Source of the DNA: Chitinophagaceae bacterium
Lineage (GTDB): Bacteria; Bacteroidota; Bacteroidia; Chitinophagales; Chitinophagaceae
Direction of reading: 5' to 3'
DNA: 64,000 bases
Assembly (NCBI GenBank): GCA_023957755.1
Contig: JAMLGT010000001.1
Span: forward strand, 1-64,000
Below the pieces are notes generated by a model, which searched no databases, was not told where the DNA came from, and saw only the letters and a program-made list of their open reading frames with translations. Below, piece by piece: positions 1 through 64,000 of the stretch. Each line of letters starts with the position of its first letter. Position 1 is the first letter of the stretch. The translations under genes and the position numbers were made by a program.

Positions 1-76
1 ATAAATCTTCTTGTACACACTTATAAACCCATTTACTCAGCTACCACTTTTGAAAAAATAGTCTGAACTTGCAATA

Positions 77-727
77 GTGGAAGGAACTAAAGAAACTCAG
101 GTAAAATCGAAAAAACGCGTTGCAGACCATGGTGAAGTCTTCACCAATGAACGCGAGGTGAATGCCATGCTGGATCTGGTAAAGCAGGAGACGGAACGCA
201 TTGATTCCCGTTTCTTAGAACCCGCATGTGGCAATGGCAATTTTCTGGCAGAAGTGCTGAGAAGGAAATTGAATACCGTTGACAGCCGTTATACTAAAAG
301 TCAGACAGAGTGGGAGCAGTACGCCATTGTAGCCGTTTCCAGTATTTACGGGGTAGATATTTTAGAAGATAATGCAGAGGAATGCAGACAGCGGTTGTTT
401 ACAATTTTTGATGACCGATATACAGCCCACTTTAAAAGCAGGTGCAAACCGAAATGCAGGCGAAGTGTGCTCTTTCTCCTTGGCAAAAACATCATTAATG
501 GCGATGCCACCAATTATTGTATTCCCAATACGGACAAGCCCATCATCTTTTCGGAATGGACACCTATCGGAAAAAAAATACAGCGGAAAGACTGGGTATT
601 TGAATCCTTAGCCAAAGGTTCCTATCAACTCAGGCTTTTTGATGAAAATGACGAGCCTCAATTCTTTGACAAATCCATAAAACAATACACACCGGTAGAT
701 TACCTTAAATTAGGTGAAGATGAATAA
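77..727 (+). CDS. DNA methyltransferase-like subunit of a decayed restriction-modification locus
   Basis: This 216-residue protein resembles the small 'subunit M' proteins found in Bacteroidota restriction-modification clusters. An S-adenosylmethionine-binding motif I is visible as FLEPACGNGNF around residues 46-56, preceded by HGEVFT, as in N6-adenine methylases. No NPPY catalytic motif follows, so it is probably a partial or regulatory methylase unit rather than an active enzyme alone. A GTG is used as start because a stop lies 16 bases upstream and no ATG fits; the true start is therefore uncertain. It overlaps the next gene by 14 bases (or 8 if the second ATG is used), as in an operon. 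The frame is open, but every downstream partner is broken, so function is doubtful. Confidence 0.6.
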   Translation: MEGTKETQVKSKKRVADHGEVFTNEREVNAMLDLVKQETERIDSRFLEPACGNGNFLAEVLRRKLNTVDSRYTKSQTEWEQYAIVAVSSIYGVDILEDNAEECRQRLFTIFDDRYTAHFKSRCKPKCRRSVLFLLGKNIINGDATNYCIPNTDKPIIFSEWTPIGKKIQRKDWVFESLAKGSYQLRLFDENDEPQFFDKSIKQYTPVDYLKLGEDE

Positions 728-1204
728 ACCTGCTTCATATAATACTTTGGTAAAAGATATCGGTGAATTGCTGAAGCAGGCCGGGGCGAAGGCTGCCTAT
801 TCGGTCAATACGATATTGGTCAATACTTATTGGCATATCGGGAGGCACATTGTGGAATTTGAACAACAGGGAAGTAGTAAGGCTACTTATGGAACCGAAC
901 TCTTAGATAATCTGTCCAAGGACCTTACGCTGGCTTACGGCAAAGGTTTCAGCCGCTCCAATCTTATTTATATCCGGAAGTTTTATTTAGCCTTCCCAAA
1001 AAGTGAAACACTGTCTCACCAATTGAGCTGGAGCCATTATGTTGAAATACTAAAAACAGAAAACGACCTTGAAATCAGCTTCTACACCCGCCAATGCGAA
1101 AAGGAACACTGGAGTGTGCGTGAAATGAAACACCCGATGAAAAAGAATTGGCTCACGAATTAGAAAAACTGCTCCATGACTCAGACCATACAATACAACC
1201 CTGA
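714..1204 (+). pseudogene. DUF1016 (YhcG-type PDDEXK nuclease) gene with internal deletion
   Basis: The first 135-140 codons encode a good DUF1016 N-terminal domain (YWHIGRHIVEFEQQG, LSKDLTLAYGKGFSRSNL, SWSHYVEIL, and FYTRQCEKEHWSVREM). Just after WSVREMK the frame goes wrong and stops at 1161-1163. In the +2 frame from about 1136 the sequence DEKELAHELEKLL resembles the family's C-terminal end and stops at 1202-1204. I infer a deletion of the central nuclease part with a frameshift at about 1130-1136; full-length relatives are around 350 residues. The original stop overlaps the ATG of the next reading frame at 1176, consistent with an ancestral operon. Confidence 0.65.
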
Positions 1205-1304
1205 TGTGCTTTCCTGCTTAGCCAACCTGAGCAATGATGAGGTATTTACCCCACCCGTATTCCGGTGTTTATGTATCTCACGGATTACCGTGAACGAAGC
1301 CTGA
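1176..1304 (+). pseudogene. N-terminal fragment of an Eco57I-type restriction/methylase protein
   Basis: From the ATG at 1176 the first 27 codons read MTQTIQYNPDVLSCLANLSN followed by DEVFTPP, the typical beginning of a large Eco57I-class methyltransferase/restriction protein. After FTPP the sequence jumps into an unrelated frame and terminates at 1302-1304. The rest of the gene (catalytic NPPY region included) is missing. The break lies at about 1250-1256, where the neighbouring helicase fragment begins, so one deletion probably removed the bulk of both genes. Recognition is from memory of the family N-terminus. Confidence 0.55.
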
Positions 1305-1573
1305 AAGATGTAATCACAAAATTGGAACCCGGTTTATTCAAAAAAGTAACAGGTCTGACTGTACGTGATTTTGAATTGTTGGTCAGCCTTGGTGTTTTCA
1401 ACTCTGCGCTGATGAATGATGCAGTCTATAAATTCAAGCGGTATGAAGATTCCAGTTTGGTTTATGTTGGCGTGAATAAACATGAAGGCGAAGATGTGGG
1501 TCTGTATGACATGGTATTGAGCAGAAAAGACTACGAAGAAAGTTTTGTCAATGAACCGGAAGGCTATGAATAG
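1256..1573 (+). pseudogene. C-terminal fragment of a restriction-associated DEAD/DEAH helicase
   Basis: From 1256 the frame reads RIPVFMYLTDYRERSLKDVI, then LFKKVTGLTVRDFELLVSLG and ALMNDAVYKFKRYEDSSL, ending at 1571-1573. I recognise this as the C-terminal end of the large helicase or restriction subunit that accompanies DUF1016 and Eco57I-type methylases in Bacteroidota. It is out of frame with the methylase fragment to its left, so no fusion protein is made. The GTG at 1265 is not a convincing start. Family assignment is moderately certain; that it is a fragment is more certain. Confidence 0.5.
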
Positions 1574-1640
1574 AGCCAATCCCGGATACGATAATTATTC
1601 TTCAATTACACAGTTATCCCTCTAGCCGTTCAAGTGTTGA

Positions 1641-1877
1641 CAAAATAATTTCCAGCCCTCCTCAGCTGAGGTAGTCACGCAGGCAACAGACACATACTTC
1701 CAGCTCACCTTTTTTAGTTTCGAGCGTATGGGCAATGTGGCTAAAGCCGTAACCCGTTACCCCTTTATTCCGCTGGCTGAAGCCACCGTTAATAACAGTT
1801 CCTTAAAGAACTCTATCCACAAAATTATTTCAGGCAAGGCGGGCAGACGAAGTAGGTTCAGACAACACTCAATTTGA
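1641..1877 (+). pseudogene. Unrecognised coding remnant
   Basis: An open frame of 78 codons without a plausible initiation codon at its left end contains protein-like text such as TDTYFQLTFFSFERMGNVAK and SLKNSIHKIISGK. I do not recognise the family. It lies directly behind the decayed restriction locus and probably belongs to the same debris. Part of it overlaps a GGCTAAAGCC repeat motif at 1739-1748, so a chance open frame in repeat DNA is an alternative. Confidence 0.25.
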
Positions 1878-1926
1878 GAACTCTGATTCTGAGTGGGAAA
1901 AAGTAAAGTGCCAAATTCCCTTTACC

Positions 1927-1942
1927 GTTGGCTTTAGCCAAC
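1927..1942. repeat. Palindromic GGCTTTAGCC repeat motif
   Basis: A 7-bp inverted repeat (GTTGGCT / AGCCAAC) is separated by two bases. Related GGCTTTAGCC or GGCTAAAGCC cores occur at 1739-1748 and 1964-1973, and again inside the palindromic element at 37984-38117. This looks like a degenerate cluster of a dispersed intergenic repeat of REP type. Apart from this and the coding remnant nearby I see no gene between 1574 and 2040. Confidence 0.4.
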
Positions 1943-2040
1943 CGAAACGAAGGCACACTCCTAAGGCTTTAGCCGCATTTCTATCGCTTTAAACAACATA
2001 AGAAAATTGTCCCCCCCCCTCTCTCACCAGCGTATTCTCA

Positions 2041-2202
2041 ATGAAGAAAAAAATATCAATAAGCCTCGTTGCAGTAGCAGTGATTGCCATCCGGAATACC
2101 GTTCTATTATTAATGGGAAAGCCACGCCAGGTTTATATCTCCTTCTATATTTTCAGCCTGATAGGATTGGGCTTTGCAGCGGTCGGTTATATAGTAGTCT
2201 AA
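2041..2202 (+). CDS. Small hydrophobic membrane protein, 53 residues
   Basis: An ATG at 2041 opens a 53-residue frame with two hydrophobic stretches (residues 5-25 and 32-53) joined by a short basic GKPRQ turn, the pattern of a two-helix membrane protein starting MKKKISISLV. I do not recognise a family. No promoter is obvious. It stands alone between repeat DNA and the DinB genes, and could be a real small protein or the surviving end of a longer gene. From 2203 to 2482 I see nothing else. Confidence 0.35.
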   Translation: MKKKISISLVAVAVIAIRNTVLLLMGKPRQVYISFYIFSLIGLGFAAVGYIVV

Positions 2203-2482
2203 CTCGCATCCCGGAAGAACGTCAACCTGCCCAAATAAGATCATTAGCCTGAAATCTTTTCTATACTAATTACACGCTCCCTTTCAATTCCTTCTTTACC
2301 GGTTACATTCATTACTGACGACTGCAAACACCCGGGCTTTGTGAAGTGGCTTTCGCTAAATTATCTCAAAAAATCGTAGCTACACGATAGAGCAGCTTCC
2401 TCCCTGTCGGCCTACCCTCACAACTCCGCTTCATAAATATTTTCTGGAAAGAAAATTGCATCTACTCTCTAAAACCTATTTT

Positions 2483-2956
2483 ATGAAACAAGAAGGCTTC
2501 TTAATCGACGAGTTGATTCAACTCCTGAGAAAGGGCAATGCACACATCTCCACCGATGATGCACTTGCAGGTATTCCCTTCAGTAAAATAAATACAGCCG
2601 TAAATAACGTCCCTTATACTATTTGGGATCTGGCAACACATCTGAGAATTGCACAATGGGATATTGTGGAGTTTTGTAAAAGTCCACATCACAAATCACC
2701 TGAATGGCCTTCAGGTTACTGGCCTGATAAAAAAGCAACCTCTGAAAAACAATGGAAACAGTGTATTCAAAAAATTCATTCAGATAGGGAAGAAATGATT
2801 TCATTGCTACAGGAGGCGGATAAGAATCTCTTTACTCCATTCCCATACGGAACAGGCCAGTCCCTGTTTCGGGAAGCGCTCGTGCTGGCCGATCATAACA
2901 GCTACCATACAGGGGAAATAATTGCACTCAGAAGAATATTAGGTATCTGGAAATAA
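2483..2956 (+). CDS. DinB-like metal-binding four-helix protein
   Basis: The 157-residue protein has the layout of the DinB/YfiT-like superfamily: an N-terminal helix, IWDLATHLRIAQWDI with the first candidate metal-binding histidine, and near the C-terminus ADHNSYHTGEIIALRR with two more. Members are putative metal-dependent thiol transferases or hydrolases of mostly unknown substrate. I chose the ATG at 2483 because the upstream TTG adds residues that match nothing in the family. A second copy follows 92 bases downstream, so the pair looks like a tandem duplication. Confidence 0.75.
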   Translation: MKQEGFLIDELIQLLRKGNAHISTDDALAGIPFSKINTAVNNVPYTIWDLATHLRIAQWDIVEFCKSPHHKSPEWPSGYWPDKKATSEKQWKQCIQKIHSDREEMISLLQEADKNLFTPFPYGTGQSLFREALVLADHNSYHTGEIIALRRILGIWK

Positions 2957-3048
2957 TATAAATTCTAATTGTCAACCTGAGTTTCGCATAATATTTGTTG
3001 CTTGCCCACAGCAGATTCGGTATCTATCACAAAATAAAAAAATCTACA

Positions 3049-3534
3049 ATGGACAACGCAAATACATTTGCAACCCAATTAGCCTCATCACTAAACGGTG
3101 CAAATCCGGTCTTATCCTTCGAAAGGGTATTTGAAGGTATTCCCTTTGAAAAAGTCAGTATCCGCCCGGCAGGCCTCCCATACAGTATCTGGGAACTGGC
3201 ATCTCACCTGAGGATTGCCCAGAATACTTACCTGAATACTGCCAGAGAGGCTACATTTAAAGCACCGATATGGCCCGACCAGTTCTGGCCGCAAAGAAAC
3301 AGTCCTACCGAAGAAGAATGGAACCAATGTGTGAAAATGATTCACGAAGACAGCGCTTCACTTGCTAACTTAATTTTACAAAAAGGAACCTTGATTGCTC
3401 AGCCCCTGGCCCACACAAACGGTCTGTCAATTATAGACATAGCGCTTAAAGCAGCACGCCATAATAGCTATCACGCAGGTGAAATCATAGTCCTGAGAAG
3501 ATTACTTGGAATCTGGCAGGAGGCCTCGCGCTAA
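3049..3534 (+). CDS. DinB-like protein, tandem paralogue
   Basis: The 161-residue protein is a clear relative of the preceding gene: shared blocks include AGIPF/EGIPF, PYSIWELASHLRIAQ, the WP-x-x-(F/Y)WP segment, and RHNSYHAGEIIVLRRLLGIW. The three histidines that would bind the metal ion in the DinB fold are conserved in both copies. The start at 3049 gives an N-terminus aligned with the first copy; the longer frame from 2995 begins with TTG. Substrate and role are unknown. Between this gene and 3808 I see no convincing feature. Confidence 0.75.
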   Translation: MDNANTFATQLASSLNGANPVLSFERVFEGIPFEKVSIRPAGLPYSIWELASHLRIAQNTYLNTAREATFKAPIWPDQFWPQRNSPTEEEWNQCVKMIHEDSASLANLILQKGTLIAQPLAHTNGLSIIDIALKAARHNSYHAGEIIVLRRLLGIWQEASR

Positions 3535-3807
3535 TAAAAAACATTTCAAACAATTAGGGATACGGGATAACGGCTAATTAATAATTTGAAGTGCCGGTAA
3601 GTGAAAAGTCTTCTTTAACCCCGAGGATTAAAACATTAATAGCTAGCGGATTCGCCAGGGGCTATTCAAATTCAAGCCCTTCGTGCTTCTGCAGCACCTC
3701 AAGCTATTAACCAGCCACGATAACCCACAAACCTGATTTTTTATCTATCTTTAATATGTGTGCTCCGGTTATTGTTCGTTTTGCCCATTCAATAATATCA
3801 TGCCGGT

Positions 3808-4797
3808 ATGTGGAAGAAATTTATTCAGGACTATCTCACTTTCACTAAAAAGGACAGGATTGGTGTATTGACCTTGCTCACAATTATTTTCATCATCTTA
3901 ATAATCCCCCGGATTTTCCCTTCCCTGGTGAAGCAAAGACCATTACACACAAACGACGAGATCGTGAAATTTGCACAATCCCTCGACAAAGCAACATCTG
4001 CTCCCAAAGACACAAACAACAACTCCGTTTTCAAAGCGAGAGATGTGCATCCGGAAACAGAATATCGCCTGTTTTACTTTGACCCCAATACAGCAACCAT
4101 CGAACAATGGATCGCGTTGGGAGTAAGAGAAAAGACTGCACAGACGATCAGGAAATACCTCTCGAAGGGAGGCAGATTCAAAAAGCCCGAAGACCTTAAG
4201 AAAATATATACACTTCCGGCAGACGTAGCAGACAGGCTGATGCCTTATATCCGTATTCCGTCTGAAGAAAAAGAAATCCACAACACTCCGCCGATCGCTG
4301 CTGCTGCTCCGAAAATAAATAATGTACCACCACACAATGACAATCCACCCCCAAACAGGCCTGCTGTCTCGGGCAGCAGTTACGCACGCAAAGAGTATCG
4401 CAATGTAGATATCAATCTGGCAGATACCACCGCTTTCCAGACCTTCCCCGGTATTGCAAGCAAGATGTCAGCACGTATCATAAACTATCGTGAAAAATTA
4501 GGCGGATTCGTAAGCATTAATCAGGTGGCGGAGGTATGGCCTTTGCCTGATTCCGTATTTCAAAAAATAAGACCTTACCTCCAACTCTCTCCTTATACAG
4601 TCAGGAAGATGAATCTGAATACTATTACTATCGATGAGCTCAGGGCCCATCCTTATCTCGGTTACACTATTGCTAATACCATTATCCAATATCGAAACCA
4701 ACACGGGAATTTCAAAAGTATCCAGGATCTCAGAAAATTACATTCCATTGATGAAAACCTTTATAAGAAAATATTCCCCTACCTCTCGGTAGAATAA
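3808..4797 (+). CDS. Membrane-anchored helix-hairpin-helix protein (ComEA-like repeats)
   Basis: The 329-residue protein starts with a short basic segment and a membrane helix at about residues 20-36 (LLTIIFIILIIPRIFPSL). The remainder is soluble and carries three copies of a helix-hairpin-helix unit: FDPNTATIEQWIALGV..., VDINLADTTAFQTFPGI... and MNLNTITIDELRAHPYLGY..., each followed by F-x-(K/S)-x-x-(D/Q)-L and ending in a PYL or PYI. A proline/asparagine-rich linker separates the first and second. Such repeats bind DNA in ComEA and related competence proteins, so a role in DNA uptake or in envelope DNA binding is possible, but Bacteroidota paralogues are poorly studied. Confidence 0.75.
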   Translation: MWKKFIQDYLTFTKKDRIGVLTLLTIIFIILIIPRIFPSLVKQRPLHTNDEIVKFAQSLDKATSAPKDTNNNSVFKARDVHPETEYRLFYFDPNTATIEQWIALGVREKTAQTIRKYLSKGGRFKKPEDLKKIYTLPADVADRLMPYIRIPSEEKEIHNTPPIAAAAPKINNVPPHNDNPPPNRPAVSGSSYARKEYRNVDINLADTTAFQTFPGIASKMSARIINYREKLGGFVSINQVAEVWPLPDSVFQKIRPYLQLSPYTVRKMNLNTITIDELRAHPYLGYTIANTIIQYRNQHGNFKSIQDLRKLHSIDENLYKKIFPYLSVE

Positions 4798-4872
4798 TTC
4801 TCCCCAGTGCGCCTCTCTCTTTTGAATTGCGTAGCGAATCAAGTAAATTGCACCCCTTAATGATTCAGTGAT

Positions 4873-6015
4873 ATGGACTTTTCGGTAAATGAAATTACAA
4901 AGCAGGTAGCAGCTACGGCAAAAGAGTTTGCAGAGAAAAAAATTCGCCCTCACATTATGGAGTGGGACGAACGGCAGGAGTTTCCTGTACAGGTTTTTAA
5001 AGAAATGGGGAAACTCGGCCTCATGGGCGTATTGGTTCCTGAAAAATATGGTGGCTCGGGACTCAGCTATTTTGAGTACAGTGCAATCATCCAGGAAATC
5101 GCTCAGGTAGATGGTTCCATCGGATTGTCGCTTGCCGCACACAACTCTTTGTGCACAGGCCATATCCTCAGCTTTGGCAACGAAGTTCAAAAAGAAACCT
5201 ATCTACCCAAACTGGCATCTGCTGAATACATAGGCGCATGGGGACTTACAGAACCGGGTACCGGAAGTGATGCAGGGAACATGCAATGTGTGGCTGTTCG
5301 GGATGGTGACGACTGGGTAATAAATGGAACAAAGACATGGATTACACATGGCAAAACGGGTGATGTGGCCGTGGTAATGTGCAGAACAGGAGCTCCTCAC
5401 ACACGTAACAATTCCACAGCCTTCATTGTGCCCAGGGGAACGGCCGGATTTAAAAGCGGCAAGAAAGAAAATAAACTTGGAATGCGGGCCAGCGAAACAG
5501 CCGAAATGATTTTTGAAGATTGCCGGGTGCCCGACTCTGCCAGACTGGGAGAAGTGGGAGAAGGGTTTATACAGGCAATGAAAGTGTTGGACGGAGGGCG
5601 GATATCTATCGCCGCACTTTCCCTTGGAATTGCAAAGGGAGCGTTCACTGCATCTGTGAACTACGCTAAGGAAAGGCATCAATTCGGAAAACCAATTGCC
5701 GAATTTCAAGGTATCAGCTTCAAGCTTGCCGACATGGCTACTGAAATCAAGGCCGCTGAATTATTGATAGACCATGCCTGTGATATCAAGTCAAGAAACG
5801 AAAATGTCACGCAGGCCTCAGCCATTGCAAAATACTTTGCAAGTGAGGTGGCAGTAAAAGTAGCTACCGATGCCGTGCAGATTTTTGGCGGTTATGGCTA
5901 CACCAAAGATTTTCCGGTTGAAAAATTTTATCGCGACAGCAAGCTATGTACTATCGGTGAAGGAACCAGTGAAATCCAAAAGCTGGTAATAGCAAGAGAA
6001 GTCTTTAAACAGTAG
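4873..6015 (+). CDS. Acyl-CoA dehydrogenase
   Basis: This 380-residue protein has the full length and fold order of the short/medium-chain acyl-CoA dehydrogenases, FAD enzymes that make the trans-2-enoyl-CoA in beta-oxidation and amino acid degradation. Seen are the substrate/FAD segment WGLTEPGTGSDAGN, the region KTWITHG, the QIFGGYGYTKDFPVEKFYRD block, and the C-terminal IGEGTSEIQ with the position of the catalytic glutamate. It is 75 bases downstream of the helix-hairpin-helix gene on the same strand and is followed by a strong hairpin terminator. Chain-length or branched-chain specificity cannot be read from sequence alone. Confidence 0.9.
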   Translation: MDFSVNEITKQVAATAKEFAEKKIRPHIMEWDERQEFPVQVFKEMGKLGLMGVLVPEKYGGSGLSYFEYSAIIQEIAQVDGSIGLSLAAHNSLCTGHILSFGNEVQKETYLPKLASAEYIGAWGLTEPGTGSDAGNMQCVAVRDGDDWVINGTKTWITHGKTGDVAVVMCRTGAPHTRNNSTAFIVPRGTAGFKSGKKENKLGMRASETAEMIFEDCRVPDSARLGEVGEGFIQAMKVLDGGRISIAALSLGIAKGAFTASVNYAKERHQFGKPIAEFQGISFKLADMATEIKAAELLIDHACDIKSRNENVTQASAIAKYFASEVAVKVATDAVQIFGGYGYTKDFPVEKFYRDSKLCTIGEGTSEIQKLVIAREVFKQ

Positions 6016-6060
6016 CGCGAAGCGTGGTTTTAATATTTGACCACGACTACTTTTCCTATA

Positions 6061-6100
6061 AAGAAATAAGGCACGATTCGGAAATCGTGCCTTATTTCTT
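6061..6100. terminator. Bidirectional terminator between acyl-CoA dehydrogenase and gldN
   Basis: A perfect 18-bp inverted repeat (6061-6078 and 6083-6100) with a 4-base loop sits between two convergent genes. The stem core is GGCACGATT/AATCGTGCC, flanked by A-rich and T-rich arms that give a U-tract in either direction. Confidence 0.85.
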
Positions 6101-6138
6101 CGCAGCTACACCTGGTAGCCAGTCTCTTCGCTAACAGA

Positions 6139-7149
6139 TTAGTATTGCCAAAGATTTTGTTCGTAGTTAAATATTTTATCCTTGATATTTTCACTTTCAA
6201 GTAATTGAAGGATGTTCTTTCCATTGAATCCCTGCATCTGACTGATATACTGGTTGAATGGATTATCAATTGTGCTCTTCACTATTCTGCCATGAAACAT
6301 ACGGCTTTCAAACAATTCCTCCCAACTCATCCTTGCACCATAGTTCTTTCCATTATACACTTCATATCTGGCAAAAGTAGCCCGGATGTCAGGATAATAA
6401 ACCCAGAACATCTCTGACTCACCAAGATCAATCCCTGTAGAAGTGATCATCCTTTTTAGAGGAGCTATACCCAATATTCTCCAGAAAAGCCTGCTGCTTT
6501 CCTTATCAAAGATTACTTCTTCCTTAATCCTAAACTTATAGAAAGAATCGAGGTTAACTTCCGGCATAGTCGTTTTATACTCTACAATATTATTATCCTC
6601 GTCATAGATAGGCACAGTAACCGGTTCGCCCAAAATCTGCTTAGCTACCTCGGCTCTGGTCATTGGTGTGGTAAAGCGATCATCTACTGCACTGAAAGCA
6701 GTCACACCACCATTGTCCGGCCCATCCTGCACCGCCTTTAGCAGGATAGCAATGAAGCGTTGGTTACCTGCATCCTCATCAGCCTGATATCTGAATGGCA
6801 GATTAATCTTTTCACGGGTATCTATGTCCCTCCACACCTTCTGGCGATATACCGCATCATCCTCCCGGATATTTTCATACGCCAGAGGCACTCTGTCTCT
6901 AACCAGGTTGCGCTCTATCGCATTATCATTTCTCAATGACTTCTTTATAACAGGGATGGGCACACTATCAGGCATTGCGGGCACTACTACGGTGTCGACC
7001 GGTGGGGGTGCTACGGGCTCAGCCTGCGTAGCTCTTGCCACAGGAGTCTGTTTTTTAGTAGTAGTCTTCTTTGCCTGTGCTCCTGCTGTCAGTGCAAAGC
7101 CACCCAAAACGAAAGACAGTACGGCACATTTTACAAAACATTTTTTCAT
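6139..7149 (-). CDS. gldN: Type IX secretion protein GldN (PorN)
   Basis: The product is the periplasmic GldN/PorN component that forms the ring with the lipoprotein GldK under the outer membrane in the type IX secretion and gliding apparatus. It is the last gene of gldK-gldL-gldM-gldN, 56 bases after gldM. An N-terminal signal peptide is visible (MKKCFVKCAVLSFVLGGFA then LTAGAQA), followed by a proline-rich linker and a conserved domain with RDIDTREKINLPFRY and the acidic EEVIFDKESSRLFWRILG segment. I place the start at the ATG heading this signal peptide (7149); an in-frame ATG at 7194 would add a polar 15-residue extension. The size, about 336 residues, fits GldN. Confidence 0.92.
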   Translation of the reverse strand: MKKCFVKCAVLSFVLGGFALTAGAQAKKTTTKKQTPVARATQAEPVAPPPVDTVVVPAMPDSVPIPVIKKSLRNDNAIERNLVRDRVPLAYENIREDDAVYRQKVWRDIDTREKINLPFRYQADEDAGNQRFIAILLKAVQDGPDNGGVTAFSAVDDRFTTPMTRAEVAKQILGEPVTVPIYDEDNNIVEYKTTMPEVNLDSFYKFRIKEEVIFDKESSRLFWRILGIAPLKRMITSTGIDLGESEMFWVYYPDIRATFARYEVYNGKNYGARMSWEELFESRMFHGRIVKSTIDNPFNQYISQMQGFNGKNILQLLESENIKDKIFNYEQNLWQY

Positions 7150-7205
7150 GTGTGTTGGTTTTATTCTTTTCTGATCTGCTTCTTTTTTACACATTTTTGA
7201 TGAGG

Positions 7206-8738
7206 TTAGTATAATAGGAATCCACCTCCCGGAATACTCCTCACAGGCCCACCCGGCCCTTGTACACGCACATTATCAAAGGTAACATTTGTACCCGGAA
7301 TACACTTCTGCAGCATAGCTTCCAATGGAGCAAGGTTAGAGCTTGAAATGTTCACCTGTTGCGGGTTGGGGAAGTTTGCCCCTGAAAAATAAACGGTAGC
7401 ACCTACGATGTTAAACTTATAGTCAAAGTCAAAACCTTCCAGATCTGCACGCGCAAATCTTTGATTCTTAAACACGACCGACTGTACACGTCCGCTTGCG
7501 TTAGGCCCTACTTTAAATACAGGGTCAGGAATATCTTTTATCCTGAAAGAGTAAGTGCTAGCTTTTCCATCAGAATTAACAGTAATGGATGCACTACCCA
7601 GTTTCTCTACTCTCACCACATACTTGCCCGGCCCACCTGCCGACACAAGGCTTCCACCGGTCATAGACACCTTCGTTTTATCCCATCCGGTTCCCGAAGA
7701 GATTGTTACAGGATTATCCACGAATCTATAAAATACGTTCATCTTATCCAACATTACGGCCGCACCTCCGGGTGTTCCAACAGTGTATTCTACCGGGAAA
7801 CTCTTAGTCTCTTTCTCTCCGTCGGGTTTAGTATAAGTAACTACTACCGGCATTTTATGTACGCCTGCACCCGACGCCGTTATGGTCTGTTTGGCCACAC
7901 CATCCGGGCCAACAGCTACCCTGACACCTCCAATGGTAATTTCAGGTTGAGCTGCGGTGCTATATGCCCCTACACCGGCAGATATCGTCATCGTTTGCCC
8001 GGGCATCAGATAGTTGGAGGTTTGCCCCACTAATGCTGCAAACTGATCGTAAACAACTTTAACAGCACCTATCTGATTATGACAATAAGTAATGATTTCA
8101 CTCTCCGCAGTCTTTACACCATTCTGAAACTTACTCAGCATAGTAAGTGCAGACACAGTCGGTGTCATATTGAAGAAGGTTTGCGAAAAGTCTTTATGCT
8201 TTCCTTCTCTGGTTTTAAAAGACTCTGTATTTGTGCTTACAGGAAAGCTTGTTTCAAATTGCTTACGCACACTGGGATCCACAATGTTGAGCATAGCCTC
8301 CTTGTATTCATTCAGTTTCTTCTCAAGTTCTTTCCCCTTGCCTTCGGTAATAAAAAGGCGAGTAGAGGCATCCAGATTATCCTCACGAAAATCTTCCAAA
8401 CCTTCATCGGTAATCCTCAGGCCGGCTTGCCTTTTTAATTGTGCTTTTAATGTATCAATGTAGGTATATATATCTGCTGAAAGCTGCTTTGCCTGATTAG
8501 CCTTCGGTTCCCAGATCGCTGCATTTTTTGCAGTCTGGGGATCAGCGAGCTTTGCTTCCAGCGATTTATAAATCGTCTCGTTTCCTTCATTTATCACCTC
8601 GTTGGAAGTCATCAGACTCTTATCCACAACTTTGAAGGCAGTGATAACTTCGTTAGATACATTCAGTGCCAGAATAGCGGTCAGCACCAGGTACATAACG
8701 TTAATCATCTTCTGCCTCGGTTCTCTAGGTAATGGCAT
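7206..8738 (-). CDS. gldM: Type IX secretion motor protein GldM (PorM)
   Basis: GldM is the inner-membrane-anchored, periplasm-spanning partner of GldL; together they form the proton-driven motor of type IX secretion and gliding. The 510-residue protein starts MPLPREPRQKMINVMYLVLT, an N-terminal membrane helix typical of the family, followed by a helical domain (residues ~40-220) and several beta-rich periplasmic domains. The segment TPGGAAVMLDKMNVFYRFVD and the C-terminal repeat-like domain ending GPVRSIPGGGFLLY fit the known D2-D4 arrangement. It is 51 bases after gldL and shares the operon. Confidence 0.93.
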   Translation of the reverse strand: MPLPREPRQKMINVMYLVLTAILALNVSNEVITAFKVVDKSLMTSNEVINEGNETIYKSLEAKLADPQTAKNAAIWEPKANQAKQLSADIYTYIDTLKAQLKRQAGLRITDEGLEDFREDNLDASTRLFITEGKGKELEKKLNEYKEAMLNIVDPSVRKQFETSFPVSTNTESFKTREGKHKDFSQTFFNMTPTVSALTMLSKFQNGVKTAESEIITYCHNQIGAVKVVYDQFAALVGQTSNYLMPGQTMTISAGVGAYSTAAQPEITIGGVRVAVGPDGVAKQTITASGAGVHKMPVVVTYTKPDGEKETKSFPVEYTVGTPGGAAVMLDKMNVFYRFVDNPVTISSGTGWDKTKVSMTGGSLVSAGGPGKYVVRVEKLGSASITVNSDGKASTYSFRIKDIPDPVFKVGPNASGRVQSVVFKNQRFARADLEGFDFDYKFNIVGATVYFSGANFPNPQQVNISSSNLAPLEAMLQKCIPGTNVTFDNVRVQGPGGPVRSIPGGGFLLY

Positions 8739-8789
8739 AGTATTTTAATTTTTTTTCTTTAGGGATTAGTATTAACAACAATCATCAGC

Positions 8790-9572
8790 TTACTGCCTGC
8801 CTTGCATGGCACTCAGCATATTGCCATACACCTGATTCAGTTTGCCAAGATTTCCTGCAAGTGCGTTGATCTGCTCTTTGGTCTTCTGTGCATCCTCCAC
8901 AGTATTAGCCATCACTTCACTAGCTTTTGCCACCTTACCATAAAAAGCATTCATGGCTTTCAGGTGGTTGTTGCTTTCATTAAGTTCCAGTTCATAAATA
9001 CTATTGAGCGAGCCCATATTCTTTGCAAGTAATTCTACCTGCTCTTTAAATCCACGCGCCTCATCGGCTGCGCTATTGAAACTGCTCATTGCATTTGCTG
9101 AATTAATAAAAGCATCCTTCATCATACCTAAAGCGGTGTTAGCTTCTTTTGTCTTGGAAGTAAACTCTGAGGTATTCTTAACCACATCGCCTACCTCGCC
9201 CAACTGAGATACAGTGGTATCCAGTCTTTGGAAGTTTTCACCTAATTTTTTCATGTTTACAGAATTAATTTCTGCATCTTCCATCATTTTGTTCATCGCA
9301 TCAAGCGGGCTTTCTTTACCTGTTGATGTCGGAGCTGCTACCGCATGTGCATGCGCTGCCTGATGATCGTGGGGCCTTACCCACTCGATTACTGCGTAGA
9401 TAAGGAAGATGACGGTTTCAGTCCACATACCAACTGTGAGCATGGTATCTGCATAAGACTGATGGGTTAACTTAGCCCATGCAGCAAAAATAACTACACC
9501 GGCGCCGGCACTCACAAATACGTCAACTAATGTGAGAAAGTTTCTTTTGGGGAGTTGCTGAGTCTGAGACAT
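8790..9572 (-). CDS. gldL: Type IX secretion motor protein GldL (PorL)
   Basis: GldL is the inner-membrane proton channel of the type IX motor. Two membrane helices are visible at the N-terminus (about residues 15-33 and 41-63), the second carrying the glutamate in MWTETVIFLIYAVIEW that is conserved in the family as part of proton translocation. The remaining ~190 residues are a long, largely coiled-coil cytoplasmic domain (NSVNMKKLGENFQRLDTTVS, LAKNMGSLNSIYELELNESN). A histidine-rich linker (HDHQAAHAHA) joins the two parts. It follows gldK by 182 bases and precedes gldM by 51. Confidence 0.93.
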   Translation of the reverse strand: MSQTQQLPKRNFLTLVDVFVSAGAGVVIFAAWAKLTHQSYADTMLTVGMWTETVIFLIYAVIEWVRPHDHQAAHAHAVAAPTSTGKESPLDAMNKMMEDAEINSVNMKKLGENFQRLDTTVSQLGEVGDVVKNTSEFTSKTKEANTALGMMKDAFINSANAMSSFNSAADEARGFKEQVELLAKNMGSLNSIYELELNESNNHLKAMNAFYGKVAKASEVMANTVEDAQKTKEQINALAGNLGKLNQVYGNMLSAMQGRQ

Positions 9573-9754
9573 AACTTATTGGTTTTTAATTTACTGGGTT
9601 TAAGGATTATCGGTTTGAGTTTCCACAATAAAAAGCCCATATTAATTCATTCTTCCACAATGAACAATTAATACAGGCAATAAGATTGAGAAACTAAAAA
9701 TGTATTCTATAAAAGGTTTTCTTTGGTTAACTGATACAGGGGTTTTAATTCTTT

Positions 9755-11044
9755 TTATTTCTTCTTACCTAAGGATGGGGGTAAATCAACCACACTACGG
9801 AATCCGATGTAGGATTTTGAAGTATCCTGATACTCGTATGTACGAGAACTTACCTGGAGATAGTGCCCTACATCCTTCCAGCTACCGCCACGAATCACCT
9901 TGCGCTTCATCCTGGGAGGATCCTGTTCTTTGGCATTCCAGCGAATATCCGGGTTCAGGTCGTGTTGGAAGTTGTATCCACCTTCATAATACAATGAGGA
10001 TGTCCACTCCGCCACGTTACCGGCCATATTATACAAACCAAAGTCATTAGGCCAATAGGCATCTGCACGCACGGTGTAGAGTCCTCCGTCTTCAGGATAG
10101 TTACCGCGACCAGGTTTAAAGTTTGCCATCAGACAGCCTTTTCTGTTTCTCAGATAAGGGCCGCCCCACGGAAACGGAGCCTGTGAACGTCCGCCACGTG
10201 CCGCATACTCCCACTCAGATTCTGTCGGAAGCCTGAAGCCCGATTCGGTAGATCGCTTCTTAGACTCAAGAAAGCTATTTAGATAAAGTGTCCTCCATTC
10301 GCAGAAAGCAGTAGCCTGTTTCCAGGACACACCCACCACCGGATAGTTTCCAAATGCAGGGTGATTAAAATACTGCTTTGACATCGGTTCATTATATGAG
10401 TATGAAAAATCACGCACCCAAACCAACGTGTCCGGATAAATCGGTAAATCGTATTTCACTATAAACTGTCCGCGCGGTACATTGGCATTCTCACGCTTTG
10501 CAGCTTCTTTGTAATCAAAGGTTTCAGAGTGGTAAACCAGTTTTTGTGCATCTATTTCTTTACGTCCGAAAATACGGTTATCAGGAGTAACTGTCATTGC
10601 TTCCAGCTTCTCATAGATGTCTTTATCATCCCACTTTATCGCTCTCGCCTTTGTCCAGTCGATATACTGAGTACCATCTCCGCCCTGGGCCTGCTTCACG
10701 AGCCCCAGCAACTTTGCTGCTATTGAGTCTCTTACCCAATTGGTAAAAAAACGATACTCGTTATTCGTAATCTCGGTAGCATCCATCCAGAAGCCGCTGA
10801 TTGACACCTGCTTGTTTCTGGCAGTAAAGGCGTAATTGAGATCCTCATCACTGGGCCCCATGTGGAATGTGCCCGGTGGTATATAAACCATTCCCGGAGG
10901 TTTAGGCAATGTGTATTTGCTTGAAGGAGCTACACCATGCAGCTGCCCGTCATTCGGAATACTGCTTTTCGACTTCCCAAACTTTCCACATCCGGTTAGC
11001 ACAATAGCAGTGCATCCAAGCATAGCCAATAAACTATTCTTCAT
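9755..11044 (-). CDS. gldK: Type IX secretion lipoprotein GldK (PorK)
   Basis: GldK is an outer-membrane-anchored lipoprotein with a formylglycine-generating-enzyme fold that assembles with GldN into the periplasmic ring of the type IX system. A lipobox is visible (IVLTGC), with the start chosen at 11044 so that the cysteine is at residue 19; an ATG at 11080 adds 12 residues and cannot be excluded. The FGE/SUMF1-type domain includes MVYIPPGTFHMGPSD, the PTESEWEYAARGG block, AGNVAEWTSS, and VIRGGSWKDV near the end. It is the first gene of gldKLMN. Confidence 0.92.
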   Translation of the reverse strand: MKNSLLAMLGCTAIVLTGCGKFGKSKSSIPNDGQLHGVAPSSKYTLPKPPGMVYIPPGTFHMGPSDEDLNYAFTARNKQVSISGFWMDATEITNNEYRFFTNWVRDSIAAKLLGLVKQAQGGDGTQYIDWTKARAIKWDDKDIYEKLEAMTVTPDNRIFGRKEIDAQKLVYHSETFDYKEAAKRENANVPRGQFIVKYDLPIYPDTLVWVRDFSYSYNEPMSKQYFNHPAFGNYPVVGVSWKQATAFCEWRTLYLNSFLESKKRSTESGFRLPTESEWEYAARGGRSQAPFPWGGPYLRNRKGCLMANFKPGRGNYPEDGGLYTVRADAYWPNDFGLYNMAGNVAEWTSSLYYEGGYNFQHDLNPDIRWNAKEQDPPRMKRKVIRGGSWKDVGHYLQVSSRTYEYQDTSKSYIGFRSVVDLPPSLGKKK

Positions 11045-11549
11045 TGTAATTGACTTTACGGGTAAGGACAATTTTTTCATTCAATTAGTAGGTTTGACTG
11101 ATATCCAATCGGGTCGATTGTTCGATACCGAAAATTAAAACGAGTAAAAAAATTAATTATTGTAGAAAAGTATCAAATAAATGTTTCCTTTTGGATGTTC
11201 TCTGGTTTATAAATCCAGTCAAATTTAGGATAGGAAGATAAAACTAAGGAAATACTATCAAAACCATCAAGATTTTCACTAATCCCACAAAAAAAATTAG
11301 TTAATATTCCTCATGCCTTCCCGCCTTCAATCGCCGGATCACCCTCAATTTTTGCCAGCAAAATTTAACGCACAATTTAGCTGGTTTATTTTCGGGGGGA
11401 ACAAATATAGTGACTTTGCATACTTTTCCATATCTCAATATATTTTTAATATTAATTTAATCTTCCATCTCAAATAAGATCTGGGTAGCTAACCCGCCAC
11501 AATCATTGAAAACGGATGAAATATCTGACTAATTTTGTATTCTTAGAAA
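11045..11549. other. Divergent intergenic region between gldK and uvrA
   Basis: This AT-rich stretch of about 470-500 bases separates divergent operons and shows no coding potential. A uvrA promoter is listed separately. For gldK, the minus strand has TAnnTTTG-type matches at 11220-11227 (TAAATTTG) and 11402-11409 (TATATTTG), but without a well-spaced -33 box, so the gldK start site is not settled. Confidence 0.5.
11506..11537 (+). promoter_or_regulatory. Candidate Bacteroidota-type promoter of uvrA
   Basis: TAATTTTG at 11530-11537 matches the -7 consensus TAnnTTTG of the Bacteroidota primary sigma factor, and a TTG at 11506-11508 lies 21 bases upstream as a possible -33 element. The predicted leader is only a few bases before the ATG at 11550. 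Confidence 0.5.
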
Positions 11550-14429
11550 ATGCAAAAAGTAGAAAGCGAATTCGCTACAGGAAACAATGAATATATAGAG
11601 GTCTGGGGTGCCCGTGAGCATAACCTGAAAAATATAGATATCTCGATTCCCAAGAACCGGCTGGTGGTTATTACCGGAATAAGTGGCAGCGGCAAATCAT
11701 CACTTGCCTTCGATACCATTTTTGCCGAAGGCCAAAGAAGGTATATGGAAAGTTTTTCTGCCTATGCCCGACAGTTTATGGGTGACATGGAAAGGCCTGA
11801 TGTAGATAAGATTTCAGGCCTGAGCCCTGTGATATCCATCGAACAAAAAACCACCAACAAAAATCCCCGAAGTACGGTAGGAACCATCACGGAAGTTTAT
11901 GACTTTATGAGGCTGCTATTTGCCCGAATAGGTGAAGCATACAGCTATAACACCGGCAAACGAATGGTCAAGTGGTCTGAGGACGAAATCGTTCACAATA
12001 TTTTTCAACGATTCTCAGATCAGAAGATGACGATTCTGGCACCAATTGTCAGAGGAAGGAAGGGACATTACAGAGAGTTATTTGAGGATTTCCGCAAAAA
12101 AGGATTTCTTAAAGTAAGGGTCGACGGAGAGGTAAAAGACCTGACTCCCAAGATGCAGGTGGACAGATACAAGATCCACGACATCGAACTGGTGATTGAC
12201 CGTGTAGAAGTGAAGGCTGCACAAAAACACAGGATCAGCAGCAGTGTCCAGAATGCGCTTTCCACCGGAAACGGTCTTATGTTTCTGTTACTGCAAGACA
12301 ATGACCGCGTGGTGCAGTATAGTCGCAAGCTGATGTGCGAAGACACAGGCATCAGTTACGAAGAGCCTTCTCCCAATTCATTTTCGTTCAACAGCCCTTA
12401 TGGTGCATGCCCTGCCTGCCGTGGGATTGGCAATATTTATCAGGTAAACCTGGAAGCAGTAATCCCCGACCGTTCACTATCTATCAACCAGGGAGGAATC
12501 GCACCCCTTGGTGAAGAAAGAGATGTGTACACTTTCCAACAGGTGGCCAAGCTCGCAAAGAAATATAAATTTTCTTTAGACACTCCTATTGCTTCTCTGC
12601 CTGATGAGGCTCTGAACCTTGTGCTCTACGGCCATAAAGAAAAACGGGAGCAGGTAGCCGATGCCGACTTTGACTGGTACGGGTTTACTCATACAGGCGA
12701 AGAGTCTGCTTCAGGATACGAAGGCATTGTGAATATGCTGTATCGCTGGTTCACCTCAGGCGATTCAGGGGAAAATATACAGGCATGGGCCGAACAGTTT
12801 ATGGAGCTCACGCCATGCCCGGAGTGCCACGGAGCAAGGCTCAGAAAAGAAAGCCTCTGGTTCAGAATCGACGAAAAAAACATTTCAGAACTCAGCGAGT
12901 TAAATCTTGACGAACTATACAAATGGTTTAAGAATATCGAATCGCGATTATCAGAAAAGCAGAATCAGGTGGCAAAGGATGTGCTAAAAGAAATAAGAGA
13001 CAGGATTCAGTTTCTTCTTGAAGTAGGCTTATCGTACCTAAGTCTAAGCCGCCCCTCCAGATCTCTTAGCGGCGGGGAATCGCAGCGGATCAAGCTGGCT
13101 ACTCAGATAGGCTCAAAGCTGCAGGGCATCACCTACATACTTGACGAGCCCAGCATAGGCCTTCATCAGCGAGATAACCACAGGCTGATAAATGCACTCA
13201 AAGGGCTGAGAGATATCGGCAACAGTGTACTGGTTGTGGAACACGACAAAGACATTATGCTCTCGTCTGATTATCTTATAGACATCGGCCCCGAGGCCGG
13301 GAAGAAAGGGGGAAATATTGTAGCTTCAGGCAAGCCCGAACAGTTTACAAAACTCAACACAGTTACTTCCTCATATCTCAACGGGAAAAAATCAATTCCT
13401 GTACCTGCGCAAAGGCGCACAGGAAGCGGAAACCTCATTAAACTGTATGGAGCGGCCGGGAACAACCTTAAACAAGTAGATGCTGCCTTCCCTCTCGGAA
13501 CGTTCATCTGTGTTACCGGTGTCAGCGGCAGCGGCAAATCCACCCTGATAAACGAGACCCTTTTCCCAATCCTTAAGCAGCATGTCTATAAAAGCAGGAA
13601 CAAACCGTTGCCATACAAGAAGATCACCGGACTTGAACATATCGACAAGGTTATTGAGATAGACCAATCACCCATCGGACGTACTCCAAGAAGTAATCCT
13701 GCTACCTACTGTGGCTTTTTTACAGACATCCGGACTCTATTTGCCTCAGTACCCGAGTCAAAAATAAGAGGTTATAAACCCGGCAGATTTTCATTCAATG
13801 TAAAGAGTGGAAGGTGCGACCTGTGTCACGGAGGAGGGATGCGGGTTATCGAAATGAACTTCCTGCCGGATGTATTTGTGAAATGTGAAAAGTGCAATGG
13901 CAAGAGATACAATCGGGAAACGCTTGAAATCAGATACAAAGGAAAATCGATCAGCGATGTGCTGGAAATGACTGTAGATGAGGCGGTGGAGTTTTTTGTA
14001 AATGTGCCCTCTCTCTACAGAAAAATAAAGGTGCTTCAGGAGGTGGGGCTGGGTTATGTTACTCTCGGTCAAAGCGCCACAACTCTCAGTGGTGGCGAAG
14101 CACAGCGGGTAAAACTATCTACAGAACTCGGAAAACGCGATACGGGAAAGACATTTTATATTCTGGATGAACCTACTACAGGGCTTCATTTTCAGGATAT
14201 CGGGATGCTTGTCCAGGTTCTTAATAAGTTGGTTGACCGTGGCAACACAGTGTTGGTAATAGAGCACAACCTCGACATTATAAAAGTGGCAGATTATATT
14301 ATCGATATCGGGCCTGAAGGGGGAAACGGAGGAGGGCAGATTGTATTTCAGGGAACACCTGAAGATCTTCTGCTTTGCAGGAAAAGTTATACCGGACAAT
14401 ATCTGAAAGAGGAACTGGCAAACAGCTAA
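11550..14429 (+). CDS. uvrA: Excinuclease ABC subunit A
   Basis: UvrA recognises bulky DNA lesions and loads UvrB in nucleotide excision repair. At 959 residues it is the normal size. Both ATPase modules are complete: the first Walker A is GISGSGKSS near residue 46, the second GVSGSGKST near residue 656; the signatures SLSGGESQRIKL and TLSGGEAQRVKL and the Walker B segments YILDEPSIGLHQ and YILDEPTTGLH follow. Zinc-binding cysteine pairs are seen in CPACRGIG, CPECHG, CDLCHGGG and CEKCNG. It is monocistronic, with its own promoter and an inverted-repeat element directly after its stop. Confidence 0.97.
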   Translation: MQKVESEFATGNNEYIEVWGAREHNLKNIDISIPKNRLVVITGISGSGKSSLAFDTIFAEGQRRYMESFSAYARQFMGDMERPDVDKISGLSPVISIEQKTTNKNPRSTVGTITEVYDFMRLLFARIGEAYSYNTGKRMVKWSEDEIVHNIFQRFSDQKMTILAPIVRGRKGHYRELFEDFRKKGFLKVRVDGEVKDLTPKMQVDRYKIHDIELVIDRVEVKAAQKHRISSSVQNALSTGNGLMFLLLQDNDRVVQYSRKLMCEDTGISYEEPSPNSFSFNSPYGACPACRGIGNIYQVNLEAVIPDRSLSINQGGIAPLGEERDVYTFQQVAKLAKKYKFSLDTPIASLPDEALNLVLYGHKEKREQVADADFDWYGFTHTGEESASGYEGIVNMLYRWFTSGDSGENIQAWAEQFMELTPCPECHGARLRKESLWFRIDEKNISELSELNLDELYKWFKNIESRLSEKQNQVAKDVLKEIRDRIQFLLEVGLSYLSLSRPSRSLSGGESQRIKLATQIGSKLQGITYILDEPSIGLHQRDNHRLINALKGLRDIGNSVLVVEHDKDIMLSSDYLIDIGPEAGKKGGNIVASGKPEQFTKLNTVTSSYLNGKKSIPVPAQRRTGSGNLIKLYGAAGNNLKQVDAAFPLGTFICVTGVSGSGKSTLINETLFPILKQHVYKSRNKPLPYKKITGLEHIDKVIEIDQSPIGRTPRSNPATYCGFFTDIRTLFASVPESKIRGYKPGRFSFNVKSGRCDLCHGGGMRVIEMNFLPDVFVKCEKCNGKRYNRETLEIRYKGKSISDVLEMTVDEAVEFFVNVPSLYRKIKVLQEVGLGYVTLGQSATTLSGGEAQRVKLSTELGKRDTGKTFYILDEPTTGLHFQDIGMLVQVLNKLVDRGNTVLVIEHNLDIIKVADYIIDIGPEGGNGGGQIVFQGTPEDLLLCRKSYTGQYLKEELANS

Positions 14430-14433
14430 GCAT

Positions 14434-14559
14434 TTATTGTAAGAGGAACAAAGCACCTAAAGAGATAATCAAGAAGGTTTGTGGTTTCAGTAGGGTATAG
14501 AAGACAGCATATCTATCTTCTCTCTCTTTTTGCAGGTGGCTTTGTTCTCTATACAATAA
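14434..14559. repeat. 126-bp element with 25-bp imperfect terminal inverted repeats
   Basis: The left end (14434-14458) and right end (14534-14559) are inverted copies: TTATTGTA, then GAACAAAGC and ACCT on one side match AGGT, GCTTTGTTC and TACAATAA on the other, with two small gaps. The 75-base interior can form a second hairpin (AGAAGA...TCTTCT). It fills the gap between convergent uvrA and the beta-barrel gene. It could be a miniature inverted-repeat element, a structured small RNA, or an unusually long terminator. I see no clear promoter on either strand. Confidence 0.55.
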
Positions 14560-14575
14560 TTTTCCAAAGGGGGTA

Positions 14576-15544
14576 TTAAAATCTGTGAGGGCAGCGCATA
14601 CGGTTCAGGCTGCTTTTGTTTTCATTTCTTGTAAAACTCCAGCCGACTCTGACAAAGGTGGTAAACCACGAGTCGTTCTGGTTAGGGTTGCCTCTCTGTT
14701 CTCCGGGGGCAAATCTTGTAAGTCCCGGCGTGACAATAGCATTTGCCTTGTCTGATATTTTCTTTGCAAGTGCAGCATCTACTGCAGACAAGTACTTATC
14801 AAACAGAACAGGATCTACATACGAATCGCTTACATCATCTACATAATCGTTAAAGGATTTTCTTAAAAGTAATTCCAGGCTCAGATTCAGGTTTTCAGTA
14901 ACGAAATATTTCACTCCCACACCCATCGGAATGTTTATCTGGGTAAGGCTGTACTCTTTACGATCGGGATATTCCTCAAATCCTTGGCCTTCAGTGTGTA
15001 AAGGCCTGAGATAATGCCATGTCTTTTTACCATTGGCATCCGTGATAGAGCCTTGCGGGTTGTAATGATACACCCCTACCCCTATTACTCCGTAAGGAGC
15101 CAGCCTGAAGTCGCGTTCGTCGCCAAAAAAGAATTCCAAAGGATAAAATTCAGCGGCTGCGTAGGCTTCAAAAAGGTCAGTTCTGAAGTCCAGATTCCTT
15201 TGTTTACGAAACAATTCCGCGCCCCCATTCTTTCTAATCTTGGAGTCGTCTCCTTCGAGCGCACCTATCTGTGCCGCTACTCTAAACCCAAGCCAGTCAC
15301 TAGGATACACAGTCACGAAAGCACCTTTCATGATGTTGGTCAAATCAAGATTTATATCTTTTATAAAGCGAGTTCCTTCTCCTCTGTTGCCTCCCAGATC
15401 GCCCAGGAAAAAGGTGGGGCCAATGTTTATACCGGCCTCAACCCTGAGGTTTTTGGTTCTAAATGAAAGCGACTGAGCGTTCACTTCATAATGCCCGACC
15501 CCCACGCACAGCAAGATAAAGAGCATGTAAATGTATGCTTTCAT
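14576..15544 (-). CDS. Outer membrane beta-barrel protein (DUF6089-like)
   Basis: A signal peptide is evident (MKAYIYMLFILLCVGVGHYE then VNAQS), followed by alternating amphipathic strands rich in aromatic and glycine residues: LRVEAGINIGPTFFLGDLGG, FVTVYPSDWLGFRVAAQIG, LAPYGVIGVGVYHYNPQG, INIPMGVGVKYFVTENLNLS and a last FTTFVRVGWSF. This is the pattern of the small Bacteroidota outer membrane barrels annotated DUF6089, related to PorT/PorG-type proteins. The start at 15544 heads the signal peptide; 15574 would add ten residues. The exact role is unknown; a link to type IX secretion is possible but not shown here. Confidence 0.7.
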   Translation of the reverse strand: MKAYIYMLFILLCVGVGHYEVNAQSLSFRTKNLRVEAGINIGPTFFLGDLGGNRGEGTRFIKDINLDLTNIMKGAFVTVYPSDWLGFRVAAQIGALEGDDSKIRKNGGAELFRKQRNLDFRTDLFEAYAAAEFYPLEFFFGDERDFRLAPYGVIGVGVYHYNPQGSITDANGKKTWHYLRPLHTEGQGFEEYPDRKEYSLTQINIPMGVGVKYFVTENLNLSLELLLRKSFNDYVDDVSDSYVDPVLFDKYLSAVDAALAKKISDKANAIVTPGLTRFAPGEQRGNPNQNDSWFTTFVRVGWSFTRNENKSSLNRMRCPHRF

Positions 15545-15624
15545 AAGGCGGATGAATTTTGTCGTTATACTCATCTATACGATGAGGAATAACAGCAAAA
15601 TCTTAAACGACCTCCATACTCATA

Positions 15625-16107
15625 TTATTGTGAAGACATGCCTGAAAAGGGCTTTCGCATTCGGATATGGTCAATATTGTCTTCCTGATAAATGGTTCCT
15701 TCCTTTACAAATCCAAACGATTCATAAAATGGAATCAGGTAAGTCTGTGCGCTAATGACTACTTCTTTACTACCAAAATTCTTGTAAACACTATTAAGAG
15801 AGCGCCGCATCAATTCTTTACCGAGCCCCAGGTGCCTTGCCCGTCCGGATGTCAGCACCCTGCCAATCGAAGCAGCATGTTCATAACTCACACCCGGTGG
15901 AAGCAGGCGGGAATACGCTACTATATCTGCTCCCCGTAATGCGATTAAATGGAATGCTTTGAAATCTTTGTCATCACAATCCTGATAGGGACAATTCTGC
16001 TCTACTACAAAAACCTCATTTCGCACCTTCAATATGCTGTAAAGCTCAGGAATCGTCAATTCATGGAAGGCCTTACACACCCATTTAATGTCAGAAATAT
16101 CACTCAT
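15625..16107 (-). CDS. GNAT family N-acetyltransferase, ElaA type
   Basis: The roughly 160-residue protein carries the ElaA-like acetyltransferase layout: an N-terminal LTIPELYSILKVRNEVFVVEQ typical of ElaA, CPYQDCDDKD, and the acetyl-CoA-binding segment IGRVLTSGRARHLGLGKELM. Substrates of ElaA enzymes are not established. I place the start at 16107 (MSDISDIKWVC), ten bases after the relA/spoT stop; the alternative ATG at 16140 would overlap that gene by 23 bases. The short spacing suggests co-transcription with the (p)ppGpp enzyme upstream. Confidence 0.8.
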   Translation of the reverse strand: MSDISDIKWVCKAFHELTIPELYSILKVRNEVFVVEQNCPYQDCDDKDFKAFHLIALRGADIVAYSRLLPPGVSYEHAASIGRVLTSGRARHLGLGKELMRRSLNSVYKNFGSKEVVISAQTYLIPFYESFGFVKEGTIYQEDNIDHIRMRKPFSGMSSQ

Positions 16108-16117
16108 CAGAAAGTTG

Positions 16118-18355
16118 TTAAACTGAAGTTTCGGAATCAAACCGTTCGACTGTTTCGATACCCGGAAGCGCTATCAGTTTATTGACCAGATTTTCCAGTT
16201 CGTCTTTATCATGCACATACACTTTTAGATTGCCTTCGAAAACGCCCTCCTTTGCTTCAATTGTGAGTGCATTGATATTAATCTTAAGTGTACCGCTGAT
16301 GAGGTTTGTGATCTTATTGATCACCCCTACATCATCAAGCCCCACAATCTTGATACCCGTAAGGAAAGAGATTTCCTTGTTCTTCATCCACTTAGTCTTT
16401 ACCACTCTGTGGCCATAGTTAGCAAGCAGCCTGGCGGCATTGGGACAATTGGTCCTGTGTATTTTCAACCCTTCTCCCTGAGTGATAAATCCAAACACAT
16501 CATCACCTGGTATAGGTTTGCAGCAATTGGCAAGCGAATACATAATCTTATCGCTGCTCTCACCAAAAATAACCAGCTCGGCTTCCTTCCTGGCAGAGGG
16601 CTTGTGAGTATCAGCTTTATCCTCGGCACCAGCCTTCTCCAACTTCGGAAATACAATCTTATCTCCGTTATATGTCCAGTCTTTTACTTCACTGATATCT
16701 ATTTTTCTAACTGCTATATCGTAGAATAAGTCAAGAGAAGAATTGATTTTATAATATGCCGCAATCTCCTCAAACTGATGCTGTGTAGCAGGGATATGTA
16801 CTGACTCCAACTTCTTTACAAGTAGCGCTTTCCCTTCTTCGCCAATCAGCCGCTTTTCTTCTTTTAGAGAATCTTTGATTTTAGTCTTTGCCTTGGTGGT
16901 CACAACAAACTTGAGCCACTCAGCCTTTGGCTTCTGCTTGGATGAAGTAATAATTTCTATCTGGTCTCCGCTACGTAACTTATGGCTAATAGGTACCAAC
17001 TTATGATTTACTTTGGCACCGATACAGCTTTCGCCAATTTTAGTATGAATTGCAAATGCAAAATCTAGTGCTGAAGAACCCACCGGCAACATTTTAATAT
17101 CTCCCTTCGGTGTATATACGTAAATTTCTTCTGCGAGAAAAGAGAGTTTAAAATCTTGAAGGAAGTCGACCGAATTGGTTTCCTGGTTAGCCAGCACATC
17201 CCTTATCTGTTGAAACCATTTATCAAAACGATTTTCTTCAGAAGTACCTTCTTTATACTTCCAGTGAGCTGCCAGTCCTTTCTCCGCTATATCATTCATT
17301 CTGCGTGTTCTTATCTGCACCTCTACCCACTTACCGTGAGGCCCCATTACTGTGGTATGCAATGCTTCATATCCATTGCTCTTAGGGTTACTCAGCCAGT
17401 CTCTCAATCTTTCAGGAGCGGGGATATATTCATCAGTCACCACGCTATATACTTTCCAACATTCCTCCTTCTCCTTGTCATGTGGTGAGTCCAGAATTAT
17501 CCTAATGGCAAATAGATCATACACTTCTTCGAAAGCAACACCTTTCTTCTTCATCTTATTCCAGATACTGTGTATGCTTTTGGGGCGCCCGTATATTTCA
17601 AATTTGAAATTGGCGTTGGTCAGTTTTTCTTTCAGCGGCCTGATGAAGTCATTAATGTATCTCGTGCGCTCTCTCTTGGTATTATCAAGTTTCTGAGCAA
17701 TGTACCGATAGCTGTCAGGCTCCATGTACTTCATCGCGAGGTCTTCCAGCTCAGTCTTTATATTGTAAAGGCCCATCCTATGGGCGAGTGGCGCATATAC
17801 ATATACTGTTTCGGAAGCAATCTTCAACTGCTTCTCACGCTTCATGCTCTCGAGGGTGCGCATATTATGCAGCCTGTCTGCAAGCTTAATTAATATCACC
17901 CGCGGATCGTCGGTCAGTGTCAAAAGGATCTTCCTGAAGTTCTCAGCCTGTTGCGACAAATTGGTATCAATGACATTGGCAATCTTGGTGAGCCCATCCA
18001 CAATCTTTGCTATTTCTGACCCGAATTCGCGCTGAATGGCATCAAGGGTAACATCTGTATCTTCTACAGTGTCATGCAATAATGCACAGATAGTACTTCT
18101 TACGCCAAGCCCTATCTCTTCTACACAGATAGTGGCTACGGCAATGGGGTGAAGGATATACGGTTCTCCACTTTTCCGGCGCATATCTTTATGTGCCTCC
18201 ACAGCAATTTCAAAGGCAGCCCGCACCTGTTCCTTATCTCCCGGTTTCAGTTTGGGTTTGAGTGCACGAAGCAACGCCCTGTATTTACGTAAAATCTCCT
18301 TTCTTTCCTGCTCCTCATTCATCTCATACTGAGGAATATTCAATACTTTATCCAT
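16118..18355 (-). CDS. Bifunctional (p)ppGpp synthetase/hydrolase RelA/SpoT
   Basis: This 745-residue protein controls the stringent-response alarmone (p)ppGpp. Domains in order: an HD hydrolase with the intact motif HDTVEDT at about residues 90-96, the synthetase domain (YDLFAIRIILDS, then SNPKSNGYEALHTTV and WVEVQIRT), a TGS domain (IYVYTPKGDIKMLPVGSSAL DFAFAIH), a conserved CC-containing segment ANCCKPIPGDDVFGF, and a C-terminal ACT domain. Because the hydrolase motif and synthetase core are both complete I expect a bifunctional Rel-type enzyme, as is usual in this phylum. The acetyltransferase gene follows within about ten bases. Confidence 0.94.
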   Translation of the reverse strand: MDKVLNIPQYEMNEEQERKEILRKYRALLRALKPKLKPGDKEQVRAAFEIAVEAHKDMRRKSGEPYILHPIAVATICVEEIGLGVRSTICALLHDTVEDTDVTLDAIQREFGSEIAKIVDGLTKIANVIDTNLSQQAENFRKILLTLTDDPRVILIKLADRLHNMRTLESMKREKQLKIASETVYVYAPLAHRMGLYNIKTELEDLAMKYMEPDSYRYIAQKLDNTKRERTRYINDFIRPLKEKLTNANFKFEIYGRPKSIHSIWNKMKKKGVAFEEVYDLFAIRIILDSPHDKEKEECWKVYSVVTDEYIPAPERLRDWLSNPKSNGYEALHTTVMGPHGKWVEVQIRTRRMNDIAEKGLAAHWKYKEGTSEENRFDKWFQQIRDVLANQETNSVDFLQDFKLSFLAEEIYVYTPKGDIKMLPVGSSALDFAFAIHTKIGESCIGAKVNHKLVPISHKLRSGDQIEIITSSKQKPKAEWLKFVVTTKAKTKIKDSLKEEKRLIGEEGKALLVKKLESVHIPATQHQFEEIAAYYKINSSLDLFYDIAVRKIDISEVKDWTYNGDKIVFPKLEKAGAEDKADTHKPSARKEAELVIFGESSDKIMYSLANCCKPIPGDDVFGFITQGEGLKIHRTNCPNAARLLANYGHRVVKTKWMKNKEISFLTGIKIVGLDDVGVINKITNLISGTLKININALTIEAKEGVFEGNLKVYVHDKDELENLVNKLIALPGIETVERFDSETSV

Positions 18356-18504
18356 CCCTACGAATTTACAAACAATAATAAAGTGTTATAGTAAAATTAT
18401 TTCTAAAGAATCACCATAATCCGGGAATTAGCCTGGCTGGTCATTGCTAAAAGAATTGAAAATAATTTATAATCCTTAATTCTGTATTTTATGAACATTT
18501 GTCT

Positions 18505-18512
18505 TAATTTTG
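18505..18512 (+). promoter_or_regulatory. -7 box of tRNA-Leu
   Basis: TAATTTTG matches TAnnTTTG and ends 11 bases before the first base of the tRNA, where a transcription start would be expected. The same box stands in front of both tRNA-Gln genes in this window. Confidence 0.55.
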
Positions 18513-18523
18513 CCGCCCCTTAT

Positions 18524-18605
18524 GCGCATGTGGTGAAATTGGTAGACACGTCAGACTTAGGATCTGATGCCGCGAGGTGTGGGGGTTCGAGTCCCTCCAT
18601 GCGCA
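18524..18605 (+). tRNA. tRNA-Leu (anticodon TAG)
   Basis: The acceptor arms GCGCATG and CATGCGC pair perfectly. The D arm GTGAAATTGGTAGACAC, anticodon loop CTTAGGA (anticodon TAG, reads CUA/CUN), a long class II variable arm, and the T arm GGGGGTTCGAGTCCCTC are all present. The length of 82 nt with long variable arm is right for leucine. CCA is not encoded. Confidence 0.95.
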
Positions 18606-18653
18606 CTTTTTCTTAATAGAAAGGCCGGACGGCCCTATCATAATTTCTAGGAA

Positions 18654-20027
18654 ATGGCAAGTGTTACAAGAGAACCGATTAGCAACCTTCACGAAAGACT
18701 GGTACTCAAATTAGATAGTCAGGATTATATGCCTGCCTTTGAAAAGGACATTAAAGATTTCAGCAAGAAGGCAAATATTCACGGTTTCAGAAAGGGAATG
18801 GTGCCTGTAGGCATGGTAAAAAAAATGTATGGCCAGGAGTTCTTTGGAGAGGCTGTCTTAAAGTCAGTCGACAAAGAATTGCAGAAATTTATCCAGGAAG
18901 AAAAAATTAGCCTTCTGGGCAATCCGCTTACATCCGAAGGCAGCACTATGCCTGAGCTCAATTTTAGAGAGCCGGCTGCTTATGAATTCGCTTTTGAAGT
19001 TGGCCTATATCCCGAAGTGAAGGTTACCATCCCTGAACACACGAAATTAACCCGCTATAAAGTACAACCCAAGCAGGAAGAAATAGAAAATCAGATTGAC
19101 CGGATCCAAACAGAGCTTGGGAAACTAAATTCGGTAGAATCAGTTACAGGGCCTGAAAACATTATTAAGTTCTCGCTGACTCAGACTGATGCAGAAGGTA
19201 ATGCCACAGAAAAAGGGTTCACTGTAAACAAATCATTCTTCGTTAAAGTATTTACACCTGATTTTCAGCAAAAATTGCAGGGAGCAGGAAAGGATGCTGA
19301 GTTCAATGGAATAATGAAGGATATTGTCGACCCGGAAAAATCTCCCGAAATATATGACAATATGGAATTAAATCCGGCTGATGAAGCTGTGATTCATTCT
19401 CCTGTTAAATTCAAAGCTGCCGAAATCAGTGTTTCTGAAAAGCACGCATTAGACGAAGACCTGTTTAAACTCGCATATCCCGGCAAGGAAATAAAAACTG
19501 AAGAAGAATTCCGTAAGGCAGTAGAAGCAGACATTCAGAAGCAATGGGATCAGCTGGCTGAGAACAATCTGGATCATTCGCTGCAGCATGTCCTTATGGA
19601 TATGCCTCTGGATTTGCCGGAAGATTTCCTGAAGAGACTGTTTAAAGATGAAAACAAGAATGTACCTCCTGAACAAGCTGAAGAACAATTCCCACGTTTT
19701 GTGAACAGCATCCGCACAAACCTTATCACTTCTCAGATTATCAAGGACCAGAGCCTAAAAGTAGAGCCTAAAGAAATTGAAGAAGAAATTAAAAAGGAGT
19801 TGCAGCAATACTTTGGAAGTGCAGATCTGGAGTCTGAAGAGTATGCATGGCTCGATGGATACATCAAACGTATGATGTCCGAAAAAGAGCAGGTGGAAAA
19901 CCGGTATGAAAAAATCATGAGTGGAAAAATTCTTAATTGGTTAAAGACTCAGGTAACTATAGAGGAGAAAACAATCGGACAGGACGAGTTTGTGGAAATC
20001 GTTAAACAACATAACCACCATCATTAA
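18654..20027 (+). CDS. tig: Trigger factor
   Basis: Trigger factor is the ribosome-associated chaperone that meets nascent chains at the exit tunnel. The 457-residue protein has the N-terminal ribosome-binding domain with the loop GFRKGMVPVGMV (family signature GFRxGxxP) near residue 44, a divergent central peptidyl-prolyl isomerase-like domain, and a long helical C-terminal chaperone domain. It ends in a short histidine run (HNHHH). It precedes two clpP genes and clpX, the widespread tig-clpP-clpX order that couples folding and proteolysis. Confidence 0.92.
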   Translation: MASVTREPISNLHERLVLKLDSQDYMPAFEKDIKDFSKKANIHGFRKGMVPVGMVKKMYGQEFFGEAVLKSVDKELQKFIQEEKISLLGNPLTSEGSTMPELNFREPAAYEFAFEVGLYPEVKVTIPEHTKLTRYKVQPKQEEIENQIDRIQTELGKLNSVESVTGPENIIKFSLTQTDAEGNATEKGFTVNKSFFVKVFTPDFQQKLQGAGKDAEFNGIMKDIVDPEKSPEIYDNMELNPADEAVIHSPVKFKAAEISVSEKHALDEDLFKLAYPGKEIKTEEEFRKAVEADIQKQWDQLAENNLDHSLQHVLMDMPLDLPEDFLKRLFKDENKNVPPEQAEEQFPRFVNSIRTNLITSQIIKDQSLKVEPKEIEEEIKKELQQYFGSADLESEEYAWLDGYIKRMMSEKEQVENRYEKIMSGKILNWLKTQVTIEEKTIGQDEFVEIVKQHNHHH

Positions 20028-20127
20028 TTCCGGAGGGGCACTCGCCATTTTGTCGTATTTTTTTTGTTAGCACAATATTTGGAACTTCTCCGGAGTAGGA
20101 ATATTTTGCAACAAACAAACAAATTAC

Positions 20128-20823
20128 ATGAATACCGGAAAAGAATTTGAGAAATACGCTGTAAAACATCGCGGAATCAGTAGTAACACGCTTGACGGAT
20201 ATATCAGGCACAATGTAACGAACCTTACTCCGAATATCATTGAAGAAAGGCCGATGAACGTAGCTGTAATGGACGTTTACAGCCGTTTAATGATGGACAG
20301 GATTATATTTCTTGGCTATCCGATTAATGACGAAGTAGCTAACATTATTACCGCCCAGTTATTGTTTCTGGAAAGTACTGACCGCAACCGCGACATTCAA
20401 TTATATATCAACTCTCCCGGCGGCGGTGTGTATGCTGGGTTAGGCATGTATGATACCATGCAGTTCATTTCACCCGATGTGGCAACTATATGCACAGGTA
20501 TTGCTGCAAGTATGGCAGCCGTAATTATGGCAGCCGGAACTCCTGAGAAAAGAAGCGCGCTAAAGCACGCACGCATCATGATGCACCAGCCCAGTGCAGG
20601 AGCTATGGGCCAGGCCAGTGATGTGGAAATAACTGTAAAAGAGGTCGTAAAAATCAAAAACGAGCTTTACGACATCCTCAGTGCACATACAGGACAGACG
20701 GTAGATAAGATAGCAAAGGATAGTAACCGCGATTTCTGGATGACAGCGGCAGAAGCTAAAGAATATGGCCTCATCGACGAGGTGCTCCTCACTAACGCTA
20801 AAAAAACGAATCACAACAAATAA
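20128..20823 (+). CDS. clpP: ATP-dependent Clp protease proteolytic subunit (first copy)
   Basis: A ClpP serine protease subunit of 231 residues. Catalytic serine lies in GIAASMAAVIMAAG, histidine in RIMMHQPSAG, and an aspartate near SNRDFWM, so the triad looks intact. It has a longer N-terminal extension (about 35 residues before SRLMMDRIIFLG) than the usual ~195-residue enzyme, possibly a propeptide. The alanines around the nucleophile (ASMAAV rather than the common ASMGA) distinguish it from the second copy 8 bases downstream. Co-transcribed with the second clpP and likely with clpX. Confidence 0.93.
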   Translation: MNTGKEFEKYAVKHRGISSNTLDGYIRHNVTNLTPNIIEERPMNVAVMDVYSRLMMDRIIFLGYPINDEVANIITAQLLFLESTDRNRDIQLYINSPGGGVYAGLGMYDTMQFISPDVATICTGIAASMAAVIMAAGTPEKRSALKHARIMMHQPSAGAMGQASDVEITVKEVVKIKNELYDILSAHTGQTVDKIAKDSNRDFWMTAAEAKEYGLIDEVLLTNAKKTNHNK

Positions 20824-20831
20824 GAAATCTA

Positions 20832-21473
20832 ATGAGCAACCTGAACCGATATACCCGAGCTCCCCGATTGGATGACGAACCAGAAAAAGAACAGCCTGAG
20901 AATCCGGAAAGCAGTCCAATGGAAAAAATGATGGAGGGGGCTTTCTTATATGATAAAAAATTCCTTGAGCAACGCAAGATATTCCTGTGGGGAGAAGTCA
21001 ACGACAAAACAGCCCGTGACATTACCAACAGGCTCTTATACCTGGAGGCAATAGACCCGGGCAAGGATATCACTTTCTATATTAACAGTCCGGGTGGCGT
21101 AGTAACCAGTGGCATGGTAATATATGACACCATGCAAATGATCTCGTCACCGGTGAGCACCGTATGTATGGGGATGGCTGCCAGCATGGGCAGTATTCTG
21201 CTCAGCGGCGGTGCCAGGGGCAAGAGATATATTTTCCCTCATGGAGAAGTAATGATTCATCAGCCGAGTGGCGGCGGACGCGGTACAAGTGCAGACCTGG
21301 AGATCCTCGCCAAGCAAATGCAAAAAGTAAAGGAAATAGGGGCCAGGATTCTCTCTGAAAACTGTGGCCAGCCATTCGAAAAAGTTATGGACGACTTTGA
21401 CCGCGACTACTGGATGGATGCACAGGAGAGCAAAAAATACGGCATTGTGGATGTGATACTCAAAAAGCTCTGA
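20832..21473 (+). CDS. clpP: ATP-dependent Clp protease proteolytic subunit (second copy)
   Basis: A second, clearly different ClpP of 213 residues. The nucleophile is in GMAASMGSILLSGG, histidine in GEVMIHQPSGGGRG, aspartate in FDRDYWMD. The N-terminal ~45 residues are charged and variable (EKEQPENPESSP). Two adjacent clpP genes before clpX suggest mixed ClpP1P2 tetradecamers, as known in some other bacteria, but heteromer formation is not shown by sequence. The gap to the first copy is only 8 bases, so they are co-expressed. Confidence 0.92.
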   Translation: MSNLNRYTRAPRLDDEPEKEQPENPESSPMEKMMEGAFLYDKKFLEQRKIFLWGEVNDKTARDITNRLLYLEAIDPGKDITFYINSPGGVVTSGMVIYDTMQMISSPVSTVCMGMAASMGSILLSGGARGKRYIFPHGEVMIHQPSGGGRGTSADLEILAKQMQKVKEIGARILSENCGQPFEKVMDDFDRDYWMDAQESKKYGIVDVILKKL

Positions 21474-21542
21474 CAGCTGTGTTTTTTGGCTTTTGTTTTA
21501 ATAAATTAAGCATTACTTTGGCGCTACAATCTACTTAGTACT

Positions 21543-22781
21543 ATGGCAAAACAGCAACCCTTACATTGTTCTTTTTGCGGACGCAGCCGCGACGAGGTAC
21601 AGATTCTGATTGCAGGGCAGGAGGGGCATATCTGTGAAAATTGTGTAGAGCATGCGCGGGAGATAGTACTTCAGGAGCTGCCACAATTATCAGAAAAAAA
21701 CTCAGGTAACAGCAATTTCAAACTCTCCGTGAAGAAACCTATGGAGATAAAGAAATATCTCGATGAGTATATTATCGGGCAGGACGATGCTAAGAAAGTG
21801 CTGGCCGTGGCTGTGTACAACCACTATAAAAGGCTTAACCAGAAGGCAGATAATGATATTGAAATCGAAAAAAGCAATATCATTATGGTCGGAGAAACAG
21901 GTACCGGCAAGACACTTCTTGCCAAGACTATTGCCCGTATCCTGAATGTGCCTTTTGCAATTGTAGATGCCACGGTATTTACAGAAGCCGGATACGTGGG
22001 AGAAGATGTAGAGAGCATATTAAGCAGGTTGCTGCAGGTATGCAACTTTGACGTAAATGCAGCACAAAAAGGTATCGTATATATCGACGAAATCGACAAG
22101 ATTGCACGCAAGAGTGATAATCCCAGCATCACAAGGGATGTAAGCGGAGAGGGCGTACAACAAGGACTGCTAAAGTTGCTTGAGGGTACTGATGTACTGG
22201 TGCCACCTCAGGGCGGCCGGAAACACCCTGAACAAAAACTTATCAAAATCAACACTTCCAACATACTCTTTATCTGCGGCGGCGCCTTTGATGGTATAGA
22301 CCGCATTATCGGGAAGCGTATCAATACCAACGCTATAGGTTTTAATGTGAACAAAGACATGCAGGAATTACAAAGAAATAACCTGCTTCAATTTGTCAAT
22401 GCTCAGGATATGAGGCACTTCGGACTGATTCCTGAATTATTAGGCAGATTGCCTGTAATCACTTACCTGAATCCATTAGACCCGGCAGCCTTAAGAAAAA
22501 TACTCACTGAACCCAGAAACTCGCTGATAAAACAATACAAGAAGCTATTCCAACTGGAGGGAATTGATCTGATTGTGGAAGAAGACACCTACGACTTTAT
22601 GGTTGAGAAAGCCGTAGAGTATAAACTGGGAGCCCGTGGCTTACGGAGCATTTGCGAAAGCATCCTTACTGATGCTATGTATGAACTGCCATCACAAAAG
22701 GTCAAATCCTTCACGCTCACAAAAGACTATGCAATGGGTAAGTTTAATGTAAGCAAGCTCAATATGCTTAAAGTAGCATAG
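21543..22781 (+). CDS. clpX: Clp protease ATP-binding unfoldase ClpX
   Basis: ClpX is the AAA+ unfoldase that feeds substrates to ClpP. The 412-residue protein is full length: the N-terminal zinc-binding domain has CSFCGRS and ICENC, Walker A is GETGTGKT near residue 117, Walker B is [11 protein letters not shown], followed by [17 protein letters not shown] and the ClpP-binding region after GFNVNKD. The sensor motif [10 protein letters not shown] is in the C-terminal part. It lies 69 bases after the second clpP and is followed by a hairpin terminator. Confidence 0.96.
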
Positions 22782-22802
22782 AAATCATTTCCTATAATTT
22801 AA

Positions 22803-24140
<1,338 letters not shown>

Positions 24141-24243
24141 TCCTGTAACAATTTTTGAACGAAAAATCTTCTTTTAAAATATTTACTATTTTTGGTTTAC
24201 CAATTTTTGAAAGAAAAAAATAAAAAAAATTCCGGAGAAAATT

Positions 24244-24648
24244 ATGAAAGCAAAATCCGATAAGGGCAAGAAAGAATCAATTAAAAAGCCCGCTAAAAAC
24301 ACACCTAAATCATCTGGCAGAAAACGCAAAGATCCAGATGAAGACCTGGACGATGAGGACCTGGATGAGGACGAGGCTCCCGCATCAAAAAAGGGAAAAA
24401 CAACGAAAGGAAGGAAGAGAGATGAAGACGACGATGATGATGAGGAGATTGAGGACGACTGGAACAAACCCGACGAAGACGATGACTACGATCCCGACTT
24501 TGAGGAATTCGATATTCCTAAATCAAAAGGAAAGAAATCAGGAAAGAAAAGCTCATCTGATGATGACTTTGAAATCGAAGACGACTACGGATCAATGGAT
24601 CTCTTCGACGACGAGGGTTTCGACGATGATCTGGATGACGACTTTTAG
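24244..24648 (+). CDS. Highly charged low-complexity acidic protein
   Basis: This 134-residue protein has a lysine-rich first quarter (KAKSDKGKKESIKKPAKN) and then long Asp/Glu runs interrupted by KKGK blocks, ending DDEGFDDDLDDDF. It is almost certainly intrinsically disordered. There is no signal peptide or membrane segment. The composition and an ATG preceded by an A-rich leader argue that it is a real gene; alternative frames in the same DNA give arginine/threonine-rich nonsense. I recall similar acidic proteins next to housekeeping genes in Chitinophagaceae but know no function. A role in binding basic proteins or nucleic-acid-associated factors is only a guess. Confidence 0.7.
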   Translation: MKAKSDKGKKESIKKPAKNTPKSSGRKRKDPDEDLDDEDLDEDEAPASKKGKTTKGRKRDEDDDDDEEIEDDWNKPDEDDDYDPDFEEFDIPKSKGKKSGKKSSSDDDFEIEDDYGSMDLFDDEGFDDDLDDDF

Positions 24649-24710
24649 TCCGGCTCACCCACAGCATCTGACCCGTATAGCATAACCAGATACACACACG
24701 TAATTATCAT

Positions 24711-24737
24711 CCTGCCCCTCAGGGGGTAGGACTTTTT
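24711..24737. terminator. Terminator between convergent genes
   Basis: CCTGCCCC and GGGGTAGG form a stem with one G-T pair and a short loop, followed by ACTTTTTA on the plus strand. It lies between the acidic protein gene and the convergent transglycosylase gene. Confidence 0.5.
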
Positions 24738-24742
24738 ATGTT

Positions 24743-25903
24743 TTATTGGTTACGAACTGCGGCCGGGCGTTTCTTTTCTTTTTGTCCGGACTGGAGGAGT
24801 GTATCCGGCCGATCATTGCGTGGTTCCCGCTGATACCTTGGCCTGGCACTTTCTCTGACGCTATTGAGCAGGTTGTTAAGTGAATTGTTCAATATTTCAT
24901 CCTGCTTATTTTTGAATGTGGAAACCTTTTCTGCTGGAAGCAGCATCTCATATTCATCGCCCGAAGCCAGCACCTCGTCCATTCTGGGATTTATTTTACA
25001 GAACAAAGCGCTATCTACTCCTGTAGCTGCAATAATAATCTGAGGGCTATACCTTCCTGAGATCACAACCGTATCAAGAGTGGCTCTCAGAGAATCGGGA
25101 AGGCTGTCAATCACACGATTGCTTTTTGCATAAAAAGAACCATCACTTTCTTTTTTATCTTCCATCACAAAATGAGTAGCAATGAATTTCTTCACATGAT
25201 TTCGTGACTCCTGTGGAAGATAATATTGTAATTTCCAAAAATCGCTGCTGCCGCTTTTTCTAATTGCAGTTTGCACTCTTCCCGTGCCTCCGTTATATGC
25301 CGCAATCACCAGCAACCAATCGTTCAGGTCTTTGTAAAGATTCAATAAATACTTTGCGGCAGCACGGGTGCTTTTTTCATAATCAGTTCGCTCGTCTATC
25401 TCTGCACCCACGCGCAAACCATACTCCCGTGCAGTGCCAGGCATAAACTGCCATGGACCGCGTGCGCCGGCGATAGAAAGCGCATTTGACTTGAGATCAC
25501 TTTCGATTACGGCCAGATACTTTAACTCGTGGGGTAGGCCATACTGTGAAAGAATATCGTCAATAAGATTAAAGTAAGGCGTCGCCGTCTTTTTTAGCCG
25601 TTTCAGGTAGTCAGTATGCGCTTCCAGATATTCACTCATATACCCTTCTGCATAGGGGTTCACCTGTTGGGAATAGGGTATTGTGGGATTGTAAGTGTAA
25701 TTCTTAAAGAGATCTTTAAATCCATATTTAGTAATCTCCTGTATAGCGACAACTTTCGACTTATCAGGTGTGATCGAATCAGAGGCAAGTACCTCATCAA
25801 TTACCTTATGTTCCTCCACCTTAAGCGTATCCTGTATCTGAGCACAGGCGATATGCCCTATTGCAAGCGCAATAGCAAACAGTATGGACCTTCTCAGTTT
25901 CAT
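24743..25903 (-). CDS. Membrane-bound lytic murein transglycosylase (SLT domain)
   Basis: The 386-residue protein has a signal peptide (LRRSILFAIALAIGHIACA) and an SLT-type lytic transglycosylase domain. The catalytic glutamate is in LAVIESDLKSNALSIAGARG, followed by PWQFMPGTAREYGL and the conserved AAYNGGTGRVQ. Such enzymes cleave the glycan strand of peptidoglycan to 1,6-anhydro-muropeptides in the periplasm. MltD-like proteins often carry LysM repeats at the C-terminus; I do not see any here, only a charged tail. Its start overlaps the gatA stop by four bases (ATGA), so the two are translationally linked. Confidence 0.88.
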   Translation of the reverse strand: MKLRRSILFAIALAIGHIACAQIQDTLKVEEHKVIDEVLASDSITPDKSKVVAIQEITKYGFKDLFKNYTYNPTIPYSQQVNPYAEGYMSEYLEAHTDYLKRLKKTATPYFNLIDDILSQYGLPHELKYLAVIESDLKSNALSIAGARGPWQFMPGTAREYGLRVGAEIDERTDYEKSTRAAAKYLLNLYKDLNDWLLVIAAYNGGTGRVQTAIRKSGSSDFWKLQYYLPQESRNHVKKFIATHFVMEDKKESDGSFYAKSNRVIDSLPDSLRATLDTVVISGRYSPQIIIAATGVDSALFCKINPRMDEVLASGDEYEMLLPAEKVSTFKNKQDEILNNSLNNLLNSVRESARPRYQREPRNDRPDTLLQSGQKEKKRPAAVRNQ

Positions 25904-27336
25904 AATTCGCGGTAATTCTTTAACAACAGACCGGCCACCTCCAACAAATTTATCTCATTAATTTTTGAAGAGATAAGTTGCACTCCAAATGGCATCCCAT
26001 TAGAGTGCCTGAAAAGCGGTATTGTAATTGCCGGTAACCCTGTAAGATTCGCATACACGGTAAAGATATCTGCGAGATACAGCGATACGTCGTCTTTTAC
26101 TGCACTATTCAGATCGTATGCTGTAGAAGGCGTTGTAGGCAGCAAAAGAAAATCGTAGTGCTCAAAAACTTCATGGGCCTCATCGATAACCATCTGCCTA
26201 ACTTTTTGCGCCTGTGTGAAGTAGGCATCATAATATCCTTCGCTCAGCACATAAGTACCCAGCATGATACGCTTCTTCACCTCTTTGCCAAATCCTTCAG
26301 ACCTGTTTCTCTTATAAAACTCTTCCAGATTTTCTATCGCTCCATTACTTCTATGGCCATACCGGATACCATCAAACCTGTTCAGATTCGATGATGCTTC
26401 CGCTGTGGTTAATACGTAGTAGGCGGGCACTATATAATCCAGCAATGAGGAGGCTGTATCCCCAATGGCTGCACCTCCTTCTTTCAGGTGTGCTATTAAT
26501 CTCTTTACACCTTCTCTTATTTCATTGTCCAATGAGGAATGCTCCAGGGCCGGCCTGAATACTGCAATCCCGATATCCTTTAATTTTTTTATTTCTTTTT
26601 GAGATCGTACTGTCGCCCTGTCCATAGTGCTGTCCATTTCATCAGGCTGGCTGATTACCTCAAGCACTTTCTTTACATCATCCACATTATTCGCAATAAT
26701 ACCTATCTGATCAAAAGAAGAGGCGTAGGCCAGTAGTCCATATCTGCTTACGCTACCGTAAGAGGGTTTAAAGCCAACTACTCCGCAAAAATCTGCCGGT
26801 TGACGCACGGAGCCACCGGTATCACTTCCGAGGCTCACCATACAAAGGCCTGCGCGTACTGCTGCGGCTGAGCCACCTGAGGATCCACCTGCTACTTTCG
26901 CTTGATCAACCGGATTCCTCACGCTGCCGTACACACTTCGCTCACTGGTACTTCCCATAGCAAACTCATCACAGTTGCTCATACCAATTATTATGGCACC
27001 CTCATCCAATAATTTCTGCACTGCAGTAGCACTATATACAGCCTTAAAATCCGAAAGCATTTTAGAAGCAGCCGTCAAAGGATGTCCGGCATAGCTAATC
27101 ACATCCTTCAGACTCACTACTACACCAAATAACTTACCCAACGATGCACCACTACGTTTTTTTGAATCAAGCTCCCGGGCTCTTGCCAACGCTTCATCTC
27201 CAAAAATACACGTATATGCATTAAGGTTACTATTAGCATCTATCTTTTGCAGATAATGCTTTACTGCATCTTCGCAGGTTACCGTACCTGACCTAAGTGC
27301 GTCATGATATGTAGCAATGTCTGTAAACTGAAACAA
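25900..27336 (-). CDS. gatA: Asp-tRNA(Asn)/Glu-tRNA(Gln) amidotransferase subunit A
   Basis: GatA is the amidase subunit that releases ammonia from glutamine for transamidation of Glu-tRNA(Gln) and Asp-tRNA(Asn). The 478-residue protein has the amidase signature with the catalytic lysine in VVSLKDVI and the serine cluster in AGGSSGGSAAAV and SDTGGSVRQPADFCG. It starts 18 bases after tatA and overlaps the transglycosylase gene by four bases. The gatB and gatC partners are not in the window. This fits the presence of two tRNA-Gln genes in the region, but glutaminyl-tRNA synthetase status cannot be judged. Confidence 0.95.
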   Translation of the reverse strand: MFQFTDIATYHDALRSGTVTCEDAVKHYLQKIDANSNLNAYTCIFGDEALARARELDSKKRSGASLGKLFGVVVSLKDVISYAGHPLTAASKMLSDFKAVYSATAVQKLLDEGAIIIGMSNCDEFAMGSTSERSVYGSVRNPVDQAKVAGGSSGGSAAAVRAGLCMVSLGSDTGGSVRQPADFCGVVGFKPSYGSVSRYGLLAYASSFDQIGIIANNVDDVKKVLEVISQPDEMDSTMDRATVRSQKEIKKLKDIGIAVFRPALEHSSLDNEIREGVKRLIAHLKEGGAAIGDTASSLLDYIVPAYYVLTTAEASSNLNRFDGIRYGHRSNGAIENLEEFYKRNRSEGFGKEVKKRIMLGTYVLSEGYYDAYFTQAQKVRQMVIDEAHEVFEHYDFLLLPTTPSTAYDLNSAVKDDVSLYLADIFTVYANLTGLPAITIPLFRHSNGMPFGVQLISSKINEINLLEVAGLLLKNYREL

Positions 27337-27354
27337 ACTATTAGAGAAAGTAAA

Positions 27355-27591
27355 TCAGGAATTATTTTGTGTATTATCTGACAGCACTTCCTTTTTGGGG
27401 TTGTCAGCAACTTCCTTGTCATTCTTGTTTTTCCCACGGGCATCGTTAAACTCCTTAACACCCCGCCCCAGGCCCCTCATCAAATCAGGAATCTTTCTTC
27501 CTCCAAAAAACAGTAATACCAGTACTAATATCAATAACAGTTCCGGCCCTCCGGGAAGTGCCAAAAAATAGGGATGAGTGAAAGGGTTCAT
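27355..27591 (-). CDS. tatA: Twin-arginine translocase subunit TatA/TatE
   Basis: TatA forms the pore of the twin-arginine pathway that exports folded proteins. The 78-residue protein has the family pattern: a single N-terminal membrane helix ([15 protein letters not shown]), the conserved [20 protein letters not shown] amphipathic helix, and a charged, disordered tail. It is the first gene before gatA and the transglycosylase gene. TatC is not visible here. Confidence 0.93.
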
Positions 27592-27782
27592 CTCGATGAT
27601 TTATTTATCGTGTAAAGTTAATTGAAAAAATCGGTGCCTGAGAAGGATTATACCAATTTTAATAAAGGAGGGCCACCCGGTTACAAACGGCTTACTTCAC
27701 ATTCTCTTCCTAACCCATAATGAAATGAGACCAGTACCCCTTCTGAAGTGAAGAAACTGACATTACAAGGAAGGTAAAGGGC

Positions 27783-27902
27783 TTAACGTATATATCTGCC
27801 ACACTTTGCTTTTCCGTGAGCAGCCTCATAAGGGGTGATCCCCCGTGAGCACGAAGCCAGATACAGGCCTGCAACAATCAGTAGTAAAAGGAGTTTTTTC
27901 AT
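27783..27902 (-). CDS. Very small lipoprotein, 39 residues
   Basis: A 39-residue frame starts at 27902 with MKKLLLLLIVAGLYLASCSR, a textbook lipoprotein signal with lipobox LASC, and has only about 20 more residues, including PYEAAHGKAKCGRYIR. I believe similar tiny lipoproteins ending in a conserved KAKCG(R/K) motif occur in Bacteroidota, but their function is unknown. It lies alone between tatA and the rplS terminator on the same strand as both. The rest of 27592-28013 shows no other gene. Confidence 0.6.
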   Translation of the reverse strand: MKKLLLLLIVAGLYLASCSRGITPYEAAHGKAKCGRYIR

Positions 27903-27961
27903 TAAATACAAGTTAGCGTACAGTGTACTTTATGGAATAAAGAGAACAATAATAGAAAATA

Positions 27962-27993
27962 AAATGCCGGAATGCAAGTACATTCCGGCATTT
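27962..27993 (-). terminator. Intrinsic terminator after rplS
   Basis: A perfect 13-bp inverted repeat (AATGCCGGAATG and its complement) with a 6-base loop lies 20 bases beyond the rplS stop. The flanking A and T runs suit a terminator on the minus strand. Confidence 0.85.
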
Positions 27994-28013
27994 ATTTAAA
28001 AAGATAAAATCTG

Positions 28014-28364
28014 CTATTTCACTCTCTTTTCACGAATTCTTGCACTCTTACCACTTCTTTCACGAAGGAAATAGAGTTTGGACCTGCGCACTTTACCCAC
28101 TTTGTGCAGTTTAATGCTCTCGATATTGGGTGAATATAATGGAAACAGACGCTCCACACCTACTCCATCACTTATCTTTCTTACAGTGAAAGTGGCAGTA
28201 CCACCCTCACCCTGGCGCTTGATTACATCCCCCTTAAAGCTCTGGATCCTTTCTTTAGCTCCTTCAATGATTCTGTAGTTTACAGTAATATTATCACCTG
28301 CTTTAAAGTCAGGAAGCTTATTCTTCTTGGTCAACTGATCGTGTACAAAATTAATCGGGTTCAT
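28014..28364 (-). CDS. rplS: 50S ribosomal protein L19
   Basis: L19 sits at the 30S-50S interface. The 116-residue product has the family core [29 protein letters not shown] and the C-terminal [20 protein letters not shown]. The start at ATG 28364 (MNPINFV) is preferred to the GTG just upstream. It has its own promoter and terminator, so it is transcribed alone. Confidence 0.95.
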
Positions 28365-28387
28365 CACCTTAATTTTTTTTAGGACTG

Positions 28388-28420
28388 CAAAGGTAACATA
28401 AAATTACTTAAGACTGCAAA
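28388..28420 (-). promoter_or_regulatory. Promoter of rplS
   Basis: On the minus strand, TACCTTTG (28395-28388) matches the -7 consensus TAnnTTTG and TTTG (28420-28417) the -33 element, 21 bases apart. The start site would fall about 15-20 bases before the rplS ATG. Confidence 0.6.
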
Positions 28421-28453
28421 GTTTTTTTAGCCAGAAAGTCCATTATTGAAGGG

Positions 28454-30016
28454 CTACTTTGCTACATTAACAGCTCTTTTCTCCCTGATTACAGTCACTT
28501 TTATCTGACCGGGATAAACCATCTCATTCTGGATTTTCTGAGCTATCTCAAAACTGAGTTGTTCACTCTTGGCATCAGATACCTTTTCGGCCTCTACAAT
28601 CACACGTAATTCGCGTCCGGCCTGCATTGCGTACGCTTTCTCAACTCCTTCATAGGCCACCGCCAGATTTTCTAAATCTTTGATCCTTTGCAAATATTGT
28701 TGCATTATTTCTCTTCTGGCTCCCGGGCGGGCACCACTCATCGCATCACAAGCCTGAACGATCGGACTGATTACATACTCCATCTCAATCTCATCATGGT
28801 GGGCTCCGATTGCATTACAAACTGCCGGATTTTCGCCATATTTCTCAGCCAGGCGCATACCCAACAAAGCGTGACTCAGCTCTGTTTCTTCATCAGGCAC
28901 CTTACCGATATCGTGTAGTAATCCGGCACGCTTAGCCAGTTTAGCATTCAGCCCGAGTTCTGAGGCCATTACTCCACACAAATTAGCAACCTCGCGGCTG
29001 TGCATCAGGAGATTTTGTCCGTAGGAAGAGCGGAACCTCATCTTGCCCACAAGCCTGATCAATTCTTTATGGAGCCCATGAATACCCAGTTCAATCACCG
29101 TACGTTCCCCTATCTCCATAATCTGATCCTCCAGTTGCTTTTTGGTCTTCTCCACCACCTCCTCGATCCTTGCAGGGTGAATACGGCCATCGGTTACCAG
29201 CCTCTGTAATGATAGTCGGGCAATCTCTCTTCTGAGCGGGTCGAAGCAGGAAAGTATAATGGCTTCGGGAGTATCATCAACTATCAGATCTACCCCTGTT
29301 GCCGCTTCGATAGCCCGGATATTACGGCCTTCGCGCCCAATGATAGACCCCTTAATCTCGTCGGATTCCAGATTAAATACCGTTATCGCATTTTCGATTG
29401 CCTGTTCGGCAGCCGTTCTCTGAATCGTTTGGATAATCAGTTTTCGTGCTTCTTTGTTAGCCTTCTGTTTTGCATCGTCAATAATCTCCTGTTGCATGCT
29501 GAGTGCCTGCGAATTAGCCTCTCCTCTCAAAATCTCGAAAAGCTGGGTTTTTGCTTCTTCGGCAGTCAGCTGGGCCACCTTTTCAAGTTTCTTAATATGC
29601 TCTTCCTGATGCTTTTCAAGTTCCGCACGCTTGATATTTACAGTCTCTATCTGTTGCGACAGGTTCTTTTTCAGATTCTCGTTTTCACGGATAGCCTTTT
29701 CAAGATTCTGGTCTTTCTGGTTGATCGACTGTTCTTTTTGGCGAATCCGGTTTTCCGCATCAGCCATCTTGCTGTTTCGCTGTTGTATTTCCCGGTCGTG
29801 TTCTGCCTTGAGCTGCACGAATCTTTCCTTGGCTTCGAGCTGCTTTTCTTTCTTTATAGTTTCCGCCTTTGCTTCTGCGTCTGAGACGATCTGTTGTGCT
29901 TGTTGTTGTGCTGTTTCAAATAAATTTTTGGTGCTTTTTGCAAATATGAATTTACCCAGTATAATTCCAATTACCAATGCCACCACACCTATTATTACAA
30001 GGAGTATCTGTTCCAT
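28454..30016 (-). CDS. rny: Ribonuclease Y
   Basis: RNase Y is a membrane-bound endoribonuclease that starts mRNA turnover. The 520-residue protein is full length: an N-terminal membrane helix ([20 protein letters not shown]), a long coiled coil (residues ~30-200) rich in Glu/Lys/Gln, a KH domain with the [17 protein letters not shown] loop, and an HD domain with [12 protein letters not shown] and the later AIGAHHDE. It stands between rplS and the tsf terminator. The membrane anchor indicates action at the inner membrane. Confidence 0.96.
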
Positions 30017-30133
30017 TTTTTCTGAATTGTTGTTTAAATCTGTTCATAATCTGTACTTCACTTTTTTCCTTAAAGCGTTATATCATCGAAAAAACGAAGA
30101 TAATAAAATAGAGTAAAAGCCAAGTGCAAAAAA

Positions 30134-30160
30134 AGAGGCTGTCATCAAAGGGCAGCCTCT
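30134..30160 (-). terminator. Terminator of the rplM-rpsI-rpsB-tsf operon
   Basis: An AGAGGCTG/CAGCCTCT stem with an 11-base loop is flanked on the plus strand by an A run at its left, which gives a U-tract for minus-strand transcription. It lies about 27 bases after the tsf stop. Confidence 0.75.
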
Positions 30161-30187
30161 AAATAAAAAAAGTTCATCAATAAAAAA

Positions 30188-31018
30188 TCAGGCGCCCAAA
30201 GCTACCCTGACAAATCCTGTTACTTTCAGGTCTCCCCCTGCTTCTTTTACATAATCCCCTACCGACTTGTTACCGTCTTTTACGAAAGCCTGGGCTAATA
30301 ATGTATTCTCCTTAAAGAATTTGTTCATTTTTCCGGCAGCAATCTTCTCAGCCATTTCAGCCGGTTTTCCTTCTGCTTTTACCTGCTCAATCGCAATGTT
30401 CTTCTCTCTTTCAATCACGTCTGCAGAGATTCCGGCCTGGTCAACCGCTAATGGATTCATTGCAGCAATCTGCATTGCCAAATCCTTGCCCACTTCCTCA
30501 TTTCCACTGCTTAGCCCTACCAGCACGCCCATTCTGTATGCCCCGTGAATATAAGATGCTACATAAGGTGCTTCGAGTTTCTCAAATCTTGTGATACCAA
30601 TCTTTTCTCCAATCTTGGCAACCTGCTCATTTACCTTGTCGGCCACTGTTTCGTCGCCTATCTTCACCTTATTTAATTCGTCCAGGGAATTCACCTTATT
30701 AGCAATTACTGCATCCATTACAGACTGTGCAAACTTCACAAATTCTTCATTCTTACTTACAAAGTCTGTCTCGCAGCTCAGATTAATCACATACCCTGTT
30801 TTTTTATCATCGGTAGTTTGAGCAATTATCACTCCCTCTTTCGCTTCTCTGTCACCACGCAATGCGGCTACTTTCTGTCCTTTTTTTCTTAAATAGTCTA
30901 TTGCCGCTTCAAAATCTCCATTCGACTCCATAAGGGCTTTTCTGCAGTCCATCATACCTGCACCTGTTTGCTGACGGAGCTTATTAATATCTGCTGCTGT
31001 AATTGTAATTGTACTCAT
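30188..31018 (-). CDS. tsf: Elongation factor Ts
   Basis: EF-Ts regenerates EF-Tu-GTP. The start at 31018 (MSTITITAADINKLRQQTGA) gives a 276-residue protein of normal size; a longer frame from 31108 would add a charged, unrelated 30-residue extension overlapping rpsB. Visible are the UBA-like N-terminal GAGMMDCRKAL, the catalytic GVI and NLSCETDFVSKNEEF core, and the C-terminal LLAQAFVKDGNKSVGDYVKE. It follows rpsB by about 58 bases, in the classical rpsB-tsf order. Confidence 0.95.
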   Translation of the reverse strand: MSTITITAADINKLRQQTGAGMMDCRKALMESNGDFEAAIDYLRKKGQKVAALRGDREAKEGVIIAQTTDDKKTGYVINLSCETDFVSKNEEFVKFAQSVMDAVIANKVNSLDELNKVKIGDETVADKVNEQVAKIGEKIGITRFEKLEAPYVASYIHGAYRMGVLVGLSSGNEEVGKDLAMQIAAMNPLAVDQAGISADVIEREKNIAIEQVKAEGKPAEMAEKIAAGKMNKFFKENTLLAQAFVKDGNKSVGDYVKEAGGDLKVTGFVRVALGA

Positions 31019-31076
31019 AGCTTTATTTTTAAGGCCGGCATTATCCGGGCCTTCACTTAAAAAATTAATTTTATTG

Positions 31077-31952
31077 TTATCTCTTTCCTCCTGCCGACTG
31101 GCGTCCACCGGTAGTTACTCTTCTCTTCTGCGGACCGGCAGCACCACGTCCTTTACCACCACTTCTCTGACGGCCATTACCGGCTTCTTCATCCTCATCA
31201 ACCTTAAACTCCCGGGTTGTTTGCTCTTCAACCTCTTCTGCCTCTTCGTCTTTCTGCGCCTGTCTTTCTGCAAGCCCTTCTGCTATGGCATTAGTAATGT
31301 AATTAGTAATAATAGCGATTGACTTTGTAGCATCATCGTTTGAGGGAATAGAAAATTCTACCTTATTGGGATCGCAGTTTGTATCCACCATACCAAAGGT
31401 GGTGATATTTAACCTCTTGGCTTCTGCAAGTGCAATATGTTCGTGGCCTATATCCACAATGAACAATGCCGCAGGTACCCTGCTTATCTGCGCAATACCG
31501 CCTAACACCTTCTCCATCTTTTCTTTATCACGGGTAAGGGTAAGGCGCTCTTTCTTAGTGATACTATCAAGCGTGCCGTCATTCAGCATCTTCTCGATAT
31601 TCTGCATTTTCTTTACGCTCTTGCGGACAGTGTTAAAGTTTGTCAGCATACCACCCAGCCAACGCTCAGTTACGAAAGGCATATTCACACGTTTTGCAGC
31701 CTCGGTTACGATTTCTTTCGCCTGCTTCTTGGTTGCCACAAACATTATCTTCTTACCGCTTTTGGCGATCGATTTCAATGCGGCAGCGGCTTCTTCCAGA
31801 CCTTCTACCGTTTTGTTCAGGTCAATGATATGAATACCTTTTTTTTCAGCGAAGATGTATGGCAACATTTTGGGGTTCCACTTTTTCCTTAAGTGTCCAA
31901 AATGCACACCGGCTTCCAAAAGCTGCTGTTGTAATGAAGTGTTATTTTCCAT
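31077..31952 (-). CDS. rpsB: 30S ribosomal protein S2 with charged C-terminal extension
   Basis: The first ~230 residues are a normal S2: LLEAGVHFGHLRKKWNPKM, IFAEKKGIHIIDLNKT, FVATKKQAKEIV, and FVTERWLGGMLTNF. Beyond residue ~235, where most S2 proteins end, an extra ~55 residues follow: first Glu-rich (DEEAEEVEEQTTREF), then Gly/Arg/Lys-rich (RQRSGGKGRGAAGPQKRR). This low-complexity tail is unusual enough to note; its role is unknown. The gene lies 63 bases after rpsI and before tsf in one operon. Confidence 0.95.
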   Translation of the reverse strand: MENNTSLQQQLLEAGVHFGHLRKKWNPKMLPYIFAEKKGIHIIDLNKTVEGLEEAAAALKSIAKSGKKIMFVATKKQAKEIVTEAAKRVNMPFVTERWLGGMLTNFNTVRKSVKKMQNIEKMLNDGTLDSITKKERLTLTRDKEKMEKVLGGIAQISRVPAALFIVDIGHEHIALAEAKRLNITTFGMVDTNCDPNKVEFSIPSNDDATKSIAIITNYITNAIAEGLAERQAQKDEEAEEVEEQTTREFKVDEDEEAGNGRQRSGGKGRGAAGPQKRRVTTGGRQSAGGKR

Positions 31953-32015
31953 TTATTTTGTTTTTTCCTTCTCTGAGGAGAGAATAATTTCTTAATGATT
32001 AATAATAAATAGCAA

Positions 32016-32405
32016 TTATCTTTTAGAGAACTGGAAGCTCTTTCTGGCTTTCTTCTGACCCGGTTTTTTCCTTTCCACACTGCGGGAATCTCTTGTCAGC
32101 AAACCTGCATCTTTCAAAATCGGCCTGAATTCCGGATTCACCACAATCAGGGCGCGGGCTATACCCAGTTTAGCCGCTTCAGCCTGTCCTTTGGCTCCCC
32201 CACCGGTAGCATTAATTACCACATCAAACTTGTCGAGAGATTCAACAGTCTTAAGGGGCAATTCTACCTGATTTTGCAGATACATCAGCGGAAAATAAGC
32301 TTTGTAATCTTTACCGTTTACAGTGATGCTTCCGTTTCCGCGATTAATAAATACACGGGTTACAGCTTCTTTTCTGCGGCCGGTTGCGTTTTTTTGTTTT
32401 TCCAT
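32016..32405 (-). CDS. rpsI: 30S ribosomal protein S9
   Basis: S9 binds 16S rRNA and its C-terminal tail reaches the P-site tRNA. The 129-residue protein shows NATGRRKEAVTRVFI at the start, the GGGAKGQAEAAKLGIARAL core, and the C-terminal RDSRSVERKKPGQKKARKSF ending in KR, as expected. It follows rplM by 30 bases, the conserved rplM-rpsI pair. Confidence 0.96.
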   Translation of the reverse strand: MEKQKNATGRRKEAVTRVFINRGNGSITVNGKDYKAYFPLMYLQNQVELPLKTVESLDKFDVVINATGGGAKGQAEAAKLGIARALIVVNPEFRPILKDAGLLTRDSRSVERKKPGQKKARKSFQFSKR

Positions 32406-32435
32406 TGTATTATGTCGGGCAATACTTTACTGCCC

Positions 32436-32885
32436 TTATTTTTTAGTGATTAATGGTTGAGGATGTTGTGCAGTGTGAGGATGTTCGCTACCCGCATATA
32501 CAAACAGCTTCTTATACATCTTCCTGCCAAGACGATTTTTAGGGAGCATTCCCTTAACCGCCCTTTCGATCACCACTTCCGGGCGACGAGTCAGCATATC
32601 ACTCGCCACAGTTTCCTTTTTCCCTCCGGGATAGCCGCTAAAGTTGATATACACTTTTTCGTCCAGTTTGTTACCGGTGAACTTTACCTTGTCGGCATTA
32701 ATTACAATTACAAAATCACCACAATCTACATGTGGGGTGAAATAGGCTTTGTTCTTTCCACGAAGAACAGACGCAATTCTTGCGCACATGCGGCCTACGG
32801 TTTGATTAGTGGCGTCAACAACGTACCAGCTACGCTGTACGCCAGCCTCGTTCGCATGTTTAGTTGTGAAATGTAGTTTACTCAT
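32436..32885 (-). CDS. rplM: 50S ribosomal protein L13
   Basis: L13 is an early assembly protein of the large subunit. The 149-residue product shows [57 protein letters not shown] and [19 protein letters not shown], all family landmarks. It is the first gene of the rplM-rpsI-rpsB-tsf operon, with a promoter-like box and a hairpin in its leader. Confidence 0.96.
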
Positions 32886-33201
32886 CTTATTTTTTGTTTG
32901 GCATTACTGCCGGTGAAAATTAATGCCGCTAACCCGGCATTTTTTTTAAAGGAGTGCAAAGGTATGATGCCTTTCCTTCATTCGTATGATTTTTGAGCAC
33001 TTTTTTTATCACACCCTCATAACTCATTGATAATCTATATAAAAATTGTCACAAAAAATTTGTCATCACAAAATCACCCTGTTTGCGGATGCTAAAAACG
33101 GACTCTTCTACTCACATTCAGGTTCATTAAGACAATGCAATTGTTCATTTTTTTCAAAAAAAGATATATTTGGATATTCTATCATCATTCAACACAATAT
33201 T
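32886..33201. promoter_or_regulatory. rplM promoter and leader; divergent intergenic region
   Basis: On the minus strand TACCTTTG at 32957-32964 fits the TAnnTTTG -7 box and implies a leader of about 65 bases for rplM. Within that leader ATGCCG and CGGCAT form a hairpin (about 32925-32942) next to a T8 run, a possible autoregulatory or attenuator structure. No strong promoter for the plus-strand metallopeptidase was found, and no other gene is apparent. Confidence 0.45.
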
Positions 33202-34056
33202 ATGGACTGGAAAGGACGCCGGGAAAGCAGTAACGTAGATGACCGAAGAGGAATTAGCGGTGGAGGGCTGGCACTTGGTGGGGGGGTAATCGGCCTGCTA
33301 TTCATCCTGGCCCAGGTATTCCTGGGCGGTGGAGACATCAATGACCTGCAGCAACTGATACCGCCACCGGGCTCTCAACAAAGTGAGATGACTGCTGAAC
33401 AACAGGCTGCCGATGATGAGGAAGCAGCCTTCGTAAAGGTAGTACTCGCTGATACCGAAGATGTCTGGAACAAGTTATTTAATGAAATGGGACGTACTTA
33501 CCAGGAGCCTACCCTTGTGCTTTTCAGAGGCAGCACTACATCAGGTTGTGGAGGTGCTTCCGCCGCGACAGGACCTTTTTATTGTCCGGCAGACAAACAA
33601 CTCTATATTGACCTTTCGTTTGCAGATCAGCTCAGACAGGAATTCGGTGTAAAAGGCGATTTTGCAATGGCTTACGTAGTAGCTCACGAGGTAGGGCATC
33701 ATATTCAGGACCTGTTGGGCTTGTCTGCCAAAATGGAACAATTAAGGCGCCAACTTTCAGAAACAGAATACAATAAGTATAGCGTACGACTGGAATTACA
33801 GGCCGATTTTTATGCAGGTGTATGGGCGCATTACGACCAGAAAATGAAAAATGTAATCCACCCTGAAGACATTCAGGAAGCTTTGCAGGCTGCAAATGCT
33901 ATTGGAGACGATCGGCTTCAAAAAAAATACCAGGGTACAGTGACTCCGGATTCCTTTACACATGGCACCTCAGAACAAAGAATGTACTGGTTTAAAAAGG
34001 GTTTTGAAACCGGTGACCTGAGCCAGGGCAATACTTTCGAAAGAGGAGCCTTCTGA
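33202..34056 (+). CDS. Putative neutral zinc metallopeptidase (YpfJ family)
   Basis: From the ATG at 33202 the 284-residue protein shows the YpfJ-type layout: N-terminal MDWKGRRESSNVDDRRG, a glycine-rich stretch followed by a membrane helix (LALGGGVIGLLFILAQVFLG), YQEPTLVLFRGSTTSGCGGA, and the zinc motif AYVVAHEVGHHIQ, then LELQADFYAGVWAHY which carries the third ligand. The upstream part of the open frame (from 33046) is unlike the family and begins with a non-ATG codon. Substrates are unknown. The protein is probably anchored in the inner membrane with its catalytic domain outside. Confidence 0.88.
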   Translation: MDWKGRRESSNVDDRRGISGGGLALGGGVIGLLFILAQVFLGGGDINDLQQLIPPPGSQQSEMTAEQQAADDEEAAFVKVVLADTEDVWNKLFNEMGRTYQEPTLVLFRGSTTSGCGGASAATGPFYCPADKQLYIDLSFADQLRQEFGVKGDFAMAYVVAHEVGHHIQDLLGLSAKMEQLRRQLSETEYNKYSVRLELQADFYAGVWAHYDQKMKNVIHPEDIQEALQAANAIGDDRLQKKYQGTVTPDSFTHGTSEQRMYWFKKGFETGDLSQGNTFERGAF

Positions 34057-34152
34057 TTATTCAGCCAACCTGTTTTGATAAACCATCTTCAATAGCAAGC
34101 CAACTTATCAAAAGCAAACGGGAAATGTGTATTGTAAAGTGGAAGAGGCGGC

Positions 34153-35061
34153 TTACCTTGAGTTTACCTTTACAGCCTCTTTTCGACGCGATGCCAGGTA
34201 TTCCGCAATATCTATTATAAACTTCCTTTCCTTAACGAGGTATCCATTTCCCTTTTCACAGAAATGAACCTGAATATTCTCCACACTGATCGGGCTACCA
34301 TCCGGTATATCCGCTATATTGTTGTGCCTGATGCCATGTCCATCAATAATTACTACCAGTCCGCTGCCAACTGCCTCCATAATATTGCCTTCACGAATAA
34401 GCATTCCCGTGTCTTCCCCAAGTCCGATCCCGATAGCAGATGGATTGCTGGCCACAGCCTGAGCCAGGCGCCCAAAGCGGCCACGCTTCTCAAAATGGCT
34501 GTCAAAAATAACATCCTTCATAAAAGCCAGGCCAGTGGTCAGCTTTACCTCTCCTTTCAAATGTGCAGTTGATGCATTTCCTTCGTAAATCATGGTATTG
34601 CTCATCGCCATACCGCCTGCAGAAGTGCCGCCAATCAGGAATCCATCCTCATTTAAATACCTGTTCTGAATGATTGAAAGGAACTCAGTGCCGCCAAAGC
34701 TCGAGGTAAGGCGCAATTGGTTTCCCCCACTAAACATTACCGCATCACAATGCTTCACACGTTCAATGTACTCCGATTTCATGGCATCTGTGCGATTGCG
34801 AATCGGCAGGATACCCACATTAGTACATCCAATTTTTCCAAATGCATTCAGATAATTCTCTCCAACTTCGACGGGCATCATAGAAGCGGTTGTAATTACC
34901 TCTATACGCTTTTCGGTACCTCCGGCTTCGTCCACCAGCCTGCGAAGTATGCCGAGTTCAAAAAAGTTCAGATTGTTTCTTACTACTTTACCTTTTTCCA
35001 GATCTACACCTTTGTCTTCTGCTCCACCAATCGAAAAAAGCTTACCACGAGGAACTTCCAT
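34153..35061 (-). CDS. cphB: Cyanophycinase
   Basis: Cyanophycinase is a serine hydrolase of family S51 that cuts cyanophycin (multi-L-arginyl-poly-L-aspartate) to beta-Asp-Arg dipeptides. The start at 35061 (MEVPRGKLFSIGGAEDKG) gives 302 residues, close to the usual size; 35094 would add eleven. The catalytic serine is in GGTSAGGMAMS near residue 145, and VMFSGGNQLRL and GIGLGEDTGMLIREG are further family blocks. It is divergent from the cyanophycin synthetase gene, so polymer synthesis and breakdown share one promoter region. Confidence 0.9.
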   Translation of the reverse strand: MEVPRGKLFSIGGAEDKGVDLEKGKVVRNNLNFFELGILRRLVDEAGGTEKRIEVITTASMMPVEVGENYLNAFGKIGCTNVGILPIRNRTDAMKSEYIERVKHCDAVMFSGGNQLRLTSSFGGTEFLSIIQNRYLNEDGFLIGGTSAGGMAMSNTMIYEGNASTAHLKGEVKLTTGLAFMKDVIFDSHFEKRGRFGRLAQAVASNPSAIGIGLGEDTGMLIREGNIMEAVGSGLVVIIDGHGIRHNNIADIPDGSPISVENIQVHFCEKGNGYLVKERKFIIDIAEYLASRRKEAVKVNSR

Positions 35062-35230
35062 TAATTGATTTTTAGTCAAACAAAAATGGCGCATGGCGCC
35101 AATAACCTGTAATTACAAAAATAACGGAATCTACAGGAATGCATTGTGTAAATAAAAATATTTATTTGAAAAGGTTTTATTCTTTTCTTATTTTTCTAGC
35201 CACAAACAATTCCAAACTAAAATTGAGGTA

Positions 35231-37858
35231 ATGAAAATTGTAAACATCAGAGTACTTCGCGGGCCAAATTATTGGAGTATCCGACGCCCAAAACTGATAC
35301 AGATGACCCTCGATCTCGAAGAATTAGAGGAGAGGCCTACCAACATGATTGATGGTTTCCGCCAAAAGCTTGAAGCACTGCTTCCGGGGCTTTATGAGCA
35401 TCGATGCAGTGAGGGTGTACCTGGTGGATTCTTTAAGAGGGTGGACGAGGGCACCTGGATGGGCCACGTAATAGAACATGTCGCTTTGGAATTGCAAACG
35501 CTTGCCGGAATGGATATGGGCTTTGGGCGCACACGCGGCACAGGAAAGAAGGGAGAATACTTCGTCATATTCGATTATATGGAAGAAGACGTGGGAGTGT
35601 ACGCTGCAAAATCAGCAGTACGCCTTGTAGAACATATTATCAATGAAACCCCTTATGATCTTGAAAAAGAAATTCAGGAGATGAGGGAAATAAGAGAAGA
35701 CACCAGGCTGGGACCGTCGACCGGTTCTATTGTAGAAGAAGCGCAGAAAAGAGGCATCCCTTACATCAGGCTTAATAAACACAGTCTGGTACAGCTGGGG
35801 CATGGTGTACTACAAAAAAGAATTCGTGCCACCATTGCGGGCACTACTTCATCAATCGCGGTGGATATTGCAGGAGATAAGGACGAGACCAAGAACCTGC
35901 TTTCTGCTGCCGAAATACCCGTCCCCAAAGGCATCCTTCTTCGCAGAGGTGACTCAATAGAAGAGGGGATATCAAGGGTAGGATTTCCCATGGTAATCAA
36001 ACCCCTTGACGGAAACCATGGAAAAGGGGCCACCACCAACATCACTACAAGGGAACAGGCCGAACGGGCACTGGAAGCCGCCCGCAATTATAGCCGCACC
36101 GTAATCTGTGAAAAGTTCATCACAGGGTTCGATTTCAGAGTGCTGGTTATAAACTTCAAATTTGTCTGCGCCGCATTACGTACACCCGCATCCGTTACAG
36201 GAGATGGCACACATACCATTCAACAACTGATCGATGACACAAATAAGGATCCGCGCAGAGGATACGGACACGAGAAGGTGCTCACACGTATCGAGGTGGA
36301 CAACTTCACAATGAAATCGCTGGCAGACCAGGAACTATTACTCGAAGATGTACCCGAAAAAGGCAGGCTGGTATTATTAAAGCCTACAGCCAACCTGAGC
36401 ACAGGGGGCACCTCTGAAGATGTTACCGATATGGTGCACCCTTCTAATATTTTTCTTGCCGAACGAATAGCAAAAATCATAGGGTTGGATATTTGCGGTA
36501 TCGATATCATGGCCAAAGATCTGAAAACCCCATTGCGCGAAAGTGGTGGTGCGGTTCTCGAAGTAAATGCCGCACCCGGTTTCAGGATGCACCTTGAGCC
36601 CGCAATAGGGATTCCAAGAAACGTGGCAGAACCTGTAGTCGATATGTTATTTCCATCCGGGCACGGTCGTTTGCCCATAATAGCTATTACAGGTACCAAT
36701 GGTAAGACCACAACCAGCCGCCTCACTTCGCATCTTGTAGGAGCCGGAGGTTATAAAGTAGGCTTCACCACATCAGACGGCGTGTATATCCAAAATCAAA
36801 TGATGATGGCAGGTGACTGCACAGGGCCAAAGAGCGCGGAGTTTGTGTTGAGAGATCCTACGGTCGACTTTGCAGTACTGGAATGCGCACGCGGTGGAAT
36901 CCTGCGAAACGGGCTTGCATTCCAGGTGTGCGACATTGCAATTGTTACCAATATCAGCGCAGACCATATAGGGCTGGGAGGTATAGACACACTGGAACAA
37001 ATGGCCAAAGTAAAAAGTGTGGTGCCCGAAACAGTCACCAGAAATGGTTATGCAATCCTCAATGCAGAAGACGATCTCGTATATGCAATGAAGGGAGACC
37101 TCCAATGCAACATTGCCCTTTTCAGCATGGATGAAAATAATGAGCGGATAAAAAGGCATTGCCGGAATGGAGGATTCGCGGCAGTCTTTGAAAATGGCTA
37201 TGTGACCATTATGAAAGGTACCTGGAAGATCAGGGTAGAGCGGGTATTAGATATACCAATTACTTTCGGAGGTAAGGCCGTTCATAATATTATGAATACA
37301 TTGCCCTCCGTGCTGGCAGCTTATCTGGCAAAGATCGATCTCGAGACTATAAAGCAGGCATTGAAGACTTTCATCCCTTCGCCGGTGCAAACACCTGGCA
37401 GGCTGAACATTTTTGACTTTAAGAACTTTAAATTCCTTGTGGACTTTGCACATAATCCGGCAGGGCTTTCTCTCCTTTGCGATTTTGTAAACAAACTGGA
37501 AAGCACCCGCAGAGTGGGCATCATCAGTGGCACAGGCGATCGGCGGGATGATGATATTCGGGAGATAGGGAGAATCAGTGCCAGAAACTTTGATGAAATC
37601 ATCATCCGACAGGACAAAAACCTGCGTGGACGCACAGCCGAAGAAATTGTAGCGCTCCTGATAGAAGGAATCGACGAAGCTAAGACCACAGATATACCTG
37701 TCACAGTGATACAGAAAGAAAAGGAAGCCATCATCCACGCATACAATAACGCAACCCCCGGCTCCATAGTCACCATTATGTGCGATGTGGTGCCCGATGC
37801 ACTGGATTTCATTAAGGGCCTGAAGGAAAAAGAGGATCATGGAGAAACGATAGGGTAA
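35231..37858 (+). CDS. cphA: Cyanophycin synthetase
   Basis: CphA builds cyanophycin from aspartate and arginine using ATP. At 875 residues it is full length. In order: the N-terminal domain with MKIVNIRVLRGPNYWSIRRP, VDEGTWMGHVIEHVALELQT and GTGKKGEYFVIFDY; an ATP-grasp domain with KPLDGNHGKGATTNITT and LEVNAAPGFRMHL, which adds Asp; and a Mur-ligase-like domain starting with AITGTNGKTTTSRL near residue 487, with NISADHIGLGGI, DFAHNPAGL and GTGDRRDDDI, which adds Arg. Together with cphB this gives a nitrogen/carbon storage function. Confidence 0.94.
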   Translation: MKIVNIRVLRGPNYWSIRRPKLIQMTLDLEELEERPTNMIDGFRQKLEALLPGLYEHRCSEGVPGGFFKRVDEGTWMGHVIEHVALELQTLAGMDMGFGRTRGTGKKGEYFVIFDYMEEDVGVYAAKSAVRLVEHIINETPYDLEKEIQEMREIREDTRLGPSTGSIVEEAQKRGIPYIRLNKHSLVQLGHGVLQKRIRATIAGTTSSIAVDIAGDKDETKNLLSAAEIPVPKGILLRRGDSIEEGISRVGFPMVIKPLDGNHGKGATTNITTREQAERALEAARNYSRTVICEKFITGFDFRVLVINFKFVCAALRTPASVTGDGTHTIQQLIDDTNKDPRRGYGHEKVLTRIEVDNFTMKSLADQELLLEDVPEKGRLVLLKPTANLSTGGTSEDVTDMVHPSNIFLAERIAKIIGLDICGIDIMAKDLKTPLRESGGAVLEVNAAPGFRMHLEPAIGIPRNVAEPVVDMLFPSGHGRLPIIAITGTNGKTTTSRLTSHLVGAGGYKVGFTTSDGVYIQNQMMMAGDCTGPKSAEFVLRDPTVDFAVLECARGGILRNGLAFQVCDIAIVTNISADHIGLGGIDTLEQMAKVKSVVPETVTRNGYAILNAEDDLVYAMKGDLQCNIALFSMDENNERIKRHCRNGGFAAVFENGYVTIMKGTWKIRVERVLDIPITFGGKAVHNIMNTLPSVLAAYLAKIDLETIKQALKTFIPSPVQTPGRLNIFDFKNFKFLVDFAHNPAGLSLLCDFVNKLESTRRVGIISGTGDRRDDDIREIGRISARNFDEIIIRQDKNLRGRTAEEIVALLIEGIDEAKTTDIPVTVIQKEKEAIIHAYNNATPGSIVTIMCDVVPDALDFIKGLKEKEDHGETIG

Positions 37859-37983
37859 GTGAAAGAGTGCCGTATGTAAGCAAATCTGTTTAAACGGACA
37901 CTACTCAGGCAACGCATACCTTACTTCTGTAATTTAGTGTCAGGGTGTAATACTATCTACTTCAGCTAGTATTAAAATTTATC

Positions 37984-38117
37984 ATTGTCCGGTTAAATTA
38001 TTTAAAATGTGGCTAAAGCCCTTGTTGATTAAGACTTTCATAGCCTTACCCTAAAGGGTAGGGTAATAAATACAAAACCTAAGCCCAGTGGGCTTTAACC
38101 CAACCTAATCGGACAAT
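37984..38117. repeat. 134-bp palindromic intergenic element
   Basis: The ends ATTGTCCGGTTA (37984-37995) and TAATCGGACAAT (38106-38117) are inverted with one mismatch. Inside, GTGGCTAAAGCCC (38009-38021) pairs with GGGCTTTAACCCA (38090-38102), and TTACCCT/AGGGTAA (38046-38066) and AAGCCCAGTGGGCTT (38081-38095) form small hairpins. It lies between convergent cphA and the symporter gene. The structure suggests a REP or BIME-like or miniature transposable element. The rest of 37859-38304 has no gene. Confidence 0.6.
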
Positions 38118-38304
38118 AGCGATTAAAATTGTTGGCCTCTAAATGAAATACCCCCTTTGCATGGGGCGAAATCTCTGTCCCTCAATAGAACACATGTACC
38201 CTGAATTGACAACACAATGTTCCAGGCAATAAGAAAGAATTTTCACAATGCCTATACCTGCTTATTCAGTATAAAAAATGATTCTCCTGCACACCACGTA
38301 TAGC

Positions 38305-39936
38305 CTACCAGAAAACTGTATATAATGCAGCGAGGATACCACAAATGATTATAGAACCCACCACAAACCCCTGGTTAACCCTAAACATTGATTTATCAAC
38401 CTCAATAACATGGGTATCATGCTCGTCCTTAGGCTTAAGAAGGCTCATCACAACCATTATGGCCACTACCACAAAAAATGTGATTGTCATTCTGTCCAAA
38501 AAAGGATAGTCAGGGAACATTCCATTTGTCCATACAGGAAGGAATTTTAGTGCCGTAGAAACAGGAATAGTCAACAGGGCTCCAGCCATTGCAGCCTGTG
38601 CTGTCGCTTTCTTCCAAAAGAACCCCAGCAGGAAAATGGCCAGCACACCGGGCGATACAAATCCTACATACTCCTGAATAAACTGATATGCCTGATCCAG
38701 CGACTCTAATGCGGGCGTGATGAAAGCCGCAATCACCATTGCTACAATAACAGCTACACGACCCACACGAACTAGTTTCTTCTCTGAAGCTTTCTTATCA
38801 AAATACTTATGATAAATATCCAGCGAGAATATCGTCGAAATACTGTTTGCCTTTCCCGCTAATGATGCCACTACTGCAGCGGTTAATGCCGCAAAAGCTA
38901 CCCCCTTTAATCCTGCAGGCAAAAGATTCATCAGGGTCGGGTATGCATGGTCAGGCTTTACCGTACCCATCGCATCAACCATTTCCGCATGGAATAATCC
39001 TTTATTATACAAAACATACATGGTAATTCCGGGAAGTACTGCTATCACCGGTACTAATAGTTTCAAAAAGGCAGCAAAAAGAATACCCTTCCTCGCAGTC
39101 TTAAGATCTGCTCCCAGCGCTCTCTGGACGATATACTGGTTGCATCCCCAATATGCAAGGTTATTTACCAACATCCCCCCTATCAGCACCGAAATGCCGG
39201 GCAACTCCTTATAGTGAGGATTCGACTTATCAAAAATCATGTGAAAATGCTCCGGAGCTTCTTCTTTTAATATGGACAGGCCTTTCAAAACATTTCCACC
39301 ATATCCGAACTGTTCAGAAAGAAGTGAAAGCCCTAAATATGCAGTGATCAGGCCTCCCACAATCAACACAACCACCTGCACTACATCCGTATAACCGATA
39401 ACCTTCATTCCTCCTAATGTTACAATTATCGAAAAGACCGTCAGCCCGATAATGCCTACTGTAAAACTTATCCCCGAAATTGAAGAAATCGCTAACGCCC
39501 CTAAATAAATGATTGAAGTAAGGTTCACAAACACATAAACAAGCAACCAGAAGACAGCCATTACAGTACTCACCTTGTCGCTGTATCTTGTTGCAAGGAA
39601 CTGAGGCATCGTGTAAATTTTATTCTTCAAATAGATAGGAAGAATAAAAACAGCCACCAGTATCAATGTCGCCGCGGCCATCCATTCATAGGATGAAATT
39701 GCCAGCCCCAACGCAAAGCCGGACCCACTCATTCCGATAAAATGTTCTGCTGAAATATTTGATGCAATCAGAGAGGCACCAATAGCCCACCAGGTCAGGG
39801 ATCCTTCTGCCAGAAAAAAATCTTTGGCCTCCTTCCCGACAATGGCTTTCTTGCGATAAACATAATATCCATAAATAGACACTCCAATAAAGTAAAGGAG
39901 AAATACCAGGTAGTCTGCAGGCTGAAGTGTATTCAA
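38305..39936 (-). CDS. Sodium/solute symporter (SSS family), probable inositol transporter
   Basis: The 543-residue protein has about 13-14 hydrophobic helices and the SGLT/SSS signatures GGMKVIGYTDVVQVVVLIVG and the region around SISTIFSLDIYHKYF. Family members move sugars, inositols, amino acids or vitamins with Na+. Its position, last gene of the collinear inositol cluster 76 bases behind the LacI-type regulator, makes (myo-)inositol the likely substrate. Sequence alone cannot fix substrate. No other inner-membrane transporter is present in the cluster. Confidence 0.85.
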   Translation of the reverse strand: MNTLQPADYLVFLLYFIGVSIYGYYVYRKKAIVGKEAKDFFLAEGSLTWWAIGASLIASNISAEHFIGMSGSGFALGLAISSYEWMAAATLILVAVFILPIYLKNKIYTMPQFLATRYSDKVSTVMAVFWLLVYVFVNLTSIIYLGALAISSISGISFTVGIIGLTVFSIIVTLGGMKVIGYTDVVQVVVLIVGGLITAYLGLSLLSEQFGYGGNVLKGLSILKEEAPEHFHMIFDKSNPHYKELPGISVLIGGMLVNNLAYWGCNQYIVQRALGADLKTARKGILFAAFLKLLVPVIAVLPGITMYVLYNKGLFHAEMVDAMGTVKPDHAYPTLMNLLPAGLKGVAFAALTAAVVASLAGKANSISTIFSLDIYHKYFDKKASEKKLVRVGRVAVIVAMVIAAFITPALESLDQAYQFIQEYVGFVSPGVLAIFLLGFFWKKATAQAAMAGALLTIPVSTALKFLPVWTNGMFPDYPFLDRMTITFFVVVAIMVVMSLLKPKDEHDTHVIEVDKSMFRVNQGFVVGSIIICGILAALYTVFW

Positions 39937-40012
39937 TTTTCTACGATTTAAGAGTTAGTATGTTGGTGATATGATTAATCTATTTATGAGCAAACTTTAA
40001 TTCTACAGATGA

Positions 40013-41041
40013 TTAACTCTTTCTCTTCTCAGGAGTAGATTCCCGAATCACAAGGCTGGGCGTGAGCACCACCTTCTGTGGTTCTTTTTTCTTCTTCTGA
40101 ATCTGCTCCAGCAAGATCTTTACTGCGTTCTTTCCTATACCTTTTATTGGCTGGGAGATAACCGTAATAGCAGGCGAAGAAAGCCTGAAAAGGTTATTGT
40201 CGTCAAAGCAAATGACGCCCAGATCAACACCTACTCTCTTCTTAAGCCTTCTCAGCGCCTCCAGGCCTATTATTCCCAGATTATTAGAGGTAAACAACAC
40301 CGAATCGATATCACCCTTGTCCCTAATAAAATCCTCTATCTCTTTCAAAACTTTTTGAGATGAATATTTGAAGGGAATCTTTTTGACACAATCCGGGTAA
40401 AACGGGATCTTATACTTTCTCAATGAGGCTTTATATCCTTCAAGACGTTCCTGGTGCTGAATTTGCTCTGTATCGCTGGTAATGATTGCAATCTTGCTAT
40501 ATCCCTGTTTTACCAAATGCGCTACGCTGTCGTATGCTCCTTTATAGTTGTCAAGGGTAACCGAACTTGCATTTAAATCCGGGAAAAACCTATCTATTAA
40601 TACATAAGGAGTCCCTCCTTTTTCAAGTTCGCGGATTTCAGGCAGCATACTGTCTGTCGGGGCAATGATATAGCCATCCATTTGCTTCCCAATTAAAGCG
40701 CTTAACACATCCCTTGACTTACCTTCATCGTTCTGGCTGCTGCAAAACATCACCGTGTAACCATACTTGTTCGCTTCTTCTTCAACTGTTTTCGAAATAT
40801 TTCCAAAGAAAAAGTTAGAGATATCGTCCACTATCAACCCAAGGGTATTCGTTTTTCCTGTCCTGAGGCCTTTTGCAAACTGGTTGGGGCTGTAATTGAG
40901 TTCCTTTGCCACCTTCTGAATCTTTTCTATCATCTCCCCGCTAATCTTGCGATCGGGGCCATTCCCATTCAGCACAATAGACACAGTAGTTATAGAAACT
41001 CCTGTTTTTCGGGCAATGTCTTTTATCGATACTTTTTTCAT
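40013..41041 (-). CDS. LacI family transcriptional regulator of the inositol locus
   Basis: The 342-residue protein begins MKKVSIKDIARKTGVSITTV, the canonical LacI helix-turn-helix, followed by the hinge and a periplasmic-binding-protein-like ligand domain (TNTLGLIVDDISNFFFGNIS, IAIITSDTEQIQHQERLEGY, and VICFDDNNLFRLSSPAITVI). The start at 41041 heads the HTH exactly; the frame extends ten residues upstream. It lies between the iolG-like gene and the symporter gene. By context its effector is an inositol derivative and its target the divergent promoter at about 54.8 kb, but this is inference. Confidence 0.88.
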   Translation of the reverse strand: MKKVSIKDIARKTGVSITTVSIVLNGNGPDRKISGEMIEKIQKVAKELNYSPNQFAKGLRTGKTNTLGLIVDDISNFFFGNISKTVEEEANKYGYTVMFCSSQNDEGKSRDVLSALIGKQMDGYIIAPTDSMLPEIRELEKGGTPYVLIDRFFPDLNASSVTLDNYKGAYDSVAHLVKQGYSKIAIITSDTEQIQHQERLEGYKASLRKYKIPFYPDCVKKIPFKYSSQKVLKEIEDFIRDKGDIDSVLFTSNNLGIIGLEALRRLKKRVGVDLGVICFDDNNLFRLSSPAITVISQPIKGIGKNAVKILLEQIQKKKKEPQKVVLTPSLVIRESTPEKRKS

Positions 41042-41171
41042 GTAATTGGTTTTTTCATTTAAAACAACCAAATATCACATATTATAAAAGATAATCGTTA
41101 CACTCAAACTACCTCCACTCAAATCTCTCAATGCTGTTAATAGCCCTATACACCTTGCCACATCTGCCTGT

Positions 41172-42188
41172 TCACCACTCATCCATAATTTCAGACACCA
41201 ATACGGGCCTGTTTTCCTTCAGGGATTTTCGGGCAGCATAGGCAACGGCAGTTGCCGAAATAATATCCTTATCCAGAATCGGAAACTCCGCATCTTTGAC
41301 TAACGCATTCACAAACCCTTTCAGCTCTAACAAATAACTGGTTTCATATCGCTCTGAAAAATTATTCAGAGGAAGGGCCTGACTTATGGAGGATTGGGTA
41401 TAGATCACATTCTGATTATACAGGTTGTTCTCTACAGCGATCATTCCTTTATCACCAAAAATTTCAATTCTCTGATCATAACCATACACTGCCCTTCTGC
41501 TATTATCTATCAGCGCATAGGTATCATCTTCAAATACCAGGTTAATCAGGCAGGTATCTATATCTCCTGCTTCCTCCACTCTCTTATCTATGAAAGCCAT
41601 CCCTCTCGCATAAACTTCCCTAACCTCTTTACCTGAAATGTAGCGGGCCATATCAAAATCGTGAATCGAAAAATCCATAAACATACCCCCCGAATGCTCG
41701 ATAAAGCCAACCGGCGGCAGATCGGGGTCTCTATTGGTAATCTTGATTACCTGAATATCGCCAATCACATTCTTTGTTACAGAATCTCTGGCCTTTGAAA
41801 AATCAGGATCAAACCTTCGGTTGAATCCTATCATGAGTTTCACCCCTCTCTTCTCTGCCTTTTTAAGCAAATCAATTGTAACTGACAGCGAAAGGTCAAG
41901 AGGTTTTTCGCAAAAAATATGCTTGCCTGCTTCCAGAGCTTTTTCTATCAACTCCGCATGTGTACTGGTGGGTGTACAAATAACCACCGCATCAATTTCA
42001 GGCTGTGCAAGGACTTCATCACTATCATTGCTAAAAGCAATACCGGGATATTCTTCTACAAACTTATCCCGTTCGTAAAAACGATCAGAGACCGCCACCA
42101 ACACCGCATCCGGAATTGCCTGGTACAAATGACGCAAATGAATCTTACCCATCCGCCCAAGCCCGATTAATGCTATTTTCCTTTTCAT
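41172..42188 (-). CDS. iolG: Inositol 2-dehydrogenase-like oxidoreductase (IolG family), copy A
   Basis: The 338-residue Gfo/Idh/MocA protein has an N-terminal NAD-binding GLGRMGKIHLRHL, the EKPLDLSLS segment with the catalytic lysine, and DFSIHDFDMARYISG with the aspartate and histidine of inositol dehydrogenases. IolG oxidises myo-inositol to 2-keto-myo-inositol (scyllo-inosose). It is followed by lacI after 130 bases and preceded at 39 bases by a second similar gene. The two may act on different stereoisomers, such as myo- and scyllo- or chiro-inositol. Confidence 0.85.
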   Translation of the reverse strand: MKRKIALIGLGRMGKIHLRHLYQAIPDAVLVAVSDRFYERDKFVEEYPGIAFSNDSDEVLAQPEIDAVVICTPTSTHAELIEKALEAGKHIFCEKPLDLSLSVTIDLLKKAEKRGVKLMIGFNRRFDPDFSKARDSVTKNVIGDIQVIKITNRDPDLPPVGFIEHSGGMFMDFSIHDFDMARYISGKEVREVYARGMAFIDKRVEEAGDIDTCLINLVFEDDTYALIDNSRRAVYGYDQRIEIFGDKGMIAVENNLYNQNVIYTQSSISQALPLNNFSERYETSYLLELKGFVNALVKDAEFPILDKDIISATAVAYAARKSLKENRPVLVSEIMDEW

Positions 42189-42227
42189 AATAATTTGGAT
42201 TTCCGCCGCCGGATTTATACACGAAGT

Positions 42228-43259
42228 CTATACAGCTTTTTTAAGAGAAATATCTATTTCACTCAGTCTTACAGGCTCTCCTTTTCGCATTGACATATTC
42301 GCACCATACGCTATCAACGTAGCCTGTAATGCATCTTCAACTCCCGATGGGATTGGTGAATCATTCTGTAACACATCAATAAACGCCTCCATTTCTTTCT
42401 GGTAGGATTTCGAATATCTGTCCATAAAGAAGTCGAGTGGCAGAGCGTGATGAATACCCGTTTCATCGAACAGTACATTCTGATTGTGCAGATTATTCCC
42501 CACACGAATCATACCCCCTTTACCAAAGATTTCAAGCCGTTGATCATACCCATACACGGCCTTCCGGCTATTGTCAATGACTGCATAAGTATCGTCTTCA
42601 AAAATCAGAGTGGTCAATGCAGTATCAATATCTCCGGCTTCTCCCACAGCCTGATCTACCACCACTAACCCTCTTGCATACACTTCTTTTACCTCCTTCC
42701 CCATAATATATCTGGCCATATCAAAGTCATGAATAGCCATATCCATAAATAACCCTCCTGAATTCCTGATATAATCGATGGGGGGCAGTCCCGGATCGCG
42801 GCTGGTTATCTTCACAATCTGAAGGTCTCCTATTCTGCCTTCGCGAACAGACTGACGGGCAAGCATGAAGTCAGGATCAAATCTTCGGTTAAATCCAAGC
42901 ATCAGTTTGACTCCGGATACCTTTGCCATTTCAGCCAGCGATATTGTCCTGCTCAATGAAAGGTCCATAGGCTTTTCGCAAAAAATGTGTTTTCCATTCC
43001 TTGCAGCTAACTCGATCAAATTTGCATGAGAACTTGTCGGCGTACATATCAATACGGCATCAATATCCTGTCTGGTTATCACATCCTGTGCCTCCTGCGA
43101 GAAGAAAAGGCCCGGGTACTCTGCATTAAACCTGGATGCTTCAATTTGCGGATCAGCCACAGCAATAATTCGTGCACCATCAAGATGCTGATTGATATTA
43201 CGGAGGTGAATCCTGCCAATCCTCCCCATTCCCAATAAACCGATTTTAATTTGATTCAT
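42228..43259 (-). CDS. iolG: Inositol 2-dehydrogenase-like oxidoreductase (IolG family), copy B
   Basis: The 343-residue protein is closely related to its neighbour: GLLGMGRIGRIHLRNI, EKPMDLSLSRTIS, GFNRRFDPDFMLARQ, and DMAIHDFDMARYIMGKEVKE with the same Asp/His pair. All catalytic positions seen in copy A are kept, so both should be active. Order and spacing (29 bases after iolE, 39 before copy A) indicate the same transcript. Which copy uses myo-inositol is not decidable from sequence. Confidence 0.85.
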   Translation of the reverse strand: MNQIKIGLLGMGRIGRIHLRNINQHLDGARIIAVADPQIEASRFNAEYPGLFFSQEAQDVITRQDIDAVLICTPTSSHANLIELAARNGKHIFCEKPMDLSLSRTISLAEMAKVSGVKLMLGFNRRFDPDFMLARQSVREGRIGDLQIVKITSRDPGLPPIDYIRNSGGLFMDMAIHDFDMARYIMGKEVKEVYARGLVVVDQAVGEAGDIDTALTTLIFEDDTYAVIDNSRKAVYGYDQRLEIFGKGGMIRVGNNLHNQNVLFDETGIHHALPLDFFMDRYSKSYQKEMEAFIDVLQNDSPIPSGVEDALQATLIAYGANMSMRKGEPVRLSEIDISLKKAV

Positions 43260-43288
43260 TTCACTATTATTTTAATTTGTTTATCTAT

Positions 43289-44200
43289 TCACAATCCGAT
43301 TGACTTCAGGAACAGGCGGTTATTTTCTGCACACTGCTTTGGCTTACCCATTCCCGGTAACACATCCTGCTCCACTACAATCCAGCCATTATATCCTTTA
43401 TTTTCAATAAACTCTTTAATAGAAGCAAAGTCCACATCGCCCTTACCCAACTCACAGAATACGCCGTGCTGAACGGATTGGAAATAATCCCATCCATTCC
43501 TCACAGAATCCCGCGCTACTTCAGGAGAGAAATCTTTGAAATGTATATGCCATACGCGATCCCAATATTTTTCAAGCAACCCCAGCGGTTTGCTTCCACC
43601 GCCGAAACGATAGTGCCCGGTGTCAAAACAAAGGCCTACCAACCCGGGGTCTGTCAGTTGCATAAACCAGTCAATTTCTTCAGGAGTTTCAATATATCCA
43701 CCACAATGGTGATGAAACACTGTACGCATCCCATATCGGGATTTTACTTCATGCGCAACCTTCTCTGCCCCCCGCGCAAATGTTTTCATCTGCGCTTCAT
43801 CCGGTTTCATTGTATTATCAATTCTTCCGGCATTCTTTGTCCTCACTTCCACAGTTCCATTGTCATCTGCCAACACAATGAATGCATCCTTATAACCAGC
43901 CTCATTCATCAGGCCTGCCACCTTCAGCGCTTTTTCCACTCCTGATTCATGGGCTGCTGCATCCGAAAGAGCCACCGGGACAAAAGCTCCCAGCAGGCTG
44001 AGTTGTCGTTTCGATATCTCAGAATGAAGCCTTGTCGGATCTGTGGGCATAAACCCCCAATCGCCAAGCTCGGTTCCGATATAACCTGTTTCAGCTATCT
44101 CATCTAATACCTGACTATAACCGACAGCCTTTCCTTCTAAATCAAACTCCAATGCTCCCCACGAACATGGTGCATTTGCAATCTTTATTTTTCCTTCCAT
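43289..44200 (-). CDS. iolE: Inosose dehydratase
   Basis: IolE removes water from 2-keto-myo-inositol to give 3D-trihydroxycyclohexane-1,2-dione. The 303-residue protein is a TIM-barrel isomerase-type enzyme: IANAPCSWGALEFD near the start, GYIGTELGDWGF, TVFHHHCGGYIETPEE with metal ligands, LCFDTGHYRFGG, HIHFKDFSP and WIVVEQD. I placed the start at 44200 (MEGKIKI), eight bases from the mmsA stop; an ATG at 44227 overlaps that gene. It is in the usual position within the iol operon. Confidence 0.9.
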   Translation of the reverse strand: MEGKIKIANAPCSWGALEFDLEGKAVGYSQVLDEIAETGYIGTELGDWGFMPTDPTRLHSEISKRQLSLLGAFVPVALSDAAAHESGVEKALKVAGLMNEAGYKDAFIVLADDNGTVEVRTKNAGRIDNTMKPDEAQMKTFARGAEKVAHEVKSRYGMRTVFHHHCGGYIETPEEIDWFMQLTDPGLVGLCFDTGHYRFGGGSKPLGLLEKYWDRVWHIHFKDFSPEVARDSVRNGWDYFQSVQHGVFCELGKGDVDFASIKEFIENKGYNGWIVVEQDVLPGMGKPKQCAENNRLFLKSIGL

Positions 44201-44208
44201 AGTTTTTA

Positions 44209-45681
44209 TTAAAATTTTCTTGTCCATTCCTTCGGCCAGCGTTCAATAACCACTTTAGTCTGAGTAAAGAATTCTATTGCATGACGGCTCTGCCCATGCA
44301 GATCACCAAAAAAGCTATCCTTCCATCCGCTAAAAGGAAACTGAGCCATCGGTGCAGCTACCCCTATGTTAATCCCCACATTACCGGCCATCGCCTGATT
44401 TCTGAATTTTCTTGCACTTGCCCCACTGCTGGTAAACAAGCAGGCCATATTTCCGAATTTTCCTCTGTTTATATAGGCAATTGCGTCCTCCACGGTCTTC
44501 ATGTGGAGCAAACTCATCACCGGCCCGAATATTTCTGTTTTCAACAGCTCGCCCTCCAGAGGAAGATTCTCAATGATAGTAGGCCTGATGAAATTCCCCT
44601 GTTCATACCCTTTTATAGTCGCACTTCTACCATCTAGTAAAACAGCACCTCCCTCTTTCTCTCCCTGCGCTATGAGCCCCTCAATCCGCGATTTGCTTTC
44701 ACGGGTGATAACAGGCCCCATTTCAACACCCTGATTCAACCCATACCCTACACTCCGTGCTTTTGATGATTCATACAATGCTTCTCTGATCTTTTTGTTG
44801 TCATCTACTGTGATGACAACTGATGCAGCCAGACAGCGCTGTCCGGCACATCCATACACACTATCACTGATAATTTGTGAAGTCATTTCAATATCTGCGT
44901 CAGGCAAAACCACCACAGGATTCTTTGCCCCTCCCTGAGCCTGCACCCTCTTACCGGATGCTGCTGCACGTGAATACACATATCTAGCTACAGGCGTGCT
45001 TCCTACAAAGCTGACAGACTTAATATCAGGATGATCCAGTATCGCATCTACTGAGGCTTTGCCCCCATGCACCATATTTAGCAGCCCTTTTGGTATATCC
45101 AACTGGTCAATGAGTTCGAAAATCTTCATCATTGTCAAAGGCACTTTCTCTGAAGGCTTTACCACCATACTGTTTCCACAGGCAATGGCATACGGCAAAA
45201 ACCAAAAAGAAATCATAGCAGGAAAATTAAAAGGCGCAATGCACGCCGTAACTCCGAGTGCCTGCCGAATCATGTATTCATCAATACCTGTGGCTACATT
45301 CTCGAGAAATTCGCTTTGCAGTAACATCGGTGCCGCGGAGGCTACTTCTACATTTTCAATAGCCCTCTGTATCTCCCCTTTCGACTCTGCGAGTGTTTTG
45401 CCTGATTCCATGGTAATGGTAGCTGCCAGTTCATCAGTATGCTGCTCCAGCAAATATTTCAACTTAAAAAGAGGCTGAATCCTTTTTAAAACAGGAAGGT
45501 CTTTCCATGCCAGATAGGCTTCATGTGCGCAGGCCACCGCACGTTCCACATCAGATGCGGTCTTGTCACCTGTAGGTACTTTGGCCAGCACCTCCATTGT
45601 AGCCGGGTTAATTACATCAAGAGTCTCGCCAGACACGCTATCTACCCACTCCCCATTGATATAGTTTTTAAGAATGTTCAT
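44209..45681 (-). CDS. mmsA: Methylmalonate-semialdehyde dehydrogenase (IolA/MmsA)
   Basis: This CoA-acylating aldehyde dehydrogenase converts malonate semialdehyde, the last product of inositol breakdown, to acetyl-CoA and CO2. The 490-residue protein has the family blocks [34 protein letters not shown], the NAD motif [13 protein letters not shown], the catalytic cysteine in GCAGQRCLA, and the C-terminal [18 protein letters not shown]. The [12 protein letters not shown] and GGAKNPVV segments match MmsA more than generic ALDHs. It is between iolD (18 bases) and iolE. Confidence 0.93.
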
Positions 45682-45699
45682 GTCGTTTTTTTAGTTTTA

Positions 45700-47565
45700 T
45701 TACAGATAATATTTTTGCTTTCTTTTGTTTTGTTTCATTTTTTCAAAACCTGCTTTGACCGTCTTCACGGTCGAAACCTGTGCAATCGGCACTTCCCACC
45801 AGGCATATCCCTCCACGCTTTTTTCCCTTGGGGTTTCAATGTAAATCACTGTGGTCTTTTCAATCTTTTTAGCCTCTGCCAGTGCAGCCTCAAACTCATC
45901 CATCGTTTTCGTCCGAAACACCTGTGCACCCAGGCTTTCCGCATTAGTTGCCAGATCTACCGGCAGATTACCTCCCGTAAGCTTACCCGTTTTTGCGCTC
46001 CTAAACCTGTACTCTGTGCCAAACCTCTGTGTACCCAAAGAGGACGACAACCCCCCTATGCTTGCGTATCCATGATTATTAATCAGGATAATTGTAAGTT
46101 TATAACCCTCCTGAATAGACGTGACTATCTCCTGTGCAAGCATCAGATAACTGCCATCACCTACCATCACATATATCTCCCTGGAAGGGGCCGCCATTTT
46201 TGCCCCCAGTCCTCCGGCAATCTCATATCCCATACAAGAATATCCATACTCCAGATGGAATCCTTTATTATTCCGGGTTCTCCAAAGTTTATGGAGATCG
46301 CCCGGCAGGCTGCCGGCCGCACACAGTACCACATCCTCCGGTGCTGAAAAATTATTCACTGCACCGATAACCTCTCCCTGGGTAGGATGCATTCTGTCTG
46401 CAGGTGTATATATCCGGTCCACAGTACTGTCCCAATCCTGATTCGCCTTTCGAACTCTCACATCATAGGATTTTGGCACTCTAAAATCTTTCAGTTGTCT
46501 GATGAGTTCTCTGATAGTTTCACGTGCATCGCTAACCAGCGACAAGGCCCCCTGTTTGTGCGAATCAAATTCAGAGATATTGATATTGATAAACTGCACC
46601 TTGGGATTTTGGAACCCTCCCTGGGATACTGAAGTAAAGTCGCTGTACCTCGTGCCGATACCAATTACCAAATCTGCTTTTTCACAGGCTTCAATGGCTC
46701 CGGGTGTACCTGTCACACCTACGGCTCCCAGGTTTTGTGGTTCATTATAATTAAGGCTGCCCTTTCCTGCATAAGTCTCCACCACGGGAATACCTGTCAT
46801 ATTTACCAGCTTCTTTAGCTCGTCACAAGCTTCACTATAAATTACACCTCCACCCGCAATGATTACAGGACTTTTGGAACGGGTTATCAATTCAGTTGCC
46901 TTTTTCAGCAATTCTTTATCCGCTCTCGGCCTGGCAATATGCCATACTTTCTTACTGAAAAAATCTACCGGAAAATCATGAGCTTCAGCCTGCACATCCT
47001 GTGGCATTGCAAGCGTAACTGCGCCTGTTTCTGCAGGAGAGGTAAGAATTCGCATAGCCTGCTGCAACGCAGAAATCAACTGCTCCGGCCGGTTAATCCT
47101 GTCCCAATATTTGGAAACCGGTTTAAAGGCATCATTAACAGATATGTCTTTTGAATACTGATATTCCAATTGTTGCAGTACGGGGTCAACCAGCCTGCTG
47201 GCAAAAAAATCTGAAGGCAGAAGGAGTACAGGCAATCTGTTTATGGTTGCCGTAGCAGCACCTGTTACCATATTTGTAGCTCCGGGGCCTATGGATGATG
47301 TGCATACGAATGCTCCCATCCTGTTTTTGACTTTTGCATACGCTGTGGCCGTATGTACCATAGCCTGCTCATTCCTCACCTGGTAATACCTGAATTTGGG
47401 ATTCTGGAACAAAGCCTCTCCAATTCCCCCTACATTCCCATGACCAAATATGCCAAGGCAACCGGCAAAGAAAGGCATCACCTTTCCATCTCTTTCGACA
47501 TACTGATTTTGCAGGAATTCTATCGTAGCCTGCGCAGTAGTAAGTCTCCTGGTTTTTATTGCCAT
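45700..47565 (-). CDS. iolD: 3D-(3,5/4)-trihydroxycyclohexane-1,2-dione hydrolase
   Basis: IolD is the thiamine diphosphate enzyme that opens the inositol ring to 5-deoxy-glucuronate. The 621-residue protein is full length with ThDP fold landmarks: FGHGNVGGIGEAL and RNEQAMVHTATAYAK at the start, IAGGGVIYSEA in the middle domain, EYGYSCMGYEIAGGLGAKMA, and the ThDP-binding MVGDGSYLMLAQEI followed by NNHGYASIGGLS. It lies 18 bases upstream of mmsA and 117 after iolC. Confidence 0.94.
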   Translation of the reverse strand: MAIKTRRLTTAQATIEFLQNQYVERDGKVMPFFAGCLGIFGHGNVGGIGEALFQNPKFRYYQVRNEQAMVHTATAYAKVKNRMGAFVCTSSIGPGATNMVTGAATATINRLPVLLLPSDFFASRLVDPVLQQLEYQYSKDISVNDAFKPVSKYWDRINRPEQLISALQQAMRILTSPAETGAVTLAMPQDVQAEAHDFPVDFFSKKVWHIARPRADKELLKKATELITRSKSPVIIAGGGVIYSEACDELKKLVNMTGIPVVETYAGKGSLNYNEPQNLGAVGVTGTPGAIEACEKADLVIGIGTRYSDFTSVSQGGFQNPKVQFININISEFDSHKQGALSLVSDARETIRELIRQLKDFRVPKSYDVRVRKANQDWDSTVDRIYTPADRMHPTQGEVIGAVNNFSAPEDVVLCAAGSLPGDLHKLWRTRNNKGFHLEYGYSCMGYEIAGGLGAKMAAPSREIYVMVGDGSYLMLAQEIVTSIQEGYKLTIILINNHGYASIGGLSSSLGTQRFGTEYRFRSAKTGKLTGGNLPVDLATNAESLGAQVFRTKTMDEFEAALAEAKKIEKTTVIYIETPREKSVEGYAWWEVPIAQVSTVKTVKAGFEKMKQNKRKQKYYL

Positions 47566-47682
47566 AATATTAATTTATTACCTGATTATCTTAGTTTCAT
47601 CATTACTGTTATATATAATTCACAGAACCCGCTTATCCTTCCTTTACTCTCATACCATAACTCTACACAACCACTGTCAGGC

Positions 47683-48699
47683 CTATATTAAACCTCCTTT
47701 TGCAGTGACAAAATCCATCAATTCCTCATAATAAGGCATGTCATTTGCACAACCGGGTTTCTGCACTACCCAAGCCCCACAGGCGTTACCCAGCCTGCAA
47801 GCCTTATACACATTCCAGCCATTGAGATATCCGAAAATGAATCCACCCGCAAACGCATCACCTGCACCCAATACATTGATCACCTCCACCGGATAGCCTT
47901 TCACATCTTCTACCTTGCCATTTTTATAAAATACAGAACATCCTTTTGCTCCTCTTTTCACAATGAGCATCTCCGGGCCCGAACTGATTATCTTACTTAT
48001 AGCTGATTCCAGATCGCCTTTTATTTCCGGGGCTGATATTTGTTGGTCCACAATTTTCAACTGGTCTTCAGTGGACAATGTGGTAGCTAATATCTCTTCC
48101 TCTGTCCCGATTGCAATTTTCACCTTAGGCAGAATAGCTCTCACCATCAGACCAAAGGATCGCACATCGTCCCACTGATCGCTTCTGAAGTCGATATCCA
48201 GTACGATATCTGTTCCATTTTCAAAGGCCTGCTCTACGGCATAAAAAACTGCACTTCGGCTTGGTTCGATGTTTAGTGCCGTGGCAGAAATTTCCAGGAC
48301 TCTGTATTCCGGCATTTTTGCCGCTATTACGTCATCAATTGTAATCTGACTGTCTGCCGCATTATCTCTGTAATACACCAAAGGAAACTTATCCGGCGGC
48401 TGAATACCTAATACTACCGCACTTGTCCTGGCCCCTTTTATACGTACCACAGACTGAGTGTTTACCTTTTCCTTTTCCAGAAAATTCAGCACAAAGTCGC
48501 CCACCTTGTCATTCCCAATCCCTGTTAATAATGCAGTTTGGGCTCCCAGACGGCGTACCCCTACTGCGATGTTAAGTGGCGATCCTCCCACAAATGCATT
48601 AAATCCAGCAATATCCACGAATTCAGCACCTATACTCTGTGAGTATAGGTCGATGGACGAGCGTCCCAAAGTAATCAGATCGTATTTCTTTTCTTTCAT
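47683..48699 (-). CDS. iolC: 5-dehydro-2-deoxygluconokinase
   Basis: IolC phosphorylates 2-deoxy-5-keto-gluconate, the step before aldol cleavage. The 338-residue PfkB-family kinase shows GRSSIDLYSQSIGAEFVDI, GGSPLNIAVGVRRLGA, GIGNDKVGDFVLNFL and the catalytic NVLGAGDAFAGGFIFG. Its start overlaps the iolB stop by four bases (ATGA), so translation is coupled. The GAEFVDI region is typical for IolC rather than ribokinase. Confidence 0.93.
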   Translation of the reverse strand: MKEKKYDLITLGRSSIDLYSQSIGAEFVDIAGFNAFVGGSPLNIAVGVRRLGAQTALLTGIGNDKVGDFVLNFLEKEKVNTQSVVRIKGARTSAVVLGIQPPDKFPLVYYRDNAADSQITIDDVIAAKMPEYRVLEISATALNIEPSRSAVFYAVEQAFENGTDIVLDIDFRSDQWDDVRSFGLMVRAILPKVKIAIGTEEEILATTLSTEDQLKIVDQQISAPEIKGDLESAISKIISSGPEMLIVKRGAKGCSVFYKNGKVEDVKGYPVEVINVLGAGDAFAGGFIFGYLNGWNVYKACRLGNACGAWVVQKPGCANDMPYYEELMDFVTAKGGLI

Positions 48700-49577
48700 T
48701 GGTTATTCATTGAGGCATTCACTATCGGCAATCTTGGATCTCGCCCTTTCCATGAGTTAAAAATCCAGGAATGGTCAGTATCCGGGGTATTAGCCAGCGA
48801 CTGGTCACTCCCTGCCAGGAAATTCAGATAATAACAATTATATCCGGGCGCTGCCACCACCGGATGGTAGCCCCTGGGAACCAGTACTGCATCACTGTTT
48901 CGTAACTGCATCAGTTCATCCAGACTTCCGTCAGTAGTATAAACCTGCTGAATAGCATATCCTGTGGGTTTATCTATCTTATAAAAGTATATTTCTTCAA
49001 GGCGGGCCTCCAGCAGGTTGCCATTTTCATCCACCTTTCTTTCATCATGTTTATGTGCGGGGTATGAGCTCCAGTTTCCAGATGGCGTATACACTTCTAC
49101 TGCCACAATTTTGCTGCTTCCAAATCCCGGTTCTACCAGGCTGTTGATCTGCCTGGTAGCATTATCGCCGCCACGAATTTCAATTGCTGCCTCCTCCGGC
49201 TTTTTAAACCTTGCCGGGAAATCCTGTTCGGCATGGCACCACCCTGCGGCGATATCCAAATCACCTCCTACAGCTTTTAATTCAAAGGTGGTATTCTTCG
49301 GCAGGTAGAGTGTATGGGCAATCCCTTCAAACACACTCTTTCTGCCATTGGCTGTATTCCATTCACCTCTGTTCGTGGTCGCCGTATAATTTCCACTCAG
49401 CAGGACAAAGGCATATTCATTGTCTCCTGTATCCCCACTCCACACCTCTCCGAGCCGAAGAAGTCTGGCCTCGAAATTCAAAGAATCCCATCCGGCGTCT
49501 TCTGTTGTTATCCTTTGGTAAACACCATAAGTACCTGTAGGATTCTTAACCAGCTTATATTTCTTTCTGTTTTCCAT
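48696..49577 (-). CDS. iolB: 5-deoxy-glucuronate isomerase
   Basis: IolB isomerises 5-deoxy-glucuronate to 2-deoxy-5-keto-gluconate. From the ATG at 49577 (MENRKKYKLV) the protein has 293 residues, a double-cupin with YPAHKHDERK carrying metal ligands, LEEIYFYKI, AVLVPRGYHPVVAAPGYNCY, and a C-terminal DPRLPIV that is a family feature. ATGs upstream (49586 and 49691) would overlap the aldolase gene. It is translationally linked to iolC. Confidence 0.92.
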   Translation of the reverse strand: MENRKKYKLVKNPTGTYGVYQRITTEDAGWDSLNFEARLLRLGEVWSGDTGDNEYAFVLLSGNYTATTNRGEWNTANGRKSVFEGIAHTLYLPKNTTFELKAVGGDLDIAAGWCHAEQDFPARFKKPEEAAIEIRGGDNATRQINSLVEPGFGSSKIVAVEVYTPSGNWSSYPAHKHDERKVDENGNLLEARLEEIYFYKIDKPTGYAIQQVYTTDGSLDELMQLRNSDAVLVPRGYHPVVAAPGYNCYYLNFLAGSDQSLANTPDTDHSWIFNSWKGRDPRLPIVNASMNNQ

Positions 49578-49578
49578 T

Positions 49579-50523
49579 CTAATCATGTTTGACAGATCCT
49601 GCCTTTCCCAGGCAACCCAAGACTTCAAATCGCTGAATAATAAAATCAACATATTCGCGTATATAGGCCTTGCCCGGAATTGTGGGATCAAATAACTCAG
49701 GGCTTTCGCTAAAAAACCGGCGATGCACCTTAGTCCACAATAACCTTAAATCGGTTGCGATATTAACCTTGCAAACACCGAACTGCACGGCTTTTCTTAT
49801 TTCTTCATCGCTCACGCCACGACTATCCCTCAGAAGATTACCACCATAATGATTAATTTCATCTATTACCCCCTTACTCACGTTAGATGCGCCATGAAGC
49901 ACCAATGGAAATCCGGGGAGTTCATTCTGAATTTCAGACAGTACATCAAATTGCAATCCTTTTCCTCCACTGAATTTATATGCACCATGACTGGTACCTA
50001 CGGCTACGGCTAGGCTGGTACAATCGGTCATGCGCACAAATTCAGCAGCCTGCAATGGGTCCGTATATCTTGCCTTGCTTTCATCCACGCTCAGATCATC
50101 TTCAACTCCGCTCAACACTCCAAGTTCAGCCTCTACAGCTACTCTTTTCTTTTTAGCTTCTTTTACTACCTCAACTGTTCTCCGTACATTTTCTTCAAAC
50201 GTATCATGAGAGGCATCAATCATCACAGATGTGTAGCCTTCATTTATTGCCGCAAATGCGTGCGCCTCGTTCCCATGATCTAAATGGAGTGCATACACGG
50301 CTTTATTATAAATATTAGAAGCAGACATCACCATTCCCAAAAGCATCTCAGGAGTGGCATAATTCCTTGCCGCCGGTGTAATTTGTACGATAACAGGAGT
50401 GTTTGATTGCTGAGCCGCCTCAAACAAACCCAGCACCTGCTCCATGGTAAAAACATTTACCGCAGGAACTGCATATCGGCCATAACAGTGCCTGAATAAT
50501 ATTTCCGGTGAAATTGGTTTCAT
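49579..50523 (-). CDS. iolJ: Class II aldolase, 6-phospho-5-dehydro-2-deoxygluconate aldolase
   Basis: A 314-residue zinc-dependent class II aldolase: VQITPAARNYA, the metal histidine segment ALHLDHGNEAHAFAAINEG, SVMIDASHDTFEENV, AVEAELGVLSGVED, AVGTSHGAYKF, and VLHGASNVSKG. The general family includes fructose-bisphosphate aldolases; its place directly ahead of iolB-iolC points to IolJ, which splits the phosphorylated deoxyketogluconate into malonate semialdehyde and dihydroxyacetone phosphate. Confidence 0.88.
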   Translation of the reverse strand: MKPISPEILFRHCYGRYAVPAVNVFTMEQVLGLFEAAQQSNTPVIVQITPAARNYATPEMLLGMVMSASNIYNKAVYALHLDHGNEAHAFAAINEGYTSVMIDASHDTFEENVRRTVEVVKEAKKKRVAVEAELGVLSGVEDDLSVDESKARYTDPLQAAEFVRMTDCTSLAVAVGTSHGAYKFSGGKGLQFDVLSEIQNELPGFPLVLHGASNVSKGVIDEINHYGGNLLRDSRGVSDEEIRKAVQFGVCKVNIATDLRLLWTKVHRRFFSESPELFDPTIPGKAYIREYVDFIIQRFEVLGCLGKAGSVKHD

Positions 50524-50580
50524 TCGTGTACGCTACAAGAGTCTTTCAGTTGATTTTTTAAAAACACATTACTGTTGTCA

Positions 50581-51921
50581 TCAATGGGCATTGCCCGAAC
50601 CATCAGCCTGAAAGGCCCCTATATCTTTGCCAGGTAAACCAATATCTGTGCCGTATGTCCCAGTCAGGGTCACTGAACCCAATGGCTGGAAATCAACTTT
50701 CCCTTTATTTAATCCGGGCGACCCCGGTAACAAATTAAAGTTTGAGCTCCCGCTTTTCAACAAAGCAATTGGCATACTTGAAACACTCATTGGAATTGTT
50801 GCAGTTTCAAAATTAAACTGATCCACATCGTATAAAGCAAACTGTGGGTTTCCGGCCTTTGCAGATGCGCTCGCTATATCTCCCGGTTTGGGAGTAGCGA
50901 TTCCATCAGAAGGATAAAATCCGCTCAGAATCTTATCTGCCGAACCATAATACAACTGATTGTCAAAAATCGTATTTGCGCCATCGGCGTCAGCCGTAAC
51001 CTTAAGGCCATATCTGCAATTTGCAACCAGGTTATTAAAAATTTTCCCTTTTGCCCCTTTTTCATAATTGATGGAGCCACCCCTGCCCGACTTCACCTGA
51101 CGAAGCCCACAATTCAAAAATGTGTTGTTGTACGAATTAATGTTACACTGAATGGTTGTACCACCTGAGTTTGATATTTTCAGGCCATTGGTAGCCGCAC
51201 CAAGAAACAGGTTGTACGCAATATCACCCACCGTACCGCTTTTTGCATTGAAAGACTCCCCTCCTGACTCACCATTACTCTCAAACGTATTCCGCATGAT
51301 GCTGATTTTGCCACTTATCACCCGCACGCCATCATCTTTAGTGTTTGAAATCCATGAATCTTCCAGAATCAGATTCCCATTAATATTGGAATAGGAAATA
51401 GCATATCTCGGATCACCTGATTTATAAACCGCAGGGTCATTTGCCGGGCCTGCCGGCCCACCCACATATTCAATATGGGTCCATTTAATAACCATATCGC
51501 CACTGTTGGCCCCACCCTGGATTCCTCCCCATATACCCTTAAACGTATTTTCCGGCGTAGCCATGGTTGGGGGAACAGTAATGAAATTAGGGTTCGTCTC
51601 TGTTCCCAGGCTTATGAATGTGCCATTCACGGATATCTGTGGACTTTTTGAATAAGAGGAACCGTCACCTATTGCGATAAGCGTCACGCCATCCTGCATT
51701 AAAAGTGTGTCCCCTTCATTGATGACTATATCACTACTGAAGTAATATGTCTTGTTGCTACGTAACGTGCCTTTTACCGCACCGCTCAAAGTGTCAGAGG
51801 TTATCTCCTGTCCTATGTCTTTCTTTGGCGTAGAAATAGAGACTACTTCCTCTTTATGGCAGCCTGTAATCATAAATGATATCAGAAACAGACCGAACAG
51901 ACTAAGATTTAATATTTTCAT
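50581..51921 (-). CDS. Secreted lipoprotein with parallel beta-helix fold
   Basis: The 446-residue protein starts with a lipoprotein signal (LSLFGLFLISFMITGCHKEE; lipobox cysteine at residue 21) and then has short alternating strands with repeated N-rich turns (FNAKSGTVGDIAYNLFLGAA, NINSYNNTFLNCGLR, IFNNLVANCRYGLKV), the signature of a right-handed beta-helix. No catalytic site is obvious. It follows the TonB-dependent receptor by 44 bases and precedes iolJ by 57, so it probably acts as the surface partner of that receptor. A SusD is absent, so this may take the substrate-capturing role. Confidence 0.75.
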   Translation of the reverse strand: MKILNLSLFGLFLISFMITGCHKEEVVSISTPKKDIGQEITSDTLSGAVKGTLRSNKTYYFSSDIVINEGDTLLMQDGVTLIAIGDGSSYSKSPQISVNGTFISLGTETNPNFITVPPTMATPENTFKGIWGGIQGGANSGDMVIKWTHIEYVGGPAGPANDPAVYKSGDPRYAISYSNINGNLILEDSWISNTKDDGVRVISGKISIMRNTFESNGESGGESFNAKSGTVGDIAYNLFLGAATNGLKISNSGGTTIQCNINSYNNTFLNCGLRQVKSGRGGSINYEKGAKGKIFNNLVANCRYGLKVTADADGANTIFDNQLYYGSADKILSGFYPSDGIATPKPGDIASASAKAGNPQFALYDVDQFNFETATIPMSVSSMPIALLKSGSSNFNLLPGSPGLNKGKVDFQPLGSVTLTGTYGTDIGLPGKDIGAFQADGSGNAH

Positions 51922-51965
51922 TTTAACGTCATTTAGATGTTATTAATATTTTTCCATGAATCCGG

Positions 51966-54755
51966 TTAGAGCTTAAACCGCACCCCTAACAAATAGTTTG
52001 CGCCGTAAATATCTTTCCGTACAAACGCATTCTTTCCGGCTTCCTGCAGCGGCACCACATCAGCCTTAGCCTGCGTCACCTTTTGTCTTATCTCCAGTTC
52101 ATACGGTGTATTCAGGATGTTATTGATTTTTGTAAATACAGCCATCTCTTTAATCACTCTCACCTCTGCTGAGAAATCGAGTTGTACAAATCCTTTTTGC
52201 CAGATATCATTATCCAGGAAAGGAGATACTGTATTAATCCTGGCTCCCGTGTACACTCCTGCCAATTGCAGATCTATTCCCCTCTTGCTATTCTTATAGA
52301 GCAAAGAGAGATTCCCAATATGTTTGGATTGCCCCTGCAACGGACGCGTCTGATCTACCTCTTCCTGAGTAAGTGTGCTGCTGCCGCCTTCTGTCTTTTG
52401 GAAACGGCGTACTTTAGAAGTGGTAATACTGCTTTGGGTGAATGTGTAATTTGCTTTGATACCAAACGAATGGAAGTACTTTGTCATATCAAACTCGATC
52501 CCGTAATTAGAACCTGTACCAAAATTATCGGGCGAATAGTAAGTGGCATTTGCACCTCTTTCTACAATAGCATACTCGATCGGATTATTAATCCTTTTGA
52601 AGAAAAGTCCTACAAGAATCTGATCAAGTCCTTTTGGAAAGTATTCATATCTTAAATCAAAGTTCTCGGCTGTAGTCCTCTTCAGATAAGGGTTTCCTTG
52701 TTCAGGATAGTCAGAAATACCATCGTCAAACGTATGCGGTGTTACTTCGTAGAATCCCGGCCTGCTTATGGATGAGAAATAAGATAACCTCAGAAATTGC
52801 TTCGTGCTGAGCCTGTATTTTATCCCCACACTTGGCAGGATGTCATAATACTTTATAGACCCCTCCGCTCCCTCTACTGTCTTGGGGGCTGAAGTCACCC
52901 AGTTAAAATCTGTATTCTCATACCTTGCTCCGGCAACTACCTGAAGATTTTCTGTTTCTATTTTTGCCATCGCATAAAATGCTCCCACCTTTTCGTATGC
53001 CTTATAATTCAGAGGATCTGAACTGCTTCCCTGTGGGTTAAATACAGAGAAAGTATTGGCTGCTGCGTCCCCATTATAAAGCTGGGGGCTTGGTGTCGGC
53101 CTTATATTATATTTGTCATAATCACTGTTACGATTCTTATCTCTGTACATTCCACCAAACGACCAATCTACCTTGGTATTGGCAATTATGCTCTTATAGG
53201 TAAAGTTTAAATACCCACTCTTATCTTCGTCCTTATTACGTCCCCAGTCGCGGAAGGTACTATTGTCAAGGTATTCAGGTTGTTGCACTAGCTTCCCGGA
53301 GTTATCTTTTATTACACCAGTAGAAGTGACCAGATTTCCCCTGTCGGGCTGATTACCGGTAGCCTTGGAATACACAGCCGACCAGTTCATTGAAAATTCC
53401 TGCGAAATACTGTGTTCTCCCTGGAGAGAGACGTTAAATATATTTTGAATCTGGCGAGAGGTTCTTCTGTTATTGACTACCCGGCCCGTACCTGCTCCCG
53501 TACGGCCAAGCACCAGTCCTGTATCAGAGTGAAACCTGAATTGGTTTTCTGCAAGCGTCACATTTCCCACATAGAGCTTAAGCTTGTTCATCGGGTTCAT
53601 AACATAATCTAACCTCAGGTGGGCGCCTCCTCTGTTTTGTTGCACGGAATAATTCCTGCCAATTATCTTGGCAAATGAAACAGAATTATCTACTCTGTCT
53701 GTCTCAGTGGTAAACGAGGTAGAGGTAATATACCTATACGAATTCTGGTAACTACCTGCTACCAGGATTCCAAGTTTATTATTAAAGACCCTGCCCCCCA
53801 TCGATAAATTGAAATTTGTGGCCATTGGCGGAGCTGATGCTTTGGTCTTAAATGGGCTGACATCAAAATCTGACATCGTGGCCAGATAGCTTTCACCATT
53901 CTTTATACGGGGAGATAAGGTCGAACTATTTTTGTGGTTGAAACTGCTGAACTTATTGCCATCCCAGAATGTCTGCGCATATCCCACAGCCGCACTGCCT
54001 TTAACAGAAAATCTTTCAGGCGCATCCTTCATTACCATATTTACTACGCCACCTATAGCATCTCCCTCCATGTTGGGAGTTAACGATTTGGTCACTTCGA
54101 GCCTTTCGAGCAAGTCAGAAGGAAAGATGTCTAACGGCACATACCTGTTCTTGTTGTCGGGGCTCGGAATCTTGATACCATTAATAAGCGTATAATTATA
54201 TCTCTTCTCCATTCCGCGCACAATTGCATATTGTCCTTCTCCGTTGCTGCTGCGTTGCAGACTTACTCCGGATACACGCTGGCTGACATTGGCTACCGAA
54301 AGATCCGGTGAGATCTCAATGGTTTTAGCCGATACAGCATTGATCACATTGTCCGATCTTCGTTCAATCTGTGAAGTGATGTAATCACTTCGGTCCGTTT
54401 TTCCGACTACGACCACGTTTTCAAGTTGTGCCCCTTCTCTGTCGAGAGAAAAATCCAATGTCTCATTTTCTCCTCCGGAAACGGTGACATTTTGTTTTAC
54501 GGCAACATACCCTACGTAGGTCACTTCAACTTCATAAGAACCTGCTTTAAGTGATTTAACAGCATAAGTTCCGTCAAGCCCGGAAAGCACTGTGGCAGTC
54601 CTTCCGTTTTGGGCCTTTTCAATAAACTTCACTACAGCTCCCTGAAGCGGCTCGCCACTGCTCTTTTCTATAACCGAGCCCTTTATCTGGCCGGTAACAG
54701 TCATCGAAAAGAGCATCGCTACTGAGGCTAAAGTGGATAAAATAAATTTCTGCAT
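51966..54755 (-). CDS. TonB-dependent receptor with carboxypeptidase-like N-terminal domain
   Basis: The 929-residue outer membrane transporter starts with a signal peptide (FILSTLASVAMLFSMTVTGQ), a carboxypeptidase-regulatory-like domain (GSVIEKSSGEPLQGAVVKFI), then a plug (VVVVGKTDRSDYITSQIERR, VSGVSLQRSSNGEGQYAIVR, GIKIPSPDNKNRYVPLDIFP) and a C-terminal barrel ending in LLGVRFKL. It is the first gene of the twelve-gene inositol cluster and is divergent from two extracytoplasmic phosphatases. Inositol phosphates or a related ligand are therefore the likely substrate, though TonB receptors are not substrate-predictable by sequence. Confidence 0.88.
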   Translation of the reverse strand: MQKFILSTLASVAMLFSMTVTGQIKGSVIEKSSGEPLQGAVVKFIEKAQNGRTATVLSGLDGTYAVKSLKAGSYEVEVTYVGYVAVKQNVTVSGGENETLDFSLDREGAQLENVVVVGKTDRSDYITSQIERRSDNVINAVSAKTIEISPDLSVANVSQRVSGVSLQRSSNGEGQYAIVRGMEKRYNYTLINGIKIPSPDNKNRYVPLDIFPSDLLERLEVTKSLTPNMEGDAIGGVVNMVMKDAPERFSVKGSAAVGYAQTFWDGNKFSSFNHKNSSTLSPRIKNGESYLATMSDFDVSPFKTKASAPPMATNFNLSMGGRVFNNKLGILVAGSYQNSYRYITSTSFTTETDRVDNSVSFAKIIGRNYSVQQNRGGAHLRLDYVMNPMNKLKLYVGNVTLAENQFRFHSDTGLVLGRTGAGTGRVVNNRRTSRQIQNIFNVSLQGEHSISQEFSMNWSAVYSKATGNQPDRGNLVTSTGVIKDNSGKLVQQPEYLDNSTFRDWGRNKDEDKSGYLNFTYKSIIANTKVDWSFGGMYRDKNRNSDYDKYNIRPTPSPQLYNGDAAANTFSVFNPQGSSSDPLNYKAYEKVGAFYAMAKIETENLQVVAGARYENTDFNWVTSAPKTVEGAEGSIKYYDILPSVGIKYRLSTKQFLRLSYFSSISRPGFYEVTPHTFDDGISDYPEQGNPYLKRTTAENFDLRYEYFPKGLDQILVGLFFKRINNPIEYAIVERGANATYYSPDNFGTGSNYGIEFDMTKYFHSFGIKANYTFTQSSITTSKVRRFQKTEGGSSTLTQEEVDQTRPLQGQSKHIGNLSLLYKNSKRGIDLQLAGVYTGARINTVSPFLDNDIWQKGFVQLDFSAEVRVIKEMAVFTKINNILNTPYELEIRQKVTQAKADVVPLQEAGKNAFVRKDIYGANYLLGVRFKL

Positions 54756-54806
54756 GTCAGTTATTTTTTTGTCAGGAAATCAGAAAAAACTCCAAAATTC
54801 TTAAGT

Positions 54807-54828
54807 AAAACGTTTTGGTATAACGTTA
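54807..54828. promoter_or_regulatory. Candidate operator of the inositol/phytate locus
   Basis: AAAACGTTTT (54807-54816) and TAACGTTA (54821-54828) are perfect palindromes centred on CG, spaced 13 bases centre to centre. LacI family operators are commonly A/T-rich palindromes with a central CG. They sit in the 120-base divergent gap between the TonB receptor and the PafA-type gene, and a LacI-type regulator is encoded in the cluster. Binding is inference. Confidence 0.4.
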
Positions 54829-54875
54829 AACTATCGTAAGTTTATCAAAATTTTTTAATTGACCAAATTTATTTT

Positions 54876-56510
54876 ATGAAAAGAGTAATAATCCTGTCTT
54901 TCTTATTTGCAGCTTCCCTGCAAATATTTGGGCAGAAAAATGAAGGAGGCTTCAACCTGGAACGCCCCAAACTGGTAGTGGGCATTATGCTGGATCAAAT
55001 GCGGCTTGATTACTTCTATCGCTACTATGATTCCTATAAACCTAACGGAGGGTTCAGGAGACTCTTATCAGAAGGTTTCTCATGTGAAAATGCCATAATT
55101 CCTTATGCACAGACGGTAACCGCAGTAGGCCACTCAAGTGTATATACCGGATCAGTACCCGCCTTTACGGGGATCATCGCCAATGAATGGTATAGCAAAG
55201 AAAAAGGGCGCACTGTGTATTGTGCAGAAGATAATGGTGTGAAAATCCTGGGAGGAACCGACTCATCAAAGCCCATGTCGCCCAAAAACTTATGGACAAC
55301 GACGATGACCGACGAGCTCAGGCTGGCAACCAATTTCAAAAGCAAGGTCATAGGCGTTGCCATCAAGGACCGGGCAAGCATTCTCCCTTCGGGCCACACC
55401 GCCAATGCCGCCTATTGGTACGATGACCTGAGCGGCAACTGGATATCCTCTACATATTATATGGATAAACTTCCTGACTGGGTAAAGAAATTCAATGATA
55501 GAAAACTGGTGGACAGCTTTTACAGAATAGGCTGGAATACACTTGCACCCATAACACAATACACACAAAGCACAAGCGACAACAAGAGCTATGAAGGAAA
55601 GTACAACGACGATGCCACAGTTACCTTCCCTCACAAGTTTACTGCCATGATCGGCAAAGACTACAAAGCTATCCGAGCCACACCCTATGGAAACACTCTC
55701 ACCTTAATGATAGCTAAAAAAATACTCGAAGAAGAAAATCTTGGAAACAGAGGGGTTACAGATTTTCTAAACCTCAGCCTTTCCTCCACAGATGTAATCG
55801 GACACATGTACGGACCCAATTCAATAGAGGTAGAGGATGTGTACAGGCGGGTCGATATCGAGCTGGGACAATTTCTGGATGAGCTTGACAAGCGGGTAGG
55901 GAAAGGCAATTATCTCTTGTTCCTGACTGCCGACCATGCTGCCACTCAGGCTCCGGGATTTCTAAAAGAAAATAAATTGCCTGGCAATGCCATTACTTCC
56001 CCCACCAAAGAACTAAATGCGGCTATCCGTGAGAAGTTTGGAATTGCTGATGCCGTAATCAATACGTATGCATATCAGGTTTACCTCAATGACCCCGCCC
56101 TTTCGAACGCTAAAATTAAAAAGAGCAAGGTGGCAGACTTTATCATAGATTATCTGAATGCAAAAGATGAAGTCTATTTAGCCTATAACACTGAAGATAT
56201 TAATGAACTCAATCTTCCTACCGAGATAAAAGAGCGTTTTTTAAAAGGGTTCAACCCTAAACTCAGCGGCGATATTCAGATTATCATGAAGCCGGGGCAT
56301 CTTTATGGAAGTGAGACCGGAACCAACCACGGACTCTGGTATCCTTACGATTCGCATATTCCCTTAATGTTTTATGGATGGAAAGTGAAACCCGGGCAAC
56401 TAAACAGGGAGGTATATATGACTGATATTGCAGCTACCATCACCTCTATGCTACATATCCAAATGCCCAGTGGATGTATTGGGAAACCAATTTTTGAGGT
56501 GTGGAAATGA
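54876..56510 (+). CDS. pafA: PafA-type alkaline phosphatase
   Basis: This 544-residue secreted protein belongs to the alkaline phosphatase superfamily and looks like PafA, a broad phosphomonoesterase common in Bacteroidota. A signal peptide covers residues 1-19. The candidate nucleophile is Thr82 in AQTVTAVGHSS; Asn103 (IIANEW), Lys164 and Arg166 (AIKDRASIL) match the other PafA active-site residues in kind and spacing. Metal ligands appear in GIMLDQMR, LTADHAATQAPGF and TNHGLWYPYDSHIPLMFYG. It is divergent from the TonB receptor and followed 65 bases later by a phytase-like phosphatase, so it likely removes phosphate from inositol phosphates outside the cytoplasm. Confidence 0.85.
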   Translation: MKRVIILSFLFAASLQIFGQKNEGGFNLERPKLVVGIMLDQMRLDYFYRYYDSYKPNGGFRRLLSEGFSCENAIIPYAQTVTAVGHSSVYTGSVPAFTGIIANEWYSKEKGRTVYCAEDNGVKILGGTDSSKPMSPKNLWTTTMTDELRLATNFKSKVIGVAIKDRASILPSGHTANAAYWYDDLSGNWISSTYYMDKLPDWVKKFNDRKLVDSFYRIGWNTLAPITQYTQSTSDNKSYEGKYNDDATVTFPHKFTAMIGKDYKAIRATPYGNTLTLMIAKKILEEENLGNRGVTDFLNLSLSSTDVIGHMYGPNSIEVEDVYRRVDIELGQFLDELDKRVGKGNYLLFLTADHAATQAPGFLKENKLPGNAITSPTKELNAAIREKFGIADAVINTYAYQVYLNDPALSNAKIKKSKVADFIIDYLNAKDEVYLAYNTEDINELNLPTEIKERFLKGFNPKLSGDIQIIMKPGHLYGSETGTNHGLWYPYDSHIPLMFYGWKVKPGQLNREVYMTDIAATITSMLHIQMPSGCIGKPIFEVWK

Positions 56511-56575
56511 ATTTTGAACTTGCCCACGCAGGTTACTTTTTGAATTTATCTTTAATACAGCAAAAAAAACTCTAT

Positions 56576-57916
56576 ATGTTAAGAAAGTTTGCCTCATTAC
56601 TCGCAATACTCTTCAGTACATTGGGAAGCACCGGCCAACAGGTGCTTCCTTCTTACCTTGGCTCAAAAACCCTGTATCAATGTCAACAGGAACACTATAC
56701 TCCACCGCCACAAGGATATGCTCCCGTATTCATTAACCACGTGGGAAGGCATGGCGCCAGGCATCTTACCAAAGATGTCGCTTCTTCACTTGCATTCACG
56801 CTTCTGCAAAAAGCAGACAGCGCAGGGGCGCTTACTCCTAATGGAAAACGCCTTAAAGAAATGGTGACTAAACTCGAAAGAGTAGAAAAATCTGATGTGG
56901 AATCTATATCATACGAAGGCGGAACAGAACAGGAGCTGATTGCCGAAAGGGCTTATAAAAATTATCTGCCGGTTTTTGATCAGCCTCATCCTAAATTTTC
57001 CGTTACTGTGACAAAGAAGAAAAGGACTTCCCAAACCGCAGATGCTTTTTTATCGGGCCTAAGCAAGCTGATGACACTTCCCCACATCGAAAAAAAAGTA
57101 AACGATACCACACTTCGGTTCTACGACCTCTCCCCCGTATATGTCCAATTTGACGAAGAGGGCAATTGGACCACAGCTATCGAGGAGCTTAAAAAGGCAC
57201 ACCACTATGAGTCACTGACAACAAGGTTTACCCAACAATTTTTCACTCCCGATTTCTTTAAGAAACTTAAGAATAAGGACTGTGCTAAGTTTACCGACAA
57301 TATATTCGGATTTGAATCTATCCTCTTCTCAATAAGAAAAGAAATTGCCGACCACGGATATAGTGCATCAGACATCAGTTTCTCTGAGTTTTTCGACTGT
57401 AATGATCTGGAGACTCTGGGAAGAATCGACGATGCTGAAGATTTCTTAGTAAAAGGGCCCGGACAGAACAATATGGGAATTCAGGTTAAGATTGCGGTTC
57501 CTCTACTTGCCGATTTTATCAACTCCACAGATACCTACATTCGCTCAAAGCCAATAGATGTGCAATTAAGGTTCACCCATGCGGAAGCTATTGCTCCTTA
57601 TGCAGCACTGCTGGGCGTCAGCGGAGCTAGCGAATCTACAGACATCATAGGCAATTACAGTAAATATTGGGATGCGGCCAGGGTAATTCCGCTGAGTTCA
57701 AATATTCAATGGGTATTGTACAAGAAAAAAGGGAAAAAGAAATATCTGGTGAAGGTGTTACTAAATGAAAAAGAGGTGGCCATCACAGGCCTGAGCACTG
57801 ACACCTTTCCATACTATAATTGGAAAGATCTCAGATCTTTCTATAAGAAGAGAATTGCGCAACTGGGGAGCAGTCTCAACGAAAATGGATATCAATACCT
57901 GCTGCGGACAAAATAA
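56576..57916 (+). CDS. Histidine phosphatase of MINPP type (phytase)
   Basis: The start at 56576 heads a signal peptide (MLRKFASLLAILFSTLGSTG) and gives 446 residues; the frame open from 56501 overlaps pafA and is not a likely start. The active site is RHGAR (residues 58-62), the branch 2 histidine phosphatase nucleophile, and the proton-donor motif is HAE (residues 335-337) in RFTHAEAIAPYAAL. HAE in place of HD is the mark of multiple inositol polyphosphate phosphatases, which include bacterial phytases. Given the adjacent inositol catabolic cluster, dephosphorylation of phytate to inositol and phosphate in the periplasm or outside is a strong prediction. Confidence 0.85.
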   Translation: MLRKFASLLAILFSTLGSTGQQVLPSYLGSKTLYQCQQEHYTPPPQGYAPVFINHVGRHGARHLTKDVASSLAFTLLQKADSAGALTPNGKRLKEMVTKLERVEKSDVESISYEGGTEQELIAERAYKNYLPVFDQPHPKFSVTVTKKKRTSQTADAFLSGLSKLMTLPHIEKKVNDTTLRFYDLSPVYVQFDEEGNWTTAIEELKKAHHYESLTTRFTQQFFTPDFFKKLKNKDCAKFTDNIFGFESILFSIRKEIADHGYSASDISFSEFFDCNDLETLGRIDDAEDFLVKGPGQNNMGIQVKIAVPLLADFINSTDTYIRSKPIDVQLRFTHAEAIAPYAALLGVSGASESTDIIGNYSKYWDAARVIPLSSNIQWVLYKKKGKKKYLVKVLLNEKEVAITGLSTDTFPYYNWKDLRSFYKKRIAQLGSSLNENGYQYLLRTK

Positions 57917-57970
57917 TCAGTCAGATACTAACCTATAAGACAAGTATGAAGCCGGAGGTCGTGAACATGC

Positions 57971-58633
57971 CTAATCCAGCGCGCGCGCCAGAAAATCAAT
58001 CAGAGGCTTTATGGCAGAAAAAGTGGACACTACTTTCCTGACCAATCCCTTTGAGGTGAGATCCGGGTCATCAATGGCTGTCCCCGTGATATAACTTTTC
58101 ATTTTAAGGTATTCTGCGGCTGGGTTGCTATCCTCATATCCCTGAGGAATGCGCGATAGTTTGTCATCCTCTTCCAACACGCCAAACAATTTCTTAAACT
58201 TCTTTTCCTTTAGGATAGATGTAAATTCATCAAAATTGTAATCTATCTCCTGCCTTATCTTCTTTAGGTCTGCCACATCAGGGTGCCAGATGCCTCCTCC
58301 ACAATAGGTGAGGCCTCCGGGTTGAATATGAAGATAATACCCGGGGAAATGCACCCGCTTACCTCCCTTGTTAAACCCGGCTGCAAAATGAACCTTATAG
58401 GGTGTCTTATCTTTTGAGAAACGCACATCTCTAAAAATTCTGAATACACATTCCTTCACCTGTAAATGGCCTATTTCCGGATCTACTTTACCATATTCGG
58501 TAATAATCTGCTGAATCAGATTTTCAAAATCCGACTTTGCTGCCAGGTACTTATCCCTATGAGCATCAAACCATACCTTATTATTATTTTTCTTTAGCTG
58601 CGCGAGGAATTGCAGTGTGGAGGGTTGGAGCAT
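57971..58633 (-). CDS. DUF2461 domain protein
   Basis: The 220-residue protein matches the DUF2461 (TIGR02453) family: FLAQLKKNNNKVWFDAHRDK at the start, FRIFRDVRFSKDKTPYKVHF, HFPGYYLHIQPGGLTYCGGG, and KGLVRKVVSTFSAIKPLIDF. It has no signal peptide. The function of this widespread family is unknown. It is convergent with the phytase-like gene and faces the first tRNA-Gln gene. Confidence 0.85.
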   Translation of the reverse strand: MLQPSTLQFLAQLKKNNNKVWFDAHRDKYLAAKSDFENLIQQIITEYGKVDPEIGHLQVKECVFRIFRDVRFSKDKTPYKVHFAAGFNKGGKRVHFPGYYLHIQPGGLTYCGGGIWHPDVADLKKIRQEIDYNFDEFTSILKEKKFKKLFGVLEEDDKLSRIPQGYEDSNPAAEYLKMKSYITGTAIDDPDLTSKGLVRKVVSTFSAIKPLIDFLARALD

Positions 58634-58829
58634 ATTCAGATGTTTTCAGTTGCATTGAGGCCCGAATTTACCAATTTTGATATTCTTCATAAGAATATGC
58701 TTTCCTGAAGCTGGAATTTGCTGCGTTTCGCTCCAAATCATCCCCAGGCTTATCAGTCGGATTTTTACCGGGTTGAAGCCGGAATAAAATAAAACCTTCT
58801 GTATTTTTTGAAATTTTTACAGCAAAACT

Positions 58830-58837
58830 TACCTTTG
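58830..58837 (+). promoter_or_regulatory. -7 box of tRNA-Gln(TTG)
   Basis: TACCTTTG matches TAnnTTTG and ends 8 bases before the tRNA start. Confidence 0.5.
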
Positions 58838-58845
58838 CCGTCCTT

Positions 58846-58916
58846 TGTCCCATAGTATAAAGGTAGTACGACAGATTTTGATTCTGTTTGTCGAGGTTCG
58901 AATCCTCGTGGGACAA
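58846..58916 (+). tRNA. tRNA-Gln (anticodon TTG)
   Basis: The acceptor arms TGTCCCA and TGGGACA pair fully, the anticodon stem ACAGA/TCTGT encloses TTTTGAT (anticodon TTG), and the T arm is CGAGGTTCGAATCCTCG. The length of 71 nt is right for class I. CCA is not encoded. The sequence is nearly identical to the second tRNA-Gln except in the D loop and around the anticodon. Confidence 0.95.
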
Positions 58917-58926
58917 CGGAATAACA

Positions 58927-58951
58927 GGGTGTATCTCAAAAAGATACACCC
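58927..58951 (+). terminator. Terminator after tRNA-Gln(TTG)
   Basis: A 10-bp stem GGGTGTATCT/AGATACACCC with a 5-base loop followed by CTTT lies 10 bases after the tRNA. Confidence 0.75.
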
Positions 58952-59050
58952 TTTGACTTTCAGGAAAGCCATCCGGGAATTAGTTGAGCCGGTCTCCAAT
59001 TTTTAATTAGCCTTTGATTACCCACTCAACTTATTTTTCCATCATTTGAC

Positions 59051-59058
59051 TAACTTTG
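59051..59058 (+). promoter_or_regulatory. -7 box of tRNA-Gln(CTG)
   Basis: TAACTTTG matches TAnnTTTG and ends 8 bases before the tRNA start, exactly as for the TTG isoacceptor. Confidence 0.5.
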
Positions 59059-59066
59059 CAAGCCGC

Positions 59067-59137
59067 TGTCCCATAGTATAACGGTAGTACGACAGACTCT
59101 GACTCTGTTTGTCGAGGTTCGAATCCTCGTGGGACAA
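59067..59137 (+). tRNA. tRNA-Gln (anticodon CTG)
   Basis: Acceptor arms TGTCCCA/TGGGACA, anticodon stem ACAGA/TCTGT around CTCTGAC (anticodon CTG), and T arm CGAGGTTCGAATCCTCG. The two tRNA-Gln genes differ mainly in the anticodon loop, so one is a recent duplicate of the other with a shifted anticodon. Each has its own promoter box and terminator. Confidence 0.95.
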
Positions 59138-59139
59138 CA

Positions 59140-59180
59140 AAAAAAGGCTGTCACACTTCACCAAAGTGGCAGCCTTTTTT
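59140..59180 (+). terminator. Terminator after tRNA-Gln(CTG)
   Basis: An 11-bp stem made of an A run plus AGGCTG and its complement, CAGCCT plus a T run, with an apparently structured loop follows the tRNA directly. Confidence 0.8.
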
Positions 59181-59234
59181 AATTTGACCTATTGATTGGT
59201 AGCTCAACCTGCGGCGTGAAGCTATCCCCTAAAT

Positions 59235-59265
59235 AAAAAAGCTGCCAACCGGGTGACAGCTTTTT
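59235..59265 (-). terminator. Terminator of the type IX cargo gene pair
   Basis: AAAAAGCTG and CAGCTTTTT pair around a 12-base loop, 20 bases beyond the stop of the minus-strand cargo gene. The A run on the left gives the U-tract for the minus strand. Confidence 0.7.
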
Positions 59266-59287
59266 AAAGATTGCCTGACTATTTCCC

Positions 59288-60223
59288 TTATCTTAATACA
59301 ATTCTCTGCGTGATGCCGGCTTCCTTCGATTTTAATTGTACCAAATAAATGCCTTTCGGATATTTTCCAAGGTTCAGCTGAATTGTTCCCTTGTCTCTCA
59401 CAATTATTCTCTGCTGATCTACAACTGCGCCCAGCGAATTGCTGATATTTATCACGACAGTCTGCCCTTTGAAGCCTTCCGGAATTTCCACATTTAATAT
59501 ATCTCTTGTAGGGTTAGGATAAAACCGGACAACCAACTGATCTTCATCTCCGAAATTCAGGACACGGGAAGGCGTGTAGGAATATTTTCCATCCTTATCC
59601 ACAGATTTGATACGGTAATACACAACACCCTTAATATCATGGTTATCCCTATACTGATAGGCAGCGCCAATGGGGCTTCCGGACGCCAGCACCCTTGCCA
59701 CATAATTGAAGTTAACCGCATCCCCGCTTCGTTCGATTTCAAAATGGACTGTGTTATCTTCCTGTAACGTTTTCCAGGTGAGCAATGCCGTCTGTCTATC
59801 CTGTTTAGTTGCCTTGAAATATTCCATCGTAACAGGAAGGGGCCCCATAGGACGATAGGTGGATGCCCATCCGTCTCCTATGCCTCCCTGAAAGAGATTA
59901 TTGTCTGCATGTGTCATAATTATTGAGTTCCATCCATCCCCTGTCCCTCCGTTATAGATTGCATTGGCCGATTGCAAAAATGAGGTCATTGACCATCCGT
60001 CACCGTCACCCCCCTTAAAAATAAGATTAGCAGATTGTTGGTGGGAAATCAAAGACCATCCGTCACCACTACCACCACTATAAATATTGATTGCAGACTG
60101 ACTGAACCCAACCATCGAATATCCATCTCCATTACCGCCCGTAAAAATTGCATTATTGGGAGGCTGCGCCATCGCCATTGAATAAGCGAGGCATAGCCAT
60201 AATGTGATTATGATACATTTCAT
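59288..60223 (-). CDS. Type IX secreted protein with GGxGDGW repeats and C-terminal sorting domain
   Basis: The 311-residue protein has a signal peptide (MKCIIITLWLCLAYSMAMAQ) and then five imperfect ~22-residue repeats with the core GGxGDGW or GGxGDGY (GGNGDGY, GGSGDGW, GGDGDGW, GGTGDGW, GGIGDGW), separated by QSAN-like segments. A fibronectin-like region follows (KATKQDRQTALLTWKTLQED, VYYRIKSVDKDGKYSY). The last ~80 residues, from VVRFYPNPTRDILNVEI to GIYLVQLKSK ending in R, are a type A type IX sorting domain. It is predicted to be exported by the GldKLMN system. The repeat motif's function is unknown. It lies 24 bases after the FGE-like gene. Confidence 0.85.
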   Translation of the reverse strand: MKCIIITLWLCLAYSMAMAQPPNNAIFTGGNGDGYSMVGFSQSAINIYSGGSGDGWSLISHQQSANLIFKGGDGDGWSMTSFLQSANAIYNGGTGDGWNSIIMTHADNNLFQGGIGDGWASTYRPMGPLPVTMEYFKATKQDRQTALLTWKTLQEDNTVHFEIERSGDAVNFNYVARVLASGSPIGAAYQYRDNHDIKGVVYYRIKSVDKDGKYSYTPSRVLNFGDEDQLVVRFYPNPTRDILNVEIPEGFKGQTVVINISNSLGAVVDQQRIIVRDKGTIQLNLGKYPKGIYLVQLKSKEAGITQRIVLR

Positions 60224-60247
60224 TGAAAAATGGTTTATAGGTTAAGA

Positions 60248-61645
60248 TTATAATGCACTTCTTACCAGCCGGAAACCATTTGTGGAGGTATTAACATCGT
60301 AAGGATAGGAAGAAAAGTAATTGGAATATAGCCTTTCAGAAATTCTTCCCTGGTCTATAACTGTATTATAGGCACCTCCCCGTGCTCCATACGCCTGATA
60401 CTTTGTCCATTCAGAAATGTCTGAAGAGCCTGCAGCATCCAGATAACCATCCCCGTGTACAGATGCGTCAATAGCAAGTCCATCAGCAGTGGCCATTGAA
60501 AAGCACACTTCGGATACATTGTCTCCCATATTCATTACTCCATAATAGGTGCCGCCGCTAAGCTCACGAGTAGATCCTGAAGTACGGGCAAAAATTCCTA
60601 CCCGTGTGGTGTAGGGCAACATACTCCCTATATTGGCATTCGCCGCTACAGGTGTATTTACAGACTCATCCGGCATCGCATTGTTATTGATTGCATTGGC
60701 CTGCACTATTGAAGTATTACCCCATACATATTCGTTAGGTACAGCAGGGTTATTATGGCCCCGACAGATTTTCTCAAACTCCAATTCCGACATTGGGCGC
60801 AGGCCACTCCAGTCAGCAAAAGCAGAAGTGCGTAGAAACCCTAAGCCATTCATAGCCTTATCCGGAGCCGGAGCCACCAGATTAGGATGTGTCCCGGTAA
60901 AAATGAGGTTCACATTATTTGCATTAGCTCTTGCCAGGTCCAAATGGTTTAAGAAATCCACAAATTGCTGCTGGCTACATTCGTATTTCATAGTCCATAT
61001 CGCATTGTACCCCTTTGGAAATGCAGAAGGGATATCGCCTGAAAGAGCGCCAAGTCCATTGGGATTCAGCATTCCGGTGGCCGAGTTGCCCAACGGAATA
61101 GGGTCGTTTGAACTTACCAGATAAGGGTTGGTGGTGTTGCCATCTCTGAAAGAGTAATTTTCAGTGCCGCCACTTCCAAGATAAAAACTACCGGCAGGGA
61201 TATAAACCATTTCCAGAGCGAAGACACGAATTTCAACCGTTTCATTGTCGAGAAGGCCATCGGCTCCATAATTCCACAAGAGTGTATTTCCGGTGAAATT
61301 GACATTACCTATTCCGTCAGCATCTCTGTAAATGAAAATTCCTTTCCCGTCTGCAGGTACCTGAGTGGACGCCCCTGTAGCTCCTGTGGCGCTGGTGATG
61401 GTGGCATGTCGCCAGTCGTTCGTGCCATTTTTTCTATACTTCACAAAAATCCACGCACCGTCATAGTTACTTTCGTTGGTGCTTGTGCGCCAGCTATTTT
61501 CCCAACTCACATCAAAGGTGACATTCGTTGTATGGGTAGAGGTATTTTTCCCAGATAAGTTTGCATTATCCACCAGAATGTTATTGGCAAGTAAATGCGT
61601 AGTAAAGAGTATGCCTCCCGTTAAAAAGTAGAGAACCTTTTTCAT
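60248..61645 (-). CDS. Secreted FGE/SUMF1-fold protein
   Basis: The 465-residue protein has a signal peptide (MKKVLYFLTGGILFTTHLLA), an N-terminal beta-sandwich-like domain of ~150 residues, and a formylglycine-generating-enzyme type domain from MVYIPAGSFYLGSGG to STNGFRLVRSAL. Typical FGE blocks are MSELEFEKICRG, MGDNVSEVCFS and AYGARGGAYN. The cysteine pair used for catalysis in true FGEs is not evident, so a structural or binding role is likelier. It has no sorting domain of its own but is co-transcribed with a type IX cargo protein 24 bases downstream. Confidence 0.82.
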   Translation of the reverse strand: MKKVLYFLTGGILFTTHLLANNILVDNANLSGKNTSTHTTNVTFDVSWENSWRTSTNESNYDGAWIFVKYRKNGTNDWRHATITSATGATGASTQVPADGKGIFIYRDADGIGNVNFTGNTLLWNYGADGLLDNETVEIRVFALEMVYIPAGSFYLGSGGTENYSFRDGNTTNPYLVSSNDPIPLGNSATGMLNPNGLGALSGDIPSAFPKGYNAIWTMKYECSQQQFVDFLNHLDLARANANNVNLIFTGTHPNLVAPAPDKAMNGLGFLRTSAFADWSGLRPMSELEFEKICRGHNNPAVPNEYVWGNTSIVQANAINNNAMPDESVNTPVAANANIGSMLPYTTRVGIFARTSGSTRELSGGTYYGVMNMGDNVSEVCFSMATADGLAIDASVHGDGYLDAAGSSDISEWTKYQAYGARGGAYNTVIDQGRISERLYSNYFSSYPYDVNTSTNGFRLVRSAL

Positions 61646-61913
61646 TTTTTTATTGTTTTAAAATTTCCTGTAAATCTATCTCCGCAATCATTGTGTGTCT
61701 ATACCCTGTTGAGGGTATTTTTCCTTTTATGCCGATGGCAACCATAGGGCTATTTCTCACCCCAATCCAAGAACTGCCTGGTTTACACACCTGATCAAAT
61801 GAATTACGGCCCTGCATTGATTTTGAAGACAAGTAAGAAAAGGGTCATTTAACCCGACGAGGCCACATTTTTTAGAAATACATTCATCCTGAAATCAACC
61901 GGCCAATCTTGTC

Positions 61914-63635
61914 ATGACGCATTTCGGGCAGATACCACTTTGGAAAAAGGCTCCCTTCACAAGGCTTATATTCCCGCTCATGGGGGGTATTATCACCGGA
62001 AAGTATTTTGATATCCCTATGCTCCCACTGGTGATTTCCGGAATTGCGTTGATATTGTTGCTGTTTTATTTTTCTATGAGAAGGGCCTCTGTACGCTTCG
62101 CACATGCCTCCATTTCCGGAGTAGTTATTATGCTATTTGTCTATCTCAGTGGCATAGCCCTATTCAACTTCCATGATATTCGCAAACAGCAGACATGGTA
62201 TGGCCATTCTCTGCATACGTCATCTGTGTTTATGGTCAGGGCCTCATCCACAGCGATCGAAAAGCCTAAAAGTTTCAAAGTAGAAGCACAGATAATCTCC
62301 GCATTCGATGGCAAGTGTGAAAATACTGTAAAGGGGAAGACCATAATCTATCTTGCTAAAGACAGCAATGCATCCCAAATCAGATACGGGGATATATTGC
62401 TTATTAAAAACAAATTCAAAGAAGTTGAAAATCCTGCATCTTTTTCAGGATTTGATTACCGCAATTTCCTTGCAAATCAACAGATATATCATCAGGCTTA
62501 CCTCAGAGGAAACGAATGGGCCCCTGCCGGACGCAAACAACTCACCGCCTTAGAGATAGTGGTCAACCGTTCCCTCTCCTATATCAACCATATTTTTGAA
62601 ACACACTTGAAGGATGGCCAGGTAACTGCCCTAGCCAGAGCGTTACTTACGGGCGACAGAACAGAACTAGACAAAGACCTTGTACAGGCATACAGCAATG
62701 CCGGCGTAGTACACATTATGGCAATATCGGGTCTGCACCTAGGGCTGATCTATCTTTTACTATTGAAGGTAGCTGAAATAATACCCCTGCTATCGCGCAG
62801 CAAAACCGCAAAGGCTATAGTTATCCTTGGGGGTATTTGGTTCTTCGCCATCATGACCGGCGGCTCTCCTTCGGTAATGCGCGCGGCGGTCATGTTCAGC
62901 GGCCTGCACCTCGGGCGCCTGATCAACCGGCGCGTGCCCACTTATAATTTCTGGTCTGCCTCGGCATTCCTGCTGCTGATCTTTAAACCATTATTACTAT
63001 GGAATGTGGGGTTCCAACTGAGTTATATGGCAGTGCTCGGCATTCTCGTTGTTCAGAGGCCTGTGTATCGCTGGTTAGAATTTAGAAACAAACTGGTGGA
63101 CTATTCCTGGCAATTGGTTTCTGTATCAATTGCGGCGCAATTGTTCACACTGCCATTTTGTATTTACTATTTTCACCAGTTTCCTATGCTCTTTCTGGTT
63201 GCGAATCTTGTAGCTATCCCGCTGGCATCTGTCGGGCTTTGGTCAGCTGTAATCCTTGTGCTTTCAGCCCAGCTTCCTCTGATACCTCAGCTACTAGGGA
63301 AAGTTGTTTCACGGACTTTCGAATGGCTTAATGATTTCATTATCTATATCGACTCTTTCACTTTTACTGTCTGGGGAGATATCCATTTTAATTTATGGGA
63401 GAGTTATATGATGGGTGGTATAGTACTGTTTATTCTGGTATGGCTGATGCGAAAGACCACTGCAGCCCTTAAGGCCGCATTAGTTTGCTGCATCCTTTTT
63501 CTCTCGGCTCAGTGGTTTTCTCCTCCGTACGTACCACAAAATGAAAGTGCGGAAACGGGTAAACTAATTGAGACTTCAAGCACTCCCACCAGCTCTGTAG
63601 AAATTCGCACTTCAAATACGCCATTAAGGCCCTGA
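61914..63635 (+). CDS. comEC: ComEC/Rec2-type competence protein
   Basis: ComEC forms the inner-membrane channel for single-stranded DNA during transformation. The 573-residue protein starts with three membrane helices and a DUF4131-type domain (LFNFHDIRKQQTWYGHSL, VKGKTIIYLAKD, NPASFSGFDYRNFLANQQIY), followed by the competence domain: ARALLTGDRTELDKDLVQAY, HIMAISGLHLGLIYLLLL, TGGSPSVMRAAVMF and WNVGFQLSYMAVLGI. The C-terminal metallo-beta-lactamase domain of longer ComEC proteins is absent; the short form is common in Bacteroidota. It is 81 bases or more from neighbours and appears to be monocistronic. Confidence 0.9.
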   Translation: MTHFGQIPLWKKAPFTRLIFPLMGGIITGKYFDIPMLPLVISGIALILLLFYFSMRRASVRFAHASISGVVIMLFVYLSGIALFNFHDIRKQQTWYGHSLHTSSVFMVRASSTAIEKPKSFKVEAQIISAFDGKCENTVKGKTIIYLAKDSNASQIRYGDILLIKNKFKEVENPASFSGFDYRNFLANQQIYHQAYLRGNEWAPAGRKQLTALEIVVNRSLSYINHIFETHLKDGQVTALARALLTGDRTELDKDLVQAYSNAGVVHIMAISGLHLGLIYLLLLKVAEIIPLLSRSKTAKAIVILGGIWFFAIMTGGSPSVMRAAVMFSGLHLGRLINRRVPTYNFWSASAFLLLIFKPLLLWNVGFQLSYMAVLGILVVQRPVYRWLEFRNKLVDYSWQLVSVSIAAQLFTLPFCIYYFHQFPMLFLVANLVAIPLASVGLWSAVILVLSAQLPLIPQLLGKVVSRTFEWLNDFIIYIDSFTFTVWGDIHFNLWESYMMGGIVLFILVWLMRKTTAALKAALVCCILFLSAQWFSPPYVPQNESAETGKLIETSSTPTSSVEIRTSNTPLRP

Positions 63636-63702
63636 TTTCCTAAAGTAAATATCAGTCTGCCAACTTTTACCCCCCAAAATCGGAGAAACGCTCCTGATAG
63701 CC

Positions 63703-63710
63703 TACATTTG
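63703..63710 (+). promoter_or_regulatory. -7 box of purH
   Basis: TACATTTG matches TAnnTTTG and precedes the purH ATG by about 70 bases. A -33 element was not evident. Confidence 0.4.
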
Positions 63711-63781
63711 CACTCCCAAATTTTCAGCATACCCGGACAGGGTGGCTGACAGATTTTTTTAAACATTCCATTGCCGTCATT

Positions 63782-64000
63782 ATGCAAAAGAAAATTCAAT
63801 CTGCTTTAATTTCTGTTTTTGACAAGACAGGGCTGGAGCCTGTTCTGCAAATTCTGTCTGAATTAAAAATTAAGATTTACTCTACCGGGGGCACCCGCAA
63901 ATTTATAGAAGAGCAAGGGCACGAGTGTACTGATGTGGAATCGCTTACAGGCTATCCTTCAATTCTCGGCGGACGGGTGAAGACACTCCATCCGGTGATA
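63782..64000 (+). CDS. purH: Bifunctional AICAR transformylase/IMP cyclohydrolase, N-terminal part
   Basis: The first 73 codons are present; the gene runs off the right edge. The MGS-like IMP cyclohydrolase domain is clear: QSALISVFDKTGLEPVL, the KIYSTGGTRKFIEEQG loop, and VESLTGYPSILGGRVKTLHP. PurH performs the last two steps of IMP synthesis, which feeds PurA at 22.9 kb. Full-length enzymes are about 510 residues. Confidence 0.92.
   Translation, partial: MQKKIQSALISVFDKTGLEPVLQILSELKIKIYSTGGTRKFIEEQGHECTDVESLTGYPSILGGRVKTLHPVI

Follow-up and report, generated by a model that had tools for sequence, protein, structure and literature searches.

We identified a locus of 14 genes, housed within a 64,000-nucleotide stretch of Chitinophagaceae DNA (the window), which is likely to be a phytate-to-carbon utilisation system in which a Pho-regulated importer was recruited to inositol catabolism and gained a LacI operator. 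The locus combines a TonB-dependent receptor (TBDT), a surface lipoprotein (LP), two phosphatases, Iol enzymes, a LacI-family regulator and a symporter (Table 1), and its DNA signals suggest a phosphate-starvation uptake system placed under inositol-metabolism control. On balance, we favour a history in which an inositol regulon took over, in a single event, a phytate importer previously under Pho control; the importer would have lost the Pho box, acquired the LacI operator and, in the window lineage, been joined by a phosphate-insensitive phosphatase. The outcome would be a locus that resembles a polysaccharide utilisation locus and eats phytate as carbon. Soil contains a very large store of organic phosphorus in the form of phytate, a storage compound of plants that is mostly regarded as a source of phosphorus. 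If phytate were used as carbon, phosphate would be released even when plentiful, altering expectations for phosphorus cycling in soil and feed.

Each of the 14 genes is an open reading frame whose place and strand were verified (window 38305-57916). The initial annotation had described twelve collinear minus-strand genes divergent from pafA and MINPP, and the gene order, strands and places all match. A second assembly, a Chitinophagaceae MAG that is the nearest named relative, shows an identical order from MINPP to iolG at 95.5% DNA identity over an alignment of 18,032 bases (window 41969-59998), its compared stretch stopping before lacI and the symporter. Since a third genome, G077, also carries a related cluster, the arrangement is no accident of assembly.

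Table 1. Features of the proposed phytate utilisation locus (window coordinates)
Feature	Position	Strand	Evidence
Na+:solute symporter (SSF), presumed inner-membrane inositol importer	38305..39936	-	PF00474 E 3e-65; specificity presumed
LacI-family regulator	40013..41071 (likely start near 41041)	-	PF00356/PF13377
iolG-type inositol 2-dehydrogenase, copy 1	41172..42188	-	TIGR04380 395 bits, cut-off 355
iolG-type inositol 2-dehydrogenase, copy 2	42228..43259	-	TIGR04380 417 bits, cut-off 355
iolE-like inosose dehydratase	43289..44227	-	TIGR04379 203 bits, below cut-off 290; relatives in iol loci
mmsA/iolA CoA-acylating semialdehyde dehydrogenase	44209..45681	-	TIGR01722 548 bits, above cut-off 448.5
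iolD	45700..47565	-	TIGR04377 903 bits, above cut-off 715
iolC	47683..48699	-	TIGR04382 378 bits, above cut-off 300
iolB	48696..49691 (likely start near 49574)	-	TIGR04378 317 bits, above cut-off 205
iolJ-type class II aldolase	49579..50523	-	PF01116 E 2e-77; superfamily level only
Surface lipoprotein LP, predicted beta-helix	50581..51921	-	Cys21 then HKEE
TonB-dependent receptor TBDT, first gene of iol arm	51966..54755	-	Plug, barrel, CarboxypepD_reg
Operator-like near-palindrome, 25 bp, TAAAACGTTTTGGTATAACGTTAAA	54806..54830	.	Pattern search
PafA-type phosphatase	54876..56510	+	NF042991 719 bits, above cut-off 650
MINPP-type inositol polyphosphate phosphatase with signal peptide	56576..57916	+	PF00328 (His_Phos_2)

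The Iol pathway had been called complete, and IolG, IolE, IolD, IolB, IolC, IolJ and IolA/MmsA were all found, the IolE score being weak. In the Pfam and NCBIfam scans five Iol models exceeded their cut-offs (IolG twice) and IolE fell below, while the aldolase was placed by superfamily only, with no match to an iolJ-specific model in NCBIfam. In the longest open reading frame of iolB, the homologues first align at about residue 33-58; the start is probably near 49574, so that the iolJ/iolB overlap would be a longest-frame artefact. In addition, the iol locus of genome G084 includes an SSF protein 81% identical to the window symporter.

The window MINPP resembles the solved Minpp of Bacteroides thetaiotaomicron (4fdt, E 3e-44); its only family match is to Pfam PF00328, with none in NCBIfam. 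The HAE motif reported for it was borne out: this proton donor, in place of the phytase HD, is present in the window protein, and HAE and LRFY occur in 16/16 MINPP-type loci, with R206, the equivalent of R183, lying within LRFY. RHG[AS]R is likewise found in 16/16 of these loci; the window protein reads RHGARHL and thus misses the final P of the RHGxRxP fingerprint. From its homologues the gene probably starts at 56576, not 56501, and would therefore begin 65 bases after pafA. MINPPs often halt at lower inositol phosphates. The second phosphatase matches the solved PafA 5tj3 (E 6e-168) and keeps the TVTA, N-x-W-Y and KDRASILP segments, which we take to be active-site segments. There are two copies of PafA in the window genome, the other being on contig C9 and 48% identical; among the loci compared, PafA is linked to the locus in the window and its 95.5% relative only. 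By eye, both phosphatases have a signal peptide and no lipobox, and are probably periplasmic, so that uptake would precede full dephosphorylation. The initial annotation had likewise called both extracytoplasmic. Its phytate reading is partly supported, with this order of steps as a modification, and draws on the phytase partners of the TBDT-LP pair, the Iol set and the shared palindrome.

TBDT-LP is a phytase-linked pair. LP adjoins TBDT in 80/80 loci compared, and a phytase is nearby in 73/80, namely MINPP in 16 and a beta-propeller phytase in 57; neither was detected in the other seven, which include short contigs. In the family sample the pair lies near MINPP in 8/9 other MINPP genomes, seven of them without nearby iol genes, and six iol loci without MINPP had no TBDT-LP pair in the stretch examined. 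It seems unlikely that phytate is not the true substrate and that lower inositol phosphates, or phosphorylated inositol head groups from lipids of plants or microbes, take its place, with inositol still feeding the Iol enzymes. In favour of this alternative, other iol operons of the family have glycosidase or SusCD front ends, which fit inositol glycosides, and the B. thetaiotaomicron enzyme (BtMinpp) acts also on lower inositol phosphates, according to passages of its report (PMC3969271). However, the 57 loci with an unrelated beta-propeller phytase argue for phytate, since it is the common substrate of two non-homologous phytase partners.

LP has no Pfam or NCBIfam match, and no solved structure matched it by sequence at E<=1. 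An AlphaFold2 model, built from 33 of the sequences available and omitting the LP of locus L102 because its frame is shorter there, has a mean pLDDT of 88; its best PDB matches are beta-helix proteins, and these are weak (0 at E<=0.001; best 1.2e-3; TM about 0.2-0.4). LP would act as a binding protein. We rejected an enzymatic role, given the lack of a solved-structure sequence match at that threshold and the weak pectin-lyase-type beta-helix likeness, and also dropped a SusCD reading, as LP has no SusD-model and TBDT no SusC-model match in Pfam or NCBIfam. The best NCBIfam match of TBDT is TIGR01782 (276 bits, below the cut-off of 310). A domain scan of ten LP-neighbour proteins gave five of phosphatase type, one of them (endonuclease/phosphatase) under cut-off; two had no match, and three were of metallo-beta-lactamase, thioredoxin and beta-propeller types.

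The initial annotation proposed a neighbourhood search in relatives, and phosphatases and iol genes were found to co-occur, though rarely. MINPP occurs together with an above-cut-off IolD in 2/147 family genomes and with an above-cut-off IolC in 1/395 phylum-sample genomes (the window genome only), and MINPP is present in 5/298 of the order sample. Plasmid records held distant MINPPs only (11 records, <60% identity), and LP was not found in them. Only 2/80 TBDT-LP loci have iol genes nearby, and their TBDT, LP and MINPP are sisters (100/100, 99/96 and 90/87, respectively). Because only two lineages carry the TBDT-LP-iol junction, any regulatory contrast has n=2.

Upstream of the non-iol TBDT genes we found an 11-bp KTAAY repeat, probably a Pho box, in 13/13 MINPP-type and 42/55 propeller-type loci (3/80 loci without usable upstream sequence, 1 MINPP-type and 2 propeller-type, were left out) compared with 83/693 controls, a 12% that may be inflated since some controls share the TBDT intergenic region or come from genes near TBDT. 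Counts at periods 8-10 and 12-14 were far lower than at 11. A first survey had given 18/40 TBDT upstreams against 15/271 controls, with shuffles averaging 2.05 of 40; the motif was suggested by genomes G114, G096 and G067, and G114 then did not score. The window genome has the repeat ahead of a PF12850 phosphoesterase and a glycosyltransferase beside pstS/phoU; elsewhere it stands before the pstS operon (G026) and a PF12850 gene (G009). It occurs in 3/30 pstS-like upstreams, 29 of the 30 pstS-like matches being below the family cut-off. A triple-repeat search of seven genomes gave a modest excess (41 matches against 26 in a reversed control; none in G077). Among ten chosen repeat stretches, phosphate-type genes lie beside the repeat in three whose genes were scanned (L243, L244, L249), and a reading of L245, L248, L250 and L252 showed no phosphate link.

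Both iol-linked loci lack this repeat, the KTAAY 11-bp pair being absent from window 54501-55000 and from the TBDT upstreams of L102 and L103, though the window genome has it elsewhere (Fisher p 0.0095 within MINPP loci, related loci treated as independent). This bears on whether TBDT, LP, MINPP and PafA are still a phosphorus scavenger that merely adjoins an iol operon for free inositol, which we find very doubtful. The repeats of their relatives, the likeness to low-phosphate units (PMC8115612, in part) and the 14/16 MINPP-type loci without iol genes in the flanks compared would all agree with scavenging. On the other hand, besides the missing repeat, TBDT, LP and iolJ are consecutive and co-oriented, lying 44 and 57 bases apart, and an iol-type palindrome occupies the shared promoter.

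This palindrome lies in the divergent promoter between both arms, 50 bases from the TBDT start codon and 45 from that of pafA. It is matched once in the window genome (3.67 Mb; <=3 mismatches), using an IUPAC pattern that had been written to include it. At <=4 mismatches there are four sites in 1.108 Mb, all in iol-locus promoters with an orthologous LacI (G077, G008, G084 and the window), and 0 matches in each of eight simulated sets; three of these four loci had first brought the palindrome to notice, leaving G084 as the sole independent find. At <=5 mismatches it is found at 2/2 iol-linked TBDT loci and 0/78 others (Fisher p 0.0003, related loci treated as independent). The LacI orthologues share an identical TTVSIVLNG segment in all four. 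The regulator claimed for the locus is confirmed as a LacI-family gene, with an operator-like palindrome common to other iol promoters between the divergent arms. In G077, one operator does not control everything, because MINPP lies upstream of it behind its own intergenic region with SusC, where there is a different LacI-like near-palindrome. LacI-family regulators commonly use CG-centred AAACGTTT palindromes as sites, and single ones also precede the iol genes of three genomes whose LacI proteins are different (G045, G028 and G123). Even so, we regard it as quite improbable that the palindrome belongs to a different LacI/GalR regulator, such as a catabolite regulator, without tying the phosphatases to inositol specifically, as the 25-bp double form goes with the iol-embedded LacI in 4/4 loci and occurs once in the window genome.

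In the proposed phytate system, LP and TBDT would capture phytate, or inositol phosphates that have already lost some of their phosphate, and import them into the periplasm. There MINPP would strip most of the phosphate groups, and PafA, which has a studied relative that phosphate does not inhibit, would complete their removal. The symporter would then import inositol into the cytoplasm for conversion by IolG, IolE, IolD, IolB, IolC, IolJ and MmsA to central metabolites. We infer that LacI would bind the one palindromic operator and repress both arms until released by inositol or an intermediate, permitting substrate flow and growth on phytate. The TBDT-LP-phytase part probably derives from a phosphate-starvation (Pho-regulated) module, with the iol junction, loss of the Pho box and gain of the iol operator placed in an ancestor common to the window and G077 lineages. 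The result would be phytate use freed from phosphate repression, a release that is needed if phytate is a carbon source because each inositol yields six phosphates. TBDT-LP is a candidate outer-membrane phytate transporter pair across Bacteroidota, and the locus offers a case in which a regulatory switch from phosphorus control to carbon control can be tested.

The single components of the locus are already known. Bacteroidota SusCD polysaccharide utilisation loci likewise combine outer-membrane capture, periplasmic breakdown, import and a local regulator; the window differs in its missing SusC and SusD matches and in a presumed polyphosphate rather than glycan substrate. According to passages of the BtMinpp report, that enzyme shares the signal peptide, RHGxR and HAE and is found in the periplasm; it is also packaged in vesicles, and those passages describe no link to inositol catabolism (PMC3969271). 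In the survey of Weber and Fuchs, as seen in part, iol clusters occur in 3% of Bacteroidetes species (Flavobacteriaceae, Weeksellaceae and Spirosomaceae), some classes having the core order B-C-D-E, as in the window, which has mmsA before E; no phytase link is described there (PMC9430895). Mitsuokella jalaludinii, with phytase and inositol genes, uses phytate as sole carbon and energy source; however, its phytase MJ_0021 is constitutive and, by its gene number, distant from the inositol transporter MJ_0380, and the passages describe no TonB uptake (PMC7618129). Caulobacter ElpS (cc0170), a phosphate-starvation lipoprotein beside TonB receptor cc0171, is like LP-TBDT by description, but in the same passages is tied to alkaline phosphatase activity and type II secretion (PMC2996285). 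Similar in layout are the low-phosphate TBDT units of Flavobacterium johnsoniae, which comprise a phytase/TBDT unit (Fjoh_1367-1368) and TBDT with polygalacturonase/pectate-lyase-like lipoproteins FI/FII, proposed for outer-membrane organic-phosphorus uptake; LP is likened to FI/FII by description, not sequence (PMC8115612, in part). A literature search of listings and passages, covering few subscription papers, found no paper on a cluster that unites TBDT, phytase and iol genes, or on the regulatory swap. In the passages on F. johnsoniae, phosphate depletion induces the units and no iol genes are mentioned, whereas the window has a full iol operon and a LacI-type palindrome in place of a Pho-like repeat (PMC8115612). 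The initial annotation had seen novelty in the joining of all parts in one cluster; since TBDT-phytase and TBDT-lipoprotein units are a known phosphate-starvation type, what is unusual is the iol junction and the changed regulatory site.

Open reading frames and profile searches bore out the initial annotation of twelve collinear minus-strand genes divergent from two phosphatases. The minus-strand arm matched an SSF symporter, a LacI regulator, two IolG, an IolE-like protein, MmsA, IolD, IolC, IolB, a class II aldolase, the predicted beta-helix surface lipoprotein (LP) and the TonB-dependent receptor (TBDT), with zero matches for LP in Pfam or NCBIfam. The arm divergent from these iol genes matched PafA and histidine phosphatase branch 2.

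Coordinates of the two arms of the locus and of the near-palindrome between them
Feature	Position	Strand	Content
Minus-strand arm	38305 to 54755	-	12 genes
Near-palindrome (operator-like)	54806 to 54830		25 bp
Plus-strand arm	54876 to 57916	+	2 genes: PafA, MINPP

The branch 2 phosphatase is, as annotated, an inositol polyphosphate phosphatase (MINPP) type bearing the HAE motif: it matches Bacteroides thetaiotaomicron Minpp (BtMinpp) at E 3e-44 and retains RHGxR, HAE and the equivalent of BtMinpp R183, its RHGxRxP fingerprint being without the final proline. PafA matches the solved PafA structure at E 6e-168. The window genome (3.67 Mb, 35 contigs) has a single match each to the MINPP type and to LP, and two to PafA; the other PafA is 48% identical and lies on a different contig. 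Divergent cyanophycinase and cyanophycin synthetase genes adjoin the locus at 34153-37858.

In a sample of 147 genomes from the window's family, MINPP was found in 10, including the window genome. TBDT and LP lay inside the fetched stretch in eight of the nine others, seven of which were without iol genes there, and the pair was absent from the fetched stretches of all six iol loci without MINPP. LP relatives were present in 40 of the 147 genomes. In 40 further LP stretches LP adjoins TBDT and the next genes varied; five of ten scanned neighbour proteins gave phosphatase-type matches, including calcineurin-like, PF04185 and beta-propeller phytase. When named genomes were searched with an alignment of TBDT, the best 80 of 155 relatives were retained. 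Among these, LP adjoins TBDT in 80/80; MINPP accompanies the pair in 16 loci and a beta-propeller phytase in 57, and neither was detected with our query set in seven. The 16 loci whose TBDT is at least 50% identical to that of the window are exactly the 16 MINPP-type loci. That one uptake pair is used by two unrelated phytases leads us to infer, from gene neighbourhoods, that phytate may be its common cargo. Directly 3' of TBDT-LP in several genomes lies an uncharacterised protein family, c5 (e.g. L086:7716-8702), whose scanned member had zero Pfam matches.

Neighbourhoods joining TonB receptor, MINPP and iol genes in relatives, which the initial annotation proposed to seek, do exist (in the window, in L102 and in genome G077) and are rare. 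MINPP and an IolD above the model cut-off occur together only in the window genome and G077 among the 147; in G077 they are about 8 kb apart. In the phylum sample of 395 genomes, MINPP was found in six and IolC above cut-off in 21, and the two coincided in the window genome only. Within the genus, three of 20 genomes have a MINPP match: the window, one at 95% identity and one at 27%. Among the best 80 of 155 TBDT relatives, the nearest named one is Chitinophagaceae bacterium BROCD012 (L102), whose gene order is identical from MINPP to iolG, where the fetched stretch stops, with 95.5% DNA identity across 18,032 aligned bases. The contigs of L103, the named locus matching G077, and L114 carry Williamsia / Nostoc labels, yet the loci group among Bacteroidota in trees and G077 is assigned to the window's family; these records are possibly mislabelled or contaminant.

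Upstream of TBDT in loci without iol genes is a direct repeat with an 11-bp period, of sequence GGTAACAATTTGKTAATG in 10 of 13 MINPP-type loci. Among the best 80 of 155, a KTAAY-N6-KTAAY pair occurs in 13/13 MINPP-type, 42/55 propeller-type and 1/7 other upstreams, and in 83/693 control upstreams; when the period is 8-10 or 12-14, such pairs reach at most 5/13, 8/55 and 27/693 (MINPP-type, propeller-type, controls). The repeat is probably a Pho box, since it precedes phosphate-type genes. On contig 5 of the window genome it stands immediately 5' of genes for a PF12850 phosphoesterase and a glycosyltransferase; behind these come an unnamed 391-aa gene, one of pstS type, three that resemble the remainder of pst, and phoU. 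The repeat likewise lies upstream of an unnamed gene followed by pstS in G026, and of a PF12850 gene in G009. Genes for the PF12850 protein PlcP, a glycosyltransferase and TBDT-lipoprotein pairs respond to phosphate depletion in Flavobacterium johnsoniae (PMC8115612), and the most conserved bases of the Riemerella PhoP motif are given as TTTAACA (PMC9603813). Against a Pho box, only 3 of 30 pstS-like matches have the repeat upstream, and the genome-wide triple repeat numbers 41 vs 26 in the control. Near the pst region of contig 5 (L243:3144-7175), a further TonB receptor and lipoprotein-like gene stand behind a Pho-box-like triple repeat.

The window promoter differs from these Pho-like promoters of TBDT loci without iol. 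The TBDT-pafA intergenic region (120 bases) contains TAAAACGTTTTGGTATAACGTTAAA, G077 has TTAAACGTTTTAGTAAAACGTTTAA upstream of TBDT, and G008 has a 3-mismatch form of the palindrome upstream of iolJ. Scanning 1,108,342 bases with TTAAACGTTTTANTAAAACGTTTAA at up to 4 mismatches gave four sites, in the window, G077, G008 and G084, the last lying about 0.3 kb 5' of a SusC-like gene, itself ahead of the iol genes; simulated sets gave 0 sites in 8/8. An orthologous LacI with an identical TTVSIVLNG segment is encoded among the iol genes at each of the four loci; in the fetched iol loci that have a different LacI (G028, G123, G045), no site was present at up to 6 mismatches. Within the window genome the pattern occurs once at up to 3 mismatches, at the TBDT-pafA promoter, a site that it was written to include. 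Among the best 80 of 155 named loci, only the two iol-linked ones have the pattern at up to 5 mismatches, and the Pho-like repeat is missing from both. The G077 locus also has a SusC/SusD-like pair attached, and its divergent SusC/MINPP intergenic region (L042:9701-9960) bears a second, different LacI-like near-palindrome, TTTACGAAAACGCTTTCGTAAA.

In trees with L102 representing the window, the two iol-linked loci come out as sisters for TBDT (support 100/100), LP (99/96) and MINPP (90/87). Because the sister group and most propeller-type relatives have Pho-like repeats, parsimony over few events suggests that Pho control is the ancestral condition.

The finding stands and says more than its first description did; its physiology is a prediction. 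The LP N-terminus has a lipobox cysteine followed by HKEE (CHK[EAS]E is common to most MINPP-type LPs), resembling the surface-export signal of Bacteroidota. The AlphaFold2 model of LP (pLDDT 88) contains only beta structure and weakly matches beta-helix proteins. By eye, MINPP and PafA each carry a signal peptide that lacks a lipobox. Phytate would be imported via TBDT-LP and dephosphorylated in the periplasm, and the inositol taken up by Na+-driven transport for Iol catabolism. Carbon use of phytate would free six phosphates per ring, so the cell would have to avoid both repression by phosphate and inhibition by product. The PafA type is phosphate-insensitive (PMC8812569); this property and the changed promoter suit a need to escape both.

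Other iol loci have other neighbours: GH88 and DUF4861 (G084, L048), an alpha-galactosidase-like protein (G045, L047), and GH92, NAGLU, GH28 and a metallophosphatase (G072, L049). Possibly, iol operons of the family work with interchangeable uptake modules whose cargo is inositol glycosides or glycosylated inositol lipids. According to one survey, iol clusters occur in only three families of Bacteroidetes, and the window's family, Chitinophagaceae judged from its nearest named relative, is not one of them (PMC9430895). IolD was above the model cut-off in 8 of our 147 genomes, window included.

The components of the locus are already known. Phosphate-controlled units of a TBDT with a phytase or with a lipoprotein have been described (PMC8115612, PMC2996285), and Mitsuokella, whose phytase is constitutive, is reported to use phytate as its only carbon source (PMC7618129). 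Our literature search found no publication joining all the parts; set against these systems, both the joining of TBDT-LP-phytase to iol and the altered regulatory site look new.
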